Assembly: GCA_023475345.1 (NCBI GenBank)
Contig: JAMCWD010000001.1
Coordinates: 186,001 to 250,000 of the forward strand
DNA: 64,000 bases
Source: Chloroflexota bacterium
GTDB taxonomy: Bacteria > Vulcanimicrobiota > JAMCWD01
Direction of reading: 5' to 3'
Part shown: positions 1-64,000 of the stretch, in pieces
Layout of the letters: the number at the start of each line of letters is the position of its first letter
How positions within the stretch are numbered: the first letter of the stretch is position 1
The notes under the pieces: generated by a model
What the model was told of the DNA's origin: nothing
Database searches by the model: none
The model's input: the letters and a program-made list of their open reading frames with translations, nothing else
Position numbers and translations under genes: made by a program

Positions 1-1
1 A

Positions 2-877
2 GCATCGTTGTACCGTGAAAAATTAAAAGGCGCTTTTCTGGCCAATGACAAAAAGCTCATAGAGGAGACAATCCCCCGTTTCATGGAAACTGCGGTTGAC
101 CGGCCCGAGGCTTTACAGAACATAGGCATCCTTTATTACAAGCTGGGCTACGATCCTGAAAAAGGCAAGGAATACCTGCTATCTGCGATTAAAGAGGACA
201 GGGATCTTGAAAAGGCCGTAGTTGTCCTTGCCGAGATTTATGAGCACCAGGGCAAAGAAGATGAGATGCTGAAAGTGGCTTCGAGACTGGGGAACAGAAA
301 TTCAAGGCTCAACCTTTTGAAGGCAAATATCAGCAGGAGAGAAGCAGAGCCGGAGAAGGCCGAGGAGGTTTACAGGAGGATCCTTGAAAGCCACCCTGAC
401 ATAAAGGCATGGACTCCCCAGGAAGTGGAGACATGTGTTTTATATAACCAGATGCTGGCCGATCAGGGAAGGTTTGACGAGGCGGAAAAACTGATTGAAA
501 AGGTTCAGGAATTCCAGGCGGATTCAGGGCCGCTTCATGTTATGAAAGCAAGGATTTTAAGAAAAAAGAAGGATTATGCAGATGCTGAAAAATTATTGAT
601 CTCCGCTCACAAGTTCGATCCCGAAAGGCCGGATTTGCGTGTGGTGGTAGCTCTTGCGGAGTTATACCTGGAGGCTGGCTGGGACGACAAGGCCGAAAAA
701 GCTCTGAGGCAATCCCTGGAGATGTTCCCCGATTTACAACCAGCCTGTATCATGATGGCCAGGCTCGAGATGAAAAGAGGAAATAAAGAAAAAGCCGAAG
801 AGTGGATTCAAAAGCTGTCCCCTGTGAACAGGGAAAGGTTTCGCAAGGGATTAAAAGACGAGGGATTCAACCCGTGA
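2..877 (+). CDS. TPR-repeat protein, 5' end outside window
   Basis: The reading frame is open from the window edge, so the protein is N-terminally incomplete; the first in-frame TTG (position 8) has no ribosome binding site and is probably internal. About 290 residues are visible and consist of tandem helix-turn-helix units with the TPR pattern of small residues and Pro at unit ends (for example around residues 175-215 and 215-250). TPR arrays are protein-protein interaction scaffolds. No catalytic motif is visible, and localisation cannot be judged without the N terminus. The last codons overlap the GTG of the next TPR gene as GTGA, so the two are translationally coupled. Confidence 0.8.
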   Translation, partial: ASLYREKLKGAFLANDKKLIEETIPRFMETAVDRPEALQNIGILYYKLGYDPEKGKEYLLSAIKEDRDLEKAVVVLAEIYEHQGKEDEMLKVASRLGNRNSRLNLLKANISRREAEPEKAEEVYRRILESHPDIKAWTPQEVETCVLYNQMLADQGRFDEAEKLIEKVQEFQADSGPLHVMKARILRKKKDYADAEKLLISAHKFDPERPDLRVVVALAELYLEAGWDDKAEKALRQSLEMFPDLQPACIMMARLEMKRGNKEKAEEWIQKLSPVNRERFRKGLKDEGFNP

Positions 878-2679
878 AAACTTCCGTCATCATGCTCTGG
901 TTTGTTCTGCTGGTATCGCTAATTCTGGTTTATGCGGGATGCCAGAGAAGCCTTTCGCAGGAACAGCTTGAGAAATTAAACGGCAGTATTCTTTCTGCAC
1001 TGGAAGAAAATCACCCGGACGAGGCCGCATACCTTGTAAAGAAGCTGGCCGAGTCGCCGGATAAACACCTGCTTCAGGGGCGGGTGTATGCGCTGAAAGA
1101 TAATTACGAGCAGGCCGTTAAGGAATTTTCTTTTCTTTCCGAAAAGGATGGGGAGCTTTATTACAAGGCATTATGCGCAAGGGGTGAACTGGAGATTTCC
1201 AGGGGCAATGTAAATACTGCGAAAGAGTTGTATTCGAAGGCGGCGGCTTTATTCCCGTCGCTTTCCGATGCCCACCTGGGCATGGCGGAAGTCTGCCTGG
1301 AAAGCGGCCGTCCCGAAGCTGCGATGGATAAAATATCCATCGCTGAGAAAGCATCTCCCGGGGGCGAATATATCGGCGTTTTGAAAGCCCGCACACAGCT
1401 TCGCATCCAGGATTTCGAAGGCGCCGAAAAGACATTGAGGGGCATCCTCGAGCAGTATCCCAATTCGATCCAGTCGAACCTGCTCCTGGCCGGGCTTCTT
1501 TCGGACAGGGAGAAGGTTGACGAGAGCCAGGAGCTTCTCGAACGTTCGCTGGCGCTTAATCCCGACGAAGATGCGAAGAAAGAGATTTTAAAATTGCAGG
1601 CCAAGAATTACGCCCGGCTTGGAGACGAGAAAAATTTCAAGGAAGTCATCGGCATACTTTCAAAACTGTATCCTGAGCCGTGGTTCGAGCACCAGGCGAA
1701 AGGAGAGGTGTTTTTCGCAAAGGAGAAGTGGCAGGATGCCGCCCGTGAATTTGAAGAAGCTGTGAAGCTTGCGCCGGGAAACCTGGAGATGAACCTGTCC
1801 CTGGGGCAGTTGTATTACATGATGCGGGAGAGAGAGTCTGCCCGCAAGTATTATCTTAAAGCGCTTGAGATTGAGCCGTATCACGAGGAATCCATCATGC
1901 GTCTTGCCGATATAGCGACGAGGGAGAGGCGGTTCGAGGAGGCGGCCGGGTATATAAAGATGGCCGAAAAGCACGGGGACGAGGGGCTGCCGCTGGTTCT
2001 TGCGAAGGCCAACCTTGCCATAGAGAAGAGAGATTATGCCGAAGCGGAAAAGATGTATAAAAAGGCGCTGGAGCTTAAGCCTACAAGCGAAAACGCGATC
2101 TGGGGCATCGGCGGTATAGCTCTTCTGAGGGGTGATTATAAGAAAGCGGAAGATTATTTCAGGCGCGAACTTAAAACCGATCCTACCAATTTCAGCGTGC
2201 TGATTGCCATGGGCGAAACGCTGAATATTACGGGAAGACAGGATGAGGCGCTCAAATCCTTGAAAAAGGCTGAAAAAGAAATTTTAAAAACCCTCGAGGG
2301 CATGCCCCGTAACGACGAGGCGCTGGCGGCATTATCGAAGATATTGTCGAGTAAGGGAAATTATAAAGAGGCGGAAAAGACATTAAAAAAGGTCCTGGAG
2401 CTTCGCAAGAATTTCTTAGGGCCTCAGATAGGCCTGGCTTCATTGATGCTCGATTCCGGGCGCGAAAAGCAGGGAGAGGAATTGATGAAAAAACTTCTTG
2501 AAGAATGCCCGTCGGAAGTTGAAGGCAGGCATATTTTAGCGGAATATTATTTACGGCATGGAAGGTATAAAGACGCTTTATCACAGGCTGAAGCGTCTCT
2601 GAAGAACCTGCCGGGGGATCACATAGCGAAATCACAAGCGGCTGAGGCTTTAAAGAAATTGAGTGGAAAAAGGCAATAG
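874..2679 (+). CDS. TPR-repeat lipoprotein (about 600 aa)
   Basis: The start is placed at GTG 874, which overlaps the stop of the preceding gene (GTGA) and is followed directly by a lipoprotein signal peptide: a short Lys-containing N region, a hydrophobic stretch and a lipobox ending VYAGC at about residues 20-24. Earlier in-frame starts would bury this signal. The mature protein is almost entirely tandem TPR units (roughly a dozen or more, many with A..LYxKALELxP-type patterns). It is probably an envelope-anchored scaffold. Its layout resembles PEP-CTERM/XrtA-type TPR lipoproteins, but no sorting genes are adjacent, so I do not assign that role. Confidence 0.88.
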   Translation: MKTSVIMLWFVLLVSLILVYAGCQRSLSQEQLEKLNGSILSALEENHPDEAAYLVKKLAESPDKHLLQGRVYALKDNYEQAVKEFSFLSEKDGELYYKALCARGELEISRGNVNTAKELYSKAAALFPSLSDAHLGMAEVCLESGRPEAAMDKISIAEKASPGGEYIGVLKARTQLRIQDFEGAEKTLRGILEQYPNSIQSNLLLAGLLSDREKVDESQELLERSLALNPDEDAKKEILKLQAKNYARLGDEKNFKEVIGILSKLYPEPWFEHQAKGEVFFAKEKWQDAAREFEEAVKLAPGNLEMNLSLGQLYYMMRERESARKYYLKALEIEPYHEESIMRLADIATRERRFEEAAGYIKMAEKHGDEGLPLVLAKANLAIEKRDYAEAEKMYKKALELKPTSENAIWGIGGIALLRGDYKKAEDYFRRELKTDPTNFSVLIAMGETLNITGRQDEALKSLKKAEKEILKTLEGMPRNDEALAALSKILSSKGNYKEAEKTLKKVLELRKNFLGPQIGLASLMLDSGREKQGEELMKKLLEECPSEVEGRHILAEYYLRHGRYKDALSQAEASLKNLPGDHIAKSQAAEALKKLSGKRQ

Positions 2680-2702
2680 CCGTGTGGATCGGCCGGGAAT
2701 GC

Positions 2703-2731
2703 TTGAAAGCCCGTAAGGAGACTGATATAAA
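2703..2731 (+). promoter_or_regulatory. Sigma-70-type promoter with extended -10; predicted leaderless transcript
   Basis: TTGAAA (2703-2708), a 17-nt spacer and TATAAA (2726-2731), with TG one base before the -10. Only six bases separate the -10 from the ATG at 2738, so a start at the normal distance would fall on the A of the start codon. Confidence 0.6.
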
Positions 2732-2737
2732 AAGCAG

Positions 2738-4150
2738 ATGAAACTTTTACTGATTTTTCCACCGCAGGAAAAGGCGATAACTCCACGTTTCAAAACGTGC
2801 CTCCAGGACGGGATAGGATTTCTTCCCCCGCTGGGGCTTCTTTCGCTGGCTACTTATATAGAGCATAAGGGTCTTGCCGAAGTGGAAGTTATAGATTGCC
2901 CGGCGGGGGGAATTTCACACAACGATCTTCCGGAAAAGATCCGGGTAAGCAATGCCGATATCGTGGGCATTTCAGCCATGACCCATACGCTGGCCGATGT
3001 TTTCGAAGCGGCCGGGGCCGTGAAGAATATTGATCCTGGGTTACCGGTTATCATGGGAGGCCCCCATACTTCGCTTTTCCCAGTGGAGTCCGCAAATATG
3101 CCGGGAGTTGATTATGTCGTGATGGGGGATGGCGAGATCCCGCTTGCAGGGCTTCTCGAAGCCCTGAGGGACGGCAGAGATCCTGCTTTTGTCCCCGGCG
3201 TTATAAAAAGCGAATCCGGCGAAATAAAAGGGGAGCCGAAGCCTTATTTTACGGAAGATCTCGACAGCATACCTCCTCCGGAAAGACGGTTCCTTCCGGC
3301 AGAAAGGTATTACACCGTTGTCAGTCGTCATCCACCTACTACTATAATCATATCGAGCAGGGGTTGTCCCCATTCCTGTATTTTTTGCCACACCGCCGGA
3401 GGGAAGCGATGGCGGGGACGCAGCGCAGCGCATGTGGCGTACGAGATCTCGGCATGCACAAAAGAAGGCATAAGCGAATTTTTCTTTTTCGATGAGAACT
3501 TTCTTTTTTCAAGAGACAGGATTATCGAGCTTGCCAGCGAGATAAGAAAACGGAAGCTGGAGATTTTTTTCGATCTGAGGACGCGGGCGGACAGTGTTGA
3601 TGCGGAGCTTCTGAAGATTTTGAGATCTGTGGGCACCCAGCGGATCCAATTCGGGCTGGAGTCGGGAAGCCCGAGAATGCTTAAGTCTTTAAAGAAAGGT
3701 TTTCTGATAGAGCAGTCTGAAAATGCCGTCAGGCAGGCCAGGAACGCCGGGCTTGCGACCTATGCAAGTTTCATGATCGGCCTGCCGGGCGAGACGGCAG
3801 AAGATCTCAGGGCCACCCTGGATTTTGCCCTGAGGCTGCCGCTCGATTATGTCGATTTTTCCATAGCGATGCCGTACCCTTACACTGAAATGTACACGAT
3901 GGCCCGTGAGAAGAGCTTGATAAAAGGCGATCCGTGGCGGGAGTTTGCAGCGAATCCCGATCCCGGATTTGTTATTCCTTACTGGGAAGAAAGATTGAGC
4001 AGGGAGGAACTGGAAGAAGAACTGGGATCGTTTTTCAGGAAATTCTACCTGAGACCCGGTTATATGGCCAGGAGCCTGTTTTCGGTAAGATCACCGGGCG
4101 AGTTATTTCGCAAGGCACGCGCAGGCGTGCGCGTGATTTTTAAGATTTGA
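2738..4150 (+). CDS. B12-binding-domain radical SAM protein (solitary, 470 aa)
   Basis: Residues 1-170 form a Rossmann-like cobalamin-binding type domain: an N-terminal LLLIFPP strand, the PLGLLSLATYIE helix, GGPH at about 107-110 and GDGE at 130-133. The radical SAM core follows, with C210-x3-C214-x2-C217 for the 4Fe-4S cluster, then FGLESGS and GLPGET motifs. The C-terminal 60 residues carry the FYLRPGYM segment seen in the BchE/HpnJ-like COG1032 group. Members of this group catalyse radical methylations, cyclisations or C-C bond formation, but the substrate cannot be predicted. The gene is likely monocistronic. Two relatives of the same size lie at 34.7-36.1 and 38.0-39.4 kb. Confidence 0.9.
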   Translation: MKLLLIFPPQEKAITPRFKTCLQDGIGFLPPLGLLSLATYIEHKGLAEVEVIDCPAGGISHNDLPEKIRVSNADIVGISAMTHTLADVFEAAGAVKNIDPGLPVIMGGPHTSLFPVESANMPGVDYVVMGDGEIPLAGLLEALRDGRDPAFVPGVIKSESGEIKGEPKPYFTEDLDSIPPPERRFLPAERYYTVVSRHPPTTIIISSRGCPHSCIFCHTAGGKRWRGRSAAHVAYEISACTKEGISEFFFFDENFLFSRDRIIELASEIRKRKLEIFFDLRTRADSVDAELLKILRSVGTQRIQFGLESGSPRMLKSLKKGFLIEQSENAVRQARNAGLATYASFMIGLPGETAEDLRATLDFALRLPLDYVDFSIAMPYPYTEMYTMAREKSLIKGDPWREFAANPDPGFVIPYWEERLSREELEEELGSFFRKFYLRPGYMARSLFSVRSPGELFRKARAGVRVIFKI

Positions 4151-4173
4151 AACAGGGGTCATCAAACCCTGTT
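4151..4173. terminator. Hairpin immediately after the radical SAM stop codon
   Basis: AACAGGG (4151-4157) and CCCTGTT (4167-4173) form a perfect 7-bp stem with a 9-nt loop directly downstream of the stop at 4150. There is no clear T tract, so it may stabilise the mRNA 3' end rather than terminate intrinsically. The rest of the interval to 4307 shows nothing recognisable. Confidence 0.4.
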
Positions 4174-4307
4174 CCGGAGTATTCTCCCTGTTTTACATGC
4201 GGATATTCAAAACATTAAAACAAGGAAAATAAACCGGTCTGAGCAATGGTCCCGCCCGAATAAATGAAACAATAAGTCAAGCTGTTATCGCTACTTCGCT
4301 CCGGTAT

Positions 4308-5216
4308 TTATTTTCCGGTTCCTTTAGTCCCGGTCTCCCGGGGCTCGTGAAGTTTCAAGTCCTTCAATTTGTCATCGAGTTGTTTTTTTAGCTCGTTTGT
4401 AACATTGATAACTTTAACGCCTTCAGGAGGAGTTAAGTTGAATATGCTTTCATCTATCGGCTGGTTTATTTTTACTTCTTTGATTTCGTTGACAATTATT
4501 TCCTGGCCGTTTTCGTCAAAAGCACTGTATTTATAAGTAACGCCGTCGTCCGGTGAGATCCAGTATTCTTCGTAAGCGGCATTGGGAGTTATGAACCCTA
4601 TGTTGGTTTTAAATACCAGTACGGTTTTATCTCCTAATTTTTCTTCTCCGATTTTTTCCATTTTTATTTTTTGAAAAATTGTTCTGATTGACCATAATGG
4701 GTCGGTAGCATCATAAAGGTAATTTCGTTCCTCCTCTGTAAGTTTTGAAAGGTCGGCTTCCTGAGCCAGCTTCGCGTTAGGGGCATAATTCCAGAACTTG
4801 TTGCCTGCCAGGTTGGTTACGATGACTGCATCAGGGCTTTTCAGATCTTTGCCTGTTTCTATGTAAAACTTGCCATTGCTTTTGGGGTCTGTAAGTATAA
4901 GCGCCAGATGAGATTTCATCTTCGTCGTACCGGTTATTTTTCCGTTTTTATCCCTGTTATATTGTGTGAGGTCCGATACCACTTCATAATTATGTATTCT
5001 GCCAAGTTTATCGGAAATATTTTCCGCTTCCGGGGAAAGTTGAAACTCTTTATTTTGAGGCTTAACGTATCTTGATGTTGCTGTAGGTGAAGGCTGAACG
5101 GAAGGTTTCATTGTCGGCTTTGTCGAGACTTCGGTCGCATTCGGTTTGCCGGCACAACTCCCGAATATTAATATGCCGATCAGCAGGGAAGCGAAGATCA
5201 TGGTGATATACTTCAT
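4308..5216 (-). CDS. LolA-like outer-membrane lipoprotein-sorting family lipoprotein
   Basis: 302 residues with a lipoprotein signal peptide (lipobox IFGSC at about 17-21) and a Ser/Thr/Pro-rich linker, then a LolA-fold-like region from about residue 65. That region contains alternating beta strands, a segment on target-lipid or polymer contact (NKFWNYAPN), an EYWISPDDG element and the typical ending INQPIDESIFNLTPPEGV. This family pattern suggests a periplasmic lipid- or lipoprotein-binding protein anchored in a membrane. A GAGGAG ribosome binding site precedes the ATG. It is read convergently with the upstream radical SAM gene. The linked minus-strand TPR gene lies 225 bp upstream. Confidence 0.78.
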   Translation of the reverse strand: MKYITMIFASLLIGILIFGSCAGKPNATEVSTKPTMKPSVQPSPTATSRYVKPQNKEFQLSPEAENISDKLGRIHNYEVVSDLTQYNRDKNGKITGTTKMKSHLALILTDPKSNGKFYIETGKDLKSPDAVIVTNLAGNKFWNYAPNAKLAQEADLSKLTEEERNYLYDATDPLWSIRTIFQKIKMEKIGEEKLGDKTVLVFKTNIGFITPNAAYEEYWISPDDGVTYKYSAFDENGQEIIVNEIKEVKINQPIDESIFNLTPPEGVKVINVTNELKKQLDDKLKDLKLHEPRETGTKGTGK

Positions 5217-5413
5217 TATAACCTCTCCTCTTTAAAAGGTTTATTTCAATAATTCTATTCAATATAACGGGAAAGGTTCCTGCAGATTGGCTTCCCGGTA
5301 AAAAGTTGAAAAACCCGATAAATAAAAACCTCCGGACTGCCCATAGACTCTATTCCCTTTGGAAGAGAAAAAGGCATCCCGTGATCATAACGGTAATAAC
5401 TTCGATGACTTTT

Positions 5414-5442
5414 ATAAACCCGGCCTGAATATTCAGGTTTAT
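5414..5442. terminator. Palindromic hairpin at the 3' end of the minus-strand TPR gene
   Basis: ATAAACC (5414-5420) pairs with GGTTTAT (5436-5442), enclosing a 14-bp self-complementary CCTGAAT/ATTCAGG element (5424-5437). It abuts the stop codon of the TPR gene at 5442. A T-rich run (TATTTTTG) lies on the plus-strand side, so directionality is unclear. Confidence 0.4.
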
Positions 5443-6494
5443 TATTTTTGAGGTTTTTCAGGAGGAGCTTCAGCAGGTTTTTCAGGGCCGACAGGGATGG
5501 GGAATTTAATTTTTTCTCCCCAGATTTTGCCGAGCCGTTCTATTTCCGTAACGGCGGTTTCATTCTTGCCCGATGCCTGAAGGAGTCCTATGTAATCATT
5601 CAAGGCATCGAGGTAGCCGGGCGTCATGTCGAGTATTGTTTTATACTCGGCAAGGGCGGCCGGAATATTTCCCAGCTTTACCCACAGGTGTGCCAGGTCC
5701 CGGCGCGATTGGACGAGGCCGGGATATATTTCCGCCATCTTTTGGAGCACTTCGACGGCTTCGTTCAGCTTTCCCGTTTCGGCGTAAGTATCGGCCAGCA
5801 ACCTCATGTAACGATCGCTCCCGGGTGTCCGGGCAAGCGCGTCCTTATAAAGAGCTATGGCCTTATCAAACCGGCCTGTTATTTTGTAAAGGGAACCCAG
5901 GCGCTCTGCCGCATCATTGTTTAATGAATTAGACAGGAGGCTTTTGCTGTAGAACTCTTCAGCCATGTCAAATTTTCCTATTGCCATACAGTAATCGCCC
6001 AGGTAACCGAAGGCCCTCGAATTATTTACATTGGCGGCAAGCATTTTTAACGCCAGTTCTTTCACGCCGTTAACGTTACCGCGTTCAAATTCTATTTCTA
6101 TAAGATTATTATAAGGGGCTTCGAATCTGGGATTTTTGCTCAACATCTGATTGTAAATCCCGGCGGCATCATCAACCTTTCCTTCCCCTCTCAATAAACT
6201 GCCGAGGAGATCGTAGGCGCCGTCAAAATCCGGATAATCTTTAATCAACTGCCGGAGCACCTCTTCGGCTTTTGCATTATTGTTGGAGTTGATGTTTTCC
6301 ATTATCCGGGACATTGTTTCCTGGTAAATATCGGCAGGGTTTATTCCTGTTTCTTTAACTTCTGCGTTTTCTATCGGTTTATCAGGAGAGGTAACAGCAG
6401 GATTCTCCGTGCCCGGGGCATTTTCCGCCGACAGGGCGGGAACCATACTTGCGGCCATAAATATAATGACCAGCAGGATAATTAATTTTCTCAT
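5442..6494 (-). CDS. Secreted TPR-repeat protein
   Basis: 350 residues. A Sec-type signal peptide (MRKLIILLVIIFMAASMVPA, then ALSAEN) has a plausible AxA cleavage after about residue 23 and no lipobox Cys. After an acidic Pro-rich linker come about eight TPR units (residues 65-325), including the classical spacing in NNDAAERLGSLYKITGRFDKA. The C terminus is rich in Pro, Glu and Lys. It is probably a periplasmic or surface interaction scaffold. A TCTCTCCTT complement (AAGGAGAGA) upstream of the ATG is a good ribosome binding site. Confidence 0.85.
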   Translation of the reverse strand: MRKLIILLVIIFMAASMVPALSAENAPGTENPAVTSPDKPIENAEVKETGINPADIYQETMSRIMENINSNNNAKAEEVLRQLIKDYPDFDGAYDLLGSLLRGEGKVDDAAGIYNQMLSKNPRFEAPYNNLIEIEFERGNVNGVKELALKMLAANVNNSRAFGYLGDYCMAIGKFDMAEEFYSKSLLSNSLNNDAAERLGSLYKITGRFDKAIALYKDALARTPGSDRYMRLLADTYAETGKLNEAVEVLQKMAEIYPGLVQSRRDLAHLWVKLGNIPAALAEYKTILDMTPGYLDALNDYIGLLQASGKNETAVTEIERLGKIWGEKIKFPIPVGPEKPAEAPPEKPQK

Positions 6495-6610
6495 GATCTT
6501 TCTCTCCTTACAATATAGATTGGGAAAGCCGGTAAATTATGAGAAGAGAGGTTCACGAAACTTCCCCGATATGTTATTGTAGCTCCTGGGAGGGATTAAC
6601 TTCAAGGATA

Positions 6611-6619
6611 TGTTATAAT
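6611..6619 (+). promoter_or_regulatory. Extended -10 promoter upstream of the membrane-protein/PilZ gene pair
   Basis: TGTTATAAT (6611-6619) is a perfect extended -10. I see no good -35 at 16-18 nt upstream. It would give a leader of about 70 nt before the GTG at 6698. Confidence 0.45.
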
Positions 6620-6697
6620 TTTATTTTAAGGGGATGTTGAAGGAACCTCGGGATACGAGGAAGAATTTTAAGATATATCCTCTGGGGGGCATGATTG

Positions 6698-7225
6698 GTG
6701 CTTAAATCAAACAATAAGCGCACGATAAAAGGGGTGCTGAAAAAGCCGCCGCCGCCGCTTTCCAAGGCCGATGCGGATCTTAAAAGAGAATTCAGATGCG
6801 GCATAACCCGTGATTTTATCATTGTATCAGTAATATTGATAGCGATCGGGGTATTCCTGATAGTTTTCGGCTCCGGGACCGTGGTGTATTTTCAGGGGAT
6901 AGGTGACTATATAGCAATAGCTGGAGCCGCCTTTATCCTGGCAGTCCCTCTGATTCTCCTGGGATTCGGGAAAAAGATCATCATGACGCCGGAGGATATA
7001 ACTTTCAAAGACCGGAACGATTTCGTCACGATTAACTGGCATGAGCTTTCGGAATTCCAGCCGCCTCTGGCGGAGCAGAAATTTTTCCGGGTGGCTTACA
7101 TGGGCAACGGCAGGGCGACCTTTCAGGTCAAGAGCTTCCATTTCCCAAAGTTTGATGTAATAATGAGCATAGTTACCAAAGCGCGCAAACGCAAATATTT
7201 AAAGGAAGATGTATATATAATCTAG
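6698..7225 (+). CDS. Membrane protein with PH-like cytosolic region, unknown function
   Basis: The GTG at 6698 is chosen because a GGGGGG Shine-Dalgarno sequence lies seven bases upstream; the ATG at 6691 runs into a stop after four codons. The 175 residues comprise a basic cytosolic N terminus, two hydrophobic helices (about 48-68 and 77-98) and a C-terminal soluble part (about 100-175). The soluble part has a TPEDITFKDRNDFVTINW pattern reminiscent of bacterial PH-domain or YcxB-like membrane proteins. No enzyme motif is visible. The PilZ gene begins 13 bp downstream, so the two are probably co-transcribed and might share a c-di-GMP-linked envelope role; that role is inference. Confidence 0.72.
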   Translation: MLKSNNKRTIKGVLKKPPPPLSKADADLKREFRCGITRDFIIVSVILIAIGVFLIVFGSGTVVYFQGIGDYIAIAGAAFILAVPLILLGFGKKIIMTPEDITFKDRNDFVTINWHELSEFQPPLAEQKFFRVAYMGNGRATFQVKSFHFPKFDVIMSIVTKARKRKYLKEDVYII

Positions 7226-7238
7226 GGGGGGTGATAAG

Positions 7239-7664
7239 GTGCTTGGCTGGTTCAAGAAGCGATCCAAATCCAAAACCGGTGGGGGCAAGCGAATTTTCGA
7301 GCGCTTTAACTGGGAGGAATCTACGGATCTTTTTTCCCCCGAGGGCGGAAGAAAGATCGATGTTAAAGATATAAGCAAAGGAGGTATAAGATTCTGGTCG
7401 GATGAGGCTATTCCCAAAAATACGGCGTTCAAAATTAAGATCAATTATAACCCTATAGATTTTCCCCTGATGGTTATGGTCGTAAGATCCACTGAAGTTC
7501 AGGAAGGCATATACGAGCATGGCGGAGTTTTTGTTAATGTTCCCAGGGAGGATATGATCCTCCTTGAGGACCACCTTGAAATGCTCCAGCAAGAGATTGA
7601 GCGCAGGCAGCTTGCCCGTGAAGAAGAGAACAATGACAAGCCTGTGGAAAAAGGCGAGGAATAA
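7239..7664 (+). CDS. PilZ-domain protein (probable c-di-GMP receptor)
   Basis: 141 residues starting at GTG 7239 with an AGGGGGG ribosome binding site. Both PilZ c-di-GMP signatures are intact: RxxxR at R18-R22 (KRIFERF) and DxSxxG at D44-S46-G49 (DISKGG). The C-terminal 25 residues are charged. PilZ domains bind cyclic di-GMP and switch motility, polysaccharide or surface functions. The gene is the ancestral half of a tandem duplication: a truncated relic of it lies at 9724-9909 behind the first glycosyltransferase gene. It is convergent with the glycosyltransferase gene, which suggests linked evolution rather than an operon. Confidence 0.9.
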   Translation: MLGWFKKRSKSKTGGGKRIFERFNWEESTDLFSPEGGRKIDVKDISKGGIRFWSDEAIPKNTAFKIKINYNPIDFPLMVMVVRSTEVQEGIYEHGGVFVNVPREDMILLEDHLEMLQQEIERRQLAREEENNDKPVEKGEE

Positions 7665-7695
7665 ACCGAATTAATTTATGTAAAAGCCCTGCATT

Positions 7696-9588
7696 TTATT
7701 TTATTACCCTGTAAAGATATAACGGAACAGGCGGCCTGTTCAATTTTCCTTCCAGATGCAAAAGTATTTTATATTGTCCAATGAATTTAAATTTTAGATT
7801 ACACCCTTTTAATTTGAATTTATCGGGAACCTCTATAAAGTCAGGGTTTTGTGCAAGGTTATGCAGGGTAATGAAGTTCACATCTGCCAGAATATAATCA
7901 TGGTCTGACAGGGGAAGCTTTCGTGCATAAAATTTCTCAGGCTCCGGGCCTACGTAGCTCTGAAGCAATTTTATTCCTTTGCGAATACACTGAAAATCCA
8001 AGGACTCCTGGAAGCTCCCCGTTACTGAAAATTCTCCCTGTTCAAGGATCAGGAACAATTCGATTTTACTTTTATTACCTGTTTGATTTGCATCATCAAT
8101 CATGCGGTTGGTAATCCTGTCTGCCACGGCTTCAAATAATTGAAACCTGAAATTAAAATTTTTAGGCTCAAATAGTATCCTTGGAGAGCTTTGTACTTTT
8201 ATGTATTTTAAAGGGAACCTGCCCTGAACCCAGTCTGGGAATAACCACCCGGTAGCAGACCATATTGCAGATAATCCAAGTATAAGTATTAAAGCGGCAC
8301 GGATAAAAGTAATTTTAATTCTGTCGATGTAGAAGAAACTGCATAATGCCAGGAGGGCGATAGTAGGAACCGGGTATTCCATACTTATATGTCTCAACCT
8401 GAAAATTATCATGAGCTGGACAAAGATCACTACAACAAACATGCTGAGAAGGATGTTGAATTTTTTTAGAAACTCCTTGTCCTTAAAAGAAAGATATATG
8501 AAAACGAGTAACCCGAGGCAGAAGAAAAAAATCGCCCCCGGGAAGGCGGTGCTTATTGTCTCCAGTTGCCTGGGTAATAATTCTACAAACGAAACAAGCG
8601 GTGGTGGCAGCACTTTTGAAATTATATAGCTGTAGGATTTAAAAGTCGGAAGCAGGGCGATGAACCAGGGCAATATGATGGCCCCATGAAATATTACAAA
8701 ATTCAACAGGCCGAATGCCGGTGCATATCGTTCTTTCTTTTCCGGGGAGAATTTTTTTTCGATATTATTAAGCAGGAAAGCCAGGCCGATACAGGTTGTA
8801 AAGACGATGAGATAAGTCAAAATTGGATGAGCATGTATCAACTCTGCAAGTCTCATGGGCGGATGGACGAGCCAGATCATAACAACCCTTATCAATACTG
8901 CGGCGGCCGCGAAGAAAGTAAGGTATGTTATTAATGAGAGTCGCAATAGTTTGATATTAAACAAGGCCATAATAGGAATAAGGAAGTAGAAATAAAACAA
9001 AAAATTCATTTTAACCAAAAAGCCTATTCCGGAGAAAACGCCGAGCAATATGCAATATTTTTTGTTCTCAAAATTGTCGGTTTTGAGAAGCAGGTACACG
9101 CAGACTATCAAAATCACTGCAAGAGGGAATTCAAGATAATATTCCTGCAAATACAGTAATATCAGGGGCGCGCATGCTGCAGTTATCGCAGAAAGCCAGG
9201 CGGCTGCCCTTCCACCGATATTCAATCCGATAAGAAAAGTAAAATAAATATAAATCGGGAGAAGAAAGATCAAACTTAACCGGGCGTTAAAAACCGAATA
9301 GCCTGAGAAAGAATAAAAAATTCCCGAATAGATATGGACGAGAGGTGGATAGATGTAATTGCCCCAGAGTATTTGTGAAATATTTCCATCTTTCAATAAT
9401 TCATGTATCTTAAATGAAGTAACTATGTGCCCCATAGGATACCCGTGCGGGGGAGTCATGTCGCTTGATATCCATAAAATCTGGTTGCCCATCAGAAGCA
9501 AAGTAAATATTAAAAGCAACAGCAGGTCTATCTTTTTGATGACAGGCTGCCCTTTTTTTCTTTCATTCAAAGAAACTTCCTGATTCAT
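7696..9588 (-). CDS. Polytopic GT-C-like glycosyltransferase (PMT/ArnT-like), copy A
   Basis: About 630 residues beginning at ATG 9588 (MNQEVSLNERKK). The frame is open further upstream, but a promoter at 9695-9723 lies within that extension and the paralog starts at the equivalent Met. There are about eleven hydrophobic segments (residues 20-470), a first periplasmic loop with WISSDMTPPHGYP and a C-terminal soluble domain of about 160 residues. This layout is that of dolichyl-phosphate-mannose-type or ArnT-like GT-C transferases, which use polyprenyl-phosphate sugars. The acceptor is unknown. It is a close paralog of the gene at 9936-11849. Confidence 0.75.
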   Translation of the reverse strand: MNQEVSLNERKKGQPVIKKIDLLLLLIFTLLLMGNQILWISSDMTPPHGYPMGHIVTSFKIHELLKDGNISQILWGNYIYPPLVHIYSGIFYSFSGYSVFNARLSLIFLLPIYIYFTFLIGLNIGGRAAAWLSAITAACAPLILLYLQEYYLEFPLAVILIVCVYLLLKTDNFENKKYCILLGVFSGIGFLVKMNFLFYFYFLIPIMALFNIKLLRLSLITYLTFFAAAAVLIRVVMIWLVHPPMRLAELIHAHPILTYLIVFTTCIGLAFLLNNIEKKFSPEKKERYAPAFGLLNFVIFHGAIILPWFIALLPTFKSYSYIISKVLPPPLVSFVELLPRQLETISTAFPGAIFFFCLGLLVFIYLSFKDKEFLKKFNILLSMFVVVIFVQLMIIFRLRHISMEYPVPTIALLALCSFFYIDRIKITFIRAALILILGLSAIWSATGWLFPDWVQGRFPLKYIKVQSSPRILFEPKNFNFRFQLFEAVADRITNRMIDDANQTGNKSKIELFLILEQGEFSVTGSFQESLDFQCIRKGIKLLQSYVGPEPEKFYARKLPLSDHDYILADVNFITLHNLAQNPDFIEVPDKFKLKGCNLKFKFIGQYKILLHLEGKLNRPPVPLYLYRVIK

Positions 9589-9694
9589 ACCGACTTGAGC
9601 CGCCTTGTGCCGCTCATAACGGGGCACCCCCTTAATTTCTTTAATTAATGAATTATGCTTAAATTGAAAGTCCCTGGATTGGAAGACTTCAAAT

Positions 9695-9723
9695 AATATA
9701 AGTAAACTGTTTGAGGAAGTCAA
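9695..9723 (-). promoter_or_regulatory. Sigma-70 promoter of glycosyltransferase copy A
   Basis: On the minus strand: TTGACT (9718-9723), 17-nt spacer, TATATT (9695-9700). The same arrangement is preserved in front of copy B. It predicts a leader of about 100 nt and rules out the longer reading frame that would start at 9723. Confidence 0.65.
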
Positions 9724-9909
9724 GAAGGTGGAGGCAATCGAGATTTCGAGCGCATTAACCGGGAGGAGTATTCGGATTTTTTTGCCTACGGGGGTGGAAG
9801 AAAGATAGATGTTAATAATATAAGCAAAGGATGTATAAGATTCCGGCCGGATGAGGCTATTCCCAAAAATACGGTGTTCAAAATCAGATTGGAATTAATA
9901 AAGTTGTAA
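9724..9909 (+). pseudogene. PilZ-domain relic (truncated duplicate)
   Basis: The plus strand encodes about 60 residues closely matching residues 13-72 of the intact PilZ protein (shared runs include GGRKID, ISKG and DEAIPKNT) and then diverges to a TAA at 9907-9909. There is no start codon with a ribosome binding site, the N-terminal 12 residues are missing and the last about 70 are deleted. RxxxR persists (NRDFER), but DxSxxG has become NxSxxC, so c-di-GMP binding would be lost even if it were expressed. It marks the junction of the segmental duplication. The rest of the 9589-9935 interval holds only the promoter and leader of glycosyltransferase copy A. Confidence 0.82.
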
Positions 9910-9935
9910 AAATTCCTCTCGCTAAAACCACTTCT

Positions 9936-11849
9936 TCATGAGCCTGGTTTTTTCTTTACGACTCTATACAGATACATCGGAATGGGGGGGCGGTCCAATT
10001 TCCCCTGTAAATGTAAAAGTATCTTATATTTGCCTATAAATTCGAAGTTTAAATCACTGTCTTTTAGCTTAAACTTATCAGGATTTTCAATGAAGCCGGG
10101 ATCTTCAGAAAGATGATACAACTTGACATAATCTATATCCACCAGAATATAATTCGGAACTTCCAAAGAAAATGCTCTTTTATAGAAATTTTCAGGATCA
10201 GGCCCTATATAGTTGTTACATATTTTGATTCCCTTGCGAATACATTGAAATTGGAGGTATGCCTGAAAGCTCTGAGTTGTAGCAAATTCCCCCCCTTCAA
10301 AGATCCATGCAAAGTTGATTTTCTCATTTTTATGAGCGTCTTCAAGTATGCGGTTGGTGATCCTGTCGGCAACGGCATCGAATAACTGGAACCTGAAATT
10401 AAAATTTTCGGGCTCGAAAAGAATTCTTGGAAAACTCTGAGCTTTGAAATATTTGAAAGGAACCCTATTGGGAATCCAGTCCGGTAATAACCAGGCCGTT
10501 GCGGACCATATTGCAAATAATCCCATTATCAATATCAAACTGCTCCGTATAAAGCTGAACTTAATTCTATCCACATAAAAAAAGCTGCATAATGACAACA
10601 TGGCGATAGTGGGGACGGGGTATTCCATGCTTACATGTTTCAGCTTGAAAATAATAAGGGCCTGAATGCCAACAATGACGAAGAACATGCTGAGTATGAT
10701 ATTATATTTATTATATTTTTCAGCGAACTCTCTATTTGTTAACGAAAGGTAAATAAAAATAACGAATCCCAATATGAGGAAAAAAAGAGCCCCCGGGAAA
10801 ACGGTATTTAACAAGCCGAGTTGTTTGAACATTATTTCAGAAAGAGGTAAGGGCGGGGGAGGGAGGACTTTGCTCATTATATATCTGTAAGATTGAAAAG
10901 CCGGGAGTATGCCGATAAACCAGGGTGATATTACGGCCCCAAAAAATATTGTAAAATTAAGCAGCCCGAATATCGGCGCATGTTGCTCCTTCTTTTTGGG
11001 AGAGAGCTTTTTTTCGATTTTATAGAGCAGAAAAAACAGGCAGATACAGATTAAGAAAGAGATGAAATAAGATAAAACAGGGTGTATATGTATAAAATTT
11101 ACGAGGTGCATGGGCGGATGAACCAACCAGGTTTTTATGATTATTATTAATATTACGGTAACAGTAAGGACTGACAGGATTGAAATCAGCGAGAGACGCC
11201 ATAATTTTGTGTTTGATACGGCGGTAAGCGCTATTAATAATGTAAAGTAAAACAGGAAGTTCATCTTAACCAAAAAGCCTATTCCGGAGAAAACGCCGAG
11301 CAATATGCAATATTTTTTGTTTTCAAGATTATCGGTTTTGAGAAGCAGGTACACGCAGACTATCAAAATCACTGCAAGTGGGAATTCAAGATAATATTCC
11401 TGCAAATACTGTAATATCAGGGGCGCGCATGCTGCAGTTATCGCAGAAAGCCAGGCGGCTGCCCTTCCACCAATATTCAATCCGATAAGAAAAGTAAAAT
11501 AAATATAAATTGGGAGAAGAAAGATCAAGCTTAAGCGGGCGCTGAAAATCGAATAGTCTAAACCTGAAACAAAATAAAAGATCCCTGAGTATGTATGGGC
11601 TACGAAAGGATAAATGTAATAACCCTTGAGTATTTCTGCGATATTTCCGGTTCTTAACAATTGGGAGATATTAAATGAATTGTCTATATGTCCCATAGGG
11701 TATCCGTGAGGCGGCGTCATGTCGCTGGATATCCATAAAATCTGGTTGCCCATCAGAAGAAGAGTAAATATTAAAAGCAACAGCAGGTCTATTTTTTTGA
11801 CGAATGGCTGCTTTTTTTCGGGTTTATTCAAAGAAGCTTCTTGATTCAT
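9936..11849 (-). CDS. Polytopic GT-C-like glycosyltransferase (PMT/ArnT-like), copy B
   Basis: 637 residues from ATG 11849 (MNQEASLNKPEKK). Topology is as in copy A: roughly eleven hydrophobic segments, the same first-loop WISSDMTPPHGYPMGH and a C-terminal soluble domain with conserved SFPRILFEPENFNFRFQLF and IRKGIK elements. The nucleotide stretch at about 11270-11555 is nearly identical to the equivalent part of copy A, while flanking parts are much more divergent, which suggests gene conversion. Retention of both copies with diverged loops and C-terminal domains suggests different acceptors or sugars; this is inference. Confidence 0.75.
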   Translation of the reverse strand: MNQEASLNKPEKKQPFVKKIDLLLLLIFTLLLMGNQILWISSDMTPPHGYPMGHIDNSFNISQLLRTGNIAEILKGYYIYPFVAHTYSGIFYFVSGLDYSIFSARLSLIFLLPIYIYFTFLIGLNIGGRAAAWLSAITAACAPLILQYLQEYYLEFPLAVILIVCVYLLLKTDNLENKKYCILLGVFSGIGFLVKMNFLFYFTLLIALTAVSNTKLWRLSLISILSVLTVTVILIIIIKTWLVHPPMHLVNFIHIHPVLSYFISFLICICLFFLLYKIEKKLSPKKKEQHAPIFGLLNFTIFFGAVISPWFIGILPAFQSYRYIMSKVLPPPPLPLSEIMFKQLGLLNTVFPGALFFLILGFVIFIYLSLTNREFAEKYNKYNIILSMFFVIVGIQALIIFKLKHVSMEYPVPTIAMLSLCSFFYVDRIKFSFIRSSLILIMGLFAIWSATAWLLPDWIPNRVPFKYFKAQSFPRILFEPENFNFRFQLFDAVADRITNRILEDAHKNEKINFAWIFEGGEFATTQSFQAYLQFQCIRKGIKICNNYIGPDPENFYKRAFSLEVPNYILVDIDYVKLYHLSEDPGFIENPDKFKLKDSDLNFEFIGKYKILLHLQGKLDRPPIPMYLYRVVKKKPGS

Positions 11850-11965
11850 AATTCATACCGGCTTGCTCCGTTTTTGTGCCGCTCACAGCGAGAGGCTCCC
11901 CTCTTGATTTTCTTATATCGAATTATGCTCAGAATGAAATTTCTTAGATTTACGGAACTTCCAAT

Positions 11966-11994
11966 ACTATAAATAAACTATTTGAGGAAGTCAA
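11966..11994 (-). promoter_or_regulatory. Sigma-70 promoter of glycosyltransferase copy B
   Basis: On the minus strand: TTGACT (11989-11994), 17-nt spacer, TATAGT (11966-11971), giving a leader of about 110 nt. It is the duplicated counterpart of the copy A promoter. Confidence 0.65.
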
Positions 11995-12114
11995 GAATTG
12001 GAAACCCATATTGTTATCAGACAGGGATAATTCCGAAAATTTTTTTACTGGACTTTTAAGTTAAAATTATATATAAATGATAGGAGATAAATTGACACAA
12101 CCAAAGGAGAAATG

Positions 12115-13257
12115 ATGGCGCAGCATAATCTTCCTTCTCCGTCCCGGGAATCTCGAAGCGGCGAATACCGCGAGTGGACAGACCCGTACAACTCTTTTAA
12201 CAGCTTGAAGGGATTATTATACCGTGACTGGATGGAAGGGATTTTAAAGGGTGAATTTTTGCCGCCGGTCGAGGCTTCCATAGATCCGGTTTATTCTTGT
12301 AACCTTGATTGTGTCTGGTGTAATTCCCACGGCATATTGAAGAACGGTAGCATTAAGGGCAAAAAGATGACTACGAAACACCTTTTGGACCTTTGCAGGT
12401 TCCTCGGTGAATGGGGGGTCAAAGGGGCATGTTTCGCAGGCGGTGGAGAGCCGCTTTTGCACGAGGGCTGCGCCGAGGCGACCGAAGAACTGGCAAAAGC
12501 CGGTGTGGAATCAGCTTTCTTGACGAATGGGATAAATTTGGAAGGCGATGCGGCTGAGGCCATAGTGAAATATTCAAGGTGGGTCGGCGTATCGGTCGAT
12601 TCCGGGAGCCGGGATAATTATTCTAAAATCAAAAATATCCCGCCTGAATTTTTTGACAGGGTCGTTGAAAACCTGGCCGGAATCGTCGAATTAAGGAACC
12701 GTTCAGGCAGCAAACTTGAGGTTTCATACAAGTTCCTTATCCATCCCGATAACGCAGATCAAATTCTTCCCGCGGCAAAGCTTGCAAAAGAGATAGGCGT
12801 GGATTATATTCATGCGCGCCCCGCAGCATCGGAAAATATTCTGGGTGGAGCTGATTGCGCACTCGATTTTCCGATGGATATTGTAAACGAGCAGTTGAGC
12901 AAAATCTTCGAACTCCAGGATGAGAACTTCAAAGTTTTCGGTATAAGGCATAAATTTTCTCCCAGGATGACTTTGAAAAAGAATTTTTGCAGTTGTCTTG
13001 CCGCTCCATTGCTGATACAACTGGGTGCCGACGGCAATTGTTATCTCTGTGTCGATCACAGGGGAAAGCCGGGATTTATCATTGGCAGGCACGAGCCTGA
13101 CCCGAAACAGATACTGGAATTTTGGGGCGGTAAAGATATGATAGATTTTATGGAAAAAGTCGATCTTGAAAAATGCCCCCGTTGTACCTTCGGCATATAT
13201 AATGAAATCATGGAAAAAGTCCTGGTGGAAGACCGCATGTGTATGAGTTTTCCGTGA
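12115..13257 (+). CDS. Radical SAM protein with SPASM-like C-terminal Cys residues
   Basis: About 380 residues. GGAG at 12106-12109 fits the ATG at 12115 best; the adjacent ATG at 12112 would be very close to it. The radical SAM signature is CxxxCxxC in YSCNLDCVWCNSH (about residues 62-69), followed by the SAM-binding GGGEP (about 109-113). The C-terminal 100 residues contain FCSC, NCYLC, CPRC and a last Cys five residues from the end, consistent with an auxiliary-cluster (SPASM/twitch) domain. This enzyme class includes peptide-modifying and sulfatase-maturing enzymes, but there is no evident substrate gene here. A weak promoter (TGGACT, 17 nt, TATAAA at 12072-12077) precedes it. Confidence 0.88.
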   Translation: MAQHNLPSPSRESRSGEYREWTDPYNSFNSLKGLLYRDWMEGILKGEFLPPVEASIDPVYSCNLDCVWCNSHGILKNGSIKGKKMTTKHLLDLCRFLGEWGVKGACFAGGGEPLLHEGCAEATEELAKAGVESAFLTNGINLEGDAAEAIVKYSRWVGVSVDSGSRDNYSKIKNIPPEFFDRVVENLAGIVELRNRSGSKLEVSYKFLIHPDNADQILPAAKLAKEIGVDYIHARPAASENILGGADCALDFPMDIVNEQLSKIFELQDENFKVFGIRHKFSPRMTLKKNFCSCLAAPLLIQLGADGNCYLCVDHRGKPGFIIGRHEPDPKQILEFWGGKDMIDFMEKVDLEKCPRCTFGIYNEIMEKVLVEDRMCMSFP

Positions 13258-13289
13258 TTTCAAGCCAGCCGCAGGGCCGTCCTGAAATA

Positions 13290-13310
13290 ATCTTAAGTTA
13301 AGCTTAAGAT
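13290..13310. terminator. Hairpin between convergent genes
   Basis: A perfect 8-bp inverted repeat, ATCTTAAG/CTTAAGAT with a 5-nt loop, sits in the 46-bp gap between the radical SAM gene and the convergent methyltransferase gene and overlaps the stop codon of the latter. It may act on both transcripts, though it is AT-rich and lacks a T tract. Confidence 0.4.
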
Positions 13311-13888
13311 CCCGGCCCGGCTTTCGTCCCTTTCAGCATCTCGACAATTTTTGAAAAACGGGGAACAATCAACGGGACTTCTTCCCGGTATTTCACGTAT
13401 TCGTCACCCAGGCGTTCTATGGCTATCTTTTCCTGTATCCTGGCGTTTAATATAAGCGATCCCGCCAGCAGCAAAGGCACCAGGATGAAAGTAAAAGTTA
13501 CAGATTGAAACAGAAGCCCCAGCCCGATTACTCCAAGCAGTTTGCCGATTATCGAAGGATGGCGGACCAACCCGTAAGGACCTGTTGTAACGAGGCGCTT
13601 TGTATCGTTTGAAAACGGGGGGATGGGGCCTCCTTCGCCTTCGAGAACCAGATAAGTGTATGACCAGAAGATTATAAAAGCCCCGGCCAGTATCAGGACT
13701 ATGAAAGAGATCAAGTTGTACGGCCATGAAATAAGCAAAGGGAGGCCGAGATACCTGTCCAGCAGCCTGCACAGGTACGCGACTACGGCGGTAGCCGGCA
13801 TCAGGAACAAAAAATAAACAGGCAGGACTACGAGGATCTCTTTCCTGAAAAGGCATTTGAACCGATCTGTTGTGTTGTATTCCTTCAT
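13304..13888 (-). CDS. Isoprenylcysteine carboxyl methyltransferase-like integral membrane protein
   Basis: 194 residues from ATG 13888, chosen for the GGAGGA Shine-Dalgarno sequence four bases upstream. There are four to five hydrophobic helices. The C-terminal half has the ICMT/PEMT fingerprint: GPYGLVRHPSIIGKLLGVIG (about 110-129), then a helix ending in ERLGDEYVKYREEVPLIVP (about 165-183). This family binds S-adenosylmethionine at the cytosolic membrane face and methylates lipids, small molecules or, in eukaryotes, prenylated proteins. The bacterial substrate is not predictable. Confidence 0.82.
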   Translation of the reverse strand: MKEYNTTDRFKCLFRKEILVVLPVYFLFLMPATAVVAYLCRLLDRYLGLPLLISWPYNLISFIVLILAGAFIIFWSYTYLVLEGEGGPIPPFSNDTKRLVTTGPYGLVRHPSIIGKLLGVIGLGLLFQSVTFTFILVPLLLAGSLILNARIQEKIAIERLGDEYVKYREEVPLIVPRFSKIVEMLKGTKAGPGS

Positions 13889-13976
13889 AATTCCTCCGGC
13901 CATAATTTTAACATAAAGCGGGTTAATGGGAAACCGGGGCGGCGCATTTGATCCGGTGTCAATTTCCCGGTTATTT

Positions 13977-13985
13977 TGATATAAT
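13977..13985 (+). promoter_or_regulatory. Extended -10 promoter for the paired TPR lipoprotein genes
   Basis: TGATATAAT (13977-13985) is a perfect extended -10, with a weak TGTCAA-type -35 around 13957. The ATG at 14016 follows 30 nt later behind a GGAG ribosome binding site. Confidence 0.5.
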
Positions 13986-14015
13986 TTATCTTAATCTCAA
14001 AGCTATGGAGCCTGA

Positions 14016-15341
14016 ATGGGTAAGCTGACGTTCCGGATTTTTATCCTGCTGATTCTGCCTGTCCTGTGTTCGTGTACGGCCGGGCAAAATTCCGGTATCC
14101 CTGCAGGGCTGCAGGAATTATTGGATAAAAAAGAGATTGCCATAAGGTCAGGGGATTGGGAAGAAGCCGAGCCTATCGCGCGACAGGCATTGAACGTATC
14201 CGTTTCAGACATGGGAAAAGAGAACCCTGTTACCGTATCCCAGATGATTGACCTTGCATTGGTACTGGCTAAACAGGACAAGCCGGACGAATCAATCTCT
14301 CTATACAACAGCGCCAGGGAAATTATCGGGAGAACCCGGATGCGCGCCCCTCAAAGATTTACCGACCTGTTATTTGCTCTCGGAGAAATCCTTGCCAAAA
14401 ATCCGGAAGACAAAGGAGAAATTCTGAGTGTAATAATCGGCGACCTTGAAAAAAAAGTCGGCGGCAAAAATCCTTCCCTTGCGATGCTGTATTATCATGC
14501 CGGGAAAAGTTATTGCCGGAATTATAGTCTCCCGGAAGCGGCACAATACTTGGAAAAAGCATTGAAAGCCGCCCCGGACGGGGATCTGTTTCCGGAGGAC
14601 GTAATGTATTTATTGGGCGAAACTTATGAAGAGCAGGACAAGGCCGATCTCGGCCTGCCTTATCTTGAAAAGTCGCTTGGAAGAACAGAAAAGAAATTCG
14701 GGAACGAAAGCAAAGAGGCAAAGCAGGTTAAAAGCACCCTCCTGGAATTATACCGGCAGGAGAGGCAGTTTGATAAAGCGGAGGAAACAGGGAAAGAGCT
14801 GATAGCGGGCGATGAAAACCCTCAGGATGGCGATTTGCTTCCTCTTTTCAGGGATTTAACGGATATGGGCAAAGTTTATCTTGCCATGAGGCGCCCGGAC
14901 CTGGCACAGCCTTATTGTGAGCGTGCGATAAAGCTGGCGGAAACTTATCAAAACGATGACACCGACCGGGCGGTGCTTCACAGGTTTGAAGCTAGAGTCA
15001 ACATGGCGGAGCTTTATACTCTCCAGGGCAAATATGATAAGGCGCTGGACGAATTTAAAAAATCCAGGGGCCTTCTTGCCAGGAGGATTGAGCAATATCC
15101 GGAAGAGAAATATAACCGGACGGTAAGCCTTACTTATATATTTGAAGCTCTTGAAGCGGCCGGAATCAAAGCTTATTCGGACCGGCCGACATCCTTTGCA
15201 AAAGATTACAACCAGAGAGTTGTTCAGCTTAGAAACGCGACGATACAGGGCGATATAAAATCCGCACTCATGCTGCTGGACGGGCTGATAGAAGATTATC
15301 CCATGCTCTTCTCCGATAAAAAGAATCGGTCAGAAAAATGA
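14016..15341 (+). CDS. TPR-repeat lipoprotein, first of a paralogous pair
   Basis: 441 residues with a signal peptide ending PVLCSC (lipidation Cys at 18 or 20). The mature part has TPR units of the longer, kinesin-light-chain-like type (about 42 residues, with P..A..MLNLA-like helices) in which paired residues describe accumulated records. The C-terminal 160 residues are recognisably shared with the next gene (patterns DLTDMGKVYLA/DLNDLGKLYVY and the final LLDGLIEDYP/LEEMIRKYKQ), so the two arose by duplication. The stop overlaps the next start as ATGA. Its partners are unknown. Confidence 0.82.
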   Translation: MGKLTFRIFILLILPVLCSCTAGQNSGIPAGLQELLDKKEIAIRSGDWEEAEPIARQALNVSVSDMGKENPVTVSQMIDLALVLAKQDKPDESISLYNSAREIIGRTRMRAPQRFTDLLFALGEILAKNPEDKGEILSVIIGDLEKKVGGKNPSLAMLYYHAGKSYCRNYSLPEAAQYLEKALKAAPDGDLFPEDVMYLLGETYEEQDKADLGLPYLEKSLGRTEKKFGNESKEAKQVKSTLLELYRQERQFDKAEETGKELIAGDENPQDGDLLPLFRDLTDMGKVYLAMRRPDLAQPYCERAIKLAETYQNDDTDRAVLHRFEARVNMAELYTLQGKYDKALDEFKKSRGLLARRIEQYPEEKYNRTVSLTYIFEALEAAGIKAYSDRPTSFAKDYNQRVVQLRNATIQGDIKSALMLLDGLIEDYPMLFSDKKNRSEK

Positions 15342-17080
15342 GAAACGGGTTTTATTTTTACCTCGTGATTATGATTGCGGTTTTGACGGCTTATGGTTGT
15401 ACTCGCTCGGGAGATTTTAAGCCTGGGCAGAAAGCCTCGTTGGAAAAGCATGCAGGGCCGGTCAACCTGGATGTTGCCGGTCAGCTTGATTATTATAAGA
15501 AAGAATTGGACAGGCTGATATCCTGCGGAGATTTTCAGTCTGCAGATGAAATTTCAAGGAAAATAATACAACTGGCTGAAAAAGCATATCCTGAAAAAGA
15601 TGCAAGAACACTTGAACCCATGATGGCGAGGCTTGAAGTCGCAAAAAAGCTTGGCTATGAAGATGAAAGCCGGAAACTTCTGTCGCGCATTCTGATTATC
15701 AAAGAGAAGCTATATGCCAATGGTGATCCTGATATTGAGACGGCCAGGCTTGACTTTGCCCAGTTATGCATGAAAGAGCCAAAGGATCTTGCCATGGCCG
15801 AAACCCAGGCATTAAAAGCATTCAAAGCCAGGGAAGGCGCCGGTAAAATGAATGATCCGTCGGTTGTCCAGATGCTCCTGTTACTATCGGAGATAAATAT
15901 TGAAAAAGGCGAACTTAATAAAGCGGAGGATTTTTTAAATAAGGCTTATAATCTTGCCGGAGTTTTAAAGGCTAAGGACATGAGCCCGATTTTTTCGAAT
16001 TTCGCCCGCCTTTATAGTTTGAAGAAGGATAAAAAGAAGGCCGAGGAATATGCCAGGATGGCCATGAAAAGCGGAAGCCATGCAGCCGAAAGCAATCTCA
16101 GCGATATCCTTCAGGGGCAGGGGAAAGGAGAAGAAGCCATTTCCGGCCAGTTGAAACTTCTTGCAAGAGAAGAAAAGCGCGTGGGAAAAGAAAGTCCCGA
16201 ACTCTTTCCCGTTCTTTCCCGGCTGGGGGAGTTGTACCGGAGAAATATGCTGCTGAATGATGCTAGGGGTGTATATCTGCGCCAGCTTACCATCCTGGAG
16301 AAAAATAATACCGCAGATATTAAGGCCAGGCTTTCCGTAGTTATAAAACTGGCGATAATAAACCGGGAACTGGAAAATGTTAAAGAGGCCGAAAAATATT
16401 TCAATGAAGCCCTGGAGCTATGCGGGACAAGATACGGCGAGAAAAGCAGGGAATATTCGGATGTGATGAATTCTACAATGGAATTTTACAGGCAGTTTCC
16501 CGATTCTTACGACAAGGCCGAGGAACTGGGTCTTGCCACGCTTTCAATAGACAGCGACTCCGGGAACGGTTCCGGCTACAGAATAAGCAGAGATCTGAAC
16601 GATCTCGGCAAACTTTATGTTTACGAGAAAAAATGGGGGGAAGCCGAAAATTTTTGCTCAAAATCGTTAAAGCTTCTTGCAGAAAAAAGCCCGGCTGAAA
16701 GCCCGTCGGACTGGCTTCTTTATAACTTCGAAGCGCACCTGTATTTATTTGAGACTATGGATGCCCGGAACAGGTTCAGCGAAGCGGCGGGACATCTCCA
16801 GTCCGTCCACGACATTCTTTATGATAGGGTTACAAAAAATCCCGAAGACCTCTATACCGAAGCCATTGTTTTCGGGATGACGCTTGAAGCGGTTGAGGTA
16901 TTGCCGGGAAGTTTTCCCGTCTGGGGCAAAGCTGCAGAGAAACAATTCGGCAAGGATGTTGATGTTTTCAGGGATCGGTTCTATGCGGGCAACTTCACGG
17001 AGGCGTTGAGTACCCTTGAAGAGATGATCCGGAAGTATAAACAGGTTCATCAATTGAATGATGAGCCTGTTAAGAAATAG
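15338..17080 (+). CDS. TPR-repeat lipoprotein, second of a paralogous pair
   Basis: 580 residues. The lipoprotein signal peptide has lipobox TAYGC at about residues 17-21. It contains roughly ten TPR units, including long kinesin-light-chain-like repeats in the middle (KNNTADIKARLSVVIKLAII region). It is about 140 residues longer than its upstream paralog, mainly through extra central repeats, and the C-terminal region is homologous. It is translated by coupling (ATGA overlap). It is probably an outer-membrane- or inner-membrane-tethered scaffold. No catalytic domain is visible. Confidence 0.82.
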   Translation: MRNGFYFYLVIMIAVLTAYGCTRSGDFKPGQKASLEKHAGPVNLDVAGQLDYYKKELDRLISCGDFQSADEISRKIIQLAEKAYPEKDARTLEPMMARLEVAKKLGYEDESRKLLSRILIIKEKLYANGDPDIETARLDFAQLCMKEPKDLAMAETQALKAFKAREGAGKMNDPSVVQMLLLLSEINIEKGELNKAEDFLNKAYNLAGVLKAKDMSPIFSNFARLYSLKKDKKKAEEYARMAMKSGSHAAESNLSDILQGQGKGEEAISGQLKLLAREEKRVGKESPELFPVLSRLGELYRRNMLLNDARGVYLRQLTILEKNNTADIKARLSVVIKLAIINRELENVKEAEKYFNEALELCGTRYGEKSREYSDVMNSTMEFYRQFPDSYDKAEELGLATLSIDSDSGNGSGYRISRDLNDLGKLYVYEKKWGEAENFCSKSLKLLAEKSPAESPSDWLLYNFEAHLYLFETMDARNRFSEAAGHLQSVHDILYDRVTKNPEDLYTEAIVFGMTLEAVEVLPGSFPVWGKAAEKQFGKDVDVFRDRFYAGNFTEALSTLEEMIRKYKQVHQLNDEPVKK

Positions 17081-17106
17081 ATAAGATAATGAAAATTTCA
17101 GAAATC

Positions 17107-17136
17107 TTGACCGGGGCGAGATTTTGTGAGTATAAT
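17107..17136 (+). promoter_or_regulatory. Strong sigma-70-type promoter
   Basis: TTGACC (17107-17112), an 18-nt spacer and a perfect TATAAT (17131-17136), 38 nt upstream of the ECF-type S-component start. Confidence 0.72.
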
Positions 17137-17174
17137 TTTCAAGTTCTGTATATTTGATAAGTTATGGAGGCATA

Positions 17175-17714
17175 ATGCTTAAACGAGTCATAGTCGGTAT
17201 TATACTTGTCGGATTGACTGCCGCACTTGGTTTTTCGGGTCTCGGGTACATAAAAATGAATACCCCTGCTGGCTCGGCTTCATTGATGCATGTGCCCGTA
17301 TTAATCGCAGTTTTTCTCGGCGGTTTTCCCGAGGGCATAATATCGGGGCTTGTTTACGGTGCTGTCTCCTGGTGGAAATTTCCGGCGCTCGGGCCAATCA
17401 TTCATTTTCCTCCCAGGATATTGATGCCGATAGTTGCAGGACTTGTTTTCATGCTGATCAGGCGCTTGCTTAAAGGCAAGCCTGTCCTGGGCGATTGTAT
17501 CGGCGCTCTGGTAGGGTCTGCGATAGGCTCCCTGGTCAATACATGGGGAGTTCTGGCCCTGACAATTCCTTTTGCCCAGGATTTCAACGTAGCCAAGGTT
17601 ATGCAGATCTGGAACGCTCACGGTTTAAAGGAAATGTTTGCCGCCATGCTTATTGTTACGCCTGTAGTCGTAATCTTCGGCATGCTTTTGAGAAGCTTGA
17701 AAATAAGGCAGTGA
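17175..17714 (+). CDS. ECF-transporter S-component-like membrane protein
   Basis: 179 residues from ATG 17175, with GGAGG four bases upstream. There are five to six hydrophobic helices. The N-terminal part has the vitamin-uptake S-component style (MNTPAGSASLMHVPVLIAVF, then LGGFPEGIISGLVYGAVSWW), and the interior has GALVGSAIGSLVNTWGVL. S components bind a vitamin or metal-related substrate and work with an energy-coupling EcfT/EcfA module, none of which is nearby. A shared EcfTA module elsewhere in the genome would be needed. The gene is probably monocistronic, with its own strong promoter. Confidence 0.78.
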   Translation: MLKRVIVGIILVGLTAALGFSGLGYIKMNTPAGSASLMHVPVLIAVFLGGFPEGIISGLVYGAVSWWKFPALGPIIHFPPRILMPIVAGLVFMLIRRLLKGKPVLGDCIGALVGSAIGSLVNTWGVLALTIPFAQDFNVAKVMQIWNAHGLKEMFAAMLIVTPVVVIFGMLLRSLKIRQ

Positions 17715-17804
17715 TTCGATGTCGTACGACCTAATCATGAAGCTGTTATTTTTCATGCAATGATCATGTGAAATATTTCGAAGCATAAACCCACTTGTCG
17801 TTTA

Positions 17805-17833
17805 TTGAAAGAGGTTATATGTTTTGCTATACT
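17805..17833 (+). promoter_or_regulatory. Sigma-70-type promoter of the spermidine-synthase-like gene
   Basis: TTGAAA (17805-17810), 17-nt spacer, TATACT (17828-17833), about 50 nt upstream of the GTG start at 17883. Confidence 0.68.
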
Positions 17834-17882
17834 ACTACCATGTTGTCCCGGGAATATTTGATGTGTTCGGAGGAATAGGGTA

Positions 17883-19409
17883 GTGCGTTTTTTTTATGCG
17901 GCTTTAATATTTATATGCGGCATGGCGGTCATGGTGGTGGAGGTGCTGGGGACAAGGCTGGTAGCGCCTTTTTACGGCGCAGGCCTTTACGTCTGGTCTG
18001 CTTTGATACTGGTAACGCTGGTAGCTCTTGCGCTGGGATACTGGATTGGAGGGATATGGGCCGATAAGGCTCCCAGGCTGCCTGTACTTCTCGGGATTAT
18101 TGCAGCAGCAGGCTGCTTCATCCTTATTCTTCCTTTTATACATAAAGGCATTTTACTTACATTCGGAGGCATGGGGCTTGAAAAGGGTTCACTTCTTTCT
18201 GCAATTATCTTATTTACGCCACCGATGCTGCTCCTCGGAATGGTTTCACCGTTCTCAGTCAAGCTGCTTTCCTCAGGAGAAGAACACCTCGGGCTTACTG
18301 TAGGGAGCATCTACGGCGTTTCGACCATAGGTGGAGTTTTCGGCGTTCTTCTGTCTTCTTTCGTGCTAATCCCGCTTGTCGGCGTGAGAAAAGTATTTGT
18401 AGTTATAAGCATAGCCCTGATTTTACTTGCGCTTGTCGGGTGGCTCCTGACCCGTAAAAAAGCAGGCGTAATAGCAGCCGTTATACTTTTGATAATTTGC
18501 GGGATAGCATTTGTATATACCGCCCCGGCTCCTGCAAATGAAAGTATGTCCGTTGTAAAAAAGATAGAATCTCCATACGGCGAATTGAAGATAATCGATA
18601 TAGGCGATGCCAACCGCTGCCTGATGATGGACTGCGTCATGCAGGTGGCATATCCTCAAGACCGGGAGCTTGAGCCCGGCATCGGCCTCAAGAACAGGTA
18701 TAATATGGAACTGCTCCCTTATTACAATCCCGAAGGCAAGGACACCCTGATGGTCGGATTGGGAGGCGGACTGCTCGTCGGTTTACTGTCCCCGTATGGT
18801 TTTAATTTTGATAATGTAGAGATAGATCCCAGGGTCGTTGACATTGCGAAGAAATATTTTAATTTCGATAAGAGCTGTGATGTCGGCGACGGCAGGTATT
18901 ATCTCAAAACAAGAGATAAGAAATATGATTTTATAATCCTCGATGCGTTACAGGGAGAATCCCTTTCCACCTATCTCTTTACAAAGGAGATGTTCCAACT
19001 GACTAAGGATAAGTTGAAGCCGGGCGGGGTTCTTGCCATAGATTCTCTCGGGATACCCGGAAAATCCCGCATTTCCGATGTTATTGCAAATACCCTTTCC
19101 GAGGTTTATCCTTATGTTACATATTATAGAAGCCTGGAAGCGGATAGCCCTCAGCTTGTAACCTTTTTTGCATCCATGCAGCCCCTGGTTTTTAAAAATC
19201 CTGAAAAGCTTGCAAAAGAAAAAAATATTGAAAATTTCGATGAGATATTCGAAAGGGCATTGAGCAGGGAAGTTCATTTTATCCGGGACAAGTCGGTTAT
19301 TATAACCGATGACTACAACCCCCTGGAGGGCGAGTGGGGCAAGCTCAGTTTTACATGGAGGCAGGAAACCAGAAAAGTTTTCAGGGATGATGAAATCCTT
19401 TATTATTAA
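17883..19409 (+). CDS. Membrane-anchored spermidine-synthase-like protein
   Basis: 508 residues from a GTG with an upstream GGAGGAA. The N-terminal 215 residues contain seven to eight hydrophobic helices beginning with the family-typical GMAVMVVEVLGTRLVAPFYG. The C-terminal part (about 225-500) is a SpeE-like Rossmann methyltransferase fold: MVGLGGGLLVGLLS (SAM-binding glycine loop), VEIDPRVVDIAKKYF, FIILDALQGE and TDDYNPLE. Fusions of this kind are widespread in bacteria as fused MFS/spermidine synthase, but few have proven polyamine activity. The substrate is not established. It is probably the first gene of its own transcript, and the 5'-nucleotidase-like gene follows after 81 bp. Confidence 0.85.
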   Translation: MRFFYAALIFICGMAVMVVEVLGTRLVAPFYGAGLYVWSALILVTLVALALGYWIGGIWADKAPRLPVLLGIIAAAGCFILILPFIHKGILLTFGGMGLEKGSLLSAIILFTPPMLLLGMVSPFSVKLLSSGEEHLGLTVGSIYGVSTIGGVFGVLLSSFVLIPLVGVRKVFVVISIALILLALVGWLLTRKKAGVIAAVILLIICGIAFVYTAPAPANESMSVVKKIESPYGELKIIDIGDANRCLMMDCVMQVAYPQDRELEPGIGLKNRYNMELLPYYNPEGKDTLMVGLGGGLLVGLLSPYGFNFDNVEIDPRVVDIAKKYFNFDKSCDVGDGRYYLKTRDKKYDFIILDALQGESLSTYLFTKEMFQLTKDKLKPGGVLAIDSLGIPGKSRISDVIANTLSEVYPYVTYYRSLEADSPQLVTFFASMQPLVFKNPEKLAKEKNIENFDEIFERALSREVHFIRDKSVIITDDYNPLEGEWGKLSFTWRQETRKVFRDDEILYY

Positions 19410-19490
19410 GAGGATCGGCAGGTTTAAGCGTGAAGGATTTCCTTATGATTAGAAGAAATTCACCCGAAACCGGGAAAGGAATTGACTGAG

Positions 19491-21644
19491 ATGAAAAAGG
19501 TAATGATTGTCCTGGTTATATTGATATTATTAGGGCTGGGGATCTATTATTTTACCGCCCCTCGTCCTTTCAATATTATTTACACCAATAACCTCCAGGG
19601 GAGGATTTTACAGGATCAGATAAATAGTACATACCCGGCGGGGAACATTGAGGATGTTGCTGCAGTCATTTCCGGGCTTAAAGCCGATTTCGATAAAAAG
19701 GGCGAGGACTATATCATTGTTGACGGGGGCGATACCCTGACCGGCCAGCAGGATATATCCGGGGTTCTGGCAGGGAAGCCTGTTTATGATATTTTGAAAT
19801 CGTTAGGATACAACGCCATCCTTCTGCGTGAAAACGAATACGGGCTGGGTAAAAAACTGGAAGATCTCAAAGAAGGGCCTGTCCAGCTCGGTGTAGGGGT
19901 TATGGATTCCCAGGGCAAGCCGGTAAAGGTCACCCCCGAGGCCGGAGTCAAAGCGGGCCGTTCCGGTATTTCAATCCTCGGCCTGTTCATGCCGGATCTT
20001 AACCCGATGGACCAGAAGAACCGGGTAAAAATAGCCGGACATGATTTCAACCAATCTCTGGAAGCATTTAAAAAAGCCCTTGAATCGGCAGGAGGGAAGT
20101 TCAAGCTGCTGCTATATTATGAATCCTCATCCAAATGGCTGAGCGAGGTTAAAGGCATAGATCTCGTTATCCCGTCTCATTATGTCGATGAGGCTGGGCC
20201 GGAAAGGCAGTCTCTTGCAGGCGCCAAGCCCCAGGAGAACAGCTTCGAGTTGAAAAAAATCGGAGAGGTTACCGTTGCGCCCTTCGTAGATTCGCGTTTC
20301 AATGTAGGCGTTATCCATGTCAATCCCAGAGGGATAGGCAAATGGGAATATGAGGCCAGAATTATACCTGTCGGCGGCAAAACGGATGTCCCTTCCGCCG
20401 TTAAAGATGTCATCGGCAGCGCTCAGAAAGAATTTAAGGATAAAACCGAAGCTCCCGACAATTACCTCAGCATACAGAACGAGATACTTTGTTACGGGAA
20501 GGAAGGCTTCCTGAATACCCCGGCTGCAGGCAAGAAGTTCGGTGAGACTATAACTTCAAATTATATCGCCGACCTGATGCAGGAAAAAACCGGCGTCGAT
20601 ATAGCCGTACTCGATGTCAATTCCGTAAAAGGCGACCTTCAGGGACTTCAGGGAATAGAAGATCTCTCCCGGGTTCTGCCCGGCTGGACGGAGCTTGTTA
20701 CCCTTGAGCTTGACGGCAAAAAATTAAAAGCCCTCCTCCAGCAGAACTCAAAGGAAGACAAAGATTTTCTGACGATATCCGGCGCGGTAATAGCTTATTC
20801 CCCGGGTCAGGCCGGGAGCCTCCTCATGCTGTACAACGGGCGGCCGATTAATGATAAAGATAATTTCAGGATAGTTACCACCGCATATCTTGCCGACAAA
20901 AAAAGCGATCCTCCCATACTCTCCGCCGGGAAGAACAGGGTCAATACGGGCATCCTTTTAAATTATGTCCTGTTCGATGCGATGGCGGCCGGTTATTATC
21001 TCGAGATGCCTCCTTACAGGGTTTACGGTGATAAGCGGCAGGTGCTGGCTCTGGCAGACACCTATTTAAAGCAGGGATTGGAAGAGTATAAAAATCCTCC
21101 GACAAGTAAAAAGGGAGTTGAAACGCTGATCCTGGCGGCTTCACTTGCTCTTCACAGCGCAAAAGTAGTGAACGATATAAGGAAGGATTTGAAACCGCCC
21201 CTTTTCCAGTATGTTATGGGCCGTGCTTACATGAGGCTGGGCATGTGGCCCGAGGCTGCGGAAGAATTCAAGGCGGCGGTAAAGCTGGCCCCCAAAGATC
21301 CTTTATATAACTTCATGCTGGGAGATCTTTCTTATATGGTCGGCGCGTATCATGAGGCTGTAGGGTATTGCGACTCATCGATCAAGATCAAACAAAACCA
21401 GCCTGCGGCGTGGTTTATGCAGGGGGTTTCATATTTGAATGAAGGGCGCTCACCTTCAGCGGTCGGGTCATTGCAGAAAAGCATCGGGCTGGATAATGGA
21501 AATCTTGCCGGACACCTGATGCTCGGCAGGGCATACATGGGAGAAGGCAAGCTGAAGTTTGCAAGGAGCGCGTTTAAGGCCGCGGCTTCCATAGCTCCCG
21601 GAAACGAAAAAGTAATAAAGCTGTCAAATTCGCTGGCTCCTTGA
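19491..21644 (+). CDS. Degenerate 5'-nucleotidase/UshA-like protein fused to TPR repeats
   Basis: About 717 residues from ATG 19491 (AAGGA 10 nt upstream). The N terminus is a membrane anchor or uncleaved signal (residues 3-22). Residues 27-290 align in pattern with the 5'-nucleotidase metallophosphoesterase domain, but the metal ligands are replaced: TNDxHG is TNNLQG (32-37) and GNHE is RENE (114-117); only DGGD (78-81) is kept. Residues 330-500 resemble the 5'-nucleotidase C-terminal domain (SNYIADLM, VDIAVLDVNS, LDGKKLKALL). Residues about 520-715 are TPRs. It is probably a non-catalytic envelope scaffold; this is inference from the residue losses. It overlaps the next gene at TTGA. Confidence 0.8.
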   Translation: MKKVMIVLVILILLGLGIYYFTAPRPFNIIYTNNLQGRILQDQINSTYPAGNIEDVAAVISGLKADFDKKGEDYIIVDGGDTLTGQQDISGVLAGKPVYDILKSLGYNAILLRENEYGLGKKLEDLKEGPVQLGVGVMDSQGKPVKVTPEAGVKAGRSGISILGLFMPDLNPMDQKNRVKIAGHDFNQSLEAFKKALESAGGKFKLLLYYESSSKWLSEVKGIDLVIPSHYVDEAGPERQSLAGAKPQENSFELKKIGEVTVAPFVDSRFNVGVIHVNPRGIGKWEYEARIIPVGGKTDVPSAVKDVIGSAQKEFKDKTEAPDNYLSIQNEILCYGKEGFLNTPAAGKKFGETITSNYIADLMQEKTGVDIAVLDVNSVKGDLQGLQGIEDLSRVLPGWTELVTLELDGKKLKALLQQNSKEDKDFLTISGAVIAYSPGQAGSLLMLYNGRPINDKDNFRIVTTAYLADKKSDPPILSAGKNRVNTGILLNYVLFDAMAAGYYLEMPPYRVYGDKRQVLALADTYLKQGLEEYKNPPTSKKGVETLILAASLALHSAKVVNDIRKDLKPPLFQYVMGRAYMRLGMWPEAAEEFKAAVKLAPKDPLYNFMLGDLSYMVGAYHEAVGYCDSSIKIKQNQPAAWFMQGVSYLNEGRSPSAVGSLQKSIGLDNGNLAGHLMLGRAYMGEGKLKFARSAFKAAASIAPGNEKVIKLSNSLAP

Positions 21645-22906
21645 GTAAAAAGAGCAACATTGCAGGAGTGTGTCCGGTTCCCTTAAGGAATAAGATTTGT
21701 ACCGGCAGGGGAACAAATTTGATCCCTCTTTCCGGCATTTTGTTGATTTTATTATTACCGGCGATTTTCTGTTTTTTTACATCATGCTCAGGCGGGGAAA
21801 GGACAAAAGCAGTCTCTCAAAATGTGCTTTCCGATTCGTCCTGGGCGGCCTTCAGGGCCAATCCAGGGCGTACCGGGTTCTGCCGTTACCGCGGTCCCGG
21901 TAAACCAGTCGTATCTTTCCGCGTAAAGACCGGAGGAGCTGTTTTTTCATCCCCTTCGATCTCCAGTAATGGGACGGCGTTTGTAGGGTCGCTTGACGGC
22001 TGCCTTTACGCGGTAAGTCCCGAAGGCGGCTTGAAATGGAAGTATAAGACCGGAGGCTCCATAGTTTCTTCCCCGGCCATAAGCCATGATAACTCGGTCT
22101 GGTTCGGTTCGACGGATACCTGCATTTACGGCTTGAAAGAAAATGGGAAATTTATTTCCTCTTTCAAAACCGGCGACGCTGTGGAATCGTCTCCAATCAT
22201 AGATTCAAGCGGAAATATTCTTACCGGCAGCAATGACGGCAATATCTACTGCCTTGCTCCCGACGGCCGCCCGGTATGGAAATACAGTGTCGGGGATTCC
22301 ATAGTTTCTTCTCCTTCCTTATCCGGTGACGGCGCTATTCATTTCGGGGCGGAGAATTACGGTTTTTATGCGCTTTTTCCCGACGGCAAATTAAAATGGA
22401 GGTTCGATACTCGTTGTGAACTGCCGGGCACCCCTGCGGTGGACTCTGACGGCTCCGCGTTTATCGGCTCGGATGACGGCTACCTTTATGCATTTTCAAA
22501 AGAAGGCAATTTGAAATGGAAAATAGCCGCCGGGGCCAATATATCGGCATCCCCTGCTCTTTCTCCTGACGGGAAGTTATACATGGGTCTCAATGACGGC
22601 GGAATTATCGCAACAACAACGGCCGGAGTTATTCTATGGAAAACGCCGACGGAATGCGGCATTTCTTCATCGATTGCAGTTTCTTCATCGGAGACTCTTT
22701 ATGTGATGTCTGAAGATTCATACCTGTATTCGCTTTCGAGAGAAGGGAAAATTTTATGGAAGATGCCTCTCTGGGATTCTCAAGAGCCGCCGGGCGTTCC
22801 TTATAATATCTCTCTTGATGTAATAAGCTCTTCCCCGGCGATATCGGATGACGGCCGTATTTATGTCGGCTCGGGTGACGGTAATATTTATTGTATCGGC
22901 GAATAG
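21641..22906 (+). CDS. PQQ-like beta-propeller lipoprotein
   Basis: 421 residues. The start is placed at TTG 21641, overlapping the preceding stop (TTGA); the N region is unusually long before the hydrophobic segment and lipobox FFTSC (about residues 45-49), so a later start is possible. The mature part has seven to eight repeats of about 40 residues with the signature SSPxIxxxGxxxxGSxDGxLYxxxxxGxLKWxxxTG, i.e. PQQ-type blades as in BamB and alcohol dehydrogenases. No PQQ ligands or catalytic residues are evident, so a structural propeller is likelier than an enzyme. It is translationally coupled to the 5'-nucleotidase-like protein. Confidence 0.85.
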   Translation: MSKKSNIAGVCPVPLRNKICTGRGTNLIPLSGILLILLLPAIFCFFTSCSGGERTKAVSQNVLSDSSWAAFRANPGRTGFCRYRGPGKPVVSFRVKTGGAVFSSPSISSNGTAFVGSLDGCLYAVSPEGGLKWKYKTGGSIVSSPAISHDNSVWFGSTDTCIYGLKENGKFISSFKTGDAVESSPIIDSSGNILTGSNDGNIYCLAPDGRPVWKYSVGDSIVSSPSLSGDGAIHFGAENYGFYALFPDGKLKWRFDTRCELPGTPAVDSDGSAFIGSDDGYLYAFSKEGNLKWKIAAGANISASPALSPDGKLYMGLNDGGIIATTTAGVILWKTPTECGISSSIAVSSSETLYVMSEDSYLYSLSREGKILWKMPLWDSQEPPGVPYNISLDVISSSPAISDDGRIYVGSGDGNIYCIGE

Positions 22907-23023
22907 CGCAAAATATTTTTCCTGCAAATTCTTATGAAGTTGGCTTTTATGCGGGCAGGGGAAAATTAATCGCATATCCAATTATACAGGTTAAATTAAT
23001 CATTTTCTTGAAAGAGGACTTGC

Positions 23024-24568
23024 ATGAGAAAAATTCGGTTTTTAATATTGTTCCTGGCCGGTATTTTAATTATTTCGGCGGTCCCCTGTTTTTCAACAGT
23101 CTTGAAAGTAGCCGGAGGCCCTGCCGATAAAGTTGCTTTTTCGCTCGACGGCAAATTTGTAGCCGGCGCCAGCCGCGTCGGTGATATAACGGTATGGAGG
23201 ATTGAGGATTGGAAAGAGATCCCGGTTTACAGGACGGCTGCCGAAGCAAGCGGCGTCTCGCTCTCGTTTTCAAGGGATAATAATTTTCTGGCTGCAGGGC
23301 TGGGTAACCAGGTACGCATTTACAACACTGAAGACTGGCAGGAATTGCGCAGGATAACACTGGACGGACAGGTGGGAGACATGGCCTTTTCTCCGTACGG
23401 GGATTACCTGCTTACTGCCGATCCCCAGTGGATGAGGATTTATTCGGTTCCCGACTTGAAAGAATTAAAAAGGATAAAGCATCCCAGGCCCGTTATAAAT
23501 ATTGCGTTTTCTGCAAACGGCCGGTATATTGCAGCCTCGGCCCGCAATGACGATGATGTGCACATATGGGAAATACCGTCTTTCGAAGAGGTCGCCGCCA
23601 TATCACTTGGAGAGCATATCCTTTCTATTTCGATTTCCCCATACACCGATCTGCTGGCTCTCGCAGGCAGAAGGAGCGTAAAGATATTCGAACTTGATTC
23701 ATGGAGAGAAATAAAAACCATCAAGCAGGAAACCCCCGCTTATTCGCTCAGCTTCAATTCCGAGGGAGAATACCTGGCGGTCGGTGAAGACGCCGGGTTT
23801 ACCGTGTATAATACGAAGGGTTGGGATGTGCATAATCAAAAGCATATTTGCTGTCCCGTTACCGACCTGGAATTTTCCATCGCCAGGGACGACCTCGGAG
23901 TCGTCGGTTCCGATTTGAGCCCTGATGAAATAACGGTTTTTAATACATCCATGTTGAACATCACGCATTCAAGCCTTCCTAATTTAGAATTCGAATGGGC
24001 CGGAAGCGAGATGGAGCCTAAGATTAAAGAAGAAACAATCTTGAAATTCCTGGCTTATAACGACGGCAGCCTGCCTGCGGGCCAGGTCGTATTGAATTTT
24101 CAAACTTATTCGCCCGGCCTGGATGTTTTAACTAAAAGCGCCATCCTGGAAAATGTTTATCCCGGCCAGAAAATCCCTTTCGAAGTTAAAGTCAACTCGT
24201 CTCTTCCGAATGTCAGGGACCTTATTGTAGAGGCGGTGTGTTCGACGCGCTGGACTTTCAACAAAACTTTCCATGTTAAATTCAAGGCTCCGCTGCCTGC
24301 CCGCACAGGGCCTATCGAGGGGAGCGTTTCGAAAGTTCTCGGCCCTACAATGATCCAGATTGACAAAGGCAAAAAAGACGGCCTTAAGCCAGGGAATACA
24401 GGTACAATTTATGATACGATAACGACGCTTGACGGCAAATCGGAAAAAAATGCGATAGTGGAGATAGTTGTTTTATCCGTAACGGATGATTCGGCCTTCT
24501 GCAAAATAGCCGGAGAAGCCTACCTGCCTGTTCTTACTGAAGATAGAGTATTATTTCCCGAGCCATAG
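23024..24568 (+). CDS. Secreted WD40-like propeller with CARDB-like and FlgT-C-like C-terminal region
   Basis: 514 residues with a Sec signal peptide (about 1-24, ending VPCFS) and an AGAGGA ribosome binding site. Residues 25-310 contain seven blades of WD40-like repeats (for example VAFSLDGKFVAGASRVGDITVWRI). Residues 315-425 resemble a beta-sandwich of the CARDB type (FLAYNDGSLPAGQVVLNFQ). The last 80 residues (VSKVLGPTMIQIDKGKKDGL onward) resemble the FlgT C-terminal/SH3-like domain. It is probably periplasmic or surface exposed. It is the first gene of an apparent run with the next two genes. Confidence 0.8.
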   Translation: MRKIRFLILFLAGILIISAVPCFSTVLKVAGGPADKVAFSLDGKFVAGASRVGDITVWRIEDWKEIPVYRTAAEASGVSLSFSRDNNFLAAGLGNQVRIYNTEDWQELRRITLDGQVGDMAFSPYGDYLLTADPQWMRIYSVPDLKELKRIKHPRPVINIAFSANGRYIAASARNDDDVHIWEIPSFEEVAAISLGEHILSISISPYTDLLALAGRRSVKIFELDSWREIKTIKQETPAYSLSFNSEGEYLAVGEDAGFTVYNTKGWDVHNQKHICCPVTDLEFSIARDDLGVVGSDLSPDEITVFNTSMLNITHSSLPNLEFEWAGSEMEPKIKEETILKFLAYNDGSLPAGQVVLNFQTYSPGLDVLTKSAILENVYPGQKIPFEVKVNSSLPNVRDLIVEAVCSTRWTFNKTFHVKFKAPLPARTGPIEGSVSKVLGPTMIQIDKGKKDGLKPGNTGTIYDTITTLDGKSEKNAIVEIVVLSVTDDSAFCKIAGEAYLPVLTEDRVLFPEP

Positions 24569-24577
24569 GAGGAGTTG

Positions 24578-25117
24578 ATGAAAAAATATTACCGTTGTAT
24601 CTGCGTGTTTTTTATTACGGCGTTTATCCTGGGTTTTTTCGCCGGTTATGCTTGGGGCGAGACAAATAACAGAAATGTAATATTCATTCTTGCAGATACA
24701 AAGACGAAGGCTTTTCAATTATGGAAAGAAGAGTTCCTGAACGCCCGGGATTATTATTACAGGGAAGAGCCTTCCGTTTATTACGAAACGGCTCTTGAAA
24801 ACCTGGTTTATGTTTACGATCTTGACGCTTACTCACGGGAGGTCAGGGATTATGTCCGCCTTGCTCAGAAAACTTTAGGCCTTGCCCAGAACGAGCCTTT
24901 TATCGGGGTTCTTAATGTCCCCTGGGTCAGGAGAGAAGGTACGTGGGGGATGGGTGATATTAAGGATGCAACGATCGTCTTTCAACTACCCTTTGACCGT
25001 GATGCGTATAAAATTGCCGCGGGCCAGGTATATAGCGCCGATAGAAAAATTGTTCAGGAGATGACGCGCGAGGATTACCGCTGGATTCTCCGCCAGCTTA
25101 TGGGGCTTGAGAAATAG
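24578..25117 (+). CDS. Secreted protein of unknown function
   Basis: 179 residues from ATG 24578, behind a near-perfect AGGAGGAG that overlaps the previous stop codon. There is a signal peptide over residues 1-28 (hydrophobic core, then GYAWGE). The mature part is Tyr/Arg-rich, predicted helical in its first half (KEEFLNARDYYYREEPSVYY), and has a WVRREGTWGMGDIKDATIVF segment in the second half. I recognise no family. Tight spacing to the preceding propeller gene suggests they act together. Confidence 0.65.
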   Translation: MKKYYRCICVFFITAFILGFFAGYAWGETNNRNVIFILADTKTKAFQLWKEEFLNARDYYYREEPSVYYETALENLVYVYDLDAYSREVRDYVRLAQKTLGLAQNEPFIGVLNVPWVRREGTWGMGDIKDATIVFQLPFDRDAYKIAAGQVYSADRKIVQEMTREDYRWILRQLMGLEK

Positions 25118-25161
25118 GGGGGCGTTTTCCGGCATATTGAAAAGGGGGTGGTAACAGAATT

Positions 25162-25809
25162 ATGCAGAATGTCAAACTTTACAATATCCTGGCCGGAGTT
25201 GCCCATATATTCGCGGGCATAATCCTGCTTTATATTTATAATTTCGCCGCCAGATCGACAAAGCCGCTTGAATTGAAGGGCCGGAAAATATCCCTCGTCT
25301 CTCCTTTTTTGCTCCCGCTCGTTTTGATAATTTTCATATTCGGATTTTTTGAAATTTTTGACAGGCTGGACATGTTAAAATATTACCTTGTTAAAATGGG
25401 CCCTGTCGTAACACAGATGATCATATTGCCCGCAATTACAGTTTTAATAATGCTCGTGATAATGGATTCAATCAGGAGATTCATGTTGTTTTATAATCAT
25501 TGCAAAGAAGAGAGCGGGCTTGGCGAGAGAAAAGATATCTTAAGATACATGGGCATCAGGTACTACCCGGCAACCTGGCAGGCGAAGAAGAAGGAAATAA
25601 TTTTATGGGCGCTGTTTATTGTTTTGCTGTTGATATATTCAATAAGGAGCCTTGTTGCCGGGAGCTATATTCCCCTGGTTTTGCTTGTGGCGGGAATCAT
25701 TGCTTTCGGGGGATATGGTTTGTATTTAAGGAAGCTGGAGCGTGAGAGAAAATTATCTCCGCCTGAAGCGGGTGGAAATCAAGAAAGTTTTGAAAACAAA
25801 CCGGATTAA
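25162..25809 (+). CDS. Polytopic membrane protein of unknown function
   Basis: 215 residues with about five hydrophobic segments (near 10-30, 48-66, 78-100, 145-163 and 166-186), a cytosolic loop rich in charged residues between the third and fourth, and a hydrophilic C-terminal tail. A GGGGGTGG ribosome binding site lies upstream. No family motif is recognised. It lies 44 bp behind the secreted protein gene and is likely co-transcribed with it. Confidence 0.65.
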   Translation: MQNVKLYNILAGVAHIFAGIILLYIYNFAARSTKPLELKGRKISLVSPFLLPLVLIIFIFGFFEIFDRLDMLKYYLVKMGPVVTQMIILPAITVLIMLVIMDSIRRFMLFYNHCKEESGLGERKDILRYMGIRYYPATWQAKKKEIILWALFIVLLLIYSIRSLVAGSYIPLVLLVAGIIAFGGYGLYLRKLERERKLSPPEAGGNQESFENKPD

Positions 25810-25844
25810 TAATAAATTTCAGGTATAACAAATCCCTAGTTTTT

Positions 25845-25853
25845 TGCTATAAT
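25845..25853 (+). promoter_or_regulatory. Extended -10 promoter; predicted leaderless WD40 transcript
   Basis: TGCTATAAT (25845-25853) is a perfect extended -10. Only six bases separate it from the ATG at 25860 and no ribosome binding site is present, so transcription is predicted to start at the start codon. Confidence 0.58.
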
Positions 25854-25859
25854 ATTCGA

Positions 25860-27779
25860 ATGAGTTACAAATTATTGAAAAAAATACCGGTATTTATTTT
25901 TATTATTGCTGTTTTTGTCGCGGTGCTTTTAGCGTCGATGGCTTCGATTCTGTCAAAATCGCAAGAGCAGGTACTGGAATATCCGCTGATTACCGGGCAT
26001 ATAAGGATGCTGACTTTTCTCGGCGGCACCCCGGACGGTCGTTATCTTGCATGGGCAGGATCCGATCGCGTGATTCGTATCTGGGACAGGAAAAATAAAA
26101 CCTTGAGGCATCTGAAACCTTTCCACGAAAGAGAGGTGTTCTGCTTCGCATCAAGCCCGGACGGTAAAATTATAGCATCCGGCTCCGAAGATGGAGGCAT
26201 TTTCGTCTGGGATTTAAAAACCGGCAAAAGGTTATTCGATCTGAAAGGACATAAAGACGCCGTAACCGGGCTTTGCTTCATGCCCGACGGGAGGCTCGTA
26301 TCGGTATCGTCCGACCGCAGGATAGGGATCTGGGATATGAAAACCGGGAAGCCGGTGAAATTCGGTAAAAAATTTCAGGAACCCCTTGCGGCGGTAAAAT
26401 ATCTTCCGCAAGAAAATAATCTTATCATCGGGTCGCTTGCGGGAGATTTATTCAAAGTCAGTTATCCCGCTCTTACAATAACGGATAAATACCCGGAAAA
26501 GGTGAGGGGAGGGGTAAGAGTCCTTGCAGTTTCCCCCGGCGGGAAATCGTTTATGTGTGCCGGTGAGACAGGGGAGATTTTTTCCGGAAAAACCGGCGAC
26601 TTGAAAAATATCAAGCTTCTTGCCTCGCACGATAAAAGGGTCGGGGCTGTCGCTTATTCGCCCGCCGGAAAGTATGCCGCAGCAGGCTGGGGCGACGGGC
26701 GTCTTATATTGCTCGATCCCGAAACCGGCATTAAAATCAAAAACCTGGCAGGCCACAGATCTTTGATTACCGGACTTGTTTTCAGTCCCGACGGGAAAAT
26801 GCTTTTCTCGTCATCCACCGACAGGACACTCCGGGGATGGAAGATCCCGGAAGGCTCGTATGCCGGAAAACTCAAAGACGGCGCGGGCGATGTGTGGGGA
26901 TTGGCGGCCAACAACAAAGGGACAATAGTCGCATCGGGGAGCGATGACGGCTATATCCGCCTGTGGGATCCCGGCCGGAAAAAATTGATCGGTTCCTTCC
27001 CCTCCGGGCAGGATGAAGTTTTTTGTATGGCTTTCAGCCCTGACTCGTCTTTACTTGTTTCGGGCGGGTCTGACGGAACACTGGCTTATTTTTCGATGCC
27101 CGGCGGCAAGATGATCCGGAGGGTAAAGGCGCATGGCAGGGAAGTGTACACCGCCGCCTTTACTCCGGACGGGAAGTACCTGGTTTCCGGCGGCGAAGAT
27201 TTTTATCTCAGGGTATGGGATCCGAAAAGCGGGAAGATAGTAGCTGGAGTCAAAGCTCATCCCGATACGGTAAACTCTTTAACGGTTTCTTCCGACGGGA
27301 AGCTTGTAGCTACGGGGTCATGTGACGATACTTCAACTTTATGGACTCTCCCCGATCTTTCTCCACTAGGCCTTGTTGCCGAGCACGAAGAAAGCGTCAT
27401 GGGGGAGCTGTTTCTGCCGGGAGATATCCTGCTTACCATTTCGTTCGACGGCGGGATTAAAAAATATTCTCTCAAAAAACATAAAACGGTAGAATATTAC
27501 GAGTTTGCTTACCCGTTTAAAGACCTGGCGCTGAACCCGTATATCAATACCCTTGTAGCGACGGATTTCGACGGCGGAGTATCGTTTTTCTCCCCCGAAA
27601 ACATAAGAGATTTAAAAAGAATAAGGTTAACCGAAGGGAACCTGCTTGCGCTTGCCATATTGCCCGATGGAAGAATTTGTTGTAGCGGCGACAGCGGGTG
27701 GTTATATCTTCTTTCTCCGAAAGGAGACCTGATTTACAAGTGGCGGCATTCTGTTCCAGGGAAGAGTGACCTGGAATGA
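25860..27779 (+). CDS. WD40-repeat protein with N-terminal membrane anchor
   Basis: 639 residues. There is one hydrophobic segment at about 11-32, then two seven-bladed propellers' worth of WD40 units (residues 45-330 and 335-625). Clear examples are PDGKIIASGSEDGGIFVWDL and PDGKYLVSGGEDFYLRVWDP. Such proteins are scaffolds and no catalytic region is seen. The anchor suggests a periplasmic, membrane-tethered propeller. There is no Shine-Dalgarno sequence, and the predicted transcript is leaderless. The stop overlaps the next TPR lipoprotein gene as ATGA, so propeller and TPR scaffold are made together. Confidence 0.88.
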   Translation: MSYKLLKKIPVFIFIIAVFVAVLLASMASILSKSQEQVLEYPLITGHIRMLTFLGGTPDGRYLAWAGSDRVIRIWDRKNKTLRHLKPFHEREVFCFASSPDGKIIASGSEDGGIFVWDLKTGKRLFDLKGHKDAVTGLCFMPDGRLVSVSSDRRIGIWDMKTGKPVKFGKKFQEPLAAVKYLPQENNLIIGSLAGDLFKVSYPALTITDKYPEKVRGGVRVLAVSPGGKSFMCAGETGEIFSGKTGDLKNIKLLASHDKRVGAVAYSPAGKYAAAGWGDGRLILLDPETGIKIKNLAGHRSLITGLVFSPDGKMLFSSSTDRTLRGWKIPEGSYAGKLKDGAGDVWGLAANNKGTIVASGSDDGYIRLWDPGRKKLIGSFPSGQDEVFCMAFSPDSSLLVSGGSDGTLAYFSMPGGKMIRRVKAHGREVYTAAFTPDGKYLVSGGEDFYLRVWDPKSGKIVAGVKAHPDTVNSLTVSSDGKLVATGSCDDTSTLWTLPDLSPLGLVAEHEESVMGELFLPGDILLTISFDGGIKKYSLKKHKTVEYYEFAYPFKDLALNPYINTLVATDFDGGVSFFSPENIRDLKRIRLTEGNLLALAILPDGRICCSGDSGWLYLLSPKGDLIYKWRHSVPGKSDLE

Positions 27780-28834
27780 GGTGGTATGCCGTTTTAGCGA
27801 TACTGCTGGTGCTTGTATCATGTTCGGCATCCAGGAACAGTGTGCCCTCGCTTTTATCCCGTGGGGATTCTATGCTCGATCAAGACCGTCCCGAAGAAGC
27901 TATATTGTTGTACCGGCAGGTATTAGATCTGGACCCGGAGAATCCCGGCGCGTATGCGGGCATGGGAGAAGCTCTGCTTGCAATGAACAGGCTCGATGAA
28001 GCAAAAGATGCTCTCTTGAAATCGCTGGAGGGAAGACCCGGTAACCCCGATACCCATTTTACCCTGGGACAGGTGTATTTATTGAAAAGAAAGCCGGAGA
28101 CATCCGTTAAATATTTCAAGAAAACAATTGAGCTTGACCCCCGTTCCGCCCGTGCATATTCGGCTCTCGGCGATGTTTATTTCGACCTCAAGGATTTTGA
28201 AAGCTCCAGGAAAATGTTTGAGAAGGCGCTCCAGATACAACCGGGTTTCGCGCTTGCCGATTCGGGCATCGGCGATATCCTGGTAGATCTCGAACAGTTT
28301 GATGATGCCGAGAAATATTACAGGGAAGCGTTAAAGAGCGATCCTGAATGTGAGCCTGCCATGTCCGGCCTTGCGGATATAAGCCAGTACAGGGGCAGGA
28401 CGGCCGAGGCAGAAGCTCAATACCGCAGGATCCTCGATATCAACCCGGAAAATTTAGAAGTTATTTTTGCGCTTGCAGACCTTTGCCAGAAGGGCGGCAG
28501 GTTCCAGGAGGCCGAGAAGCTTTACCGTGACGGGATTAAAATCGCCCCGAATTACGAATGGGCAAACGGGGGGCTTGCCCTTGCCCTGATGAGCCAGGGC
28601 AAGTTGGATGAAGCTGAAGGAGCCGTTAAAAAAGAAATCCGCCTTTTCCCCGGCAATTTTGATGCGGATTTCATGCTTGCCATGATTTATGCCCGCAAGA
28701 ACAATAAGGAAAAATCCCTGGAGGCTTTGAAAAGCGCCATAAAAAAAGCTCCCGGGCTTAAAATGAGAGCCCTGCATGAAAAGGATTTCGATAAATACAG
28801 ATCGGATTCCGCGTTTAAAAAGCTGGTAAAATAA
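27776..28834 (+). CDS. TPR-repeat lipoprotein
   Basis: 352 residues with lipobox VLVSC at about residues 12-16. It then contains about eight canonical 34-residue TPRs (for example NPDTHFTLGQVYLLKRKPET and PRSARAYSALGDVYFDLKDF). The C-terminal 50 residues (LEALKSAIKKAPGLKMRALH, then EKDFDKYRSDSAFKKLVK) form the TPR-end/Phe-Lys motif often seen in outer-membrane TPR lipoproteins. It overlaps the WD40 gene by ATGA and probably works with it. Confidence 0.88.
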   Translation: MRWYAVLAILLVLVSCSASRNSVPSLLSRGDSMLDQDRPEEAILLYRQVLDLDPENPGAYAGMGEALLAMNRLDEAKDALLKSLEGRPGNPDTHFTLGQVYLLKRKPETSVKYFKKTIELDPRSARAYSALGDVYFDLKDFESSRKMFEKALQIQPGFALADSGIGDILVDLEQFDDAEKYYREALKSDPECEPAMSGLADISQYRGRTAEAEAQYRRILDINPENLEVIFALADLCQKGGRFQEAEKLYRDGIKIAPNYEWANGGLALALMSQGKLDEAEGAVKKEIRLFPGNFDADFMLAMIYARKNNKEKSLEALKSAIKKAPGLKMRALHEKDFDKYRSDSAFKKLVK

Positions 28835-29002
28835 GAAGGGCATCAACGCGTTCAATATTCGGAAACCGGGATTGATTTATAGCGGGCGGCTTTGGAGTTA
28901 AAGCAGGCCTGCTTACGAAAGTAATAAATCTTAACTTACCGGAACAGCAGGATAATTCATTCGTTTTGATGAAGTTTTTCTTTAATGTAGGGGGACAATA
29001 TC

Positions 29003-32000
29003 ATGCGAAAACCAGCAGTAAACTTTTTATTAATTATTCTGGGCGGGATATTTGTTTTTCTTCTGATGGCGCAAAGCCCGGTGAAAGCCGGAACCCCGGA
29101 GAAACATTTTGATTTGAACCATGTATTGAATGCGGGGCGGTTTGCTGAATTAACAGACCCGGGAGTCCGTGAAAAACTTGAGGAAAACGGCTTTGTAGTG
29201 CTGGAGAATCGAAGTTATGATCATTTTCATTCCATCTACGAAAAGGCCAGTAGATATGACGACCTTCCGGTGATTGTAACTGCCGATGCGGTGCTCCATT
29301 ATTATCATGTTCTTTATGACTATTTCCTCAAATCAATCGAAGAGGAGTACCTTGTAAAATCGCTTGAGAATATGAATCTGGTTTTGATAAAGGAGTGTAT
29401 TAATCAGGAGAAATCTGCCCCGCCGGAACTGGCTGATATTGTAAAGAAAAATCTTGCCTTCGCTGCCGTCGGAGAAAAATTGTTGAATCCCGGGTGGGAA
29501 GCGCCGTCTCAGGTTAAAAATCTTGTTGACGCCGAGGTGGGTTTAATCCAGCGGGCAAGCGGTTCCGCTGAATCTCCCATATTAGGCTACAAGGTAAATT
29601 ACGGCTCTTTTATACCGAGGGGCCATTACACCAGGAGTGAAACTCTGAAATGTTATTTCAGGGCTATGTCATGGTACGGGCAATCCACCTTCCGCTTTGA
29701 CAAAGTAGGGGAGACACAATCCGTGCTTTTGATGATCAAAGCATTCAGGGACTCCGGCAAAGCCGCCGGCTCCTGGGAAGAGGTTTACGAGCCGACTGTC
29801 CTTTTCGTCGGAGAATCGGATGATCTCACTCTTTATGATACAAGCCTTCTCATAAATCAAATATATGGAAAGAATCTCACCTGGAAAAACATAAGTGATG
29901 ATATTCTCCGCAAGAAGTTTGCTCTTTCCGCCGCGGCGCTTGTTGACAGGAAAAAGAAGATCTATGATCCATACGCTTCATATCAAAAGAAAGGCTTCAG
30001 GCTTATGGGTAAAAGGTTTGTGCCTGATTCTTACATGCTTCAGCAGCTTGTGTTTTCAAAAGTAGGGACAGAGGAAAAACCCCGCCTTATGCCGTCGGGA
30101 CTTGATGTGATGTCGGTATTGGGTTCCGAGCGGGCCGGAGAATTACAAAAAGGAGAAAGCAAATATAAAAACTACAACATCCAGATAGATAAATTGAAAA
30201 AAGAATTTGCCGAAATCCCGGCGGACACATGGGAGCAGAACCTTTACTGGGGCTGGCTCAACAGCCTCCGCCCCCTGCTTCCTAAAAAAGACGATAAATA
30301 TCCCGAATTCATGCAGAGTAAAGAATGGGAGAACAAGGAACTTAATGCCGCCCTTGGAAGCTGGGCGGAATTAAGACATGATACTATTCTTTATGTAGAA
30401 GCCAGTGCTTCTGAATGTGGAGAAGGTGCACATTTTGTGCCTATGAAACTTGCAAAGGGCTATGTAGAGCCATATCCGGAGCTTTATGACAGGCTGGCCT
30501 TCTTGACCCGCAAAACGGAAGTGGTCCTTTCAAAATTCGGTTTTCTCAAAAAAGAAGAAAAGAAGGAAGATGAAAATACACTGGGCGGTATTATTGATTG
30601 GAAGACCATGCTGAATGATTATCTTGGATTGGTAGAACATTTTGCCGCTATTTCCCGGAAGGAATTAGACGGCAAACCTTTGAGTGGTGAGGAGTACAAT
30701 GTTATTCGCAATTTCGGTGCCGTCACCGAAGACATTTATATGAAAAGTGAAAAGTTTTGTCCATGTCGTGGTTCATATGCGCCGTACCGTGGTATGGTGG
30801 AAAACATGGCGTTAATAGCTGACGTCCACCGGGACGACCTTCATAAGAAAACGCTTGAGGTCGGTGTTGGCCTTGCAAAAGAATTTCTGGCAATCGTTCC
30901 GGTGGATGGACATAACGTGCTGGCAAAAGGCGGTGTCTTTTCGTACTATGAATTCCCCTGGAGAGGCGGCCCGCTGACCGATGAAGCCTGGAGGGATATG
31001 CTGGCGGCTAAAAATGCACCTCCAAGGCCTGAATGGACGCAGGGGTATGCCGTTAATGCAGATTTTGTCAAGGCGGATAAATGGGGGTATCCCAGGGAGG
31101 GCTCGGGCAGCGAAGTTTCGGCACAACAGCTTATGTCAAAAAAATTACACCAGATTTCATGGGGTGACGGTGAATTCTCACCCTGCTGGTCGCCCCGTTA
31201 TGATGAGATTATCTTTTTCAGCAAGGTAGGAGATTACCGTCAGATCTTCATAACCCGCGACGATGGTTCCGACCGGGCCCAATTGAGCACCGAGCCTTAT
31301 CAGCATATTGATCCTGTCTGGAACCCCTGGGATTGTAAGATAATCTATGCCGCTGACAAAAGAAAAGAATACGAATTGTTTATTAGAGATTACGATATAA
31401 CTGAAGTTTTTATGGTGGGTGAATGGGCGGATTATCCTTATAATTATAAAGAAAAATCACTTACCGAAGGATTTGGAAACTGCTATTATCCCAATGCTTT
31501 CCATTTGTTTGAAAAGGGAGCTTACAGGAATGATTTCGCCGTAGCGTTGTTTTTCTCTTCTGATCATAATGGACAAAGTCAACTCTATAAGATGATAATC
31601 CCTTATTCGAGAGGGGAAAAGAAACCTGAAACACCTAAAACTCAATATATTGCTACCATTCCCGGAGAAAATTATCAGCCTTCATATTCTAATGGAAAAA
31701 TCGTCTTCACTTCCAAAAGAAACGGGGACGAAGATATATGGACGATGGATCAATATGGACAATACATCAAGCGCCTCACGAAGACGAAAGGCTCCGACTG
31801 CTTTCCCCGATTCTCGCCTGATGGCACGAAAATAGCTTTCGTATCCGAGCGAAGCGGAAATAAAGACATCTGGCTTATGGACACCGATGGGAAGAATCTT
31901 AAGCAGCTTACCAGCGATCCCGCCGCCGATTACACCCCCTGGTGGTCACCGTGCGGGACTAAAATTGTATTTTCTTCACTCCGTAACGGAGGCGTAAGCC

Positions 32001-32035
32001 ACCTGTGGGTCATGGAACTGGAAAAGGAAAAGTGA
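29003..32035 (+). CDS. DUF3160 protein fused to TolB-like beta-propeller
   Basis: 1010 residues with a Sec signal peptide (about 1-28). Residues about 40-700 match the DUF3160 pattern, with the early element VIVTADAVLHYYHVLYDYFL near 92-111 and the LRHDTILYVEASASECGEG segment near 457-475. Residues 715-1005 are PD40/TolB-type propeller blades (FSPDGTKIAFVSERSGNKDI, then WWSPCGTKIVFSS). DUF3160 has no established activity. An AGGGGG ribosome binding site precedes the ATG, and the stop overlaps the CapA-like GTG as GTGA. Four Cys near 588-590 and 473 could form a disulfide or metal site, but I cannot verify this. Confidence 0.85.
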   Translation: MRKPAVNFLLIILGGIFVFLLMAQSPVKAGTPEKHFDLNHVLNAGRFAELTDPGVREKLEENGFVVLENRSYDHFHSIYEKASRYDDLPVIVTADAVLHYYHVLYDYFLKSIEEEYLVKSLENMNLVLIKECINQEKSAPPELADIVKKNLAFAAVGEKLLNPGWEAPSQVKNLVDAEVGLIQRASGSAESPILGYKVNYGSFIPRGHYTRSETLKCYFRAMSWYGQSTFRFDKVGETQSVLLMIKAFRDSGKAAGSWEEVYEPTVLFVGESDDLTLYDTSLLINQIYGKNLTWKNISDDILRKKFALSAAALVDRKKKIYDPYASYQKKGFRLMGKRFVPDSYMLQQLVFSKVGTEEKPRLMPSGLDVMSVLGSERAGELQKGESKYKNYNIQIDKLKKEFAEIPADTWEQNLYWGWLNSLRPLLPKKDDKYPEFMQSKEWENKELNAALGSWAELRHDTILYVEASASECGEGAHFVPMKLAKGYVEPYPELYDRLAFLTRKTEVVLSKFGFLKKEEKKEDENTLGGIIDWKTMLNDYLGLVEHFAAISRKELDGKPLSGEEYNVIRNFGAVTEDIYMKSEKFCPCRGSYAPYRGMVENMALIADVHRDDLHKKTLEVGVGLAKEFLAIVPVDGHNVLAKGGVFSYYEFPWRGGPLTDEAWRDMLAAKNAPPRPEWTQGYAVNADFVKADKWGYPREGSGSEVSAQQLMSKKLHQISWGDGEFSPCWSPRYDEIIFFSKVGDYRQIFITRDDGSDRAQLSTEPYQHIDPVWNPWDCKIIYAADKRKEYELFIRDYDITEVFMVGEWADYPYNYKEKSLTEGFGNCYYPNAFHLFEKGAYRNDFAVALFFSSDHNGQSQLYKMIIPYSRGEKKPETPKTQYIATIPGENYQPSYSNGKIVFTSKRNGDEDIWTMDQYGQYIKRLTKTKGSDCFPRFSPDGTKIAFVSERSGNKDIWLMDTDGKNLKQLTSDPAADYTPWWSPCGTKIVFSSLRNGGVSHLWVMELEKEK

Positions 32036-33750
32036 GCCGTTTTCTAAGATGCGGCTTCCTGATAGCGCTGTTTGTATTCGCAGTCTTCCCCTCTTTTGCC
32101 GTATCTTCCCCGGACGTGAAGCCTGTTACGATCATCCTCACCGGTGATGTAATGGTCGGCAGAAGTGTGGAGGAGCGGGCGGATCTCATGGGGTTGGATT
32201 ATCCATTTAAAAAGATCTCCCCCGTGTTAAAATCTGCAGACATAACAATAGGCAACCTGGAAAATCCCCTGCTTGCTTCAGGTATGCCCGAGCCAAAAAT
32301 GATAACCCTGCGGGGACATCTTGCCTGGGCCGGTGTGCTGAAAAATGCAGGGTTCACAGTTTTATCCCTTGCAAACAACCACGCCCTGGATTACGGAGAG
32401 GGCGGGTTTAACCAGACCATCAAAGCCCTAGAAGGCGCAGGGATTACCCCCATCGGCACAGGCGAGAAATATAAAGTAATAAATGTCAGGGGGCTTCGCA
32501 TCGCCCTCGTTGCACGCACGGCATTCCCTCGGCGGACACACCCTTCGGTCATAAAAAAAGATGAGTTAGTGAGCGCCATATCAAGTGCAAAAAAAGAAGC
32601 GGACCTGGTCATAGTTTCCCTTCATTGGGGAGTCGAGTATGAAGATGCCCCAACTGCTGAGCAAAAGGAACTTGCTGATGAATGCATTAAAGCAGGCGCC
32701 GATGTTGTATTCGGGCATCATCCCCATGTGCTTCAGGGGCTGGAGGTGAAGGATGGAAAAGTCGTCGCCTACAGCATGGGGAATTTTCTTTTCGACCAGG
32801 GGATGCCGGGAACCTGTGAAAGTATGATCCTGAAGTTAACTATTGAAGGTGGAAAGATCGCCCGTGTAGATATAATCCCGACAATCATCCGTGACGGCAG
32901 GGTGTATCCTGCCGGAGGAAAAATGAGGGAGAAAATCCTGACACATCTTCGGAGCCTTTCTTCCGCACTCAGTGCCGGTCTTTACATAACGGGTACAAAA
33001 GCCATGCTGGCACTTTCTCCCGGCGAATATAAAAGAAGCTGGAAGGCTGACCTGGATGGCGACGGCGCAGAAGAAGATCTGACCATTGAGGACGGCATAT
33101 TTTCCATAAGCGAAAAAGGGCGTACAGCTTTCGAAACTCCCCCCGACTGGCTCGTCGAGGATGTGAAAATCTTTGATCTCATGGGGTACGGGAAGCCCCA
33201 GTTTATTATTCTGGCGTGGAAGCTTTCTCCTGAAAAAGAATGGAAGGGAGATCACTGGGCGTACAGGGCAAAGCCCGGGATCTTTGCAAATCAGCTTCTG
33301 GTTTACTCCTGGGTAAAGGGGGAGCCGAAGCCCGAATGGATAGGTTCCCCGCTGCCTTATTGCCTGAGGTTATTTGAATTTTCCAGGAAGGACGACAGTG
33401 TTTTCCTGACCGGTACAGAAGAAGATTACGATGATGAAGCAGCGGAAAAAGGACCTTTTGATTCGTTGTACAAGTGGACAGGCTGGCAGTTTGTTAGAAA
33501 GTCTGCCCCTGAAAAACCTGACAAAGATGGAAACGTAAAAAATTTAATTAATAACCTGATTTTACCGGCCGCCCCGGTGCATCCTATCGAAGAAAAGCAC
33601 ACGGATACGCCTTGCGATACTGACAACGTTCCTGACCCATGCTTTAAGGAGCGGGTAAACGCCGGGCAGGTCGCCGTATATCGCCGTCAGGCGTCTCCTG
33701 TCGGGCCAGAGACTCCTGTGGAATCCCAGCAGGTACCTGGCAAGCCATGA
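32032..33750 (+). CDS. CapA-family metallophosphatase-like protein
   Basis: 572 residues from GTG 32032 (GTGA overlap with the preceding stop; AAAAGGA upstream), giving a signal peptide over about residues 1-27. Residues 30-300 carry the CapA/PgsA set: TGDVMVGR, NLENPL, NNHALDYGEGG, HWGVEYED, GHHPHVLQG and YSMGNFLFDQ. Family members act in poly-gamma-glutamate or capsule handling, with a calcineurin-like fold. Residues 310-520 form an extra domain with a DxDGDGxE calcium-type loop (ADLDGDGAEED). The last 63 codons lie antisense to the end of the convergent nucleotidyltransferase-family gene and have no family character. Confidence 0.85.
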   Translation: MSRFLRCGFLIALFVFAVFPSFAVSSPDVKPVTIILTGDVMVGRSVEERADLMGLDYPFKKISPVLKSADITIGNLENPLLASGMPEPKMITLRGHLAWAGVLKNAGFTVLSLANNHALDYGEGGFNQTIKALEGAGITPIGTGEKYKVINVRGLRIALVARTAFPRRTHPSVIKKDELVSAISSAKKEADLVIVSLHWGVEYEDAPTAEQKELADECIKAGADVVFGHHPHVLQGLEVKDGKVVAYSMGNFLFDQGMPGTCESMILKLTIEGGKIARVDIIPTIIRDGRVYPAGGKMREKILTHLRSLSSALSAGLYITGTKAMLALSPGEYKRSWKADLDGDGAEEDLTIEDGIFSISEKGRTAFETPPDWLVEDVKIFDLMGYGKPQFIILAWKLSPEKEWKGDHWAYRAKPGIFANQLLVYSWVKGEPKPEWIGSPLPYCLRLFEFSRKDDSVFLTGTEEDYDDEAAEKGPFDSLYKWTGWQFVRKSAPEKPDKDGNVKNLINNLILPAAPVHPIEEKHTDTPCDTDNVPDPCFKERVNAGQVAVYRRQASPVGPETPVESQQVPGKP

Positions 33751-34710
33751 GCGGCGCTTTTCGAGAATGTTAATAATGCAAATCTTATAGGCCGGGAGCC
33801 GAATTTTTTTTCTTATGTCTTCGCCGATGAACCCTGCATCATAATAACCTGCCGCCTTCAACGATTCGGTAAGGCATGGCATTATGCCCCTGTATTCGAA
33901 TTCGCCGGCGATTTCTTCCCAGTTCAGTACAGGCCCAAACTTTTCAAGGAACCTTATAAGTCCCATGCGGCGGTATTCTAAATCGCTCCTGCCGCCTATA
34001 TGCGATGCCCAGTGAATACACGTATGAATGAAGTTGTCCTCATGCCTGAGTACCCTTATTTCATTTCCTTCAAGCATTATTTTACGGTGGCTCTTAAAAA
34101 AATTTTCCCCGTCGTAGCTGAAGAGGGAGCTTCCGATCATGGTATGCAGATGGATGTACGGAGTAGGCTTGTCTTGATCAGGCTTCCGGAGCAGCTTGAC
34201 TTTGCCTTCATGCTCATCTCGTTGTACGAACAGGTTTATTCCCGGCAGGACGGAAATCGGAAAATATCCGAAATTCTCTTTCAGGAGCGATTTGATCTGG
34301 GACATGTTGTCCTTTCGGACAAGAATATCGACATCCTCCATCGGGTGTTCGCCGACGTCTTCGAATATTTCTATAATGTTGGGGACTCCTTTAAGAAAAA
34401 TTATCTGGATATCGTTTTCTTCGATCAGCCTGGAAACGCGGGATGATTCGGCAAGATGAGTTCTGTTTACGAACCTGTTGGCGTTAAGGGAGAGCCTCAT
34501 TCTGCCTGAGAACTCAGGCGGTATTTGTCCTTCCAGACCTGCTTTCTCCATCGTATAGTAATATGCGCCTGAAAGTTTTTCTCCGGCAAGGTACCTGGAA
34601 AAAAGCTCCCAGTCCGTACCTTCGGGGGGTTGTGAAGGATTGCGGCGGAGAACTTCATCGAGATGCTTTCTCAGATTTTCAGGAAGTTTTGATATTTTCT
34701 TCTTTTTCAT
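33562..34710 (-). CDS. Nucleotidyltransferase-family protein (NTP_transf_5-like)
   Basis: About 382 residues from ATG 34710; a GTG at 34722 is also possible, and neither has a strong ribosome binding site. The pattern of the uncharacterised nucleotidyltransferase family (PF14907) is clear: IIFLKGVPNI, then HPMEDVDILVRKDN (metal-binding MxDxDIL type) at about 130-145, then a Trp/His-rich middle (HEDNFIHTCIHWASHIGG). This family is common in surface-glycan and modified-peptide clusters. The gene starts inside the 3' end of the upstream radical SAM gene (overlap about 32 nt), so the two are coupled, and its 3' end overlaps the CapA-like gene by 189 bp on the other strand. Confidence 0.8.
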   Translation of the reverse strand: MKKKKISKLPENLRKHLDEVLRRNPSQPPEGTDWELFSRYLAGEKLSGAYYYTMEKAGLEGQIPPEFSGRMRLSLNANRFVNRTHLAESSRVSRLIEENDIQIIFLKGVPNIIEIFEDVGEHPMEDVDILVRKDNMSQIKSLLKENFGYFPISVLPGINLFVQRDEHEGKVKLLRKPDQDKPTPYIHLHTMIGSSLFSYDGENFFKSHRKIMLEGNEIRVLRHEDNFIHTCIHWASHIGGRSDLEYRRMGLIRFLEKFGPVLNWEEIAGEFEYRGIMPCLTESLKAAGYYDAGFIGEDIRKKIRLPAYKICIINILEKRRSWLARYLLGFHRSLWPDRRRLTAIYGDLPGVYPLLKAWVRNVVSIARRIRVLFFDRMHRGGR

Positions 34711-36145
34711 CCAGAATTGCACTATGCAGTTCGCTTTCAGGGATCCTTGTAAACATCATCTTAACCCATACTTTGAAGTACTTCCATAATTCCCCCGGAC
34801 TTTTGGTGCGTGAAAGCATTTTAAGAACATATCCGGGCCTTCCGTAAAAAGCCATGTATGCTTTCTTGGTCAGCTCGAATATTTCGTTTTCGCTCAGTTC
34901 TGTCCACGGGGCCGGGTTCCTGATTTCCTGCACATTGCCTTTTATATATTCCTTCCAGTAATCATATCCCAGGATATGGTTCATGTCCAGTTCAAGCTGA
35001 GAGTGGGGCTTTGCGACGGTCCGCAGAAATTCTGCGTAATCGAGAGGAAGCGATGTTGCCAGCTTTATGGTTGCCTCAACGGTTTTTCTTGTATCGCCCG
35101 GGCCTCCGATCTGGAAAAATCCCAGGGGCCTTATGCCTACATCCGCGCTTTTGCCGATTATTCTGCGAACCTGATCGATATTTATGCCCTTGTTCATCTT
35201 TGAAAGCACTTCGGGCACAGCAGATTCGATGCCGTAAAATATCCGGACACAGCCTGATTCGGCAAGCGCCTCCAGCAGTTCTTCATCGACGACATCGACT
35301 CTTGAACGGCAGGACCATACAACGTCAAGTTTTCGCTTCTTTATCTCTGCAGCAAGCTCCATCGAGCGTTTTCTGTCGAAAAGCATCAGGGGATCGAAAA
35401 AATCGATCTCTTTTATGTCATACTTTGTAACGCACTCTTCCATCTCGTCAACCACGTTTTTTGAAGAGCGGGCCTCGAAACCCGTTCGCGAAATCGCGCA
35501 AAACTTACAATTATACGGGCAGCCGATTGAAGATAGCATTATGGTGAAATTTTTTCTCTGGGAAACATGTGAGAAATACCGGTGGTTCGGCAGAAGATCC
35601 CTTGCCGGGAAAGGATAATCCTCAAAGGGGGTCGTTTTATCCGGGAGCGGGTTGAATACGGCCTCGCCGTCCTTATGATATGCTACGCCCGGGACTTTCG
35701 AAAAATTTTTGCCACCGTTATAAGCGTCCAGGAAACCGGGTAGTATGCTGGGCGCATCTCCGAGGACCGCGTAATCTATTTCTTTATGCGACATGATTTC
35801 AGGGGCGTATGCCCCGACTTCGTGGCCGCCAATTATGACCGGAATAGAAAGCTCTTTTTTGAAAGGCACCAGCCATTCCATGACGTCCCAGAAGGTGGTG
35901 GCCGCGTGTATTGTAAAGCCCAGCAAGTCGGGAGAGAAATCTTTTACTTCTTCCAGGACTTTTTCAAGAGGTTTGCTTTCGGCGATGCTGTCCCATATCT
36001 TTACTTCTGCACCCGCATTCCTTGCAACAGATGCGGTGTAGGCGAGACCCAGGCTGGGAAACATTCCGAAATGCTCATCTACGAAAAACAGGTTTTCGTT
36101 GAAAAGCTTGTGCTTGAAAGGCGGATACACCAGGGCTATTTTCAT
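34679..36145 (-). CDS. B12-binding-domain radical SAM protein (solitary, 488 aa)
   Basis: Residues 1-180 are the B12-binding-like domain (ALVYPPF, PSLGLAYTASVARNAGAEV, GGHEVG near 107). The core has CxxxCxxC in SSIGCPYNCKFCAISRTGFE (about residues 209-216), then YGIESAVPEVLSKMNKGI and IGGPGDT. The C terminus has AFYGRPGYVLKML followed by SRTKSPGELWKYFKVW, closely paralleling the genes at 2738 and 37998. Note VLGDAPS in place of GDGE. It is coupled with the nucleotidyltransferase-family gene through a 32-44 nt overlap, so it may act on the same product. The interval to 36377 holds only the tolC promoter. Confidence 0.9.
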   Translation of the reverse strand: MKIALVYPPFKHKLFNENLFFVDEHFGMFPSLGLAYTASVARNAGAEVKIWDSIAESKPLEKVLEEVKDFSPDLLGFTIHAATTFWDVMEWLVPFKKELSIPVIIGGHEVGAYAPEIMSHKEIDYAVLGDAPSILPGFLDAYNGGKNFSKVPGVAYHKDGEAVFNPLPDKTTPFEDYPFPARDLLPNHRYFSHVSQRKNFTIMLSSIGCPYNCKFCAISRTGFEARSSKNVVDEMEECVTKYDIKEIDFFDPLMLFDRKRSMELAAEIKKRKLDVVWSCRSRVDVVDEELLEALAESGCVRIFYGIESAVPEVLSKMNKGINIDQVRRIIGKSADVGIRPLGFFQIGGPGDTRKTVEATIKLATSLPLDYAEFLRTVAKPHSQLELDMNHILGYDYWKEYIKGNVQEIRNPAPWTELSENEIFELTKKAYMAFYGRPGYVLKMLSRTKSPGELWKYFKVWVKMMFTRIPESELHSAILDEKEENIKTS

Positions 36146-36322
36146 ATCAGGACGGGATTCTCCCGCGGAAATAATATCCCTCCCATGATAACCGTAAAAA
36201 GTCTTAATTTCAAGGTTATACCGTGAAACGTGAATATATCTTTATTCAATATTTACCGGTATGTTTAAAATATTTACAACGGCCGGTTTGATCCGGAAGG
36301 ATAAAAGCGAAACTGGAAGAAA

Positions 36323-36353
36323 TTGCAGAAAGTTCCCTGCTTGAACCTATACT
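36323..36353 (+). promoter_or_regulatory. Probable promoter of the TolC-like gene
   Basis: TTGCAG (36323-36328), 19-nt spacer, TATACT (36348-36353). Its predicted start point lies after the GTG at 36357, supporting the ATG at 36378 as the true start. Confidence 0.5.
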
Positions 36354-36377
36354 AGGGTGAAACATAGAGAGATAAAT

Positions 36378-37916
36378 ATGAAGAAAAATTTTCTGCCGAT
36401 AATTATTGCCATAGCACTGTTTTTCTTTTCTTCATATTTTGCATTTGGAGAAGTAAAAACCGAAAACCAATCGAACAACCTTCCGTCCGGAACCGGAGAA
36501 AAAGCATCTCCCGGTGCTTCATGCATAAAAGAAACTCCACTAAAAGCCGGTAATACGGTATTTGACGAGATCAATATAGATGATCTGAGAAAAAGTATAG
36601 AGTCTCAAGAAGTTGACAGGCCCGGGCATTCTGATTCCGACGAGCTGGTGCCCGGCCGGGTTCTTACGGCGCGGGACGGCGTAAGGCTGGCCCTTGCCAG
36701 GAATATCCAGTTGAAGCAGGTAAAGGACGAGATAGACCGCGCCGCTGCAAAATACCGGCTTGCAAGGTCTTATAAATTACCACAGTTTTCGCTGGCGGCT
36801 GCCGAAATATACATGAAGCCGACACAGGAGATGTATCTGCCTCCCCCGATCGACCAGACCGTCGAATTTCCAAAGCAGTATATGACAGTAGGCCAGGCGG
36901 CGCTTCAATACCTGATAACCACCTTCGGCAATGTGGAAAACCAGATCGCTGCAGCTTTCGTAAACATCGATGCGGCAGAGGAGAATTACGAATCATATAA
37001 AAGGCAGCTTATCTTCAATGTAAAAGAAAACTTTTTCAATATCTTCAAAGCAAGATCCATGGTGATAGTGGCGGCCGATTATGTAGGCACCTCGAAAGAT
37101 AATCTGCGCGTGGCAAAAAGCCTGCGAAATAACGGTATGGTATCGCAGTATGATGTTCTGCGAGCCGAGCTGTCCGTATCGGAAGCAGAACAGGAACTGG
37201 TTTCTGCAAAGAAAGCGTTTATTCTGTCACATTCGTCGTTCCTTTATATTTTAGACTATTCCGAGAAGATCCCGTTCGGCGTCGCACCCGGAAAAATGCA
37301 TTTTCTGCCCGGTGAAATGACTCTTGTGCGCCTCCAGGAAATCGCTTTAAAGAACCGTCATGAAATAAAGGCCATTGCAAAAAATTTAGAGTCATCACAA
37401 CTTCTCCTTAACGCAGCCCGATCCCAGAATAATCCAAGTGTTTCCCTTTACAGCGGTTATTCAAGGGAGACTAAAACCCCGATTATCCCGGAGTATTTTT
37501 TCACTGTAACCCTTATAGTTAACATTAAAATAGCCGACGGCGGCGAAAAAGCGGCGAACGTAGAGGATGCGGCAACAGTGATCCACCAGACGGAGCTGGC
37601 CTTTGAAGATTTGAAAAAGAAAATCTGCCTGGAAGTAGAACAGGCTTATCTTGATTTGAAAGAAGCGGAAGTGCGCTATCTGACGGCGCTGCAGGACGAA
37701 AAAACAAATGAAGAGTCATACCGCATAGCTAAGGTCAGGTATGAAAACGGCCTGGCAATAGCGATTGAAATGGAAGATTCTCTCCGCTCGCTTAACCAGG
37801 CAAAGCAAAAGAAGGTTATCCAGCAAAATAATTACCTGGTTGCAATGGCGGCGCTGGAAAAGTCCATAGGCCGGGATTTCCTGGAGACCGAATTGTTGAC
37901 ATATTCCGATCATTGA
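36378..37916 (+). CDS. TolC-family outer-membrane efflux protein
   Basis: 512 residues from ATG 36378, giving a clean signal peptide (KKNFLPIIIAIALFFFSSYF, cleaved near AFGE). An unusual 70-residue acidic linker precedes the channel. From about residue 95 it shows the TolC layout: a DGVRLALARNIQLKQVKDEI helix, YMTVGQAALQYLITTFGNVENQ, long coiled-coil helices and a second repeat (EVEQAYLDLKEAEVRYLTAL) with ARYEYGLA-like RYENGLAIAI. TolC proteins form trimeric outer-membrane exit ducts with RND/MFS/ABC pumps. No adaptor or pump gene is adjacent. Its presence supports a diderm host. Confidence 0.9.
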   Translation: MKKNFLPIIIAIALFFFSSYFAFGEVKTENQSNNLPSGTGEKASPGASCIKETPLKAGNTVFDEINIDDLRKSIESQEVDRPGHSDSDELVPGRVLTARDGVRLALARNIQLKQVKDEIDRAAAKYRLARSYKLPQFSLAAAEIYMKPTQEMYLPPPIDQTVEFPKQYMTVGQAALQYLITTFGNVENQIAAAFVNIDAAEENYESYKRQLIFNVKENFFNIFKARSMVIVAADYVGTSKDNLRVAKSLRNNGMVSQYDVLRAELSVSEAEQELVSAKKAFILSHSSFLYILDYSEKIPFGVAPGKMHFLPGEMTLVRLQEIALKNRHEIKAIAKNLESSQLLLNAARSQNNPSVSLYSGYSRETKTPIIPEYFFTVTLIVNIKIADGGEKAANVEDAATVIHQTELAFEDLKKKICLEVEQAYLDLKEAEVRYLTALQDEKTNEESYRIAKVRYENGLAIAIEMEDSLRSLNQAKQKKVIQQNNYLVAMAALEKSIGRDFLETELLTYSDH

Positions 37917-37997
37917 AAGGAATTCTAATTTGATATAGCATATTAATACTTGTAAAAAATTCGGGATAATGACAGTCGAAAAATTGGAAAGGCGATA

Positions 37998-39425
37998 ATG
38001 AAAAACAAAGTTTTACTGGTTAAATATTTTGAGGATTTGAATATCCGCCCGTTTCCCCCGAAGGCCGAGAAGATGCTTCAGATATATCCTTCACTGGGGC
38101 TGGGCTACCTGGCTTCCTACCTGCGTGAAAAGGGTGTGCCCGTTGAAATCCTTGATATCTACGCCATGAACCTCTCTCCTGAGGCCGCAAAGGAAGAGAT
38201 GAGAAAAAGCATGGCTACGGTCGTCGGTATCACTACTACCACTATCGGCTGGCTAGGGGCGGTGGAATGCGCAAGGCTGGCCAGGGAGGCGCTGCCGGCG
38301 GCGCTAATCGTGGTCGGCGGCCCACACCTTTCTCTTTACCCCAAAGAATGCCTTTCGTTCCCGGAGATAGACATGGGCGTCCTGGGCGACGGTGAAGAAA
38401 CGCTTATGGAAATAATCACGAGGCTGGAAGAAGAATGGCCCCTGGCTAAAATCAAGGGGACCGTTTACCGCGACGAGAATGGCAACCCTGTTGTTGCCGA
38501 ACGGCGGCCTTTTATAGAAGATCTCGATTCGCTCCCGTTCCCTGCGGTTGACCTTTTCCCGATGGAGCGATACCAATGCCTGACTATCGAAAAACCGTTC
38601 TTTACAATGACCACTACCAGGGGCTGTCCTTATAAGTGTGCCTTCTGCACCCAGGTCCATTGCGGCAATAAAGCGCGTTTCCGGTCGGCGGAAAGCCTTG
38701 CCGAAGAAGTGGAAATGTATATTAAGAAATACGGCGCGCGCGAAATAATCATGTTTGATGAGACTTTCACGCTCAAAAAATCCCGCGTGCTGGAATTCTG
38801 CAGGATCATAAAAGAAAGAGGTCTGAAATTCAGATTTAACATAAGGACACGTGTCGATCTCATTGACGAGGAAATCCTGGAAGCGCTCAAAGAAGCCGGA
38901 TGCTACGGCCTCCACATGGGGATCGAATCGGGCTCGGAAGAAATCCTCCGAATTATGCAGAAAGGCATAACGTTGAAGCAGGTGAAAAAAGCATTCGAAA
39001 CGGCCCGCGGGCTGGGATTTATGACGCGCGGATATTTCATGCTGGCTTATCTTGACGAAAACGACGAAACGTACAACAAGACGCTTCGGCTTGCCAGGGA
39101 GCTTCCACTGGATTGGGCTTCGTTCAGCATCACCACCCCTCTGCCAGGAACCGCATTATATAGCCAGGCAATGGAGCGCGGCATTATAAAAGAAGACTTC
39201 TGGCGGGAGTACACCATGGGCAAAATCGCGCCCGACAGGCCGTTCCCGCATATACTGCCCGAGGGAAAATCCGAAGAGGATCTTTCCCAGATGCTTTCGA
39301 AAGCTTATTTCTCTTTCTATCTCAGGCCGGGTTATATGCTGGACAGGCTGCTGAGAGTAAGATCCTTTAACCAGTTGAAAGACTTGTGGAACGGGCTGAA
39401 AATAATGCTGATGCTGAAAGATTAA
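37998..39425 (+). CDS. B12-binding-domain radical SAM protein (solitary, 475 aa)
   Basis: The B12-binding-like domain occupies residues 1-180 (LLVKYFEDLN, PSLGLGYLASYLREKGVPVE, GGPHLSLYP near 113, GDGEETL near 134). The radical SAM signature is C-x3-C-x2-C in TTRGCPYKCAFCTQVH (about 209-216), followed by HMGIESGSEEILRIMQKGIT. The C terminus FYLRPGYMLDRLL is shared with the other two solitary enzymes. There is an AAAGG ribosome binding site. It reads convergently into the next lipoprotein gene, and the two stop codons share the palindromic TTAA at 39422-39425. The substrate is unknown. Confidence 0.9.
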   Translation: MKNKVLLVKYFEDLNIRPFPPKAEKMLQIYPSLGLGYLASYLREKGVPVEILDIYAMNLSPEAAKEEMRKSMATVVGITTTTIGWLGAVECARLAREALPAALIVVGGPHLSLYPKECLSFPEIDMGVLGDGEETLMEIITRLEEEWPLAKIKGTVYRDENGNPVVAERRPFIEDLDSLPFPAVDLFPMERYQCLTIEKPFFTMTTTRGCPYKCAFCTQVHCGNKARFRSAESLAEEVEMYIKKYGAREIIMFDETFTLKKSRVLEFCRIIKERGLKFRFNIRTRVDLIDEEILEALKEAGCYGLHMGIESGSEEILRIMQKGITLKQVKKAFETARGLGFMTRGYFMLAYLDENDETYNKTLRLARELPLDWASFSITTPLPGTALYSQAMERGIIKEDFWREYTMGKIAPDRPFPHILPEGKSEEDLSQMLSKAYFSFYLRPGYMLDRLLRVRSFNQLKDLWNGLKIMLMLKD

Positions 39426-40489
39426 CCCTGAGACTTTTTTTGCCCCTTTTGAAGGCTTTTGATCAAATCCTCAAGTTCTTTGATACAGGTGTCCAGGTCG
39501 TCTTCGTAAAAGGCTTTCTGGGCGTCGTTCAAACGCGCTACAGCCTCGGTAAGGACGGGCATTTCTATGTTGCTTGCGGGAAGCCCGGCCCGCCAGTATG
39601 TCAGCATCATGCCGAAAAGACGGTCCCTGTAAAAATTGCCCGATTTCATGCCGTTCAGCCCCGTTGTAAATATCTTCAGGGATTCTATGGCCTTCGGGAT
39701 ATCGTTTCTCTGTAGATAGATCCTGCTCAGCATAAGCTCCTGCGTCATTTCCGTAGGTTCTTTTATCGGGCTTTCCCCCCTGGCCGTCAGGAGCCATTTC
39801 TCGGCCTGATCATCTTTCTGCATATGGAAATAAGCCTGTCCGAATTGGAACGCCTGCTCGTAATCGGCATCAATCCCCGGCAGAGAAAAGACGCTTTCGG
39901 CCTCTTCCATATATTTCCGAGAAATATCTTCTTTCCCCCAAAAATGGTATTCCATCGCCAGTTTTGGGAGCAAATACAACCGCTCCTGGGAATTTTCCGG
40001 AAGCCTGGATGCCGCCTTTTCAAATTCATAAGTCGAATACTGGCGGGCCTTCAGTCCTGCAAAAAAATCTCCCAGTCTTTTTCTGAGTTTTGCCTCCTCA
40101 AGCGGAGTTATATGAGTCGCAAGTTTATCCAGCTTTTTGCTCAGGTTGTTGAATTTGGCAATCTCCCTGTTGTAAGCAATACCCTTCAGGACAGGCCTTT
40201 TTTCGCCTTTAAACCAGCGTTCCTGGTAATCTATCTCGTTGATTTCCAGTTCGGCTTTAAATCCTTCCAGGGTGTTCGGAGAATTTCGCTTAACCCAGGA
40301 GAAGTCTTCCCGCGCCTGCTTGAAATCCAGTTTATTGAGAGCGGCCGTGCCCTGTTTAAATTTATTTTCCAACTCTTCCCGGGCAACCTGTTTGTGTGTG
40401 CAGGAAAACAACAAAATGCTTATCGTTAAAAGAACGACAACTCTATTTATACAGACTATATTAAAAAATCCGGCTTTTCGTTGAAGCAT
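39422..40489 (-). CDS. Helical-repeat (TPR-like) lipoprotein
   Basis: 355 residues. The signal peptide has lipobox LLFSC at about residues 26-30 after a rather long polar N region. The mature part is alpha-helical and TPR-like, with units such as FKQGTAALNKLDFKQAREDF and EQAFQFGQAYFHMQKDDQAE. The C terminus is Lys/Gln-rich. It is the last gene of the MerR/ExeA/RHH-like minus-strand operon (8 bp behind the preceding gene), which suggests that the operon serves an envelope function. Confidence 0.72.
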   Translation of the reverse strand: MLQRKAGFFNIVCINRVVVLLTISILLFSCTHKQVAREELENKFKQGTAALNKLDFKQAREDFSWVKRNSPNTLEGFKAELEINEIDYQERWFKGEKRPVLKGIAYNREIAKFNNLSKKLDKLATHITPLEEAKLRKRLGDFFAGLKARQYSTYEFEKAASRLPENSQERLYLLPKLAMEYHFWGKEDISRKYMEEAESVFSLPGIDADYEQAFQFGQAYFHMQKDDQAEKWLLTARGESPIKEPTEMTQELMLSRIYLQRNDIPKAIESLKIFTTGLNGMKSGNFYRDRLFGMMLTYWRAGLPASNIEMPVLTEAVARLNDAQKAFYEDDLDTCIKELEDLIKSLQKGQKKSQG

Positions 40490-40497
40490 GATTCAAT

Positions 40498-41184
40498 CTA
40501 AGGGTTTATCCGTCCAGGAGGCGTTTGCTGCGGATCGAGTCCCGATAGTAGTTTGCGGGCTTTCTGGAGGATGTACAACTCCATGTCGTCATCGGCCGTC
40601 ATATCTTCCAGGTCCAGCGGGAGTTCAAGGAACAGCGTTAGCGCTATGCGGGCCTGTTCGGCAAGGCTCAAACGTTTCTTTGTCAGCCAGTAAACTTTAT
40701 TCTCAAATTCTTTCGCCCTATCGGCCAGGTCATTGCTTATCCTTATTGTAGTGCGTTTTTCTCCGCCGGTGAAACGGGATGCTGGGAAAGGCGTCCGCGC
40801 AGCAGGAGTAAAAAGCTGCGGAGATTCCGGTATTGTTGTAGCGGACGGAAGCAGTTCCGAAAGGGGCGGCGGAGCAGGCGATACGGTTTCCGGGGTGAGT
40901 ACCGGATCAGGTGATTTGAACGGAGCCTGCGGCAGAGCCTTTTCGCGCACAGGAGCCGTAAGCGGGATTTCTTCTTGAACAACGACAGGTTCAATACCTG
41001 ATGTTTTAGCGGGTTTGGGAGCCTTTTTTTCCTGCGGGGCCTTTACCGCTTTTTTTACCGGCGCCTCGGATTTTTTCTCTTCCTCCTTTTTTTTCTCTTT
41101 CAACATGCGGTGCATGCGTGAAAAACTGAAACCCGGTGCTATTTCCTTGGATTCTTTTTCAGGGCGGCCTTTACTCATTTTCAT
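40498..41184 (-). CDS. Proline-rich protein with ribbon-helix-helix-like C-terminal region
   Basis: 228 residues. The N-terminal 60 are strongly basic (Lys/Glu-rich helix). Residues 60-140 are a Pro/Ala-rich low-complexity linker. Residues about 142-190 read as a strand (KRTTIRIS) followed by two helices (NDLADRAKEFENKVYWL and SLAEQARIALTLFLEL), the pattern of a ribbon-helix-helix DNA-binding or dimerisation unit. It overlaps the ATPase gene by 14 nt. By analogy with two-component DNA-segregation or positioning cassettes, it could be a DNA-binding partner of the ATPase, but I have no direct evidence. Confidence 0.6.
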   Translation of the reverse strand: MKMSKGRPEKESKEIAPGFSFSRMHRMLKEKKKEEEKKSEAPVKKAVKAPQEKKAPKPAKTSGIEPVVVQEEIPLTAPVREKALPQAPFKSPDPVLTPETVSPAPPPLSELLPSATTIPESPQLFTPAARTPFPASRFTGGEKRTTIRISNDLADRAKEFENKVYWLTKKRLSLAEQARIALTLFLELPLDLEDMTADDDMELYILQKARKLLSGLDPQQTPPGRINP

Positions 41185-42049
41185 CCACCCCCTTCAGCGG
41201 GGTCGATTGGACAGCCTGGACAGCAACATCTTTATCGATAACTTTTTCCTGCTGAAAAAATGCGATCAGCATTGCCACGTGACAGAACTTTGTAATAGCT
41301 CTAGGAAGGCCTGATGACGAGCGGTACAACTCATCAACGGCTTCCTTTGTAAAAATATTTTTGCCTTTATATCCTGCTTTTTTCAGGCGGAAGTTGATCA
41401 TGGCCCCTGTATCCGCAAGCGAAAGGGGAGTCAGGACATAGCTCATCGCGACCCGCTGGCGGAAATTTTTGAAACGCTTTCCCGAAATGCTGTTCAGGAA
41501 TTCCATCTGGCCGAAAATAATCATCTGGATGAGCTTGGCCTCTGCGGTTTCAAGATTTAGAAGCCCTCTCACTATCTCTATTTGCTTCGGAGTCAACTGT
41601 TGTGATTCATCGACAATAAGCACGAGCGATTTATTTTCCTGCAGCACCTGGTTCTGGATAAATTGGAAGAGAGCGGTCCTGCGGGCTATTGTAGATTTCG
41701 GGCCGCCTGCCGGAGCGCCTATCTCGTCGCACAGCATGTGATAAAAGGCGTAAGGGCTTGGTGCCCACGGGTGATGGAGCATGCCGACGATCATATCTTT
41801 ATCGGAAGAGAACTCGTTAAGAAGGAGGTTACAAATGGTCGTTTTGCCCGTGCCCGAATCTCCCACGCCGACGAAAAGGCCGTTTCTGAGTTCGAGGGTA
41901 AGGCGTATTCTCTGGAGACATTCTTCATGGCTCGGGGAGAGGTAAAGGAAATCAGGGTTCGGCGAAAGCTGGAAGGGCTGGCGTTCCAGGCCGAAGAAAT
42001 CCAACTGTTCATTGCTCAGCGTATCGCGGCGGAGAAGTTTACGCATCAT
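41171..42049 (-). CDS. ExeA/GspA-like AAA ATPase
   Basis: 292 residues. FFGLERQPFQLSPNPDFLYL (about 18-37) is the typical ExeA N-terminal motif. Walker A is GDSGTGKT (63-70), Walker B is LVLIVDESQ (about 142-150), and there is a sensor-type region with GLPRAITKFCHVA. No peptidoglycan-binding C-terminal domain is present, unlike full ExeA. Relatives are found in type II secretion, prophage and transposon (TniB-like) contexts. No transposase, secretin or inverted repeat is near. The gene overlaps the MerR gene by ATGA with a GGAGGGG ribosome binding site. Confidence 0.88.
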   Translation of the reverse strand: MMRKLLRRDTLSNEQLDFFGLERQPFQLSPNPDFLYLSPSHEECLQRIRLTLELRNGLFVGVGDSGTGKTTICNLLLNEFSSDKDMIVGMLHHPWAPSPYAFYHMLCDEIGAPAGGPKSTIARRTALFQFIQNQVLQENKSLVLIVDESQQLTPKQIEIVRGLLNLETAEAKLIQMIIFGQMEFLNSISGKRFKNFRQRVAMSYVLTPLSLADTGAMINFRLKKAGYKGKNIFTKEAVDELYRSSSGLPRAITKFCHVAMLIAFFQQEKVIDKDVAVQAVQSTPLKGVDENE

Positions 42050-42285
42050 TTTTCCCCTCCCTCTTCGGACAGCATGCGCCGAATCTGTTCCAGGCTGAAC
42101 CCCTGCGTTCTTAAATCGGTTATGCGCGCCAGGCGATCGAGTTCCTGGTGGCCGAATAAGCGGTAATTATTATCTTCGCGCCACCTTTCCTTAAGGATCC
42201 CCATATTGATGTAATGATTGATGGTGCTGACCGGCACGCCGGTCTCATCGGAGAGATCTTTGATCCTGTATTTTTGAGTCTGCAT
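42046..42285 (-). CDS. Minimal MerR-family DNA-binding protein
   Basis: 79 residues comprising only the winged-helix MerR DNA-binding part: YRIKDLSDETGVPVSTINHY (about 6-25), INMGILK, a wing with NNYRLFGHQELDRL, and the final helices FSLEQIRRML. There is no effector-binding domain. It is the first gene of a four-gene operon with the ExeA-like ATPase. A palindrome overlapping a -10-like TATAAA lies about 20 nt upstream of the ATG, so autoregulation is likely. A GAGG ribosome binding site is present. Confidence 0.88.
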   Translation of the reverse strand: MQTQKYRIKDLSDETGVPVSTINHYINMGILKERWREDNNYRLFGHQELDRLARITDLRTQGFSLEQIRRMLSEEGGEK

Positions 42286-42305
42286 GTTTACCTCGCAATC
42301 AAAAC

Positions 42306-42373
42306 CATAAAGTAGCTTTATAGTTTGCTCCGCTATTCTTCATGATGGTTAAAATTCCTGCTTAAACTTTATG
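42306..42373. promoter_or_regulatory. Candidate operator sites for the MerR-like protein
   Basis: A palindrome ATAAAG-TAG-CTTTAT (42307-42321) overlaps a minus-strand TATAAA (42318-42323). The octamer CATAAAGT (42306-42313) recurs in inverted orientation as ACTTTATG (42366-42373), 52 bp further upstream of the gene. Confidence 0.45.
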
Positions 42374-42602
42374 CTTTTTTACGATTTATTCTGAAAGTCC
42401 TGTTATCACGGGCTTCCTTGAGACGGGGGAACCGCCGCGCCGGATCGTTAAAAACGTCTTCGGAAGTAAGATATTTATATTCTTTTCGAATTGTCCCTTC
42501 AAGATTTCATTCTAAGATGTAATAATTACAAATCCGATCAGTCGTATTGTGAAAAAAGAGGAATGTCGCTGACCCGCCGGGTAATTAAAACCGGGGACAA
42601 TC

Positions 42603-42632
42603 TTGAAATGGAAGTATAAAAAAGTTTATAAT
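42603..42632 (+). promoter_or_regulatory. Strong sigma-70-type promoter of the FAD oxidoreductase gene
   Basis: TTGAAA (42603-42608), 18-nt spacer, TATAAT (42627-42632). The ATG at 42664 follows an AAGGA ribosome binding site. Confidence 0.72.
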
Positions 42633-42663
42633 CAATTCATTCTAATGAACATATAAGGAATAA

Positions 42664-43980
42664 ATGAAACCAATTGTTATTGTAGGAGGAGGAGTCGCAG
42701 GGATAACCCTTGCGAGCCTTCTTTCGTCGGCGGGAAAAAAAGTGCTGGTTCTTGAGAAAGAGCCTGCTTTAGGCGGCCTGTCCCGTACATTCCGATATGA
42801 CGGATTTACTTTCGATATAGGACCGCATCGTTTTTATTCAACCAATGAAAAAGTTCTGGGTATAATAAACGAAGCTCTCGGAGTCGATACGTCTTCAATC
42901 CAGCGCAATTCTGCAGTATATTTTCTTGGAAGATATCACGATTGGCCGCTGAAGATAAAAAGCGTCCGGCAGCTCCCTCTGAACATAAGCTTCCTGGCTT
43001 TCATAGATCTGTTCACAAAAAACTTCCGTAAATATTCGGATTCTCCAAGTTTTGAAAATTATATATTGACTAAGTATGGCAGAACCCTTTATCTTACGTA
43101 TTTCAAGGAATACAGCGAAAAATTTCTGGGAATTTCTCCTGCGAATACTCACTGGCACTGGGCCAAAATGGGAGTAGAAAGGGCCACCATATCCGACAAA
43201 ATAACTACAGGCAACCTGTCATCCCTTTTTAAGCTCATGCTTATGCCATCTCCCAAACAGCTTGATTTCATATATTCGCCTTCCGGTTGTGATGCGTTTT
43301 GTTTGAAGCTCGCGGAAAAAATAAGAAATAACGGCGGGACAATTCTGACAAATTCGGCACCGGATTCCATTGTATGTGAGGGAGACCGGATAGCGGGCAT
43401 TACATGGCCCGGCGGTGAAACCGAAGTTGATAAGCTTGTATGGACCGGCTCCTTACGGGACCTTGAAGGTTTGCTGGGCTTGAGCGGTCATGGCCTGGAT
43501 TACATAGATCTCGTAGTTTATAATGTTGAGCTTTCCGAACCCCTGGAAAGGCAGTTTCAATGGTGTTATTACGGGGCCAAAGAAATTATTTTTTCCAGGG
43601 TTTCCAACCCTTTAAACTTCGCACAGGGATTAACGCCACAGGGAAAAGGCTCATTATGCGTGGAGGTTACGTGCCGAAAAGGAGACCCTGTCTGGAATGA
43701 GCCTGAAAAACTTATCGACAGGGTAATAAATGACATGGTCAAAACAGACACCGTTAAAAGTAAGAACCACGTTGAAAAAGTTCATGTTGAAAGAGTTGCC
43801 GACGCCTACCCGGTTTATGATTTGAATTATCAGGAAAAGTTCGAAAGACTAAATTCGGACCTCAAGTTAAAAAATCTTCAGTTGGCAGGCCGTACAGGCC
43901 TGTACTGGTATAATAATATGGATCATTCCATCGAGAATGCGCTCGATATTTACAACAACTTCATGAAAGAGGGTTTATAG
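42664..43980 (+). CDS. FAD-dependent amine-oxidase/UDP-galactopyranose-mutase-like oxidoreductase
   Basis: 438 residues. The dinucleotide-binding motif VIVGGGVAGITLASLL at residues 4-19 continues into LEKEPALGGLSRTF, and FDIGPHRFYSTNEKV (about 57-71) is the substrate-side pattern seen in UDP-galactopyranose mutase-like and protoporphyrinogen-oxidase-like flavoproteins. The C-terminal LAGRTGLYWYNNMDHSIENA is the second FAD contact. Members of this group in polysaccharide loci act on nucleotide sugars or lipid-linked intermediates. The specific substrate is not determinable. It has its own strong promoter. Confidence 0.85.
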   Translation: MKPIVIVGGGVAGITLASLLSSAGKKVLVLEKEPALGGLSRTFRYDGFTFDIGPHRFYSTNEKVLGIINEALGVDTSSIQRNSAVYFLGRYHDWPLKIKSVRQLPLNISFLAFIDLFTKNFRKYSDSPSFENYILTKYGRTLYLTYFKEYSEKFLGISPANTHWHWAKMGVERATISDKITTGNLSSLFKLMLMPSPKQLDFIYSPSGCDAFCLKLAEKIRNNGGTILTNSAPDSIVCEGDRIAGITWPGGETEVDKLVWTGSLRDLEGLLGLSGHGLDYIDLVVYNVELSEPLERQFQWCYYGAKEIIFSRVSNPLNFAQGLTPQGKGSLCVEVTCRKGDPVWNEPEKLIDRVINDMVKTDTVKSKNHVEKVHVERVADAYPVYDLNYQEKFERLNSDLKLKNLQLAGRTGLYWYNNMDHSIENALDIYNNFMKEGL

Positions 43981-44115
43981 CCGGAAATATTACCTTTTGA
44001 TTTTCATTCCGTAGTCTTTTTCAGGAGGAAAAAATTTTTATTAGTAAAATGTATTGCTAAGCGAAAGAATTTCTTTACAATAAGTTAAATATAATCCCGA
44101 GGAGCAAATTCTATA

Positions 44116-45783
44116 ATGAAAGATAAGCGGCTTCATTCCGGGCAAGAAAATACGGACTCTATTCGCGCACAGAACAATAACGGTAAATTTAATGGCTTCA
44201 GTGAAGAGAAAAGCCAGCAAGATCGAAATCACGAATCGTTTTCAAGTGAAAATATCGTGCCCGATTATTTAGAGTCGGATGACAAATACCGTATTGTAGT
44301 GGAGTCTTCCTTGGTAGGCGTGGTTATAGACGACGGAAGAGAAGTCGAGTATTGTAACCGTGCGTTTGAAACCATCACGGGATTTACATTCGAAGAGGTA
44401 GTTAAAAATTCCGAATTGATAGAACTGCTGAAATGCGTCAAACAGGTATATGGAACCACGAAAGACAGTATCTATACGAGGCTCCTTATCCGTTTCAAAG
44501 ACAAGCATGATAATTATCTCGCCCTCAGGGCCGAGAGAATCTCCACTATTTTGAATTCAAAGCTCAGATATATAACATACCTTGTCGATGTTACCGGTGA
44601 AGAAGAAGCCAGAGAAGCTTTGAAGACGTCGGAGGAGCATTTCAGACGCCTGCTCGAAACCGCACCAGATTTGATCTGGGAGGTAAACCTTGAAGGCAAT
44701 CTAGTAACCGTAAACAGAGCCGGATCCGAACTGCTCGGCTACAGCCCCGGCCAGATGCTCGGCAAGCCTTTCAAGCAATTTATTCAGTTGCAGGAAGGCG
44801 AGACTATTTACGGCAGGTTCGCCAAGCTGATGGAAAATCCCGATGACACGATAACAACCGATCTCATTCTGAATACCAGGGGCGAACAGAACTTAAATTG
44901 CGAGGCAAAGGTATGGCTGAGAAAAGATGAGCGGGGGCTGCCGTTAAATTTCGTTGTTTTAATGAGGGATCTGACCGAGCGAATTAAAGTCATGAAGCAG
45001 ATACGCGCTCTGGTCGAAGAACTGGAAGAAAAAAATATAGAACTGGAAAAACGGCGGGCGGCCGCCGAAGATCTCTCGGAATTGAAAAGCCAGTTTGTGG
45101 CAAACACGAGCCATGAATTGAGAACCCCGCTAAATACAATCCTGGGGTTTTTGAGATTGATCATGGACGGCTACTACGAAAATGAAGAAGAGCTCAAGGA
45201 ATTTATTAATTTTTCATATAAAAGCGCCCAACATCTTCTTTCGCTGATAAATGACATCCTGGATATAGCCAAAATGGAAGCAGGCAAGATGAAGGTGCAA
45301 ATAAGGACTGTAGATATAGGGTACCTGTTTAAAGATGTTAAAGAATCGATAACAATCCAGGCCAGGGAGAAAAATCTTTATCTTCACACCGAACTTGAAA
45401 AGGATTGTATGATCAGTATAAAGACTGATCCGAATAAATTGAAACAGATCCTTTTAAACCTGGTAAGCAATTCGATAAAGTTTACTCACGAAGGAGGAAT
45501 CGTTCTAAAGGCATTTACAAAGCCGGGCGAGGATTTAATTATAATCGACGTTGAGGACTCCGGGATAGGGATCCCCGACAGCCAGAAAACCAGGATATTC
45601 GAGCCTTTCGTACAGGGGGACGGGAAAAGCACAAGGCGTTACGGCGGAACAGGTCTCGGCCTGACAATTTCTACAAGGCTTGCCGAACTGCTCGGCGGCG
45701 AACTTTTTATCCTGGAATCGGAAAATAACAAAGGAACGACTATGAGGCTTGTCTTGCCGATTGCCTTAAAGCAGGAGAGATGA
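44116..45783 (+). CDS. Cytosolic PAS-PAS hybrid-less sensor histidine kinase
   Basis: 555 residues with no transmembrane segment. An acidic/polar N-terminal tail (1-50) is followed by two PAS domains (about 55-165 and 175-292) and a short coiled coil (293-325). HisKA has phospho-acceptor H333 in TSHELRTPLN. HATPase_c has N452 (LLNLVSNSIKFTHEG), DSGIGIPD at 481-488 and GTGLGL at 511-516. All catalytic boxes are intact. GAGGAG lies about 11 nt upstream of the ATG, with a TATAAT at 44090-44095. The stop overlaps the response regulator start (ATGA), so they form a two-component pair. Confidence 0.93.
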   Translation: MKDKRLHSGQENTDSIRAQNNNGKFNGFSEEKSQQDRNHESFSSENIVPDYLESDDKYRIVVESSLVGVVIDDGREVEYCNRAFETITGFTFEEVVKNSELIELLKCVKQVYGTTKDSIYTRLLIRFKDKHDNYLALRAERISTILNSKLRYITYLVDVTGEEEAREALKTSEEHFRRLLETAPDLIWEVNLEGNLVTVNRAGSELLGYSPGQMLGKPFKQFIQLQEGETIYGRFAKLMENPDDTITTDLILNTRGEQNLNCEAKVWLRKDERGLPLNFVVLMRDLTERIKVMKQIRALVEELEEKNIELEKRRAAAEDLSELKSQFVANTSHELRTPLNTILGFLRLIMDGYYENEEELKEFINFSYKSAQHLLSLINDILDIAKMEAGKMKVQIRTVDIGYLFKDVKESITIQAREKNLYLHTELEKDCMISIKTDPNKLKQILLNLVSNSIKFTHEGGIVLKAFTKPGEDLIIIDVEDSGIGIPDSQKTRIFEPFVQGDGKSTRRYGGTGLGLTISTRLAELLGGELFILESENNKGTTMRLVLPIALKQER

Positions 45784-46205
45784 TTTTGAAGCCTATCCTT
45801 GTTGTTGAAGATGACCAGTATAACGCGATGCTGATGGAAAAAGTGCTTAAGAAAATAGGCGGCTTCGATTCCATAGTTGAAGAAGATGTCGATAGGATCC
45901 TTGAACTTGTAAGAAATGACGTCGTGTGTATGGTAATACTCGACGTTTCGCTTTCAAGGAGCAGGTACCAGGAAAAAAATCTGGATGGGGTGGAAATTGC
46001 AAAACTGATAAGAAGCATCCCTAAAAAGGGTTCTATCCCGATACTTTTATTAACCGCTTTCGCAATGCCCGATGATGATAGGAGATTATTGGAATCAAGC
46101 GGCGCCGATTACTACGTTCCGAAACCTGTCCGGGACCTCGTCAACCTGGTTGAGATCATAAAGAAGCTTATAAACGTTACCGGATCCGAAATTCCCGAAC
46201 CATGA
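45780..46205 (+). CDS. Single-domain response regulator (REC)
   Basis: 141 residues, REC domain only. The acidic pocket is at E10-D11-D12, the phosphorylation site is D55 (VILDVSLS), the switch Thr is T92 and the conserved Lys is K115 (VPKPV). There is no output domain, so signalling must proceed by protein-protein contact or phosphotransfer. It has an unusual short insertion around 60-67 (SRYQEKNLDG) after the phospho-Asp loop. It is coupled to the histidine kinase. Confidence 0.92.
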   Translation: MILKPILVVEDDQYNAMLMEKVLKKIGGFDSIVEEDVDRILELVRNDVVCMVILDVSLSRSRYQEKNLDGVEIAKLIRSIPKKGSIPILLLTAFAMPDDDRRLLESSGADYYVPKPVRDLVNLVEIIKKLINVTGSEIPEP

Positions 46206-46288
46206 CTTTTTAACTTCGGGAATTCATCTTAATAAAACAAACCCGCAGGGCGCAATTACCTTTGTCAAAGATAGTTATAAGCGACGGA

Positions 46289-46307
46289 CATGAAAATTTT
46301 TGTCATG
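46289..46307. terminator. Hairpin between the response regulator and radical SAM array
   Basis: CATGA/TCATG arms with a near-complementary AAATTTTTG core form an almost perfect 19-nt palindrome in the 97-bp gap between converging transcripts. It overlaps the stop codon of the last array gene. Confidence 0.4.
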
Positions 46308-48549
46308 CGTGATAAAGATTGATCTTCATCACACCGGTTTCTTGTTTGAGATCATAGTCCTTAAAAAATTCCATCGTGGCGGTATGGTACCCTGTCCACG
46401 GATTGGCGCGGCGGAATTCGCAGTATTCGTGATCGCTCAAAGGATAAGGGAAGAGGCATTTCGAACAATTGTCCTTGATTTTACATTGTGAGCATCCGCG
46501 TTCGCTTTCTTTACGGCTTTTCAATTCCAGAAGCCGGGCTTTTATGGTTTGTTCCGAATCGCCGATCTTTCCGACGGGGCCTCCGTTGACACATGTTCTT
46601 AACGAGCCGTCATGCATTACATGGAGGGCAAGCAAATCGGCCCCAGGGCACGGGGCGGCCTGCCACCTGCACCCGTCGCAGATCAGGGCTCCCTGGCGAA
46701 TAAGCGCGGCGAACGGGGTCTTTTCCATGTCCCCCGAAGGCTTTGTAAATAAATCCTTCAGGCTTTTAACATCCTTCCTGGTATTGACGGTGTACAACAG
46801 GGAAGGCGGCTGCCTCCCGGGGGCGGTCTTCTTTACCCTGTAATTTCCGGATTGGGATATAGGTACAAGATGGAAGTCGGTAGTCAATCCATAACTGCGC
46901 TTGATGTCCCTGGTAACGAGCCATTGATAATAATATCTTCCTCTGTGTTTTCTTTTTCTCCGGTTTATAAAATAGGTGAAGCGCGTGGGAAGTGCGGGAT
47001 GCAGCGCTTGTAATAATTCATCGATGACATTTCGCGTCAGGAGCTCGTTCTCGAATAAAAGATATATCGAGGCGTTGATCCGTGCTATCCCTCTGAGCCA
47101 TTCGATGAATTCCGGGGAGATGCTTTTAAAATCATGAATGACGATGACCGGCGAAAATTCCAGGATTTCGCCTCTTGATCCGCTCCACCACCCGAATACC
47201 GCATCGGTGATTTTTCGCTGTCCCTTGTAATTAGTGTGATAAACGAAACTGCTTACAAGAAACGGGATTTCGCTCAGATCATAAGTATAAGCGACTTCAT
47301 AAGGCAAGATATCGCGGCCCGCCTTTAATTCCAGGCCGTAATCTTTATAGACATCCATCAATTCCGTTCCCGAGAAGATTGTCAGGCGGTTATGATATGA
47401 AAAATGAACACCGAGAGATTTTACCACCTCCACGGTTTTTCTGCCTTCTTCCAGGGTTTCTCCCGGAAGGCCGTTTATAAAGCTGACGCTGGGAAGCATC
47501 CCTAAATTTTTTGTATAATCGACGCATTCCCGTATAGCTTCGATGTACCGTTTTTCTTCTTTTAAATCTTCGGATGTCCCGCCCACTTTTTTAATATTGC
47601 GAAGGACCCTGGGAACGCCGCTTTCAAGCCCGAAATTCACCATCCTAACCCCTGCGGCATACATGAGATCCATGAGATCTTTATCGACACGGTCCGCCCG
47701 GATTTCGGCATGGAGGAAAAGTTTAATTTTTTCTTTTACGATCCTCTCACAAAGTTCCCGTGTCCTTTTTTTATCAAGGCAGAAATTGTCATCCCATATA
47801 TCATTGCGCCTTTTGTCGCTCTGTTTTCCAAGGCGTTCTTCGATATATTTCAAATCGTTTATTACCCTGTCTATAGAATGATAACGCACTTTATATCCGA
47901 ACATGTTCGGCCCGTTACAGAACGTGCAGTGAAAAGCGCAGCCGCGTGAAGTCTGTATTCCACCCGCCCATTCAAGCCCGGTTAAGACCCCGGCCAGGTG
48001 AGGCGAGGGGAGGATATCGAGCTCTTCGCCCTTGGGCCGGTCGATGCCTATCAAGGGCCGAAGAGGTGTCCTTACAACCCTGTCTCCCTGCGGGAAAGAG
48101 ATCCCTTCTATATCCCCCAGCTCCGATTTCCCTTCGGCATGACGAAGAAGATCGACTATAGCGTATTCGCCTTCTCCCCTGACACAAACATCGATGCCGC
48201 TGTATTTGAAAAACAACCCGTCGGAAAATGTTGCGGTAGGACCGCCTGCCACCTGTAAAATATCCGGCGCTTTCTCTTTGAATGCTTTTGAAAGAATGTT
48301 CACCATGAAAAACACTGGGTCATAAGTTGTAAAGCCTATTATCTTCGGTTTCAACTCCAGTGTCCTGTCGATAAGAGTCATCATGTCCATCGGGCGGTCG
48401 GGCATAAGGGCCGTGCTAACGCCGAGCGATTCGAGATACGCCCTCATGTAAGCAAGCCCGATGGTAAAATTCAGAGAAAACAGGCCGCCTGCCTTGGGCA
48501 GGATGAAAACAATGTCAGCACATTTTTTCTTTGTGCCTGTATTTACCAT
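46303..48549 (-). CDS. B12-binding radical SAM protein with SPASM-like C-terminus, array copy 1 (promoter-distal, most divergent)
   Basis: 748 residues. B12-binding-like domain 10-190 (GLAYMRAYLESLGVS, GGPTATF at 102-108, RGEGEYA at 124-130). Radical SAM signature C204-x3-C208-x2-C211 (GCAFHCTFCNGP), then WDDNFCLDKKR, FGLESGVPRVLRNIKK and GLPGETLEEG. A middle region (about 400-620) is shared with the other copies but more weakly. The C-terminal Cys set includes CRWQAAPC, then C686-x2-C689-x5-C695-x2-C698 and C710 (EYC). It differs from the others in lacking the SYSMG element of the N-terminus and in its LPKAGGLF start. It overlaps the upstream copy by 7 nt. Function is unknown, possibly radical methylation or peptide modification. 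Confidence 0.9.
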   Translation of the reverse strand: MVNTGTKKKCADIVFILPKAGGLFSLNFTIGLAYMRAYLESLGVSTALMPDRPMDMMTLIDRTLELKPKIIGFTTYDPVFFMVNILSKAFKEKAPDILQVAGGPTATFSDGLFFKYSGIDVCVRGEGEYAIVDLLRHAEGKSELGDIEGISFPQGDRVVRTPLRPLIGIDRPKGEELDILPSPHLAGVLTGLEWAGGIQTSRGCAFHCTFCNGPNMFGYKVRYHSIDRVINDLKYIEERLGKQSDKRRNDIWDDNFCLDKKRTRELCERIVKEKIKLFLHAEIRADRVDKDLMDLMYAAGVRMVNFGLESGVPRVLRNIKKVGGTSEDLKEEKRYIEAIRECVDYTKNLGMLPSVSFINGLPGETLEEGRKTVEVVKSLGVHFSYHNRLTIFSGTELMDVYKDYGLELKAGRDILPYEVAYTYDLSEIPFLVSSFVYHTNYKGQRKITDAVFGWWSGSRGEILEFSPVIVIHDFKSISPEFIEWLRGIARINASIYLLFENELLTRNVIDELLQALHPALPTRFTYFINRRKRKHRGRYYYQWLVTRDIKRSYGLTTDFHLVPISQSGNYRVKKTAPGRQPPSLLYTVNTRKDVKSLKDLFTKPSGDMEKTPFAALIRQGALICDGCRWQAAPCPGADLLALHVMHDGSLRTCVNGGPVGKIGDSEQTIKARLLELKSRKESERGCSQCKIKDNCSKCLFPYPLSDHEYCEFRRANPWTGYHTATMEFFKDYDLKQETGVMKINLYHA

Positions 48550-50858
48550 GACTGTTCTCCTGATTCGAAATTCATAATGCCGTCGGATATTAATGGCCCG
48601 GCGGCGTCTTTTCTTGCCGAGCCTTTTAATATTTCACCTTTGCGAAGACTGCCGATAAAATTATTTTTGTACCATTTATTATAACACATGAGCAGGAATT
48701 GGAGCATTCTTGGATACCACCCTGCCTGCCTCATAAAACTGCAATACTCTTCAGCCGTGAAGGGGGCCGTGAAAATACAGCGTGTGCAATGTGCCCTGAC
48801 GCGGCATTTGTTACAGCCTCTCTTTTTCTCTTCCTGCCGCGTAAGCTTCTCGACACGCTGTTTGAGATCTTCGAGACTGTCTCCCACATGCCCGATACAA
48901 CAGCCGTGCTCGCATGGTGAAAGCTCGCCGTTTTTACGCACATGTATTTTTTGAAGATTTAACGCCGGGCACAGCCTGCCTGTAAAGCGGCACGCAGTTG
49001 CAAGGGGGATGTTGCCCCGGATCATCCTGCCTATAACCGAATTTTCAAAATCAGCCGGGGGATCACTCATCGCGGAAAGAAAATATTCGGCATCTTTACG
49101 TGACAAGACATCGTAAAAGACGATCCGCTCACTCGTGCTTGTTCTCCGGCTTGAACGCCATCTATGGAAAGGATACCTGTAATAATCCGACGGGCAATAC
49201 AACGGGAACTCCTCGAGTAAATCGGTTTCAAGCCTGTAATGTTCAACACCTCTCGAGTTTTTATCATGTGTTTTCTCCAGCACCATGAATGACCTGCTCA
49301 GAAGATTCTCAACAAATTTTTTCTTAATGACTTTCATGTCATCCAGGGAAGGCGTTATTTCATCATACCTGAATATCATCTGAGAAAAAAAGCTGAGGTT
49401 TTGCTTGAGCCATTCCAGGAGAGATTCATCGACGGTTTTATGGTCTTCGATCAGGATATGGGGCCGGAAGATATTGAAATACGGGTGATTGATATCCCAC
49501 CATTCGAACAGAGCGTTTTCAAAAGAATGAACGAAATAGATGCTGTAATCCATCGGGTAAGCGTTCGGCAGAATGGGGATACTGTTCACATCATAGTTAT
49601 GTGTGCATTTGAGTGGGAGCACCCTTTCGCCGTGCCGTACCTTCATGCCGAACTTCTCATGGTTCCTGTGAATCTCGGAGCCGACGAATACTATAAAATT
49701 ATTGTGATAATATGTCTCCAGGTTAAGCTCTTCCACTGTTCTTATGGTAGTCATGCCCTCTTCATACGTTTCGCCCGGAAGCCCGAAGATAACGCTCACC
49801 GTTGCCGTTATTCCCAGTTCCTTACAATCTTTTATCGCTCTCTTAATCGCATTTACGTATTCTTTTTCTTCTCTCAGGTCGGGTGATGTGCCGCCTGCCT
49901 TTTTAATATTGCGGAGCACCCGCGGCACCGCGCTCTCAAGCCCGAAATTGAATCCCTTCAATCCGGCTTCGTGCAGCAGTTCCAGCAGATCTCTATCCAG
50001 CCTGTCCGCCCTGATCTGTGTGTGGAAATGGAATTTGAGGCCCTCTTTAATAATGGCTTCACACAGACGGCGCGTCCTTTCCCTGTCCAGGCAGAGGTTA
50101 TCGTCCCAGAAATCGATCCTCTGGAGTTCTTTCCTGGCGCCTAAGTTTTCATCTATTATTTTCAAATCCCGGATTACGCGGTCGATGGAGTGATAGCGGA
50201 CCCTGTTTTTAAACATGGCGGGGCCGCAGCAAAAAGTGCATGGATACACGCATCCCCTCGATGTCATAAGGCCGGGGTTTGCCTCAAGTCCCGTAAGGAT
50301 CCCCTGTTCGAAAGGGGAGGGGAGGACATCAAGCTCTTCGCCTCTTGGAGCATCGATGCCGATCAATTCCCGGTCCGGCGTGCGTAATATCCTGCCGCCT
50401 TCCCGGAAGCTGATCCCCCTGATGTCTTCAAGGCTCCCTGCACCTTCCGAATACCGGTAAAGCTCAAAGATGGCTTCCTCGCCTTCGCTGCGGACTGCAA
50501 CGTCTATGTCGGGGATGTTGTTAAGTATGATCTCTTCGCCGAAAGTGGCGGTGGGTCCGCCCGTAACTATCAGCAAATCGGGAATCGACCTGCGCGCTTC
50601 TTGCGCCGCAGCTTTTACATTCGAAAAAACCAGGTCGTATGCCGGTATGCCCAGTACCCGCACGCCTCTTTTTTTTATCTCCTGTAAAAAAGAGTGTAGT
50701 TCGCCTGAGCCGCCGGAAACAGATAAAGAAGGGATCCCCTTTGACTTCAGGTAGGCGGCCATGTATGCGGTTCCCATCGAATATGAAAACTTCTCAACTC
50801 CCATGAAATGAGAGATGAAGAAAGCCACCCCGGTATCTTCTTTGCCGGATCTTTTCAT
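48543..50858 (-). CDS. B12-binding radical SAM protein with SPASM-like C-terminus, array copy 2
   Basis: 771 residues. ATG 50858 (MKRSGKED) is chosen because it matches the start of copy 4, has AGAGG upstream and forms an ATGA junction with the mini-ORF before it; an in-frame ATG at 50876 is the alternative. B12-like domain 10-190 (SYSMGTAYMAAYL, GGPTATF near 100). C203-x3-C207-x2-C210 (GCVYPCTFCCGP). FWDDNLCLDRERT, FGLESAVPRVLRNI and GLPGETYEEG follow. The SPASM-like tail has CRFTGRLCPA, CEHGCCIGHVGD and C-x2-C-x5-C-x2-C (GCNKCRVRAHCTRC), then EYC. It has a longer C-terminal extension (about 45 residues after the last Cys-cluster helix) than its siblings. Confidence 0.9.
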   Translation of the reverse strand: MKRSGKEDTGVAFFISHFMGVEKFSYSMGTAYMAAYLKSKGIPSLSVSGGSGELHSFLQEIKKRGVRVLGIPAYDLVFSNVKAAAQEARRSIPDLLIVTGGPTATFGEEIILNNIPDIDVAVRSEGEEAIFELYRYSEGAGSLEDIRGISFREGGRILRTPDRELIGIDAPRGEELDVLPSPFEQGILTGLEANPGLMTSRGCVYPCTFCCGPAMFKNRVRYHSIDRVIRDLKIIDENLGARKELQRIDFWDDNLCLDRERTRRLCEAIIKEGLKFHFHTQIRADRLDRDLLELLHEAGLKGFNFGLESAVPRVLRNIKKAGGTSPDLREEKEYVNAIKRAIKDCKELGITATVSVIFGLPGETYEEGMTTIRTVEELNLETYYHNNFIVFVGSEIHRNHEKFGMKVRHGERVLPLKCTHNYDVNSIPILPNAYPMDYSIYFVHSFENALFEWWDINHPYFNIFRPHILIEDHKTVDESLLEWLKQNLSFFSQMIFRYDEITPSLDDMKVIKKKFVENLLSRSFMVLEKTHDKNSRGVEHYRLETDLLEEFPLYCPSDYYRYPFHRWRSSRRTSTSERIVFYDVLSRKDAEYFLSAMSDPPADFENSVIGRMIRGNIPLATACRFTGRLCPALNLQKIHVRKNGELSPCEHGCCIGHVGDSLEDLKQRVEKLTRQEEKKRGCNKCRVRAHCTRCIFTAPFTAEEYCSFMRQAGWYPRMLQFLLMCYNKWYKNNFIGSLRKGEILKGSARKDAAGPLISDGIMNFESGEQSW

Positions 50859-50956
50859 TCGGGCCTCTTCTTCCATGAGATCGCCGGATTACTTGATATT
50901 GCTATGCCGGGGATCATTTTCCTCCAATGCCCCCTGTATCCTTGCCTGTTGAACAT
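50855..50956 (-). CDS. Mini-ORF (33 codons) bridging array copies 3 and 2
   Basis: The first ATG (50956) overlaps the stop of copy 3 (TGATG), and the TGA overlaps the ATG of copy 2 (ATGA), so the ORF exactly fills the apparent gap. An internal in-frame ATG at 50917 has a strong GGAGG three bases upstream and would give a 20-residue peptide (MIPGIAISSNPAISWKKRPE). The full product is basic, with two Trp. The first 13 residues vaguely resemble the tail of copy 3 (NRQ..R.W.K against SRQADRWK), so a duplicated gene-tail relic is an alternative. Whether it is translated or acts as a precursor peptide is unknown. Confidence 0.4.
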   Translation of the reverse strand: MFNRQGYRGHWRKMIPGIAISSNPAISWKKRPE

Positions 50957-53319
50957 CAGGATTTCCATCTATCGGCCTGCCTTGAAAAATTCTTGTTGTA
51001 GCACAGCAGCAAAAACTGGAGCATTTTTGGCAGCCAGCCTGCGTTTCTCACAAAACCGCAATATTCTTCAACCGTAAACGGCCCGGTGAAAAGGCACCTG
51101 GCACAGCGATCTTTCGCGGCACAACCGGAGCATCCCCGCTTCTTTTCTTCTTCCGAAGCCAGGGTTTCTATTCTTTCATGCAGCAGGTCGAGCGAATCGC
51201 CGACACTCCCTATCTTTTCGCCGCTTATGCATGGAATTATTTTTCCGTTCCTGAAAACATGTAATTTTTTCAAAGTGCGCGCAGGGCATAGATGCCCCAT
51301 AAAGCGGCACGATGTCCCCAGCAGAATTTCTCCCCGGATCATTTTGCCTGTAATAGATCTGTCAAAATCTTCCGGCGGATCCGTCATTTCTTTTAAGAAT
51401 GATTTTACATCTCTGCGGGAATTGACGGTATGAAAAACAACGCGTTTCTCGCCCGTTACATTTTTAGCGGTAACGGCTTTTGAAAAAGGATAAGAACGAT
51501 ATTCCTCCGGCCAGTTCATGGGGGGCTTGCCTAGTAAAAGGGATCTCAGCCTGTATATCTTAAGGCCGCCGGTTGATTTGTCCTTCACTCTTTCAATAAC
51601 CTGGGCAGGGAATGCAAGTTTTCCATGCTCGATAATTTTTTTTATAGCTTCCAATCCTTCAGCCTTCAGCCTGATATCGTCGCCTGTCCCTGACATGCAG
51701 GAAAGGACAGGCTTCATCCAATCCATGACCGAGAAGTCTTCCGTGTCATACCGGCCGGAAAGCAAGCTGCCGCCTATAATGTCTTTGACGGTCTTCATCC
51801 AGGCCTTGCGGGGCCGCGTTTTCTCATAAAGAAAAATTATAGCAGAGAAGAAACCAACGATGCTCTTCAGCCAATCACGCAGGCCGTCATCTATTTCGTG
51901 GAAATCTTCCAGCACTACATGGGGACCTGATTCTTTGAAAAACTGATCGTTAACGTCCCACCACTCAAACAGCGCACTCTCGAAAGATCTCAGAAAAACG
52001 GGGTGATAATTGATTGAATAAGCATTGGGCAGCACGGGGATACTGTTGACATCATACGGATGCTTCACTTTCAGCGGCAGAATTTCGCTGCCGAATTCAA
52101 CCTCCATGCCGAATTTTCCCGCTTCCCTGTGAAGTCCCGACCCGATGAAAACCATGAAAGGATTATGAAAATATTTTTCCAGGTCAAGTTCTTCCACCAT
52201 CTTTAAAGTTTTCATTCCTTCTTCGTAAGTCTCTCCCGGAAGGCCGAACATAACGTTGACGGCAGGCACTATCCCGATTTTTTTACAAATCTTAACCGCA
52301 CTTCTAATTGCTTCCACGTGTTGTTTTTCTTTTTTAAAATCAGGAGAATTGCCGTTTACTTTCCTGATGTTGCGAAGCACCCGGGACACCGCGCTTTCAA
52401 GCCCGAAATTGATCCTGCGGATCCCCGCTTCCCGCATCAACTCGAGCAGGTCGCGGTCCATAAAATCGGCGCGCGCCTGAATGTTGAAATGGAATTTCAA
52501 CCCTTCCCTTATAATCGCTTCGCAAATCCGGCGGGGACGGCTCCTGTTCACGCAGAAATCGGCATCGAAAAAATCGACGCCGGTTATTTCATTTTTGCCC
52601 GATGTGTTTTCTTCGATAATCTTCAGATCCTTAATGACCTGATCGACCGAATGGAACCTTACCTTTCCCCTGTACATGCCGGGGCCGCAGCAAAAAGCGC
52701 AGTTAAAAAGGCATCCCCGCGATGTTATTACCCCGGCCCTGTCCTCCAGGCCCGTGAGGATGCCCTGTTCGAACGGGGACGGCAGTATATCCAATTCGGC
52801 TCCCCTGGCTCCGCCGAGTCCTGCCAGAGGTCGATCCGGCGTGCGTTCTATCCTGTCTCCATCCCTGAAGCTCAACCCTTTTATATCTTCCAGGCTTACT
52901 CTGCCGGACATGTTTTCATAAAGCTCGTATATCGTTTCTTCCCCTTCGCCTCTTACCACGACATCAATTTCGGGTATGCCGGCAAGCACGACATCATCCG
53001 CAAGCGTTGGGGTGGAGCCGCCGGCGACTATCATCAGACCGGGCATCGATCTCCTGGCTTCCTTTGCCATCTTTTTAACGACAGGAAACAAAGCATCGTA
53101 AACCGGCAATCCCAGAAGCCTGACGCCTTTATCTTTCATTTCCCGAACGGCGGAATTAATATCGACTTCATTCCCGGAAAGAGTTACCGAGTAAACCCCC
53201 TTTTGCTTCAGGTAAGCCCCCATGTAAGCGGTCCCCATTGTATAAGCAAACTTTTCCACTGCAGGAAAATTAGAAACGAAAAACGCCACCTCCGTGTTTT
53301 TGACGCTCGCGTTTCTCAT
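50956..53319 (-). CDS. B12-binding radical SAM protein with SPASM-like C-terminus, array copy 3
   Basis: 787 residues, the longest complete copy. The B12-like domain has a variant glycine element GGSTPTL (near 100-106) instead of GGPTATF. The radical SAM signature is C203-x3-C207-x2-C210 (GCLFNCAFCCGP). VDFFDADFCVNRSR replaces the usual WDDNLCLD. FGLESAVSRVLRNI and GLPGETYEEG are kept. An insertion of about 40-45 residues (around residues 500-550, with MDWMKPVL and GDDIRL) is shared only with copy 8. C-terminal: CRFMGHLCPA, IPCISGEKIGSVGD, GCSGCAAKDRCARC and EYC. It overlaps copy 4 by 4 nt. Confidence 0.9.
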   Translation of the reverse strand: MRNASVKNTEVAFFVSNFPAVEKFAYTMGTAYMGAYLKQKGVYSVTLSGNEVDINSAVREMKDKGVRLLGLPVYDALFPVVKKMAKEARRSMPGLMIVAGGSTPTLADDVVLAGIPEIDVVVRGEGEETIYELYENMSGRVSLEDIKGLSFRDGDRIERTPDRPLAGLGGARGAELDILPSPFEQGILTGLEDRAGVITSRGCLFNCAFCCGPGMYRGKVRFHSVDQVIKDLKIIEENTSGKNEITGVDFFDADFCVNRSRPRRICEAIIREGLKFHFNIQARADFMDRDLLELMREAGIRRINFGLESAVSRVLRNIRKVNGNSPDFKKEKQHVEAIRSAVKICKKIGIVPAVNVMFGLPGETYEEGMKTLKMVEELDLEKYFHNPFMVFIGSGLHREAGKFGMEVEFGSEILPLKVKHPYDVNSIPVLPNAYSINYHPVFLRSFESALFEWWDVNDQFFKESGPHVVLEDFHEIDDGLRDWLKSIVGFFSAIIFLYEKTRPRKAWMKTVKDIIGGSLLSGRYDTEDFSVMDWMKPVLSCMSGTGDDIRLKAEGLEAIKKIIEHGKLAFPAQVIERVKDKSTGGLKIYRLRSLLLGKPPMNWPEEYRSYPFSKAVTAKNVTGEKRVVFHTVNSRRDVKSFLKEMTDPPEDFDRSITGKMIRGEILLGTSCRFMGHLCPARTLKKLHVFRNGKIIPCISGEKIGSVGDSLDLLHERIETLASEEEKKRGCSGCAAKDRCARCLFTGPFTVEEYCGFVRNAGWLPKMLQFLLLCYNKNFSRQADRWKS

Positions 53320-55577
53320 ACAACAAGCTCCCTGCCCGACATCGTTTTGTCCCTGATTCCCTCAATCTGATCGAAGAAAATTTTTTTCATTCTTGCTTCA
53401 TGACATATCATTAAAAACCTGAGCGTTTTCGGGAACCATCTTGCGCTCTTTATAAAATCACAAAATTCCTGGCGGGCAAAAGGTTCGGGGAAAATACACC
53501 GTGAACAATTTTCCTTGACAGGACAATTACGGCAGCCTCTTTCATCATCTATTTCTGAAGAAATTTTTTCTATACTTTCATACAACGCATTGAACGAATC
53601 CCCTGTATGCCCGATACAACAGCCGTTCTCACATGCCTTAACTTCGCCGTTCCCGAGGACTACGAGCTTTTGTAGTAACCTTGCCGGGCACGGGCGGCCT
53701 GAAAAACGGCAGGACGAAGCCAGCAGCATCTCGTTTTCGATCATCCTGCCGATAACAGATCTCTGTAAATCATCGGGCTGCTCCCGCATGGTGTCTATAA
53801 AATATTCTACATCCCGGCGGTCGGAAATTTTTAGTAATACTACCCTGTCTTTCTTAGTTTTTTGCTTCGTTATTCCGGCTTTATGAAACGGGTATGAGTA
53901 ATACCGGGCCGGGCTGTACAACCGGTGTTTCCTGTAAAGGCCGGTTTTTGTAAAGTAAAGATCCGCGCCTTCCGGCATTTTCGCCGATGATTTTTCTATA
54001 ACTGTAGGCTCGCGGCCAAGAAGATCGCGCCTGATTGATTTTTTGATTTGCTTTAATTCTTCAGCATCGGGGCTCGATTCATTATATTTAAGAAAAACAT
54101 GCGAATAAAAACCTGATAATTGCTTCATCCATTCCAGCATTTTATTATCGATACTGTGGAAATCCACAAGAACAAAGTTTATATTTGTGTCTGTTAAATA
54201 TCCATGAGCCATATCAGGCAATTGAAAAACGGAGTTTTCAAAAAGATGGATGTTAGACAGGCTGTGTTCAAGGGAAAGTACGTTTGGCAGCAGGGGGATG
54301 TCTGAAACGTTGTACGGATAAGATTGGTGGACAGGCAGGATCCTTTTGCTCCGCCGGATCTTGATGTCAAATTTTTCCGGCTCACGATAAACTTCTGTGC
54401 CCGTGAACGCTGTGAACTGGTTGTGATAATAAGTTGCGACATTGAGATCTTCGATCATTTTAATTGTCGCCAGGCCGTCTTCAAAAGTTTCCCCGGGGAG
54501 ACCGAACATAGCATTGACGGTAGGCGTTATGCCGATTTCTTTACAATGCTTCACGGCTCTTCTGACGGCTTCTATGTACTCTTTTTCTTCTCTGAGATCT
54601 TCCGATTTGCCGTTAACTTTTTTTATTTTGCGAAGCACCCCGGGCACCGCGCTTTCAAGGCCGAAATTAAGCCAGCGCATACCGGCCTCATACATCAAAG
54701 AAAGGAGATCCCTGTCAACCCTGTCCGCTCTCACAGGTGTATGGAAATGAAAATTTAATTTTTCTTTTATTATGGCCTCGCACAGCCGCTTTGTCCTTGC
54801 CCTGTTCAAGCAAAAATTATCATCCCAGATATCAAGAATGGGGGGTTCCCTTTTATTGCCGATATTTTCAGATATTATTTTCAAGTCGCTTATCACGCGC
54901 TCTATCGAATGGTATCTCAATTTTCCGCCGAACATGGCAGGCCCGCTGCAAAACACGCATGGAAAAACGCATCCTCGCGAAGTCATAAGACCGGCCTTCC
55001 GCTCAAGCCCTGTCAGGATGCCCGTCTCAAAAGGGGAGGGGAGAACATCGAGTTCCGCTCCGCTCCGGCTCCCGATGCCTATCAGGGGACGGGCCGGGTT
55101 GTGCACGATCCTTTTTCCTTCTCTAAAGCTTATGCCTTTGACATCATCCAGGCTCAACCGGCCCGCAGAATATTGATAAAGTTCATAAATAGTTTCTTCG
55201 CCTTCGCCTCTTACCGCTATGTCTATTTCCGGAATATTGTTTAAAACAATTTCGTCACCAAAGGTCGCGGTAGGGCCTCCGGCGACAATTAAAACACCTG
55301 GAAGATACCTGCGCGCTTCCGCCGCAATCAATCTTACACTGGAAAAAAGAATATCGTAAACAGGGATGCCGAAAACTTTTATATCTCTTTTCTTCAACTC
55401 TTCCAAAAAATTATATAGATCTCTTGATCCCCCCGTCGATGTTACCGATCCTATCCCCTTGCTTTTCAAATACGAAGCCATGTAAGAGATGCCCATCGAA
55501 TATGAAAGCTTCTCAATCCCCGGGTAATGGGTGTTGAAAAAGGCAATTTCAATATTTTGATCGCCGGATCTCTTCAT
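53316..55577 (-). CDS. B12-binding radical SAM protein with SPASM-like C-terminus, array copy 4
   Basis: 753 residues. N-terminal MKRSGDQNIE, SYSMGISYMASYL and GGPTATF (100-106) mark the B12-binding-like domain. The radical SAM signature is C203-x3-C207-x2-C210 (GCVFPCVFCSGP), followed by LDIWDDNFCLNRAR, FGLESAVPGVLRKI and GLPGETFEDG. The middle region has NVLSLEHSLSNIHLFENSVF in place of the FEWWD element of most siblings, so this position is variable. C-terminal: CRFSGRPCPA, CENGCCIGHTGD, GCRNCPVKENCSRC and EFC. 4-nt overlaps occur on both sides. An AAAGAGCG ribosome binding site is weak, consistent with coupled translation. Confidence 0.9.
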   Translation of the reverse strand: MKRSGDQNIEIAFFNTHYPGIEKLSYSMGISYMASYLKSKGIGSVTSTGGSRDLYNFLEELKKRDIKVFGIPVYDILFSSVRLIAAEARRYLPGVLIVAGGPTATFGDEIVLNNIPEIDIAVRGEGEETIYELYQYSAGRLSLDDVKGISFREGKRIVHNPARPLIGIGSRSGAELDVLPSPFETGILTGLERKAGLMTSRGCVFPCVFCSGPAMFGGKLRYHSIERVISDLKIISENIGNKREPPILDIWDDNFCLNRARTKRLCEAIIKEKLNFHFHTPVRADRVDRDLLSLMYEAGMRWLNFGLESAVPGVLRKIKKVNGKSEDLREEKEYIEAVRRAVKHCKEIGITPTVNAMFGLPGETFEDGLATIKMIEDLNVATYYHNQFTAFTGTEVYREPEKFDIKIRRSKRILPVHQSYPYNVSDIPLLPNVLSLEHSLSNIHLFENSVFQLPDMAHGYLTDTNINFVLVDFHSIDNKMLEWMKQLSGFYSHVFLKYNESSPDAEELKQIKKSIRRDLLGREPTVIEKSSAKMPEGADLYFTKTGLYRKHRLYSPARYYSYPFHKAGITKQKTKKDRVVLLKISDRRDVEYFIDTMREQPDDLQRSVIGRMIENEMLLASSCRFSGRPCPARLLQKLVVLGNGEVKACENGCCIGHTGDSFNALYESIEKISSEIDDERGCRNCPVKENCSRCIFPEPFARQEFCDFIKSARWFPKTLRFLMICHEARMKKIFFDQIEGIRDKTMSGRELVV

Positions 55578-57832
55578 CGCTCTTTTTCCTTTAAGGACGG
55601 CATCCCGGTCTTTCCGGGCCGCGTATAACTGAAGAACTGTTCTTTGAGTCTTCTGTTATGGCACATTAATAAGAATTGAAGCATCCGGGGGAGCCATTTC
55701 GCTTCCCTGACAAAATCACAATACTCACCGGCTTTGAAAGGTTCAGTGAAGATACAGCGAGTACAATATTCTCTTGCGGAACATTGAGAGCAGCCCCTTT
55801 TTTTCTCCATATCATCAGCGATTTTTTCTATTCGTTCCTTTATGTATTCCAGAGAATCGCCTATCCCGCCTATTGCTTCGCCATGCTCGCATGTTGTAAT
55901 GACGCCGTTTTTTCGCACATGAATTTTTTGAAGCGAGCGGGCGGGACATGCACGGCCCAGGAAGCGGCACGCTGTTGAAAGCAATATTTCATTGTCAATC
56001 ATCCCGGATATAATCGAGCTGCCGCCGTCCACAGGCGGTCTCTGCATTTCTTCCAGGAAAAATTCGGCATCCTCCCTGGTTGCGATATTATAAAATACAA
56101 CCCTGTCTCCTGAAGATTTCCGCCTGTTTTTCAATGCCTGATGAAACGGAACCGAATAATAATCGGCAGGGCAGTACAGGGGCGTCGCATCGTAAACATC
56201 GGATTTCAAACGGTAATGATCGATGCCCCGGGACAAATTCGCAAATGATTTCTGGAGCACCATGGCAGGTCTGGAAAGGATCTCGCGGCGCAGCCTTCTT
56301 TTTATATTTTTCATTTCCCTGGGTGGCAGCCGGTCTCTTTCATATCTGAAAATCAACTGGGAAAAGAAACTCAGGTTCCTTTTAAGCCAGTCCATCAACT
56401 CATCATCTATGTCATGGCGGTCTTCAAAGATGAAATGCGGCTTAAAAACCTTGAAAAACGGCTGGATCATATCCCACCATTCGAATAAAACATTTTCAAA
56501 GGATTGAATAAAAAACTGACCCTGGTCGGTAGGCGAAGTATGCGGCATCACGGGAATTTTAGTTACATCGTAAGGCGGCGTATGTTTAAGCGGAAGGATC
56601 CTGTCGCCATGCCACACCTTCATACCGAAGTCTTTATGATTCTCTCGGATCTCGGTTCCCACAAAAACCTTGAGGTAGCTGTAGAAATAAGTTTCCAGAT
56701 TCATCTCCTCGATCATTTTGAGGGTGGCAAGGCCATCTTCGTAAGTTTCGCCGGGGGACCCGAATATAATATTGAGAGTCGGCGTAATATCAAGCTCCTT
56801 ACAATACCCGACGGTATTTTTTATAGACTCGATATATCTCTTTTCCTCCCTAAGATCCTTTGATGTGCCTCCGACTTTTTTAATATTTCTGAGAACTTTC
56901 GGCACGGCGCTTTCCAGTCCCAGGTTCAGACCCCGCACGCCTGCCTCACGCATAATCGCAAGCATGTCCCTGTCTAAAAGATCCGCTCTTACGCCCGCGT
57001 GGATATAAAAATTCAACCCTTCTTTTATTATCGCCTCGCAAAGGCGGCGCGTCCTGTCCCTGTCAAGGCAGAAGTTGTCGTCCCATATATCGATCCTGGG
57101 AAGATCATATCTGCTCTTTGTATTTTCATAAATGATTTTCAAATCGTCCATAATCCGCTCTATCGAATGATACCTGACCCTCCGGCCGTACATTGCCGGG
57201 CCGCAGCAAAACGTGCAAGGAAAAACACAACCTCGCGAGGTCATAAGCCCGGGGGTGGCTTCAAGTCCTGTGAGAATCCCAGTAGCGTAAGGCGATGGGA
57301 GGACATCGAGTCCGGCGCTCTTTTCCTTACCCGTCCCTATAAGCGGGCGATCAAACGTCCTGATAATTTTTTTTCCTTCCCGGAAGCTGAGGTTACCTAT
57401 GTCTTCAAGGTTCATTTTCCCTTCGGCATACCGATAAAGATCATAAATGGTTTCTTCGCCTTCTCTTCGGACGGCAACATCGACCTCGGGGATATTATTT
57501 AAGATTATATCGTCTCCGAAAGTTGCTGTAGGGCCGCCCGCCACTATCAATATATCGGGGATAATGCGCCGCGCCTCGCGGGCTATAGCACCTACATGAG
57601 AAAAGAGAATGTCGTAAGCCGGTATCCCCAGAACCCTGGCGCCTCTTTTTTTTATGTCCTCCAGGAACGCTATCAAGTCTTTCGAGCAGCCGGACATCGA
57701 AAGGGAAGGTATTCCTTTTTCCTTGAGATATGCCGCCATGTAAGCCGCGCCCATCGAATAAGAAAATTTTTCTATCCCCATATAATGGGATATGAAAAAC
57801 GCAACCCCTATCTCATCCCCGTGTGGTTTCAC
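55574..57832 (-). CDS. B12-binding radical SAM protein with SPASM-like C-terminus, array copy 5
   Basis: 752 residues from GTG 57832, whose GTGA overlaps the stop of the 26-codon mini-ORF upstream. B12-like domain: SYSMGAAYMAAYL, GGPTATF (99-105), RREGEE instead of RGEGEE. Radical SAM signature C202-x3-C206-x2-C209 (GCVFPCTFCCGP). WDDNFCLDRDRT, LGLESAVPKVLRNI and, unusually, GSPGETYEDG. Middle region with FENVLFEWWDMIQPFFKVF. C-terminal: CRFLGRACPA, CEHGEAIGGIGD, GCSQCSAREYCTRC and EYC. It is most similar to copy 2 in several segments, suggesting an ancestral pair. Confidence 0.9.
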   Translation of the reverse strand: MKPHGDEIGVAFFISHYMGIEKFSYSMGAAYMAAYLKEKGIPSLSMSGCSKDLIAFLEDIKKRGARVLGIPAYDILFSHVGAIAREARRIIPDILIVAGGPTATFGDDIILNNIPEVDVAVRREGEETIYDLYRYAEGKMNLEDIGNLSFREGKKIIRTFDRPLIGTGKEKSAGLDVLPSPYATGILTGLEATPGLMTSRGCVFPCTFCCGPAMYGRRVRYHSIERIMDDLKIIYENTKSRYDLPRIDIWDDNFCLDRDRTRRLCEAIIKEGLNFYIHAGVRADLLDRDMLAIMREAGVRGLNLGLESAVPKVLRNIKKVGGTSKDLREEKRYIESIKNTVGYCKELDITPTLNIIFGSPGETYEDGLATLKMIEEMNLETYFYSYLKVFVGTEIRENHKDFGMKVWHGDRILPLKHTPPYDVTKIPVMPHTSPTDQGQFFIQSFENVLFEWWDMIQPFFKVFKPHFIFEDRHDIDDELMDWLKRNLSFFSQLIFRYERDRLPPREMKNIKRRLRREILSRPAMVLQKSFANLSRGIDHYRLKSDVYDATPLYCPADYYSVPFHQALKNRRKSSGDRVVFYNIATREDAEFFLEEMQRPPVDGGSSIISGMIDNEILLSTACRFLGRACPARSLQKIHVRKNGVITTCEHGEAIGGIGDSLEYIKERIEKIADDMEKKRGCSQCSAREYCTRCIFTEPFKAGEYCDFVREAKWLPRMLQFLLMCHNRRLKEQFFSYTRPGKTGMPSLKEKER

Positions 57833-57909
57833 CGGTTAAGCTTCCCCCTATAAAAGTTATTCGCATCAAGCGACCCGGTAAATAGCAACGATTCCTCCGT
57901 CAATATCAT
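57829..57909 (-). CDS. Mini-ORF (26 codons) bridging array copies 6 and 5
   Basis: The ATG at 57909 overlaps the stop of copy 6 (ATGA) and has an excellent GGGAGGAG Shine-Dalgarno sequence four bases upstream. The TGA at 57829-57831 overlaps the GTG of copy 5 (GTGA). The frame therefore fills the 73-bp gap exactly. The product starts MILTEESLLFTGSL and ends NNFYRGKLNR. It could be a coupled small peptide or only a translational bridge. The NNF..GKL end resembles the NNFIGSLRKG tail of copy 2, so a gene-tail remnant is also possible. Confidence 0.45.
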   Translation of the reverse strand: MILTEESLLFTGSLDANNFYRGKLNR

Positions 57910-60155
57910 TTTACTCCTCCCGGTAAAGCCATTTCCCTGACTCGCTTGAGATGATCGAAATAAACTTCCGTAAGTTTGCTGTCATGGCACATCATTATAA
58001 AACGGAGCATCCTGGTAAGCCATCCGGCCTCCCTGACAAAATCACAATATTCGTCTTCGGTAAACGGCGAAGTAAACAGGCAGCGTGCGCAGCGATCTTT
58101 CGCCCTGCAGCCGGAACATCCCCGGCGCTTCTCCATTTCCACCGCAAGTTTGCGGACATTATTTTCAAGATCATCCATTGAATCGCCGACAACACCTATT
58201 TTATCTCCATGCCCGCACGTCGTTATTTCGCCATTTTTCCTGACGTGAAATTTCTGAACCGATAATGCGGAGCATGGCCGTCCCATGAAGCGGCATGCCG
58301 AAGCAAGGAGAACTCCATCCTGTAACATCCTGTCTATTATGGAATTTTCCATAATAGCAGGCTGGGACTTCATCCCTTTTATGAAAGATTTCACATCCCG
58401 GCGCGATGAAATTTCATAATAAAAAATATTTTGAGCCGTCGACCCGCACTTGTTCCCGGCCGCGGATCGAAACGGGATCGAATAATAATTCGACGGGCAG
58501 TATCCTGGCATGCTTATTTGAAGACGATAATGCTTGCCTCCTCCCCCTGAAGCCCTTTGCTTTTCTATAACCGGAAATGAATCGCTGAGAAGACCGGCTT
58601 TTAAAAATGATTCCAGTCGTTCTTTAATCAGGTCCGGCTCTTTTTTTACAGGCTTTATCTCATCAAATTTTAATATAACCGGGGAGAAGTAATTAAGGAT
58701 GGATTCAAGCCATGCAAGAAGCTTGTCGTCGGCATCATGAAGGTCTTCAAGAATAACCTGCGGTTTCAAAATTTTGAAAAAAGGTTTGTTTATATCCCAC
58801 CATTCGAATAACGCGTTTTCAAACGATTGAACGAAAAACCGGGTATGGTCCATCGGAAAGACATGGGGAAGAATAGGAATTTTCGTCACATCGTAAGGGT
58901 GCTTGACCTTTAAAGGAAGAACATTTTCGCCGCGGCCGATATCCATTCCGAAACGTTCCGCATCTTTCAGGATGCGGGTGCCCACATAAGCCATCAGGAA
59001 GCTGTGATGATAGCTTTTCAGTTTCAATTCTTCAATCATCTTTAAGGTTTTCAAGCCGTCCTCGTAGGTCTCACCGGGGAGACCGAACATTACATTGGCG
59101 GTGGGCGTTATGCCGAGTTCTTTACAATCTTTAACCACCCTGCGCACGGATTCTACATATTCTGTTTCTTCATGGAGGTCGGGAGAATTTCCGCCCATTT
59201 TCCCGATATTTCTGAGGATTTGCGGAACTGCGCTCTCCAGGCCGAAATTGATGTTGCTTACCCCTGCATCCTTCATAACGGCAAGAATTTCGCGATCCAG
59301 GAGGTCCGTCCTGACCAGGGCGTGAAAATTGAATTTCAAACCCTCCCTGATAACGGCTTCGAACAGCTTGCGGGTCCTGCTTTTATCGAGGCATAAATTG
59401 TCGTCCCAGAAATTAACCCTGGGAACCTCGCCGCGCTCTCCGATATTTTCAGCCATTATTTTCAGATCCCGTATCACGCGGTCAACGGAATGACAGCGGA
59501 CTTTTCCCCTGAACATGCCGGGGCCGCTACAATAAGAACATTGAAAAACGCAGCCCCTCGAGCTCATCAACCCCGGCTTCCATTCAAGCCCGGTCAATAT
59601 CCCGTTAATATAAGGGGACGGCAAAACATCGAGCTCGGCGCCTTTGACGGCGCCCGCACCAATAAGCGGCCTGTCAGGGTTTCGGATTATCCTGCCGCCG
59701 TCCCTGTAGCTGATCCCGCCGATTTCATCAATCGAAATCTTGCCTCCCGCATATTGATAAAGTTCCCAAATCGTCTCCTCTCCTTCGCCGCGAACCGCCA
59801 GATCTACCTCTGGAATATTCTCAAGAATAATATCATCGGCAAAAGTTGCGGTAGGCCCCCCTGCTGCTATCAAAGCGCCCGGCATCATTCTCCTCGCAGC
59901 CGACGCTATGGCCTTCACATCGGAAAACATGAAATCATAAACCGGAAGACCTATAATTTTTACGCTTTTTTTCATATCGCTTAAAAGAGAAATAATCTCG
60001 CCTGCGGTTCCCGATATTGTCATTGAAGGGATGCCTTTGTCCTTGAGGTTCGCGGCCATGTAAGCAATGCCCATCAAATAAGAGAATTTATCGACCCCAT
60101 AGATATGCGTTATGACAAATACGACAGGGACATCACGCGCGGATTTTTTTTTCAT
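57906..60155 (-). CDS. B12-binding radical SAM protein with SPASM-like C-terminus, array copy 6
   Basis: 749 residues. B12-like domain with SYLMGIAYMAANL and GGPTATF (99-105). Radical SAM signature C202-x3-C206-x2-C209 (GCVFQCSYCSGP), with Tyr replacing the usual Phe before the last Cys. VNFWDDNLCLDKSRT, FGLESAVPQILRNI and GLPGETYEDG. Middle region FENALFEWWDINKPFFKIL and an LHDADDKLLAWLESILNYFS helix. C-terminal: CRFMGRPCSA, CGHGDKIGVVGD, GCSGCRAKDRCARC and EYC. It overlaps copy 7 by 4 nt. The first Arg/Lys-rich residues differ from the MKRSG start group. Confidence 0.9.
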   Translation of the reverse strand: MKKKSARDVPVVFVITHIYGVDKFSYLMGIAYMAANLKDKGIPSMTISGTAGEIISLLSDMKKSVKIIGLPVYDFMFSDVKAIASAARRMMPGALIAAGGPTATFADDIILENIPEVDLAVRGEGEETIWELYQYAGGKISIDEIGGISYRDGGRIIRNPDRPLIGAGAVKGAELDVLPSPYINGILTGLEWKPGLMSSRGCVFQCSYCSGPGMFRGKVRCHSVDRVIRDLKIMAENIGERGEVPRVNFWDDNLCLDKSRTRKLFEAVIREGLKFNFHALVRTDLLDREILAVMKDAGVSNINFGLESAVPQILRNIGKMGGNSPDLHEETEYVESVRRVVKDCKELGITPTANVMFGLPGETYEDGLKTLKMIEELKLKSYHHSFLMAYVGTRILKDAERFGMDIGRGENVLPLKVKHPYDVTKIPILPHVFPMDHTRFFVQSFENALFEWWDINKPFFKILKPQVILEDLHDADDKLLAWLESILNYFSPVILKFDEIKPVKKEPDLIKERLESFLKAGLLSDSFPVIEKQRASGGGGKHYRLQISMPGYCPSNYYSIPFRSAAGNKCGSTAQNIFYYEISSRRDVKSFIKGMKSQPAIMENSIIDRMLQDGVLLASACRFMGRPCSALSVQKFHVRKNGEITTCGHGDKIGVVGDSMDDLENNVRKLAVEMEKRRGCSGCRAKDRCARCLFTSPFTEDEYCDFVREAGWLTRMLRFIMMCHDSKLTEVYFDHLKRVREMALPGGVK

Positions 60156-62419
60156 ATTGCCGCCTCCCTGTCAAAATAAGGCTCGAGCGAACTCCTGGGT
60201 TTTATATAACCGGAGAAATCGGTTTTCAGCCTGTTCTTATGGAGCATACACAGGAATTGAAGCAGTTTCGGAAGGCGCCCGGAACTTCTCATAAAACTAC
60301 AATACTCTTCAGCAGTAAAGGGGGCGGTAAAAAGGCACCGGGGGCAGTAAGCTTCAGCAGGGCACCCGGCACAACCGCGCTCTTTTTCGACAGCCGACGA
60401 AATCTCAGCAACCCGTTTTTTAAGAGCCTCCCGTGGCTCCCCAATCCGCCCGATACAACAGCCGTGCTCACATGAAGCAAGGTCGCCGTTCTTTCTGACA
60501 TGGATCTTTTTTATTAAAAGGGCCGGGCATTTGTGGCCGCTGAAACGGCACGAGCAGGCAAGAAGTATTTCCTTTTCGATCATTTTCTCAATAACGGGAT
60601 TGCCTGTTTCATCCCCGACTCTCATCTCTTTCAAAAACAGCCCGGCGTCTTTCCTTGAATCAACATTGAGGAAGACGACGCGGCGGCCGCCGGATGATCT
60701 CCTCGACTTTTCAGCCTCTTTGAAAGGATAAGAAAAATAATTCGAAGGAAAAAAAGAAGGCGGGTTATCATTAATGCCTGTTTTTAAGCGGTAATGAGCA
60801 ACGTCTTCAGTGCCCCCGGCGGCCGCCCTTTCAACCACCAGGAAACAATCGCTGAAGTTGCTTAAAATAATGTTTTTCGAAAGCAAATCCTCTATTGCTC
60901 TCTTTTCTTTCAATGACGGAATCGCCCTGTCATATTTCAGAATGATCCTCGAGAAAAATCCCTGTGTTCTTTTAAGCCACTCAAGCAAATCATCATCGAT
61001 TTTTCGCCTGTCCTCAAGTATTATATGCGGGCCGCCCCACTTGAAAAACGGGCTGTTAACATCCCACCATTCGAATATGGCGCTTTCAAAAGATTCCAGG
61101 AAAGAAAGCGTATTGTCCGCTGGGAACCCGTGAGGCAGCACGGGAATTTTGCCGGTATCGTAAGGGTATTCATGATCGAAAGGCAGAACCGATCCGCTTT
61201 CTCTGATTTTGACATCGAATTTTTCCGGGTTTCTATGAACTTCAGACCCTGCGAAAACCGTGAAAAAATTATAAAAGTATTTTTCAAGCCCGAGTTCTTC
61301 AACCATCTTCAAAGACCCAAGCGCGTCTTCGAATTTTTCATGCGGCGTGCCGAAGATAACATTGACCGTAGGGGTGATGCCGAGATCTTTACAATCCTTA
61401 ACCACCCTCCGGACAGTTTCCAGGTAATTCTTCTCTTCCTTGAAATCAGGCGACTTGCCGTTAACTTTCTTCATATACCGGAGCATCCGTGGCACGGCGC
61501 TTTCGAGACCGAAATTGATCCACCTGATCCCGGCTTCTCTCATCAGCAAAAGCAGTTCCCTGTCCAGCAGATCGGGCCTTATCAACGCATTGAAATTGAA
61601 TTTCAAATCTTCATTCACAATAGATTCACAAAGCCGTTGTATCCTCTTTTTATCAAGGCACAAATTGTCGTCCCAGAAATTAATGATGCGGGGGTGTGCC
61701 CTTTCTCCGATGTTCCTGTCTATAATCCGGAGATCTTCGATTACTCTTTCTATGGAATGGTACCGGACTTTACGCCGGAACATTTCAGGCGCACTGCAAA
61801 ATGTGCATTGAAAAGCGCAGCCCCGGGATGTTTGCAGCCCTGCTGTCGGTTCGAGACCGGTCAGGATCCCCGTTCCGAAAGGGGAGGGGAGGATATCCAG
61901 CTCGGAGCCTTTTTCCTGGCCGGTCCCTATGAGCGGGCGGTCTCCCGTGCGTATGATCCTGTCACCGTCCTTGAAGCTTATCCCTTTTACTCCGTCAAGA
62001 TTTAAGCCGCCTTCGGCATACTTATAAAGCTCATATACCGCCTCTTCACCTTCGCCCCTGACAACAACATCGATTTCCGGCACATGCTTGAAAATAATAT
62101 CATCGGCAAAAGTCGCCGTCGGGCCGCCTGTAACGATAAGGACTTCCGGCAAAATCCTGCGGGCCTCTTTAGCTATCATCTTCAAATGTGAAAAAGCCGT
62201 ATCGTAAGCAGGTATGCCGAAAACGCGCACTCCCTTCTTTTTCAAATCTTCGAGAAAATTTAATAGATCCCGGGTACAACCGGATACAGAAACCGCATTC
62301 ACTCCATTAGCTCTCAGGTACGCGGTCATATAGGCGGTGCCCATAGAATAATTCTGTATCCCCAGATATTGTGACATGAAAAACGCTACAACGGTATCGC
62401 TGGACCTCCGGCCGATCAT
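60152..62419 (-). CDS. B12-binding radical SAM protein with SPASM-like C-terminus, array copy 7
   Basis: 755 residues from ATG 62419, which has GGAGG seven bases upstream, forms an ATGA junction with copy 8 and aligns with sibling N termini; the frame is open further upstream inside copy 8 but without family character. B12-like domain YSMGTAYMTAYL, GGPTATF near 98-104. Radical SAM signature C201-x3-C205-x2-C208 (GCAFQCTFCSAP). INFWDDNLCLDKKR, FGLESAVPRMLRYM and GTPHEKFEDA, a marked variant of GLPGET. C-terminal: CRFSGHKCPA, CEHGCCIGRIGE, GCAGCPAEAYCPRC and EYC. Confidence 0.9.
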   Translation of the reverse strand: MIGRRSSDTVVAFFMSQYLGIQNYSMGTAYMTAYLRANGVNAVSVSGCTRDLLNFLEDLKKKGVRVFGIPAYDTAFSHLKMIAKEARRILPEVLIVTGGPTATFADDIIFKHVPEIDVVVRGEGEEAVYELYKYAEGGLNLDGVKGISFKDGDRIIRTGDRPLIGTGQEKGSELDILPSPFGTGILTGLEPTAGLQTSRGCAFQCTFCSAPEMFRRKVRYHSIERVIEDLRIIDRNIGERAHPRIINFWDDNLCLDKKRIQRLCESIVNEDLKFNFNALIRPDLLDRELLLLMREAGIRWINFGLESAVPRMLRYMKKVNGKSPDFKEEKNYLETVRRVVKDCKDLGITPTVNVIFGTPHEKFEDALGSLKMVEELGLEKYFYNFFTVFAGSEVHRNPEKFDVKIRESGSVLPFDHEYPYDTGKIPVLPHGFPADNTLSFLESFESAIFEWWDVNSPFFKWGGPHIILEDRRKIDDDLLEWLKRTQGFFSRIILKYDRAIPSLKEKRAIEDLLSKNIILSNFSDCFLVVERAAAGGTEDVAHYRLKTGINDNPPSFFPSNYFSYPFKEAEKSRRSSGGRRVVFLNVDSRKDAGLFLKEMRVGDETGNPVIEKMIEKEILLACSCRFSGHKCPALLIKKIHVRKNGDLASCEHGCCIGRIGEPREALKKRVAEISSAVEKERGCAGCPAEAYCPRCLFTAPFTAEEYCSFMRSSGRLPKLLQFLCMLHKNRLKTDFSGYIKPRSSLEPYFDREAAI

Positions 62420-64000
62420 ACGCCCGCCTCCATAACAGCCGGAGTTATTATATCCTTTCCCGAGTGGAGATGCTCGTAAAAAACCTTTCTCAGCCTGTTC
62501 GTATGAGCCATTAATAAAATGTGAAGCACCCTCGGCATCCACCCGGCATTTCTCATAAACCCGCAGTATTCTTCAACGGTAAAAGGCGCGGGGAAAAGAC
62601 AACGGGGACAGTAATCGGATGCCCGGCACCCGGCACAACCGCGTTCTTTGTCGATCCTTTCTCCAAGATCTTCGATCCTTCTGCGCAGCAATTTTATCGG
62701 GTCGCCTACAATGCCTATAATATCACCGTTCTCGCATGTGACAATTTCGCCGTTTCTATGAATATTAAATTTATGCAGTGAGCGCCCGGGACACAGCTTC
62801 CCGCAGAAACGGCATGAAGAAGTCAACAATATGTCGTTTTCCAACATCTTGGAAATTAAAGACCCCCCGGCATCCGTACCCGGTTTTTCAAATTCCTTGA
62901 GAAAACATTTAACATCCTCGCGGGTGGAGACGTCTAATGCGATTATTTGCCCGGTGCTGCTTGACCGCTTGATTTTGTGCGCACTCTTGAAGGGGTATAT
63001 GAAATATTCAGGAGGCAGGTACAGGGGGAATTTTTCCATCAGCCCGGTCTTAAGACGGTAATGCTTAACACCTGAACTCTGTTGTATCAAAGATCTTTCG
63101 AGAACTATTGCAGGCCAGGAAAGCACTCCCCTGTAAATAATCCGCTGAATAGACCTCATCTCTTCCGTTGTAAGGTTTGTTTCGTCATCGCCTGTTAAAA
63201 CTGAAAACGGGCTTAATATCTTATCGATCCAATCCTGCATTTCGTCTTCAAACATACGCCCGGCGCGGTTAAAAATTCCCTCGCTTAAAACTTCTTTTAT
63301 TATCTTTATCTCGTTTTTACGAGGCCTTATTCTATCAAACTTCAAAGCCACACGGCAATAGATATTTAAATTTTCCGTCATCCAATCCTGTAGTTTTTTA
63401 TCGATATGGCGGTGTTCTTCAATGACAAGGTGTGGAGTAAAGACCTCCGGTACCGGGCGTGCGGGGTCCCACCACTCAAAAACGGCATTTTCGAAAGAAC
63501 GAAGAAATGATATATTCGAATCAGCCGGCGTTGCATGAGGCAGAATAGGGATGTCGGTTACATTATAAGAGGGTTTATATTTCATGGGAAGGACTTTGTC
63601 GTTTTTCCATACATTCATATCGAACTTTTTATAATCATCATAAATCTGAGTGCCCACGAAAACTTTCAGAAAATTATGCGCGTAATCTTCCAACCCCAGT
63701 TCTTCCACCATTTTTAAAGAAGCCAGCCCGTCTTCCAATGTTTCACCCGGAAGACCCGTAATAATGCTTACCGAAGCCCTGATGCCGAGCTCTTTACAAA
63801 TACCAACCGCCTTGCGGATCGATTCCAAATATTTTTTTTCTTCCCGCAGATCCTGTGATTTGCCGTTTACTTTCCTTAAATTGCGAAGGATCCTCGGCAC
63901 CGCGCTTTCCAGCCCGAATTTCATTTTCAAGACCCCTGCATCACGCATCAAAGATAAAATATCCCTGTCGAGTAGATCGGCTCTTATGTTAGTATCTATT
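62416..64000 (-). CDS. B12-binding radical SAM protein with SPASM-like C-terminus, array copy 8, 5' end outside window
   Basis: About 528 residues are visible. The frame is open to the window edge, with sibling-like sequence RADLLDRDILSLMRDAG upstream of the first internal start, so the B12 domain and CxxxCxxC lie outside. FGLESAVPRILRNLRKVNGK and GLPGETLEDG belong to the radical SAM core. The middle region has FENAVFEWWDPARP and the approximately 40-residue insertion (MQDWIDKIL, GDDETNLTTEE) shared with copy 3. C-terminal: CRFCGKLCPG, CENGDIIGIVGD, GCAGCRASDYCPRC and EYC. The operon's promoter must lie further upstream. Confidence 0.88.
   Translation of the reverse strand, partial: IDTNIRADLLDRDILSLMRDAGVLKMKFGLESAVPRILRNLRKVNGKSQDLREEKKYLESIRKAVGICKELGIRASVSIITGLPGETLEDGLASLKMVEELGLEDYAHNFLKVFVGTQIYDDYKKFDMNVWKNDKVLPMKYKPSYNVTDIPILPHATPADSNISFLRSFENAVFEWWDPARPVPEVFTPHLVIEEHRHIDKKLQDWMTENLNIYCRVALKFDRIRPRKNEIKIIKEVLSEGIFNRAGRMFEDEMQDWIDKILSPFSVLTGDDETNLTTEEMRSIQRIIYRGVLSWPAIVLERSLIQQSSGVKHYRLKTGLMEKFPLYLPPEYFIYPFKSAHKIKRSSSTGQIIALDVSTREDVKCFLKEFEKPGTDAGGSLISKMLENDILLTSSCRFCGKLCPGRSLHKFNIHRNGEIVTCENGDIIGIVGDPIKLLRRRIEDLGERIDKERGCAGCRASDYCPRCLFPAPFTVEEYCGFMRNAGWMPRVLHILLMAHTNRLRKVFYEHLHSGKDIITPAVMEAGV

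Follow-up and report, generated by a model that had tools for sequence, protein, structure and literature searches.

An apparent pseudo-5'-nucleotidase joined to tetratricopeptide repeats, and its propeller-bearing relatives in two "Candidatus Eremiobacterota" genomes

RESULTS

A pseudo-5'-nucleotidase-TPR gene adjoins a propeller gene

The window, by which we mean the whole 64,000-nucleotide stretch of DNA that was analysed, carries a gene for a 5'-nucleotidase-like protein that ends in tetratricopeptide repeats (TPRs), followed by a β-propeller gene (Table 1). The open frame on which a preliminary description of the protein was based is real; it ends with a stop at 21644 and starts at ATG 19491 or at TTG 19482. 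The N-terminal helix suggests that the protein is anchored in the membrane and that the remainder is exported; a lipobox was looked for at the N terminus and not found. PF02872 matches with 58.4 bits (cut-off, 23.6), and the Metallophos N domain, PF00149, was not detected at an E value of 0.1, though the fold was recovered by structure. TPR_2 matches with 68.8 bits (cut-off, 27), and four tandem 34-residue helical units can be read in the sequence, together with one further helical hairpin; the earlier count of "six or so" repeats was too high. The propeller and TPR lipoproteins described as neighbours are both present.

Table 1. Features of the pseudo-5'-nucleotidase-TPR gene and the adjoining propeller gene, in window coordinates
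Feature	Position	Strand	Remarks
Pseudo-5'-nucleotidase-TPR gene	19491..21644	+	717 aa from ATG 19491; alternative start TTG 19482
N-terminal membrane helix, residues 2-22	19494..19556	+	Helix in predicted structure
Metallophosphoesterase-fold N domain, metal ligands lost	19557..20453	+	Model residues 23-321 match 3gve
TNNLQG instead of TNDxHG (TNDMHG in L001)	19584..19601	+	N34, Q36
DGGD, DxGD aspartate D81 retained	19722..19733	+	N in 4/5 aligned clade members
RENE instead of GNHE	19827..19838	+	E114, N115
PSHYVD instead of GGHSHT	20172..20189	+	H230 retained, V232; four relatives have IPxRYH or IPxRFH
5_nucleotid_C domain, PF02872	20526..20903	+	58 bits; substrate-site residues altered
Four TPRs, about residues 572-708	21204..21614	+	Relatives continue into propeller where window gene stops
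PQQ/BamB-type β-propeller lipoprotein	21641..22906	+	Directly 3' of window gene; 4-base overlap, or 73-base gap with a later TTG

Just upstream, at 17883-19409, lies the gene for a fused MFS/spermidine synthase-like protein (NF037959, 177 bits). Farther along, a PGA_cap protein (237 bits), which we take to be another branch of the metallophosphoesterase fold, is encoded at 32005-33750 and adjoins a DUF3160 protein at 29003-32035. The minus strand holds at least six long tandem frames at 46303-62542, with similar starts (such as SYSMGxAYMAAYLK); they are apparently a tandem gene family.

Most signature residues of the active site are replaced

According to one published account of 5'-nucleotidases (PMC8071527), the dimetal centre and a catalytic histidine belong to the N domain; the substrate site, which includes two aromatic residues, is in the C domain. 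As the reference for motif comparison we used L001, an intact nucleotidase of 541 residues encoded elsewhere in the same genome; residues are numbered from the ATG. Eight signature residues, comprising the dimetal ligands and the catalytic histidine, were followed: D, H, D, N, H, H, H, and H/Q. The UshA site residues are D41, H43, D84, N116, H117, H217, H252, and Q254. In a 44-protein alignment the window protein retains two of the eight, D81 and H230. The preliminary description had singled out TNNLQG and RENE as altered motifs, and comparison with L001 confirms both; in addition, SHxG (SHNG in L001) has become YYES, with Y210. The C-domain substrate site has changed as well, with NxGGIR replaced by DVNSVK, PF by PG, and GGxxxF by KKSDPP. 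The protein therefore departs from a UshA-type catalyst both in the dimetal ligands and histidine and in the C-domain substrate site (NxGGIR and the aromatic residues).

Because most of the residues that hold both catalytic metals are absent, the window protein would not be expected to hydrolyse nucleotides. Loss of the catalytic site, here and throughout the clade described below, is well supported by the sequence comparisons. Replacements at the signature positions vary over the clade (N/G/D/S, Q/N, E/D/R, and Y/R/S), with no uniform set of acidic residues or histidines taking the place of the lost ligands in its members.

The two-domain fold is retained in the predicted structure

Structure prediction, which the preliminary description had proposed, agrees with its view that the two-domain fold persists, as does the PF02872 match. 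The model of the window protein was built on a six-row alignment and has a mean pLDDT of 61.6. Foldseek matched it to 5'-nucleotidases with an E value of about 1e-24, and its N domain aligned with YfkN (3gve) over 268 residues (Z, 22.8; rmsd, 3.4). Full-length structural alignments to 5'-nucleotidases gave large rmsd values, about 8 to 15, as expected if both domains sit at different angles. The TPR part was poorly folded in this first model (pLDDT about 24); a separate model of the last 217 residues gave helical hairpins, folded in part (mean pLDDT, 66.7), and its best structural matches were mostly TPR proteins (Z up to 10.7).

Ligand loss and fusion recur in a single clade

Sampling of 42 loci (the window, L001, and two sets of 20) yielded 44 nucleotidase-related proteins. 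Six of these make up a family: the window protein, two further copies from its own genome (G000), and three fusions of 921 to 1121 residues from another Ca. Eremiobacterota genome (G008). The G000 paralog L036:509-3670 (1053 residues) carries TPRs and a PQQ-type propeller on the same chain as its nucleotidase fold; L035:7759-10215 (818 residues) consists of a C-domain remnant, a short linker, and a propeller, without a recognisable metallophosphoesterase domain. A PQQ/BamB-type β-propeller stands at the C-terminal end of the chain in five of the six members. The window protein is the exception; it fails this trait of the clade, yet its nucleotidase part belongs there. The TPR fusion reported initially is thus present, and the fusion as a whole is larger than had been seen, the propeller being in the same chain in most members. 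TPR content varies, and Pfam at an E value of 0.01 gives none in L037, L038, or L035; visual inspection nevertheless suggests a TPR-like hairpin ahead of each propeller, including those of these three.

All six proteins of the TPR/propeller type retain one or two of the eight signature residues. Among the other nucleotidases sampled from the phylum, 37 of 38 retain all eight and one retains five, a tally that covers the fetched loci, so that weaker degenerate copies may exist among the other rows of the 149-genome scan described below. In the homolog survey that had been suggested, ligand loss and TPR/propeller fusion accordingly recur in 6/6 members. The protein with five residues, L096:2266-3873 from G008, lies outside the clade and is partly decayed: SHxG has become SQLA and GGHSH has become GGQCL, with TNDIHG and GNHD retained.

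In a nucleotidase tree from which L035 was left out, the five members that could be aligned group together as one clade (100/100), which the removal of 105 motif columns left in place with the same support (100/100). The window protein is nested among fused members (99/93); without the motif columns, the smallest starred set that contains it is the entire clade of five. With A1 we scanned 149 genomes of this phylum, which is little studied and largely uncultured; rows at 656 to 789 bits came from G000 and G008 only. Those five rows all belong to A1 itself. Below them comes L040, which is intact and scores 179 bits, and L035 scores 75. Beyond the phylum, an A1 scan with one 10-residue pattern over 84,980 species, which is weak for distant kin, returned three loci from one Ca. 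Eremiobacterota assembly. No matches were found in phages, plasmids, or viral contigs.

The downstream propeller is collinear with a fused relative

The propeller lipoprotein encoded directly downstream is a probable partner of the window protein. The window gene ends at the TPR/propeller boundary of its relatives, and the gene pair and the L036 fusion align collinearly: residues 7-714 of the nucleotidase-TPR protein map onto 11-693 of the fusion, and residues 36-420 of the propeller onto 690-1052. Each of the three G000 copies is followed immediately by a propeller gene (overlaps of 4 and 41 bases and a gap of 15 bases), but none of the three G008 members is; in G008 one such gene lies 3.6 kb on. 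A fixed nucleotidase-propeller operon was rejected on this basis. Scans against shuffled sequence showed no clear excess of promoters (11 found; mean, 11.7) or terminators (14 found, against 9.9 with an sd of 3.3).

The cluster (99/98) that contains the window's propeller also takes in L126:6028-7263, which has no adjoining pseudo-nucleotidase, and the propeller that follows the L036 fusion; the fused propellers fall elsewhere. The simplest history would therefore be the duplication of a two-gene unit, a fusion plus a lone propeller, after which the fused propeller would have disappeared from the window copy. The case for one fusion event with later loss in the window gene rests on the nucleotidase tree, since the propeller tree is mostly unresolved, with 1 of 19 inner branches starred and an unsettled bootstrap. 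On the propeller tree, four changes are required for the five fused propellers, and 203 of 500 shuffles required as few.

PQQ-type propeller genes also form arrays on contig C43 of G000, at about 129-135 kb and 296-319 kb (L122, L035, and L124), and several of the array propellers carry lipoprotein-like signals. Most PF13360 matches of G000 lie on the window's contig.

Columns at and around the former metal site are more conserved than random ones within the clade

In the five alignable members, conservation at the eight former ligand columns exceeds that of random columns, with 233 of 10,000 draws reaching it; for the 32 columns up to three positions away the excess is stronger (0 of 10,000 draws). 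The pocket may therefore bind something. Residues specific to the clade recur there: N at the DxGD aspartate and R and H at the two GGHSH histidines, each in 4/5 members, and P228, P264, and S268 in 5/5. The C domain retains the N and R of NxxxxR in L036, L037, and L038 (3/5). These observations lend some credit to a tentative alternative in which the cleft has been rebuilt as a metal-free receptor that binds nucleotide, phosphate, or another small ligand without cutting it, and that signals or recruits through the TPRs and the propeller. The window member, however, departs most from this pattern, with H and V for R and H, D and K for N and R, and D81 where the others have N; the loops are glycine-rich, so that conservation around the pocket may come from structure alone; and the recognisable N domain is altogether gone from L035. 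We consider it rather doubtful that the clade represents a new class of bacterial envelope receptor, in which the conserved Asn/Arg/His set would bind an anionic ligand, with neither metal nor cleavage, and closure about the hinge would be relayed to the TPRs and propeller.

Enzymatic activity, through other metal ligands or another chemistry, would fit the retention of D81 and H230 and of the two-domain fold in the predicted structure. It is nevertheless improbable: six of the eight signature residues are gone, acids or histidines do not consistently take their place, and the substrate residues of the C domain are changed too. Least credible of all is a decaying relic under little constraint. 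The eroded L035 copy and the long end branches (0.82 to 2.75, where the median is 0.49) might indicate one, but six long open frames persist in two genomes of different families with the domain order retained, and 28 columns are invariant over five proteins with 26-31% identity to the window protein.

DISCUSSION

On balance, we think that the window protein is probably a non-catalytic, membrane-tethered adaptor of the envelope. The protein, putatively exported and membrane-anchored and with a UshA-type fold that lacks most of the metal-holding residues, would hydrolyse no nucleotides, and the fold would be retained as a hinged module flanked by the membrane anchor and the TPR array. From there the chain continues into a PQQ/BamB-type propeller in five of the six family members; for the window protein the next gene would supply the propeller. 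The TPRs and the propeller, whether in cis or from the neighbouring gene, could then hold partner proteins near the membrane.

Several observations point to an adaptor of this kind: the loss of ligands, the single clade, the retained fold, the propeller fusions, the collinear gene pair, the adjacent propellers, and the presence of intact L001 elsewhere in the genome. Weighing on the other side are the lack of adjacent propeller genes in G008 (0/3), the solitary L126 propeller, the varying TPR content, and the conserved flanks of the pocket, which a pure spacer would not need. The preliminary description saw a catalytic domain recruited as a scaffold. A scaffold role may well be correct, and the catalytic loss and the TPR/propeller fusions fit it; the conserved metal-site columns speak against the scaffold being inert.

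Annotation would label these proteins nucleotidases, because the PF02872 match exceeds its cut-off. In this clade a whole enzyme fold has lost its metal site while being built into chains with TPRs and propellers. Intact relatives in the same genomes serve as controls, which makes the clade a clean case for asking what use is made of a former catalytic cleft.

Pseudoenzymes kept as scaffolds or allosteric parts are a general class, and the likeness to them lies in a fold retained with its catalytic residues lost. In the literature searched we found no description of a pseudo-5'-nucleotidase with TPRs or a propeller, nor of the nucleotidase-TPR-propeller build as a whole. PF13360 and PF13570 match both the gene downstream and the C-terminal region of the fusions, a likeness to propeller lipoproteins of the BamB/PQQ_2 type; the window's propeller falls below the cut-off of NCBIfam TIGR03300 for BamB itself (89.2 against 285.2 bits). 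The closest comparison is with the 5'-nucleotidases of the UshA/YfkN/CD73 type (PF00149 plus PF02872). The window protein shares their two-domain fold and motif order, and its model matches 3ivd, 1ush, and 3gve; it differs from them in the lost metal and substrate residues and in the fusion to TPRs, to which its relatives add a propeller.

Follow-up and report, generated by a model that had tools for sequence, protein, structure and literature searches.

A tandem run of nine diverged B12-binding radical SAM paralogues that may modify ribosomally made peptides

The window analyzed here, a stretch of 64,000 nucleotides from an uncultured bacterium, ends inside a run of large minus-strand genes that encode putative radical SAM enzymes of one architecture. 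An earlier note on this DNA had described eight intact, diverged copies in tandem; the copies and their strand are as described, but the run comprises nine (R1–R9). As was also proposed, the array passes the end of the window, which holds R1–R7 complete and part of R8; the contig completes R8 and adds R9. The features are as follows, with L011 coordinates lying on the contig.

46303–48549, minus strand: R1, final gene of the array, B12-binding/radical SAM/SPASM-like, 748 aa (from ORF, Pfam, identity and tree)
48543–50876, minus strand: R2, paralogue, 777 aa (ORF, Pfam, identity)
50855–50968, minus strand: 37-aa ORF spanning the R3–R2 gap; ends in an ATGA overlap with the probable R2 start (50858)
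50956–53319, minus strand: R3, paralogue, 787 aa, middle region with an insertion (ORF, Pfam, identity)
53316–55577, minus strand: R4, paralogue, 753 aa, overlapping R3 by ATGA (ORF, Pfam, identity)
55574–57832, minus strand: R5, paralogue, 752 aa, GTG start, nearest copy R2 (60%)
57829–57909, minus strand: 26-aa ORF spanning the R6–R5 gap; overlaps the stop of R6 and the GTG start of R5
57906–60155, minus strand: R6, paralogue, 749 aa (ORF, Pfam, identity)
60152–62419, minus strand: R7, paralogue, 755 aa (ORF, Pfam, identity)
62416 to >64000, minus strand: R8, paralogue truncated by the window end; 803 aa on the contig (L011:2417–4828)
L011:5095–7365: R9, past the window; overlaps the upstream signal-peptidase/GNAT gene
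L011:7326–8408: signal-peptidase-like/GNAT fusion gene, directly upstream of R9

Homology points to the inner ATG at 50858 as the likelier start of R2 and places the start of R7 at the ATG at 62419, in place of the 62542 chosen by the ORF caller. The junctions had been called mostly 4-nt ATGA overlaps, and four of the eight are of this kind (R8/R7, R7/R6, R5/R4, and R4/R3). The others are a 7-nt overlap (R2/R1) and three gaps, of 79 nt (R3/R2), 73 nt (R6/R5), and 267 nt (R9/R8). Neither of the two gap ORFs has a Pfam match. The nine genes are probably made as one transcript, in line with the earlier proposal. A seeming in-frame TGA in R9 is an ordinary stop codon, as the match had run past the end of the gene.

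All copies share one layout: a B12-binding domain, a radical SAM core, an unmatched middle region, and a SPASM-like, cysteine-rich end. Pfam places the B12-binding domain (PF02310) above cut-off in R1–R7 and Radical_SAM (PF04055) above cut-off in 8 of 8 window proteins, including the partial R8. All 12 copies found in the genome keep the CxxxCxxC motif and eight C-terminal cysteines without variation. The three corresponding features of the earlier note (a B12-binding-like N domain, a CxxxCxxC core, and a cysteine-rich C-terminus) were confirmed. A fourth, the FENxxFEWWD element, is not general: it is absent or altered in R1 (ITDAVFGWWS), R4 (FENSVFQLPD), and R9 (SESALFEWGE). The array proteins are predicted to be of the cobalamin-dependent (class B) radical SAM type.

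The invariant C-terminal cysteines follow the pattern C-x13-G-x4-C and then CX2CX5CX2C-x11-C. As reference for SPASM we used CX9-15GX4C ... CX2CX5CX3C ... C, or the NCBIfam model TIGR04085. This model gives E values of 0.0024 (residues 637–703 of R2) and 0.0003, both under cut-off. Alignment to genuine radical SAM/SPASM proteins from these genomes brings the cysteines into register (hhalign E = 0.0006–0.0008, at a probability of only 25–30%). Taken alone, the C-terminal region matches no solved structure significantly. The middle region has no database match, and fold comparison with PDB and viral structures gave nothing significant. A decayed barrel was considered for the middle region from weak viral radical SAM fold matches (TM about 0.3); profile comparison did not support it.

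The search against curated family models that had been suggested as a check assigned the array to no characterized family. Every curated cut-off was missed, with best scores of about 95–126 bits against cut-offs of 250–750. Scores for R1–R7 were 97–117 bits for ApyD (NF050148, cut-off 750; 126 bits for C36a, a copy on another contig), 95–120 bits for HpnJ (TIGR03471, cut-off 577.6), 83–118 bits for BchE (TIGR02026, cut-off 481.35), and 84–108 bits for MgmA (TIGR04014, cut-off 360). The nearest models thus mix peptide enzymes with lipid and tetrapyrrole ones (HpnJ and BchE). HpnJ, BchE, and MgmA have the B12-binding and radical SAM layout in common with the array, and their alignments to the array proteins stop near residue 400. 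By sequence, MgmA (9ccb) is the best-matching solved structure. A Foldseek search with a model of R2 gave the B12-radical SAM enzymes TsrM, CysS, MgmA, and TokK as top matches (E = 1e-19 to 1e-17); for the best matches TsrM, CysS, TokK, and OxsB, identity is 15–20%, over the front half only. ApyD, which C-methylates Tyr of a peptide and takes a RiPP precursor as substrate (PMC10635010), aligns over the B12 and radical SAM domains, whereas the middle and C-terminal regions of the array proteins are without match.

The genome holds 12 family members, namely R1–R9 and the copies C6, C36a, and C36b on other contigs. R2–R9 share 47–60% protein identity and at most 62% DNA identity. The earlier note had raised the chance that the array is an assembly artefact of one gene. 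The sole point in favor of this, or of a single gene misread, is that the assembly is fragmented, with 71 contigs and 86% completeness. Because even the best array pair reaches only 62% identity in DNA, we reject the artefact and take the copies as genuine; each also has its own junctions and insertions, and the remaining chance of an artefact is negligible. R1 is 33–37% identical to the rest of the array and 39–40% identical to C36a and C36b. A tree of the copies, also suggested earlier, recovered R2–R9 and C6 as one clade (100/100), but R1 falls outside it and does not belong to the recent expansion. Branching within R2–R9 is star-like, without resolution. Judged from the tree, R2–R9 and the stray C6 copy are a single genome-specific expansion, and R1 is an older branch.

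Codon positions 1, 2, and 3 are conserved at 0.64, 0.74, and 0.39 among R2–R9, and the middle region is the most divergent part (40% vs 57–58% for the B12 and SAM domains). If an enzyme with a single substrate site had been amplified redundantly, through dosage or drift, the copy number would be without functional logic. Such an origin would suit the star-like branching and the confinement of the expansion to this genome. However, redundant copies are expected to decay, and these have reached ~50% identity with every cysteine and open frame kept, with codon positions 1 and 2 under constraint and with divergence concentrated in the middle region. We consider redundancy improbable. The earlier view, that the copies form a set with related substrates or with successive target sites, still explains them best.

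Arrays of other copy number in related genomes, which the earlier note had raised, were not seen: 148 other genomes of the phylum contain no comparable array, and the C-terminal half occurs in 0 of the 148. Single copies are present in 7 of 384 Omnitrophota genomes (2 of the 7 borderline), and no relative was found in viral contigs. The Omnitrophota copies adjoin PqqD, an HprK-like kinase, an S26-like signal peptidase, NTP_transf_5, and an ABC-2 exporter, in loci that differ in content; five loci also have short ORFs whose leader contains YxxP. These surroundings are RiPP-like cassettes. At L016, PqqD adjoins the family relative, and the core is nearly pure Val/Ala/Gly, without Cys or Tyr. Some Omnitrophota cores near the family hold Cys or aromatic residues (L117 and L119). 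A signal-peptidase/GNAT fusion lies directly upstream of the enzyme both at the array and at L016 (25% over ~300 aa, E = 2e-23), and the one beside the array is the only such fused gene in its genome. Because the single-copy relatives adjoin small-peptide genes, the array probably decorates one or more small peptides at many positions.

The same genome contains a cassette of this kind on contig C36, apart from the array. Here, an HprK–family member unit occurs twice, together with a PqqD that adjoins these R1-like enzymes (C36a and C36b); no HprK was found elsewhere in the genome. Each of two precursors has its own family member adjoining. Their leaders are identical at 25 of 32 residues, with 11 synonymous codon changes, and their cores differ and consist almost wholly of Val, Ala, and Gly, with neither Cys nor Tyr. 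C36 shows, near the maturases, the conserved leader and variable core expected of a RiPP system. Both precursors share the promoter TTGACT-17-TATAAT, which the rest of the genome lacks, and a profile search of the whole genome for precursors returned these two only. The earlier statement that no precursor or transporter is visible holds for the window, but C36 and the cassettes of the single-copy relatives have precursor-like ORFs, and the relatives also have exporters.

Neither the gap ORFs nor a YxxP scan of about 170 kb yielded a precursor in or near the array, and the array operon contains no PqqD or HprK. The PqqDs (RRE-type leader-recognition proteins) closest to it lie about 22 kb upstream, in C43. 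On the same strand, the upstream genes include several that are PMT_2 glycosyltransferase-like, one for a weakly SQHop-cyclase-like protein, and GNATs. These genes, the operon without a precursor, and the presence of HpnJ and BchE among the best curated matches would all fit a non-peptide substrate (surface polysaccharide, lipid, or isoprenoid) from the upstream cluster, with RiPP likeness as ancestry only. We find this unlikely: wherever the surroundings of a single-copy relative can be read, they include RiPP-like partners and YxxP ORFs, and the signal-peptidase/GNAT gene accompanies the enzyme as a conserved partner. Farther upstream, moreover, the same cluster encodes PqqD, a second S26-like protein, and a fusion of PqqD to radical SAM/SPASM.

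We tentatively favor a peptide-modifying B12-radical SAM enzyme, expanded in this lineage, that acts on RiPP precursors, most likely by C-methylation, with the copies dividing the sites. A B12-dependent radical SAM enzyme would have gained a SPASM-like C-terminal domain and then undergone lineage-specific expansion. The array enzymes would act on ribosomally made precursor peptides, with PqqD as the leader-binding partner, and would most likely methylate small hydrophobic residues (Val, Ala, Gly, and Ile) at unactivated carbons, with every paralogue covering its own positions. The two C36 precursors would be the likeliest known substrates, modified in trans. We infer the peptide substrates, the link to C36, the methylation, and the division of sites. 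What counts against this reading is an operon lacking precursor, PqqD, and HprK, the location of the C36 precursors on another contig, each beside its own enzyme, and the lipid and tetrapyrrole enzymes among the closest curated models.

In the polytheonamide pathway, the proteusin C-methyltransferases PoyC and PoyB modify separate stretches of one hydrophobic core (PMC11285071). The likeness, set by description, is that more than one B12-radical SAM enzyme serves the pathway and sites are shared out on a long core, and the C36 and L016 cores are Val/Ala/Gly-rich like the hydrophobic polytheonamide core. However, the Poy pathway has two such enzymes vs nine or more here, and its precursor leader is long and nitrile-hydratase-like (PMC8326336) vs the short YxxP leader here.

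The choice of methylation is itself open to challenge. Auxiliary clusters of the SPASM type, which are predicted here, are more typical of cross-linking enzymes and count against it. So does the B12-radical SAM enzyme of a biphenomycin-like pathway, which crosslinks tyrosines without methylating (PMC12257519). The SPASM-like clusters might instead serve radical oxidation of a peptide substrate, which would receive thioether or carbon-carbon crosslinks or be epimerized, with cobalamin structural or an electron conduit. The SPASM-like C-terminus with all cysteines retained and the Cys or aromatic residues of L117 and L119 agree with this, but the Val/Ala/Gly cores of C36 and L016 fit C-methylation or epimerization better than crosslinking. 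Overall, modification without methylation seems rather unlikely.

A wider form of the favored reading, possible but doubtful, is a dispersed combinatorial system in which R1–R9, C36a, C36b, and C6 would act in trans on the two precursors, every enzyme at positions of its own, and yield a densely C-methylated hydrophobic peptide. Precursors and leader binding would come from C36 and the fused signal peptidase-acetyltransferase from the array locus. To our knowledge, this would be the largest paralogous B12-radical enzyme set for one product.

The B12-radical SAM enzyme type is known, and the array of nine diverged copies is an unusual form of it. These enzymes perform chemistry that is hard for chemists, and how they choose sites on peptides is poorly understood. 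Nine to twelve paralogues of the same architecture, most divergent in one uncharacterized region, share a genome with precursors that have conserved leaders and different cores, and together would allow a direct test of site selection.

The PqqD, HprK-like, and radical SAM/SPASM gene set around the family relatives also resembles the SynChlorMet cassette (ScmC/ScmD/ScmE/ScmF), for which we know of no identified precursor. Their HprK-like neighbors score 22.5 bits as ScmC-like (cut-off 125) and their PqqD neighbors 32–37 bits as ScmD-like (cut-off 100). Unlike SynChlorMet, the main enzyme of these cassettes is B12-dependent and precursor candidates are present, and the relatives thus supply such candidates for the PqqD/HprK-like cassette type.

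Genes R1-R8, all on the minus strand between position 46303 and the window end, encode enzymes of one kind (B12-binding, radical SAM, SPASM-like); R1-R7 are complete, and R8 is cut off by the window edge. The genome assembly is 3.25 Mb in 71 contigs and 86% complete, with the window at 186001-250000 of contig C43. An earlier note expected the array to go on past the window, and the contig indeed completes R8 at 803 residues and continues into R9, a ninth copy. R9 in turn overlaps the end of the gene upstream of it, which by its domain matches encodes a signal-peptidase-like/GNAT acetyltransferase fusion; the genome has no other fusion of this type. The array junctions comprise four ATGA overlaps, one 7-nt overlap, and three gaps (79, 73, and 267 nt). 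Immediately ahead of the fusion gene is a sequence resembling a promoter, although matches of this kind are weak evidence. The array would likely be made as one transcript. Two short ORFs each span a small array gap and overlap both flanking genes:

Window 50855-50968, minus strand: 37-residue ORF
Window 57829-57909, minus strand: 26-residue ORF

Searches turned up no relatives of either ORF, and each may be a coupling device, a remnant, or a peptide.

The Pfam models B12-binding and Radical_SAM both score above their cut-offs in every complete window copy. No copy reached the cut-off of any curated family model. In an alignment of the genome's 12 copies, all retain CxxxCxxC, one more core-domain cysteine, and eight cysteines in the C-terminal region, arranged as C-x13-G-x4-C followed by CX2CX5CX2C-x11-C. 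This pattern appears SPASM-like with one spacing altered. The TIGR04085 match to the C-terminus scores under the model's cut-off, and when profiles are compared, the cysteines line up in register with those of bona fide radical SAM/SPASM proteins (E 0.0006-0.0008), at a probability of only 25-30%. The front half of an AlphaFold model of R2 (pLDDT 74) matches TsrM, CysS, MgmA, and TokK. The middle region (approximately residues 411-625) has no significant match among solved or viral structures.

R2-R9 are 47-60% identical to one another, and R1 is 33-37% identical to them. In a tree of 17 sequences, R2-R9 and a copy on contig C6 form one clade (support 100/100) whose internal branching is unresolved, with R1 and a pair on contig C36 outside. 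The C6 copy (L007:143-2410) is the single family member on its 3.6-kb contig and is transcribed divergently from a gene for a membrane protein. Mean identity within the clade is 57-58% in the B12 and SAM domains and 40% in the middle region. Codon positions 1/2/3 of the array copies are 0.64/0.74/0.39 identical; therefore, the proteins are held under constraint.

The family's C-terminal half went undetected in all 148 other searched genomes of the phylum and turned up in 7 of 384 Omnitrophota genomes, one copy each (two matches borderline). A motif-seeded, non-exhaustive scan of 84,980 species genomes yielded two relatives with this half, both Omnitrophota. No published account of such an array was found in the literature searched, which covered few subscription papers. 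At one Omnitrophota locus (L016), the order is NTP_transf_5, PqqD, a 51-residue ORF, an HprK-like protein, a signal-peptidase/GNAT fusion, and the single-copy homologue, followed by further radical SAM genes and an ABC-2 exporter. The L016 fusion protein is homologous along its length to that of the array (25%, E=2e-23). Four other loci (L017, L117, L118, and L119) carry variants of this set, each with at least one short YxxP-motif ORF. L017 has four YxxP or related short ORFs (4549, 14522, 14712, and 16122, plus strand), along with glycosyltransferase-PqqD fusions, an HprK-like protein, and ABC-2 genes. These surroundings would point to peptides as substrates.

On C36, the two family members are 75% identical, each has an HprK-like gene ahead of it, and a PqqD gene lies between the two pairs. 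Two candidate precursors share the leader MDISK..KDYKEPVF..V.VDYS.PTS and have differing Val/Ala/Gly-rich cores:

C36 (L013) 14711, minus strand: candidate precursor
C36 (L013) 18725, minus strand: candidate precursor, followed by a broken PqqD-like ORF (PqqD remnant)

RiPP precursors usually combine a conserved leader with a variable core. Since the leader here is conserved (25 of 32 residues identical; 11 synonymous versus 7 non-synonymous codon differences) and the core variable, these ORFs bear that signature. Both have a strong ribosome-binding site and the same near-consensus TTGACT-17-TATAAT promoter, found at only these two sites genome-wide.

Parts united in one Omnitrophota cassette are split here: precursors, PqqD, and HprK are on C36, whereas C43 has the nine enzymes together with the fusion peptidase-acetyltransferase. 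We propose that the array enzymes work in trans, their substrates being the C36 precursors or relatives of these yet to be found. B12-radical SAM enzymes acting on peptides include known C-methyltransferases: PoyC acts on Ile and Val, with PoyC and PoyB working on separate stretches of a single core (PMC11285071), and ApyD methylates a Tyr (PMC10635010). Because the C36 cores are nearly pure Val/Ala/Gly, few other reactions seem possible. Two points count against this: in a different RiPP pathway, a B12-radical SAM enzyme forms a crosslink and does not methylate (PMC12257519), and no precursor adjoins the array. The substrate may instead be a non-peptide from the upstream glycosyltransferase-rich cluster.

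A second RiPP-like set lies ~20-25 kb upstream of the array on C43 (L012:8105-11465 and L012:11789, plus strand), with a B12-radical SAM protein, PqqD, a PqqD-radical SAM/SPASM fusion, an S26-like/TPR protein, and a divergent 39-residue ORF (MGYEKPVVMSFEAEK...) that looks like a candidate YxxP precursor. At window 33562-36145 (minus strand), an NTP_transf_5 nucleotidyltransferase, of a family also present in the Omnitrophota cassettes, sits beside a B12-radical SAM gene. An array protein matches 53 places genome-wide. About 40 of these encode further B12-radical SAM-like proteins, which is unusually many for 3.25 Mb of genome.
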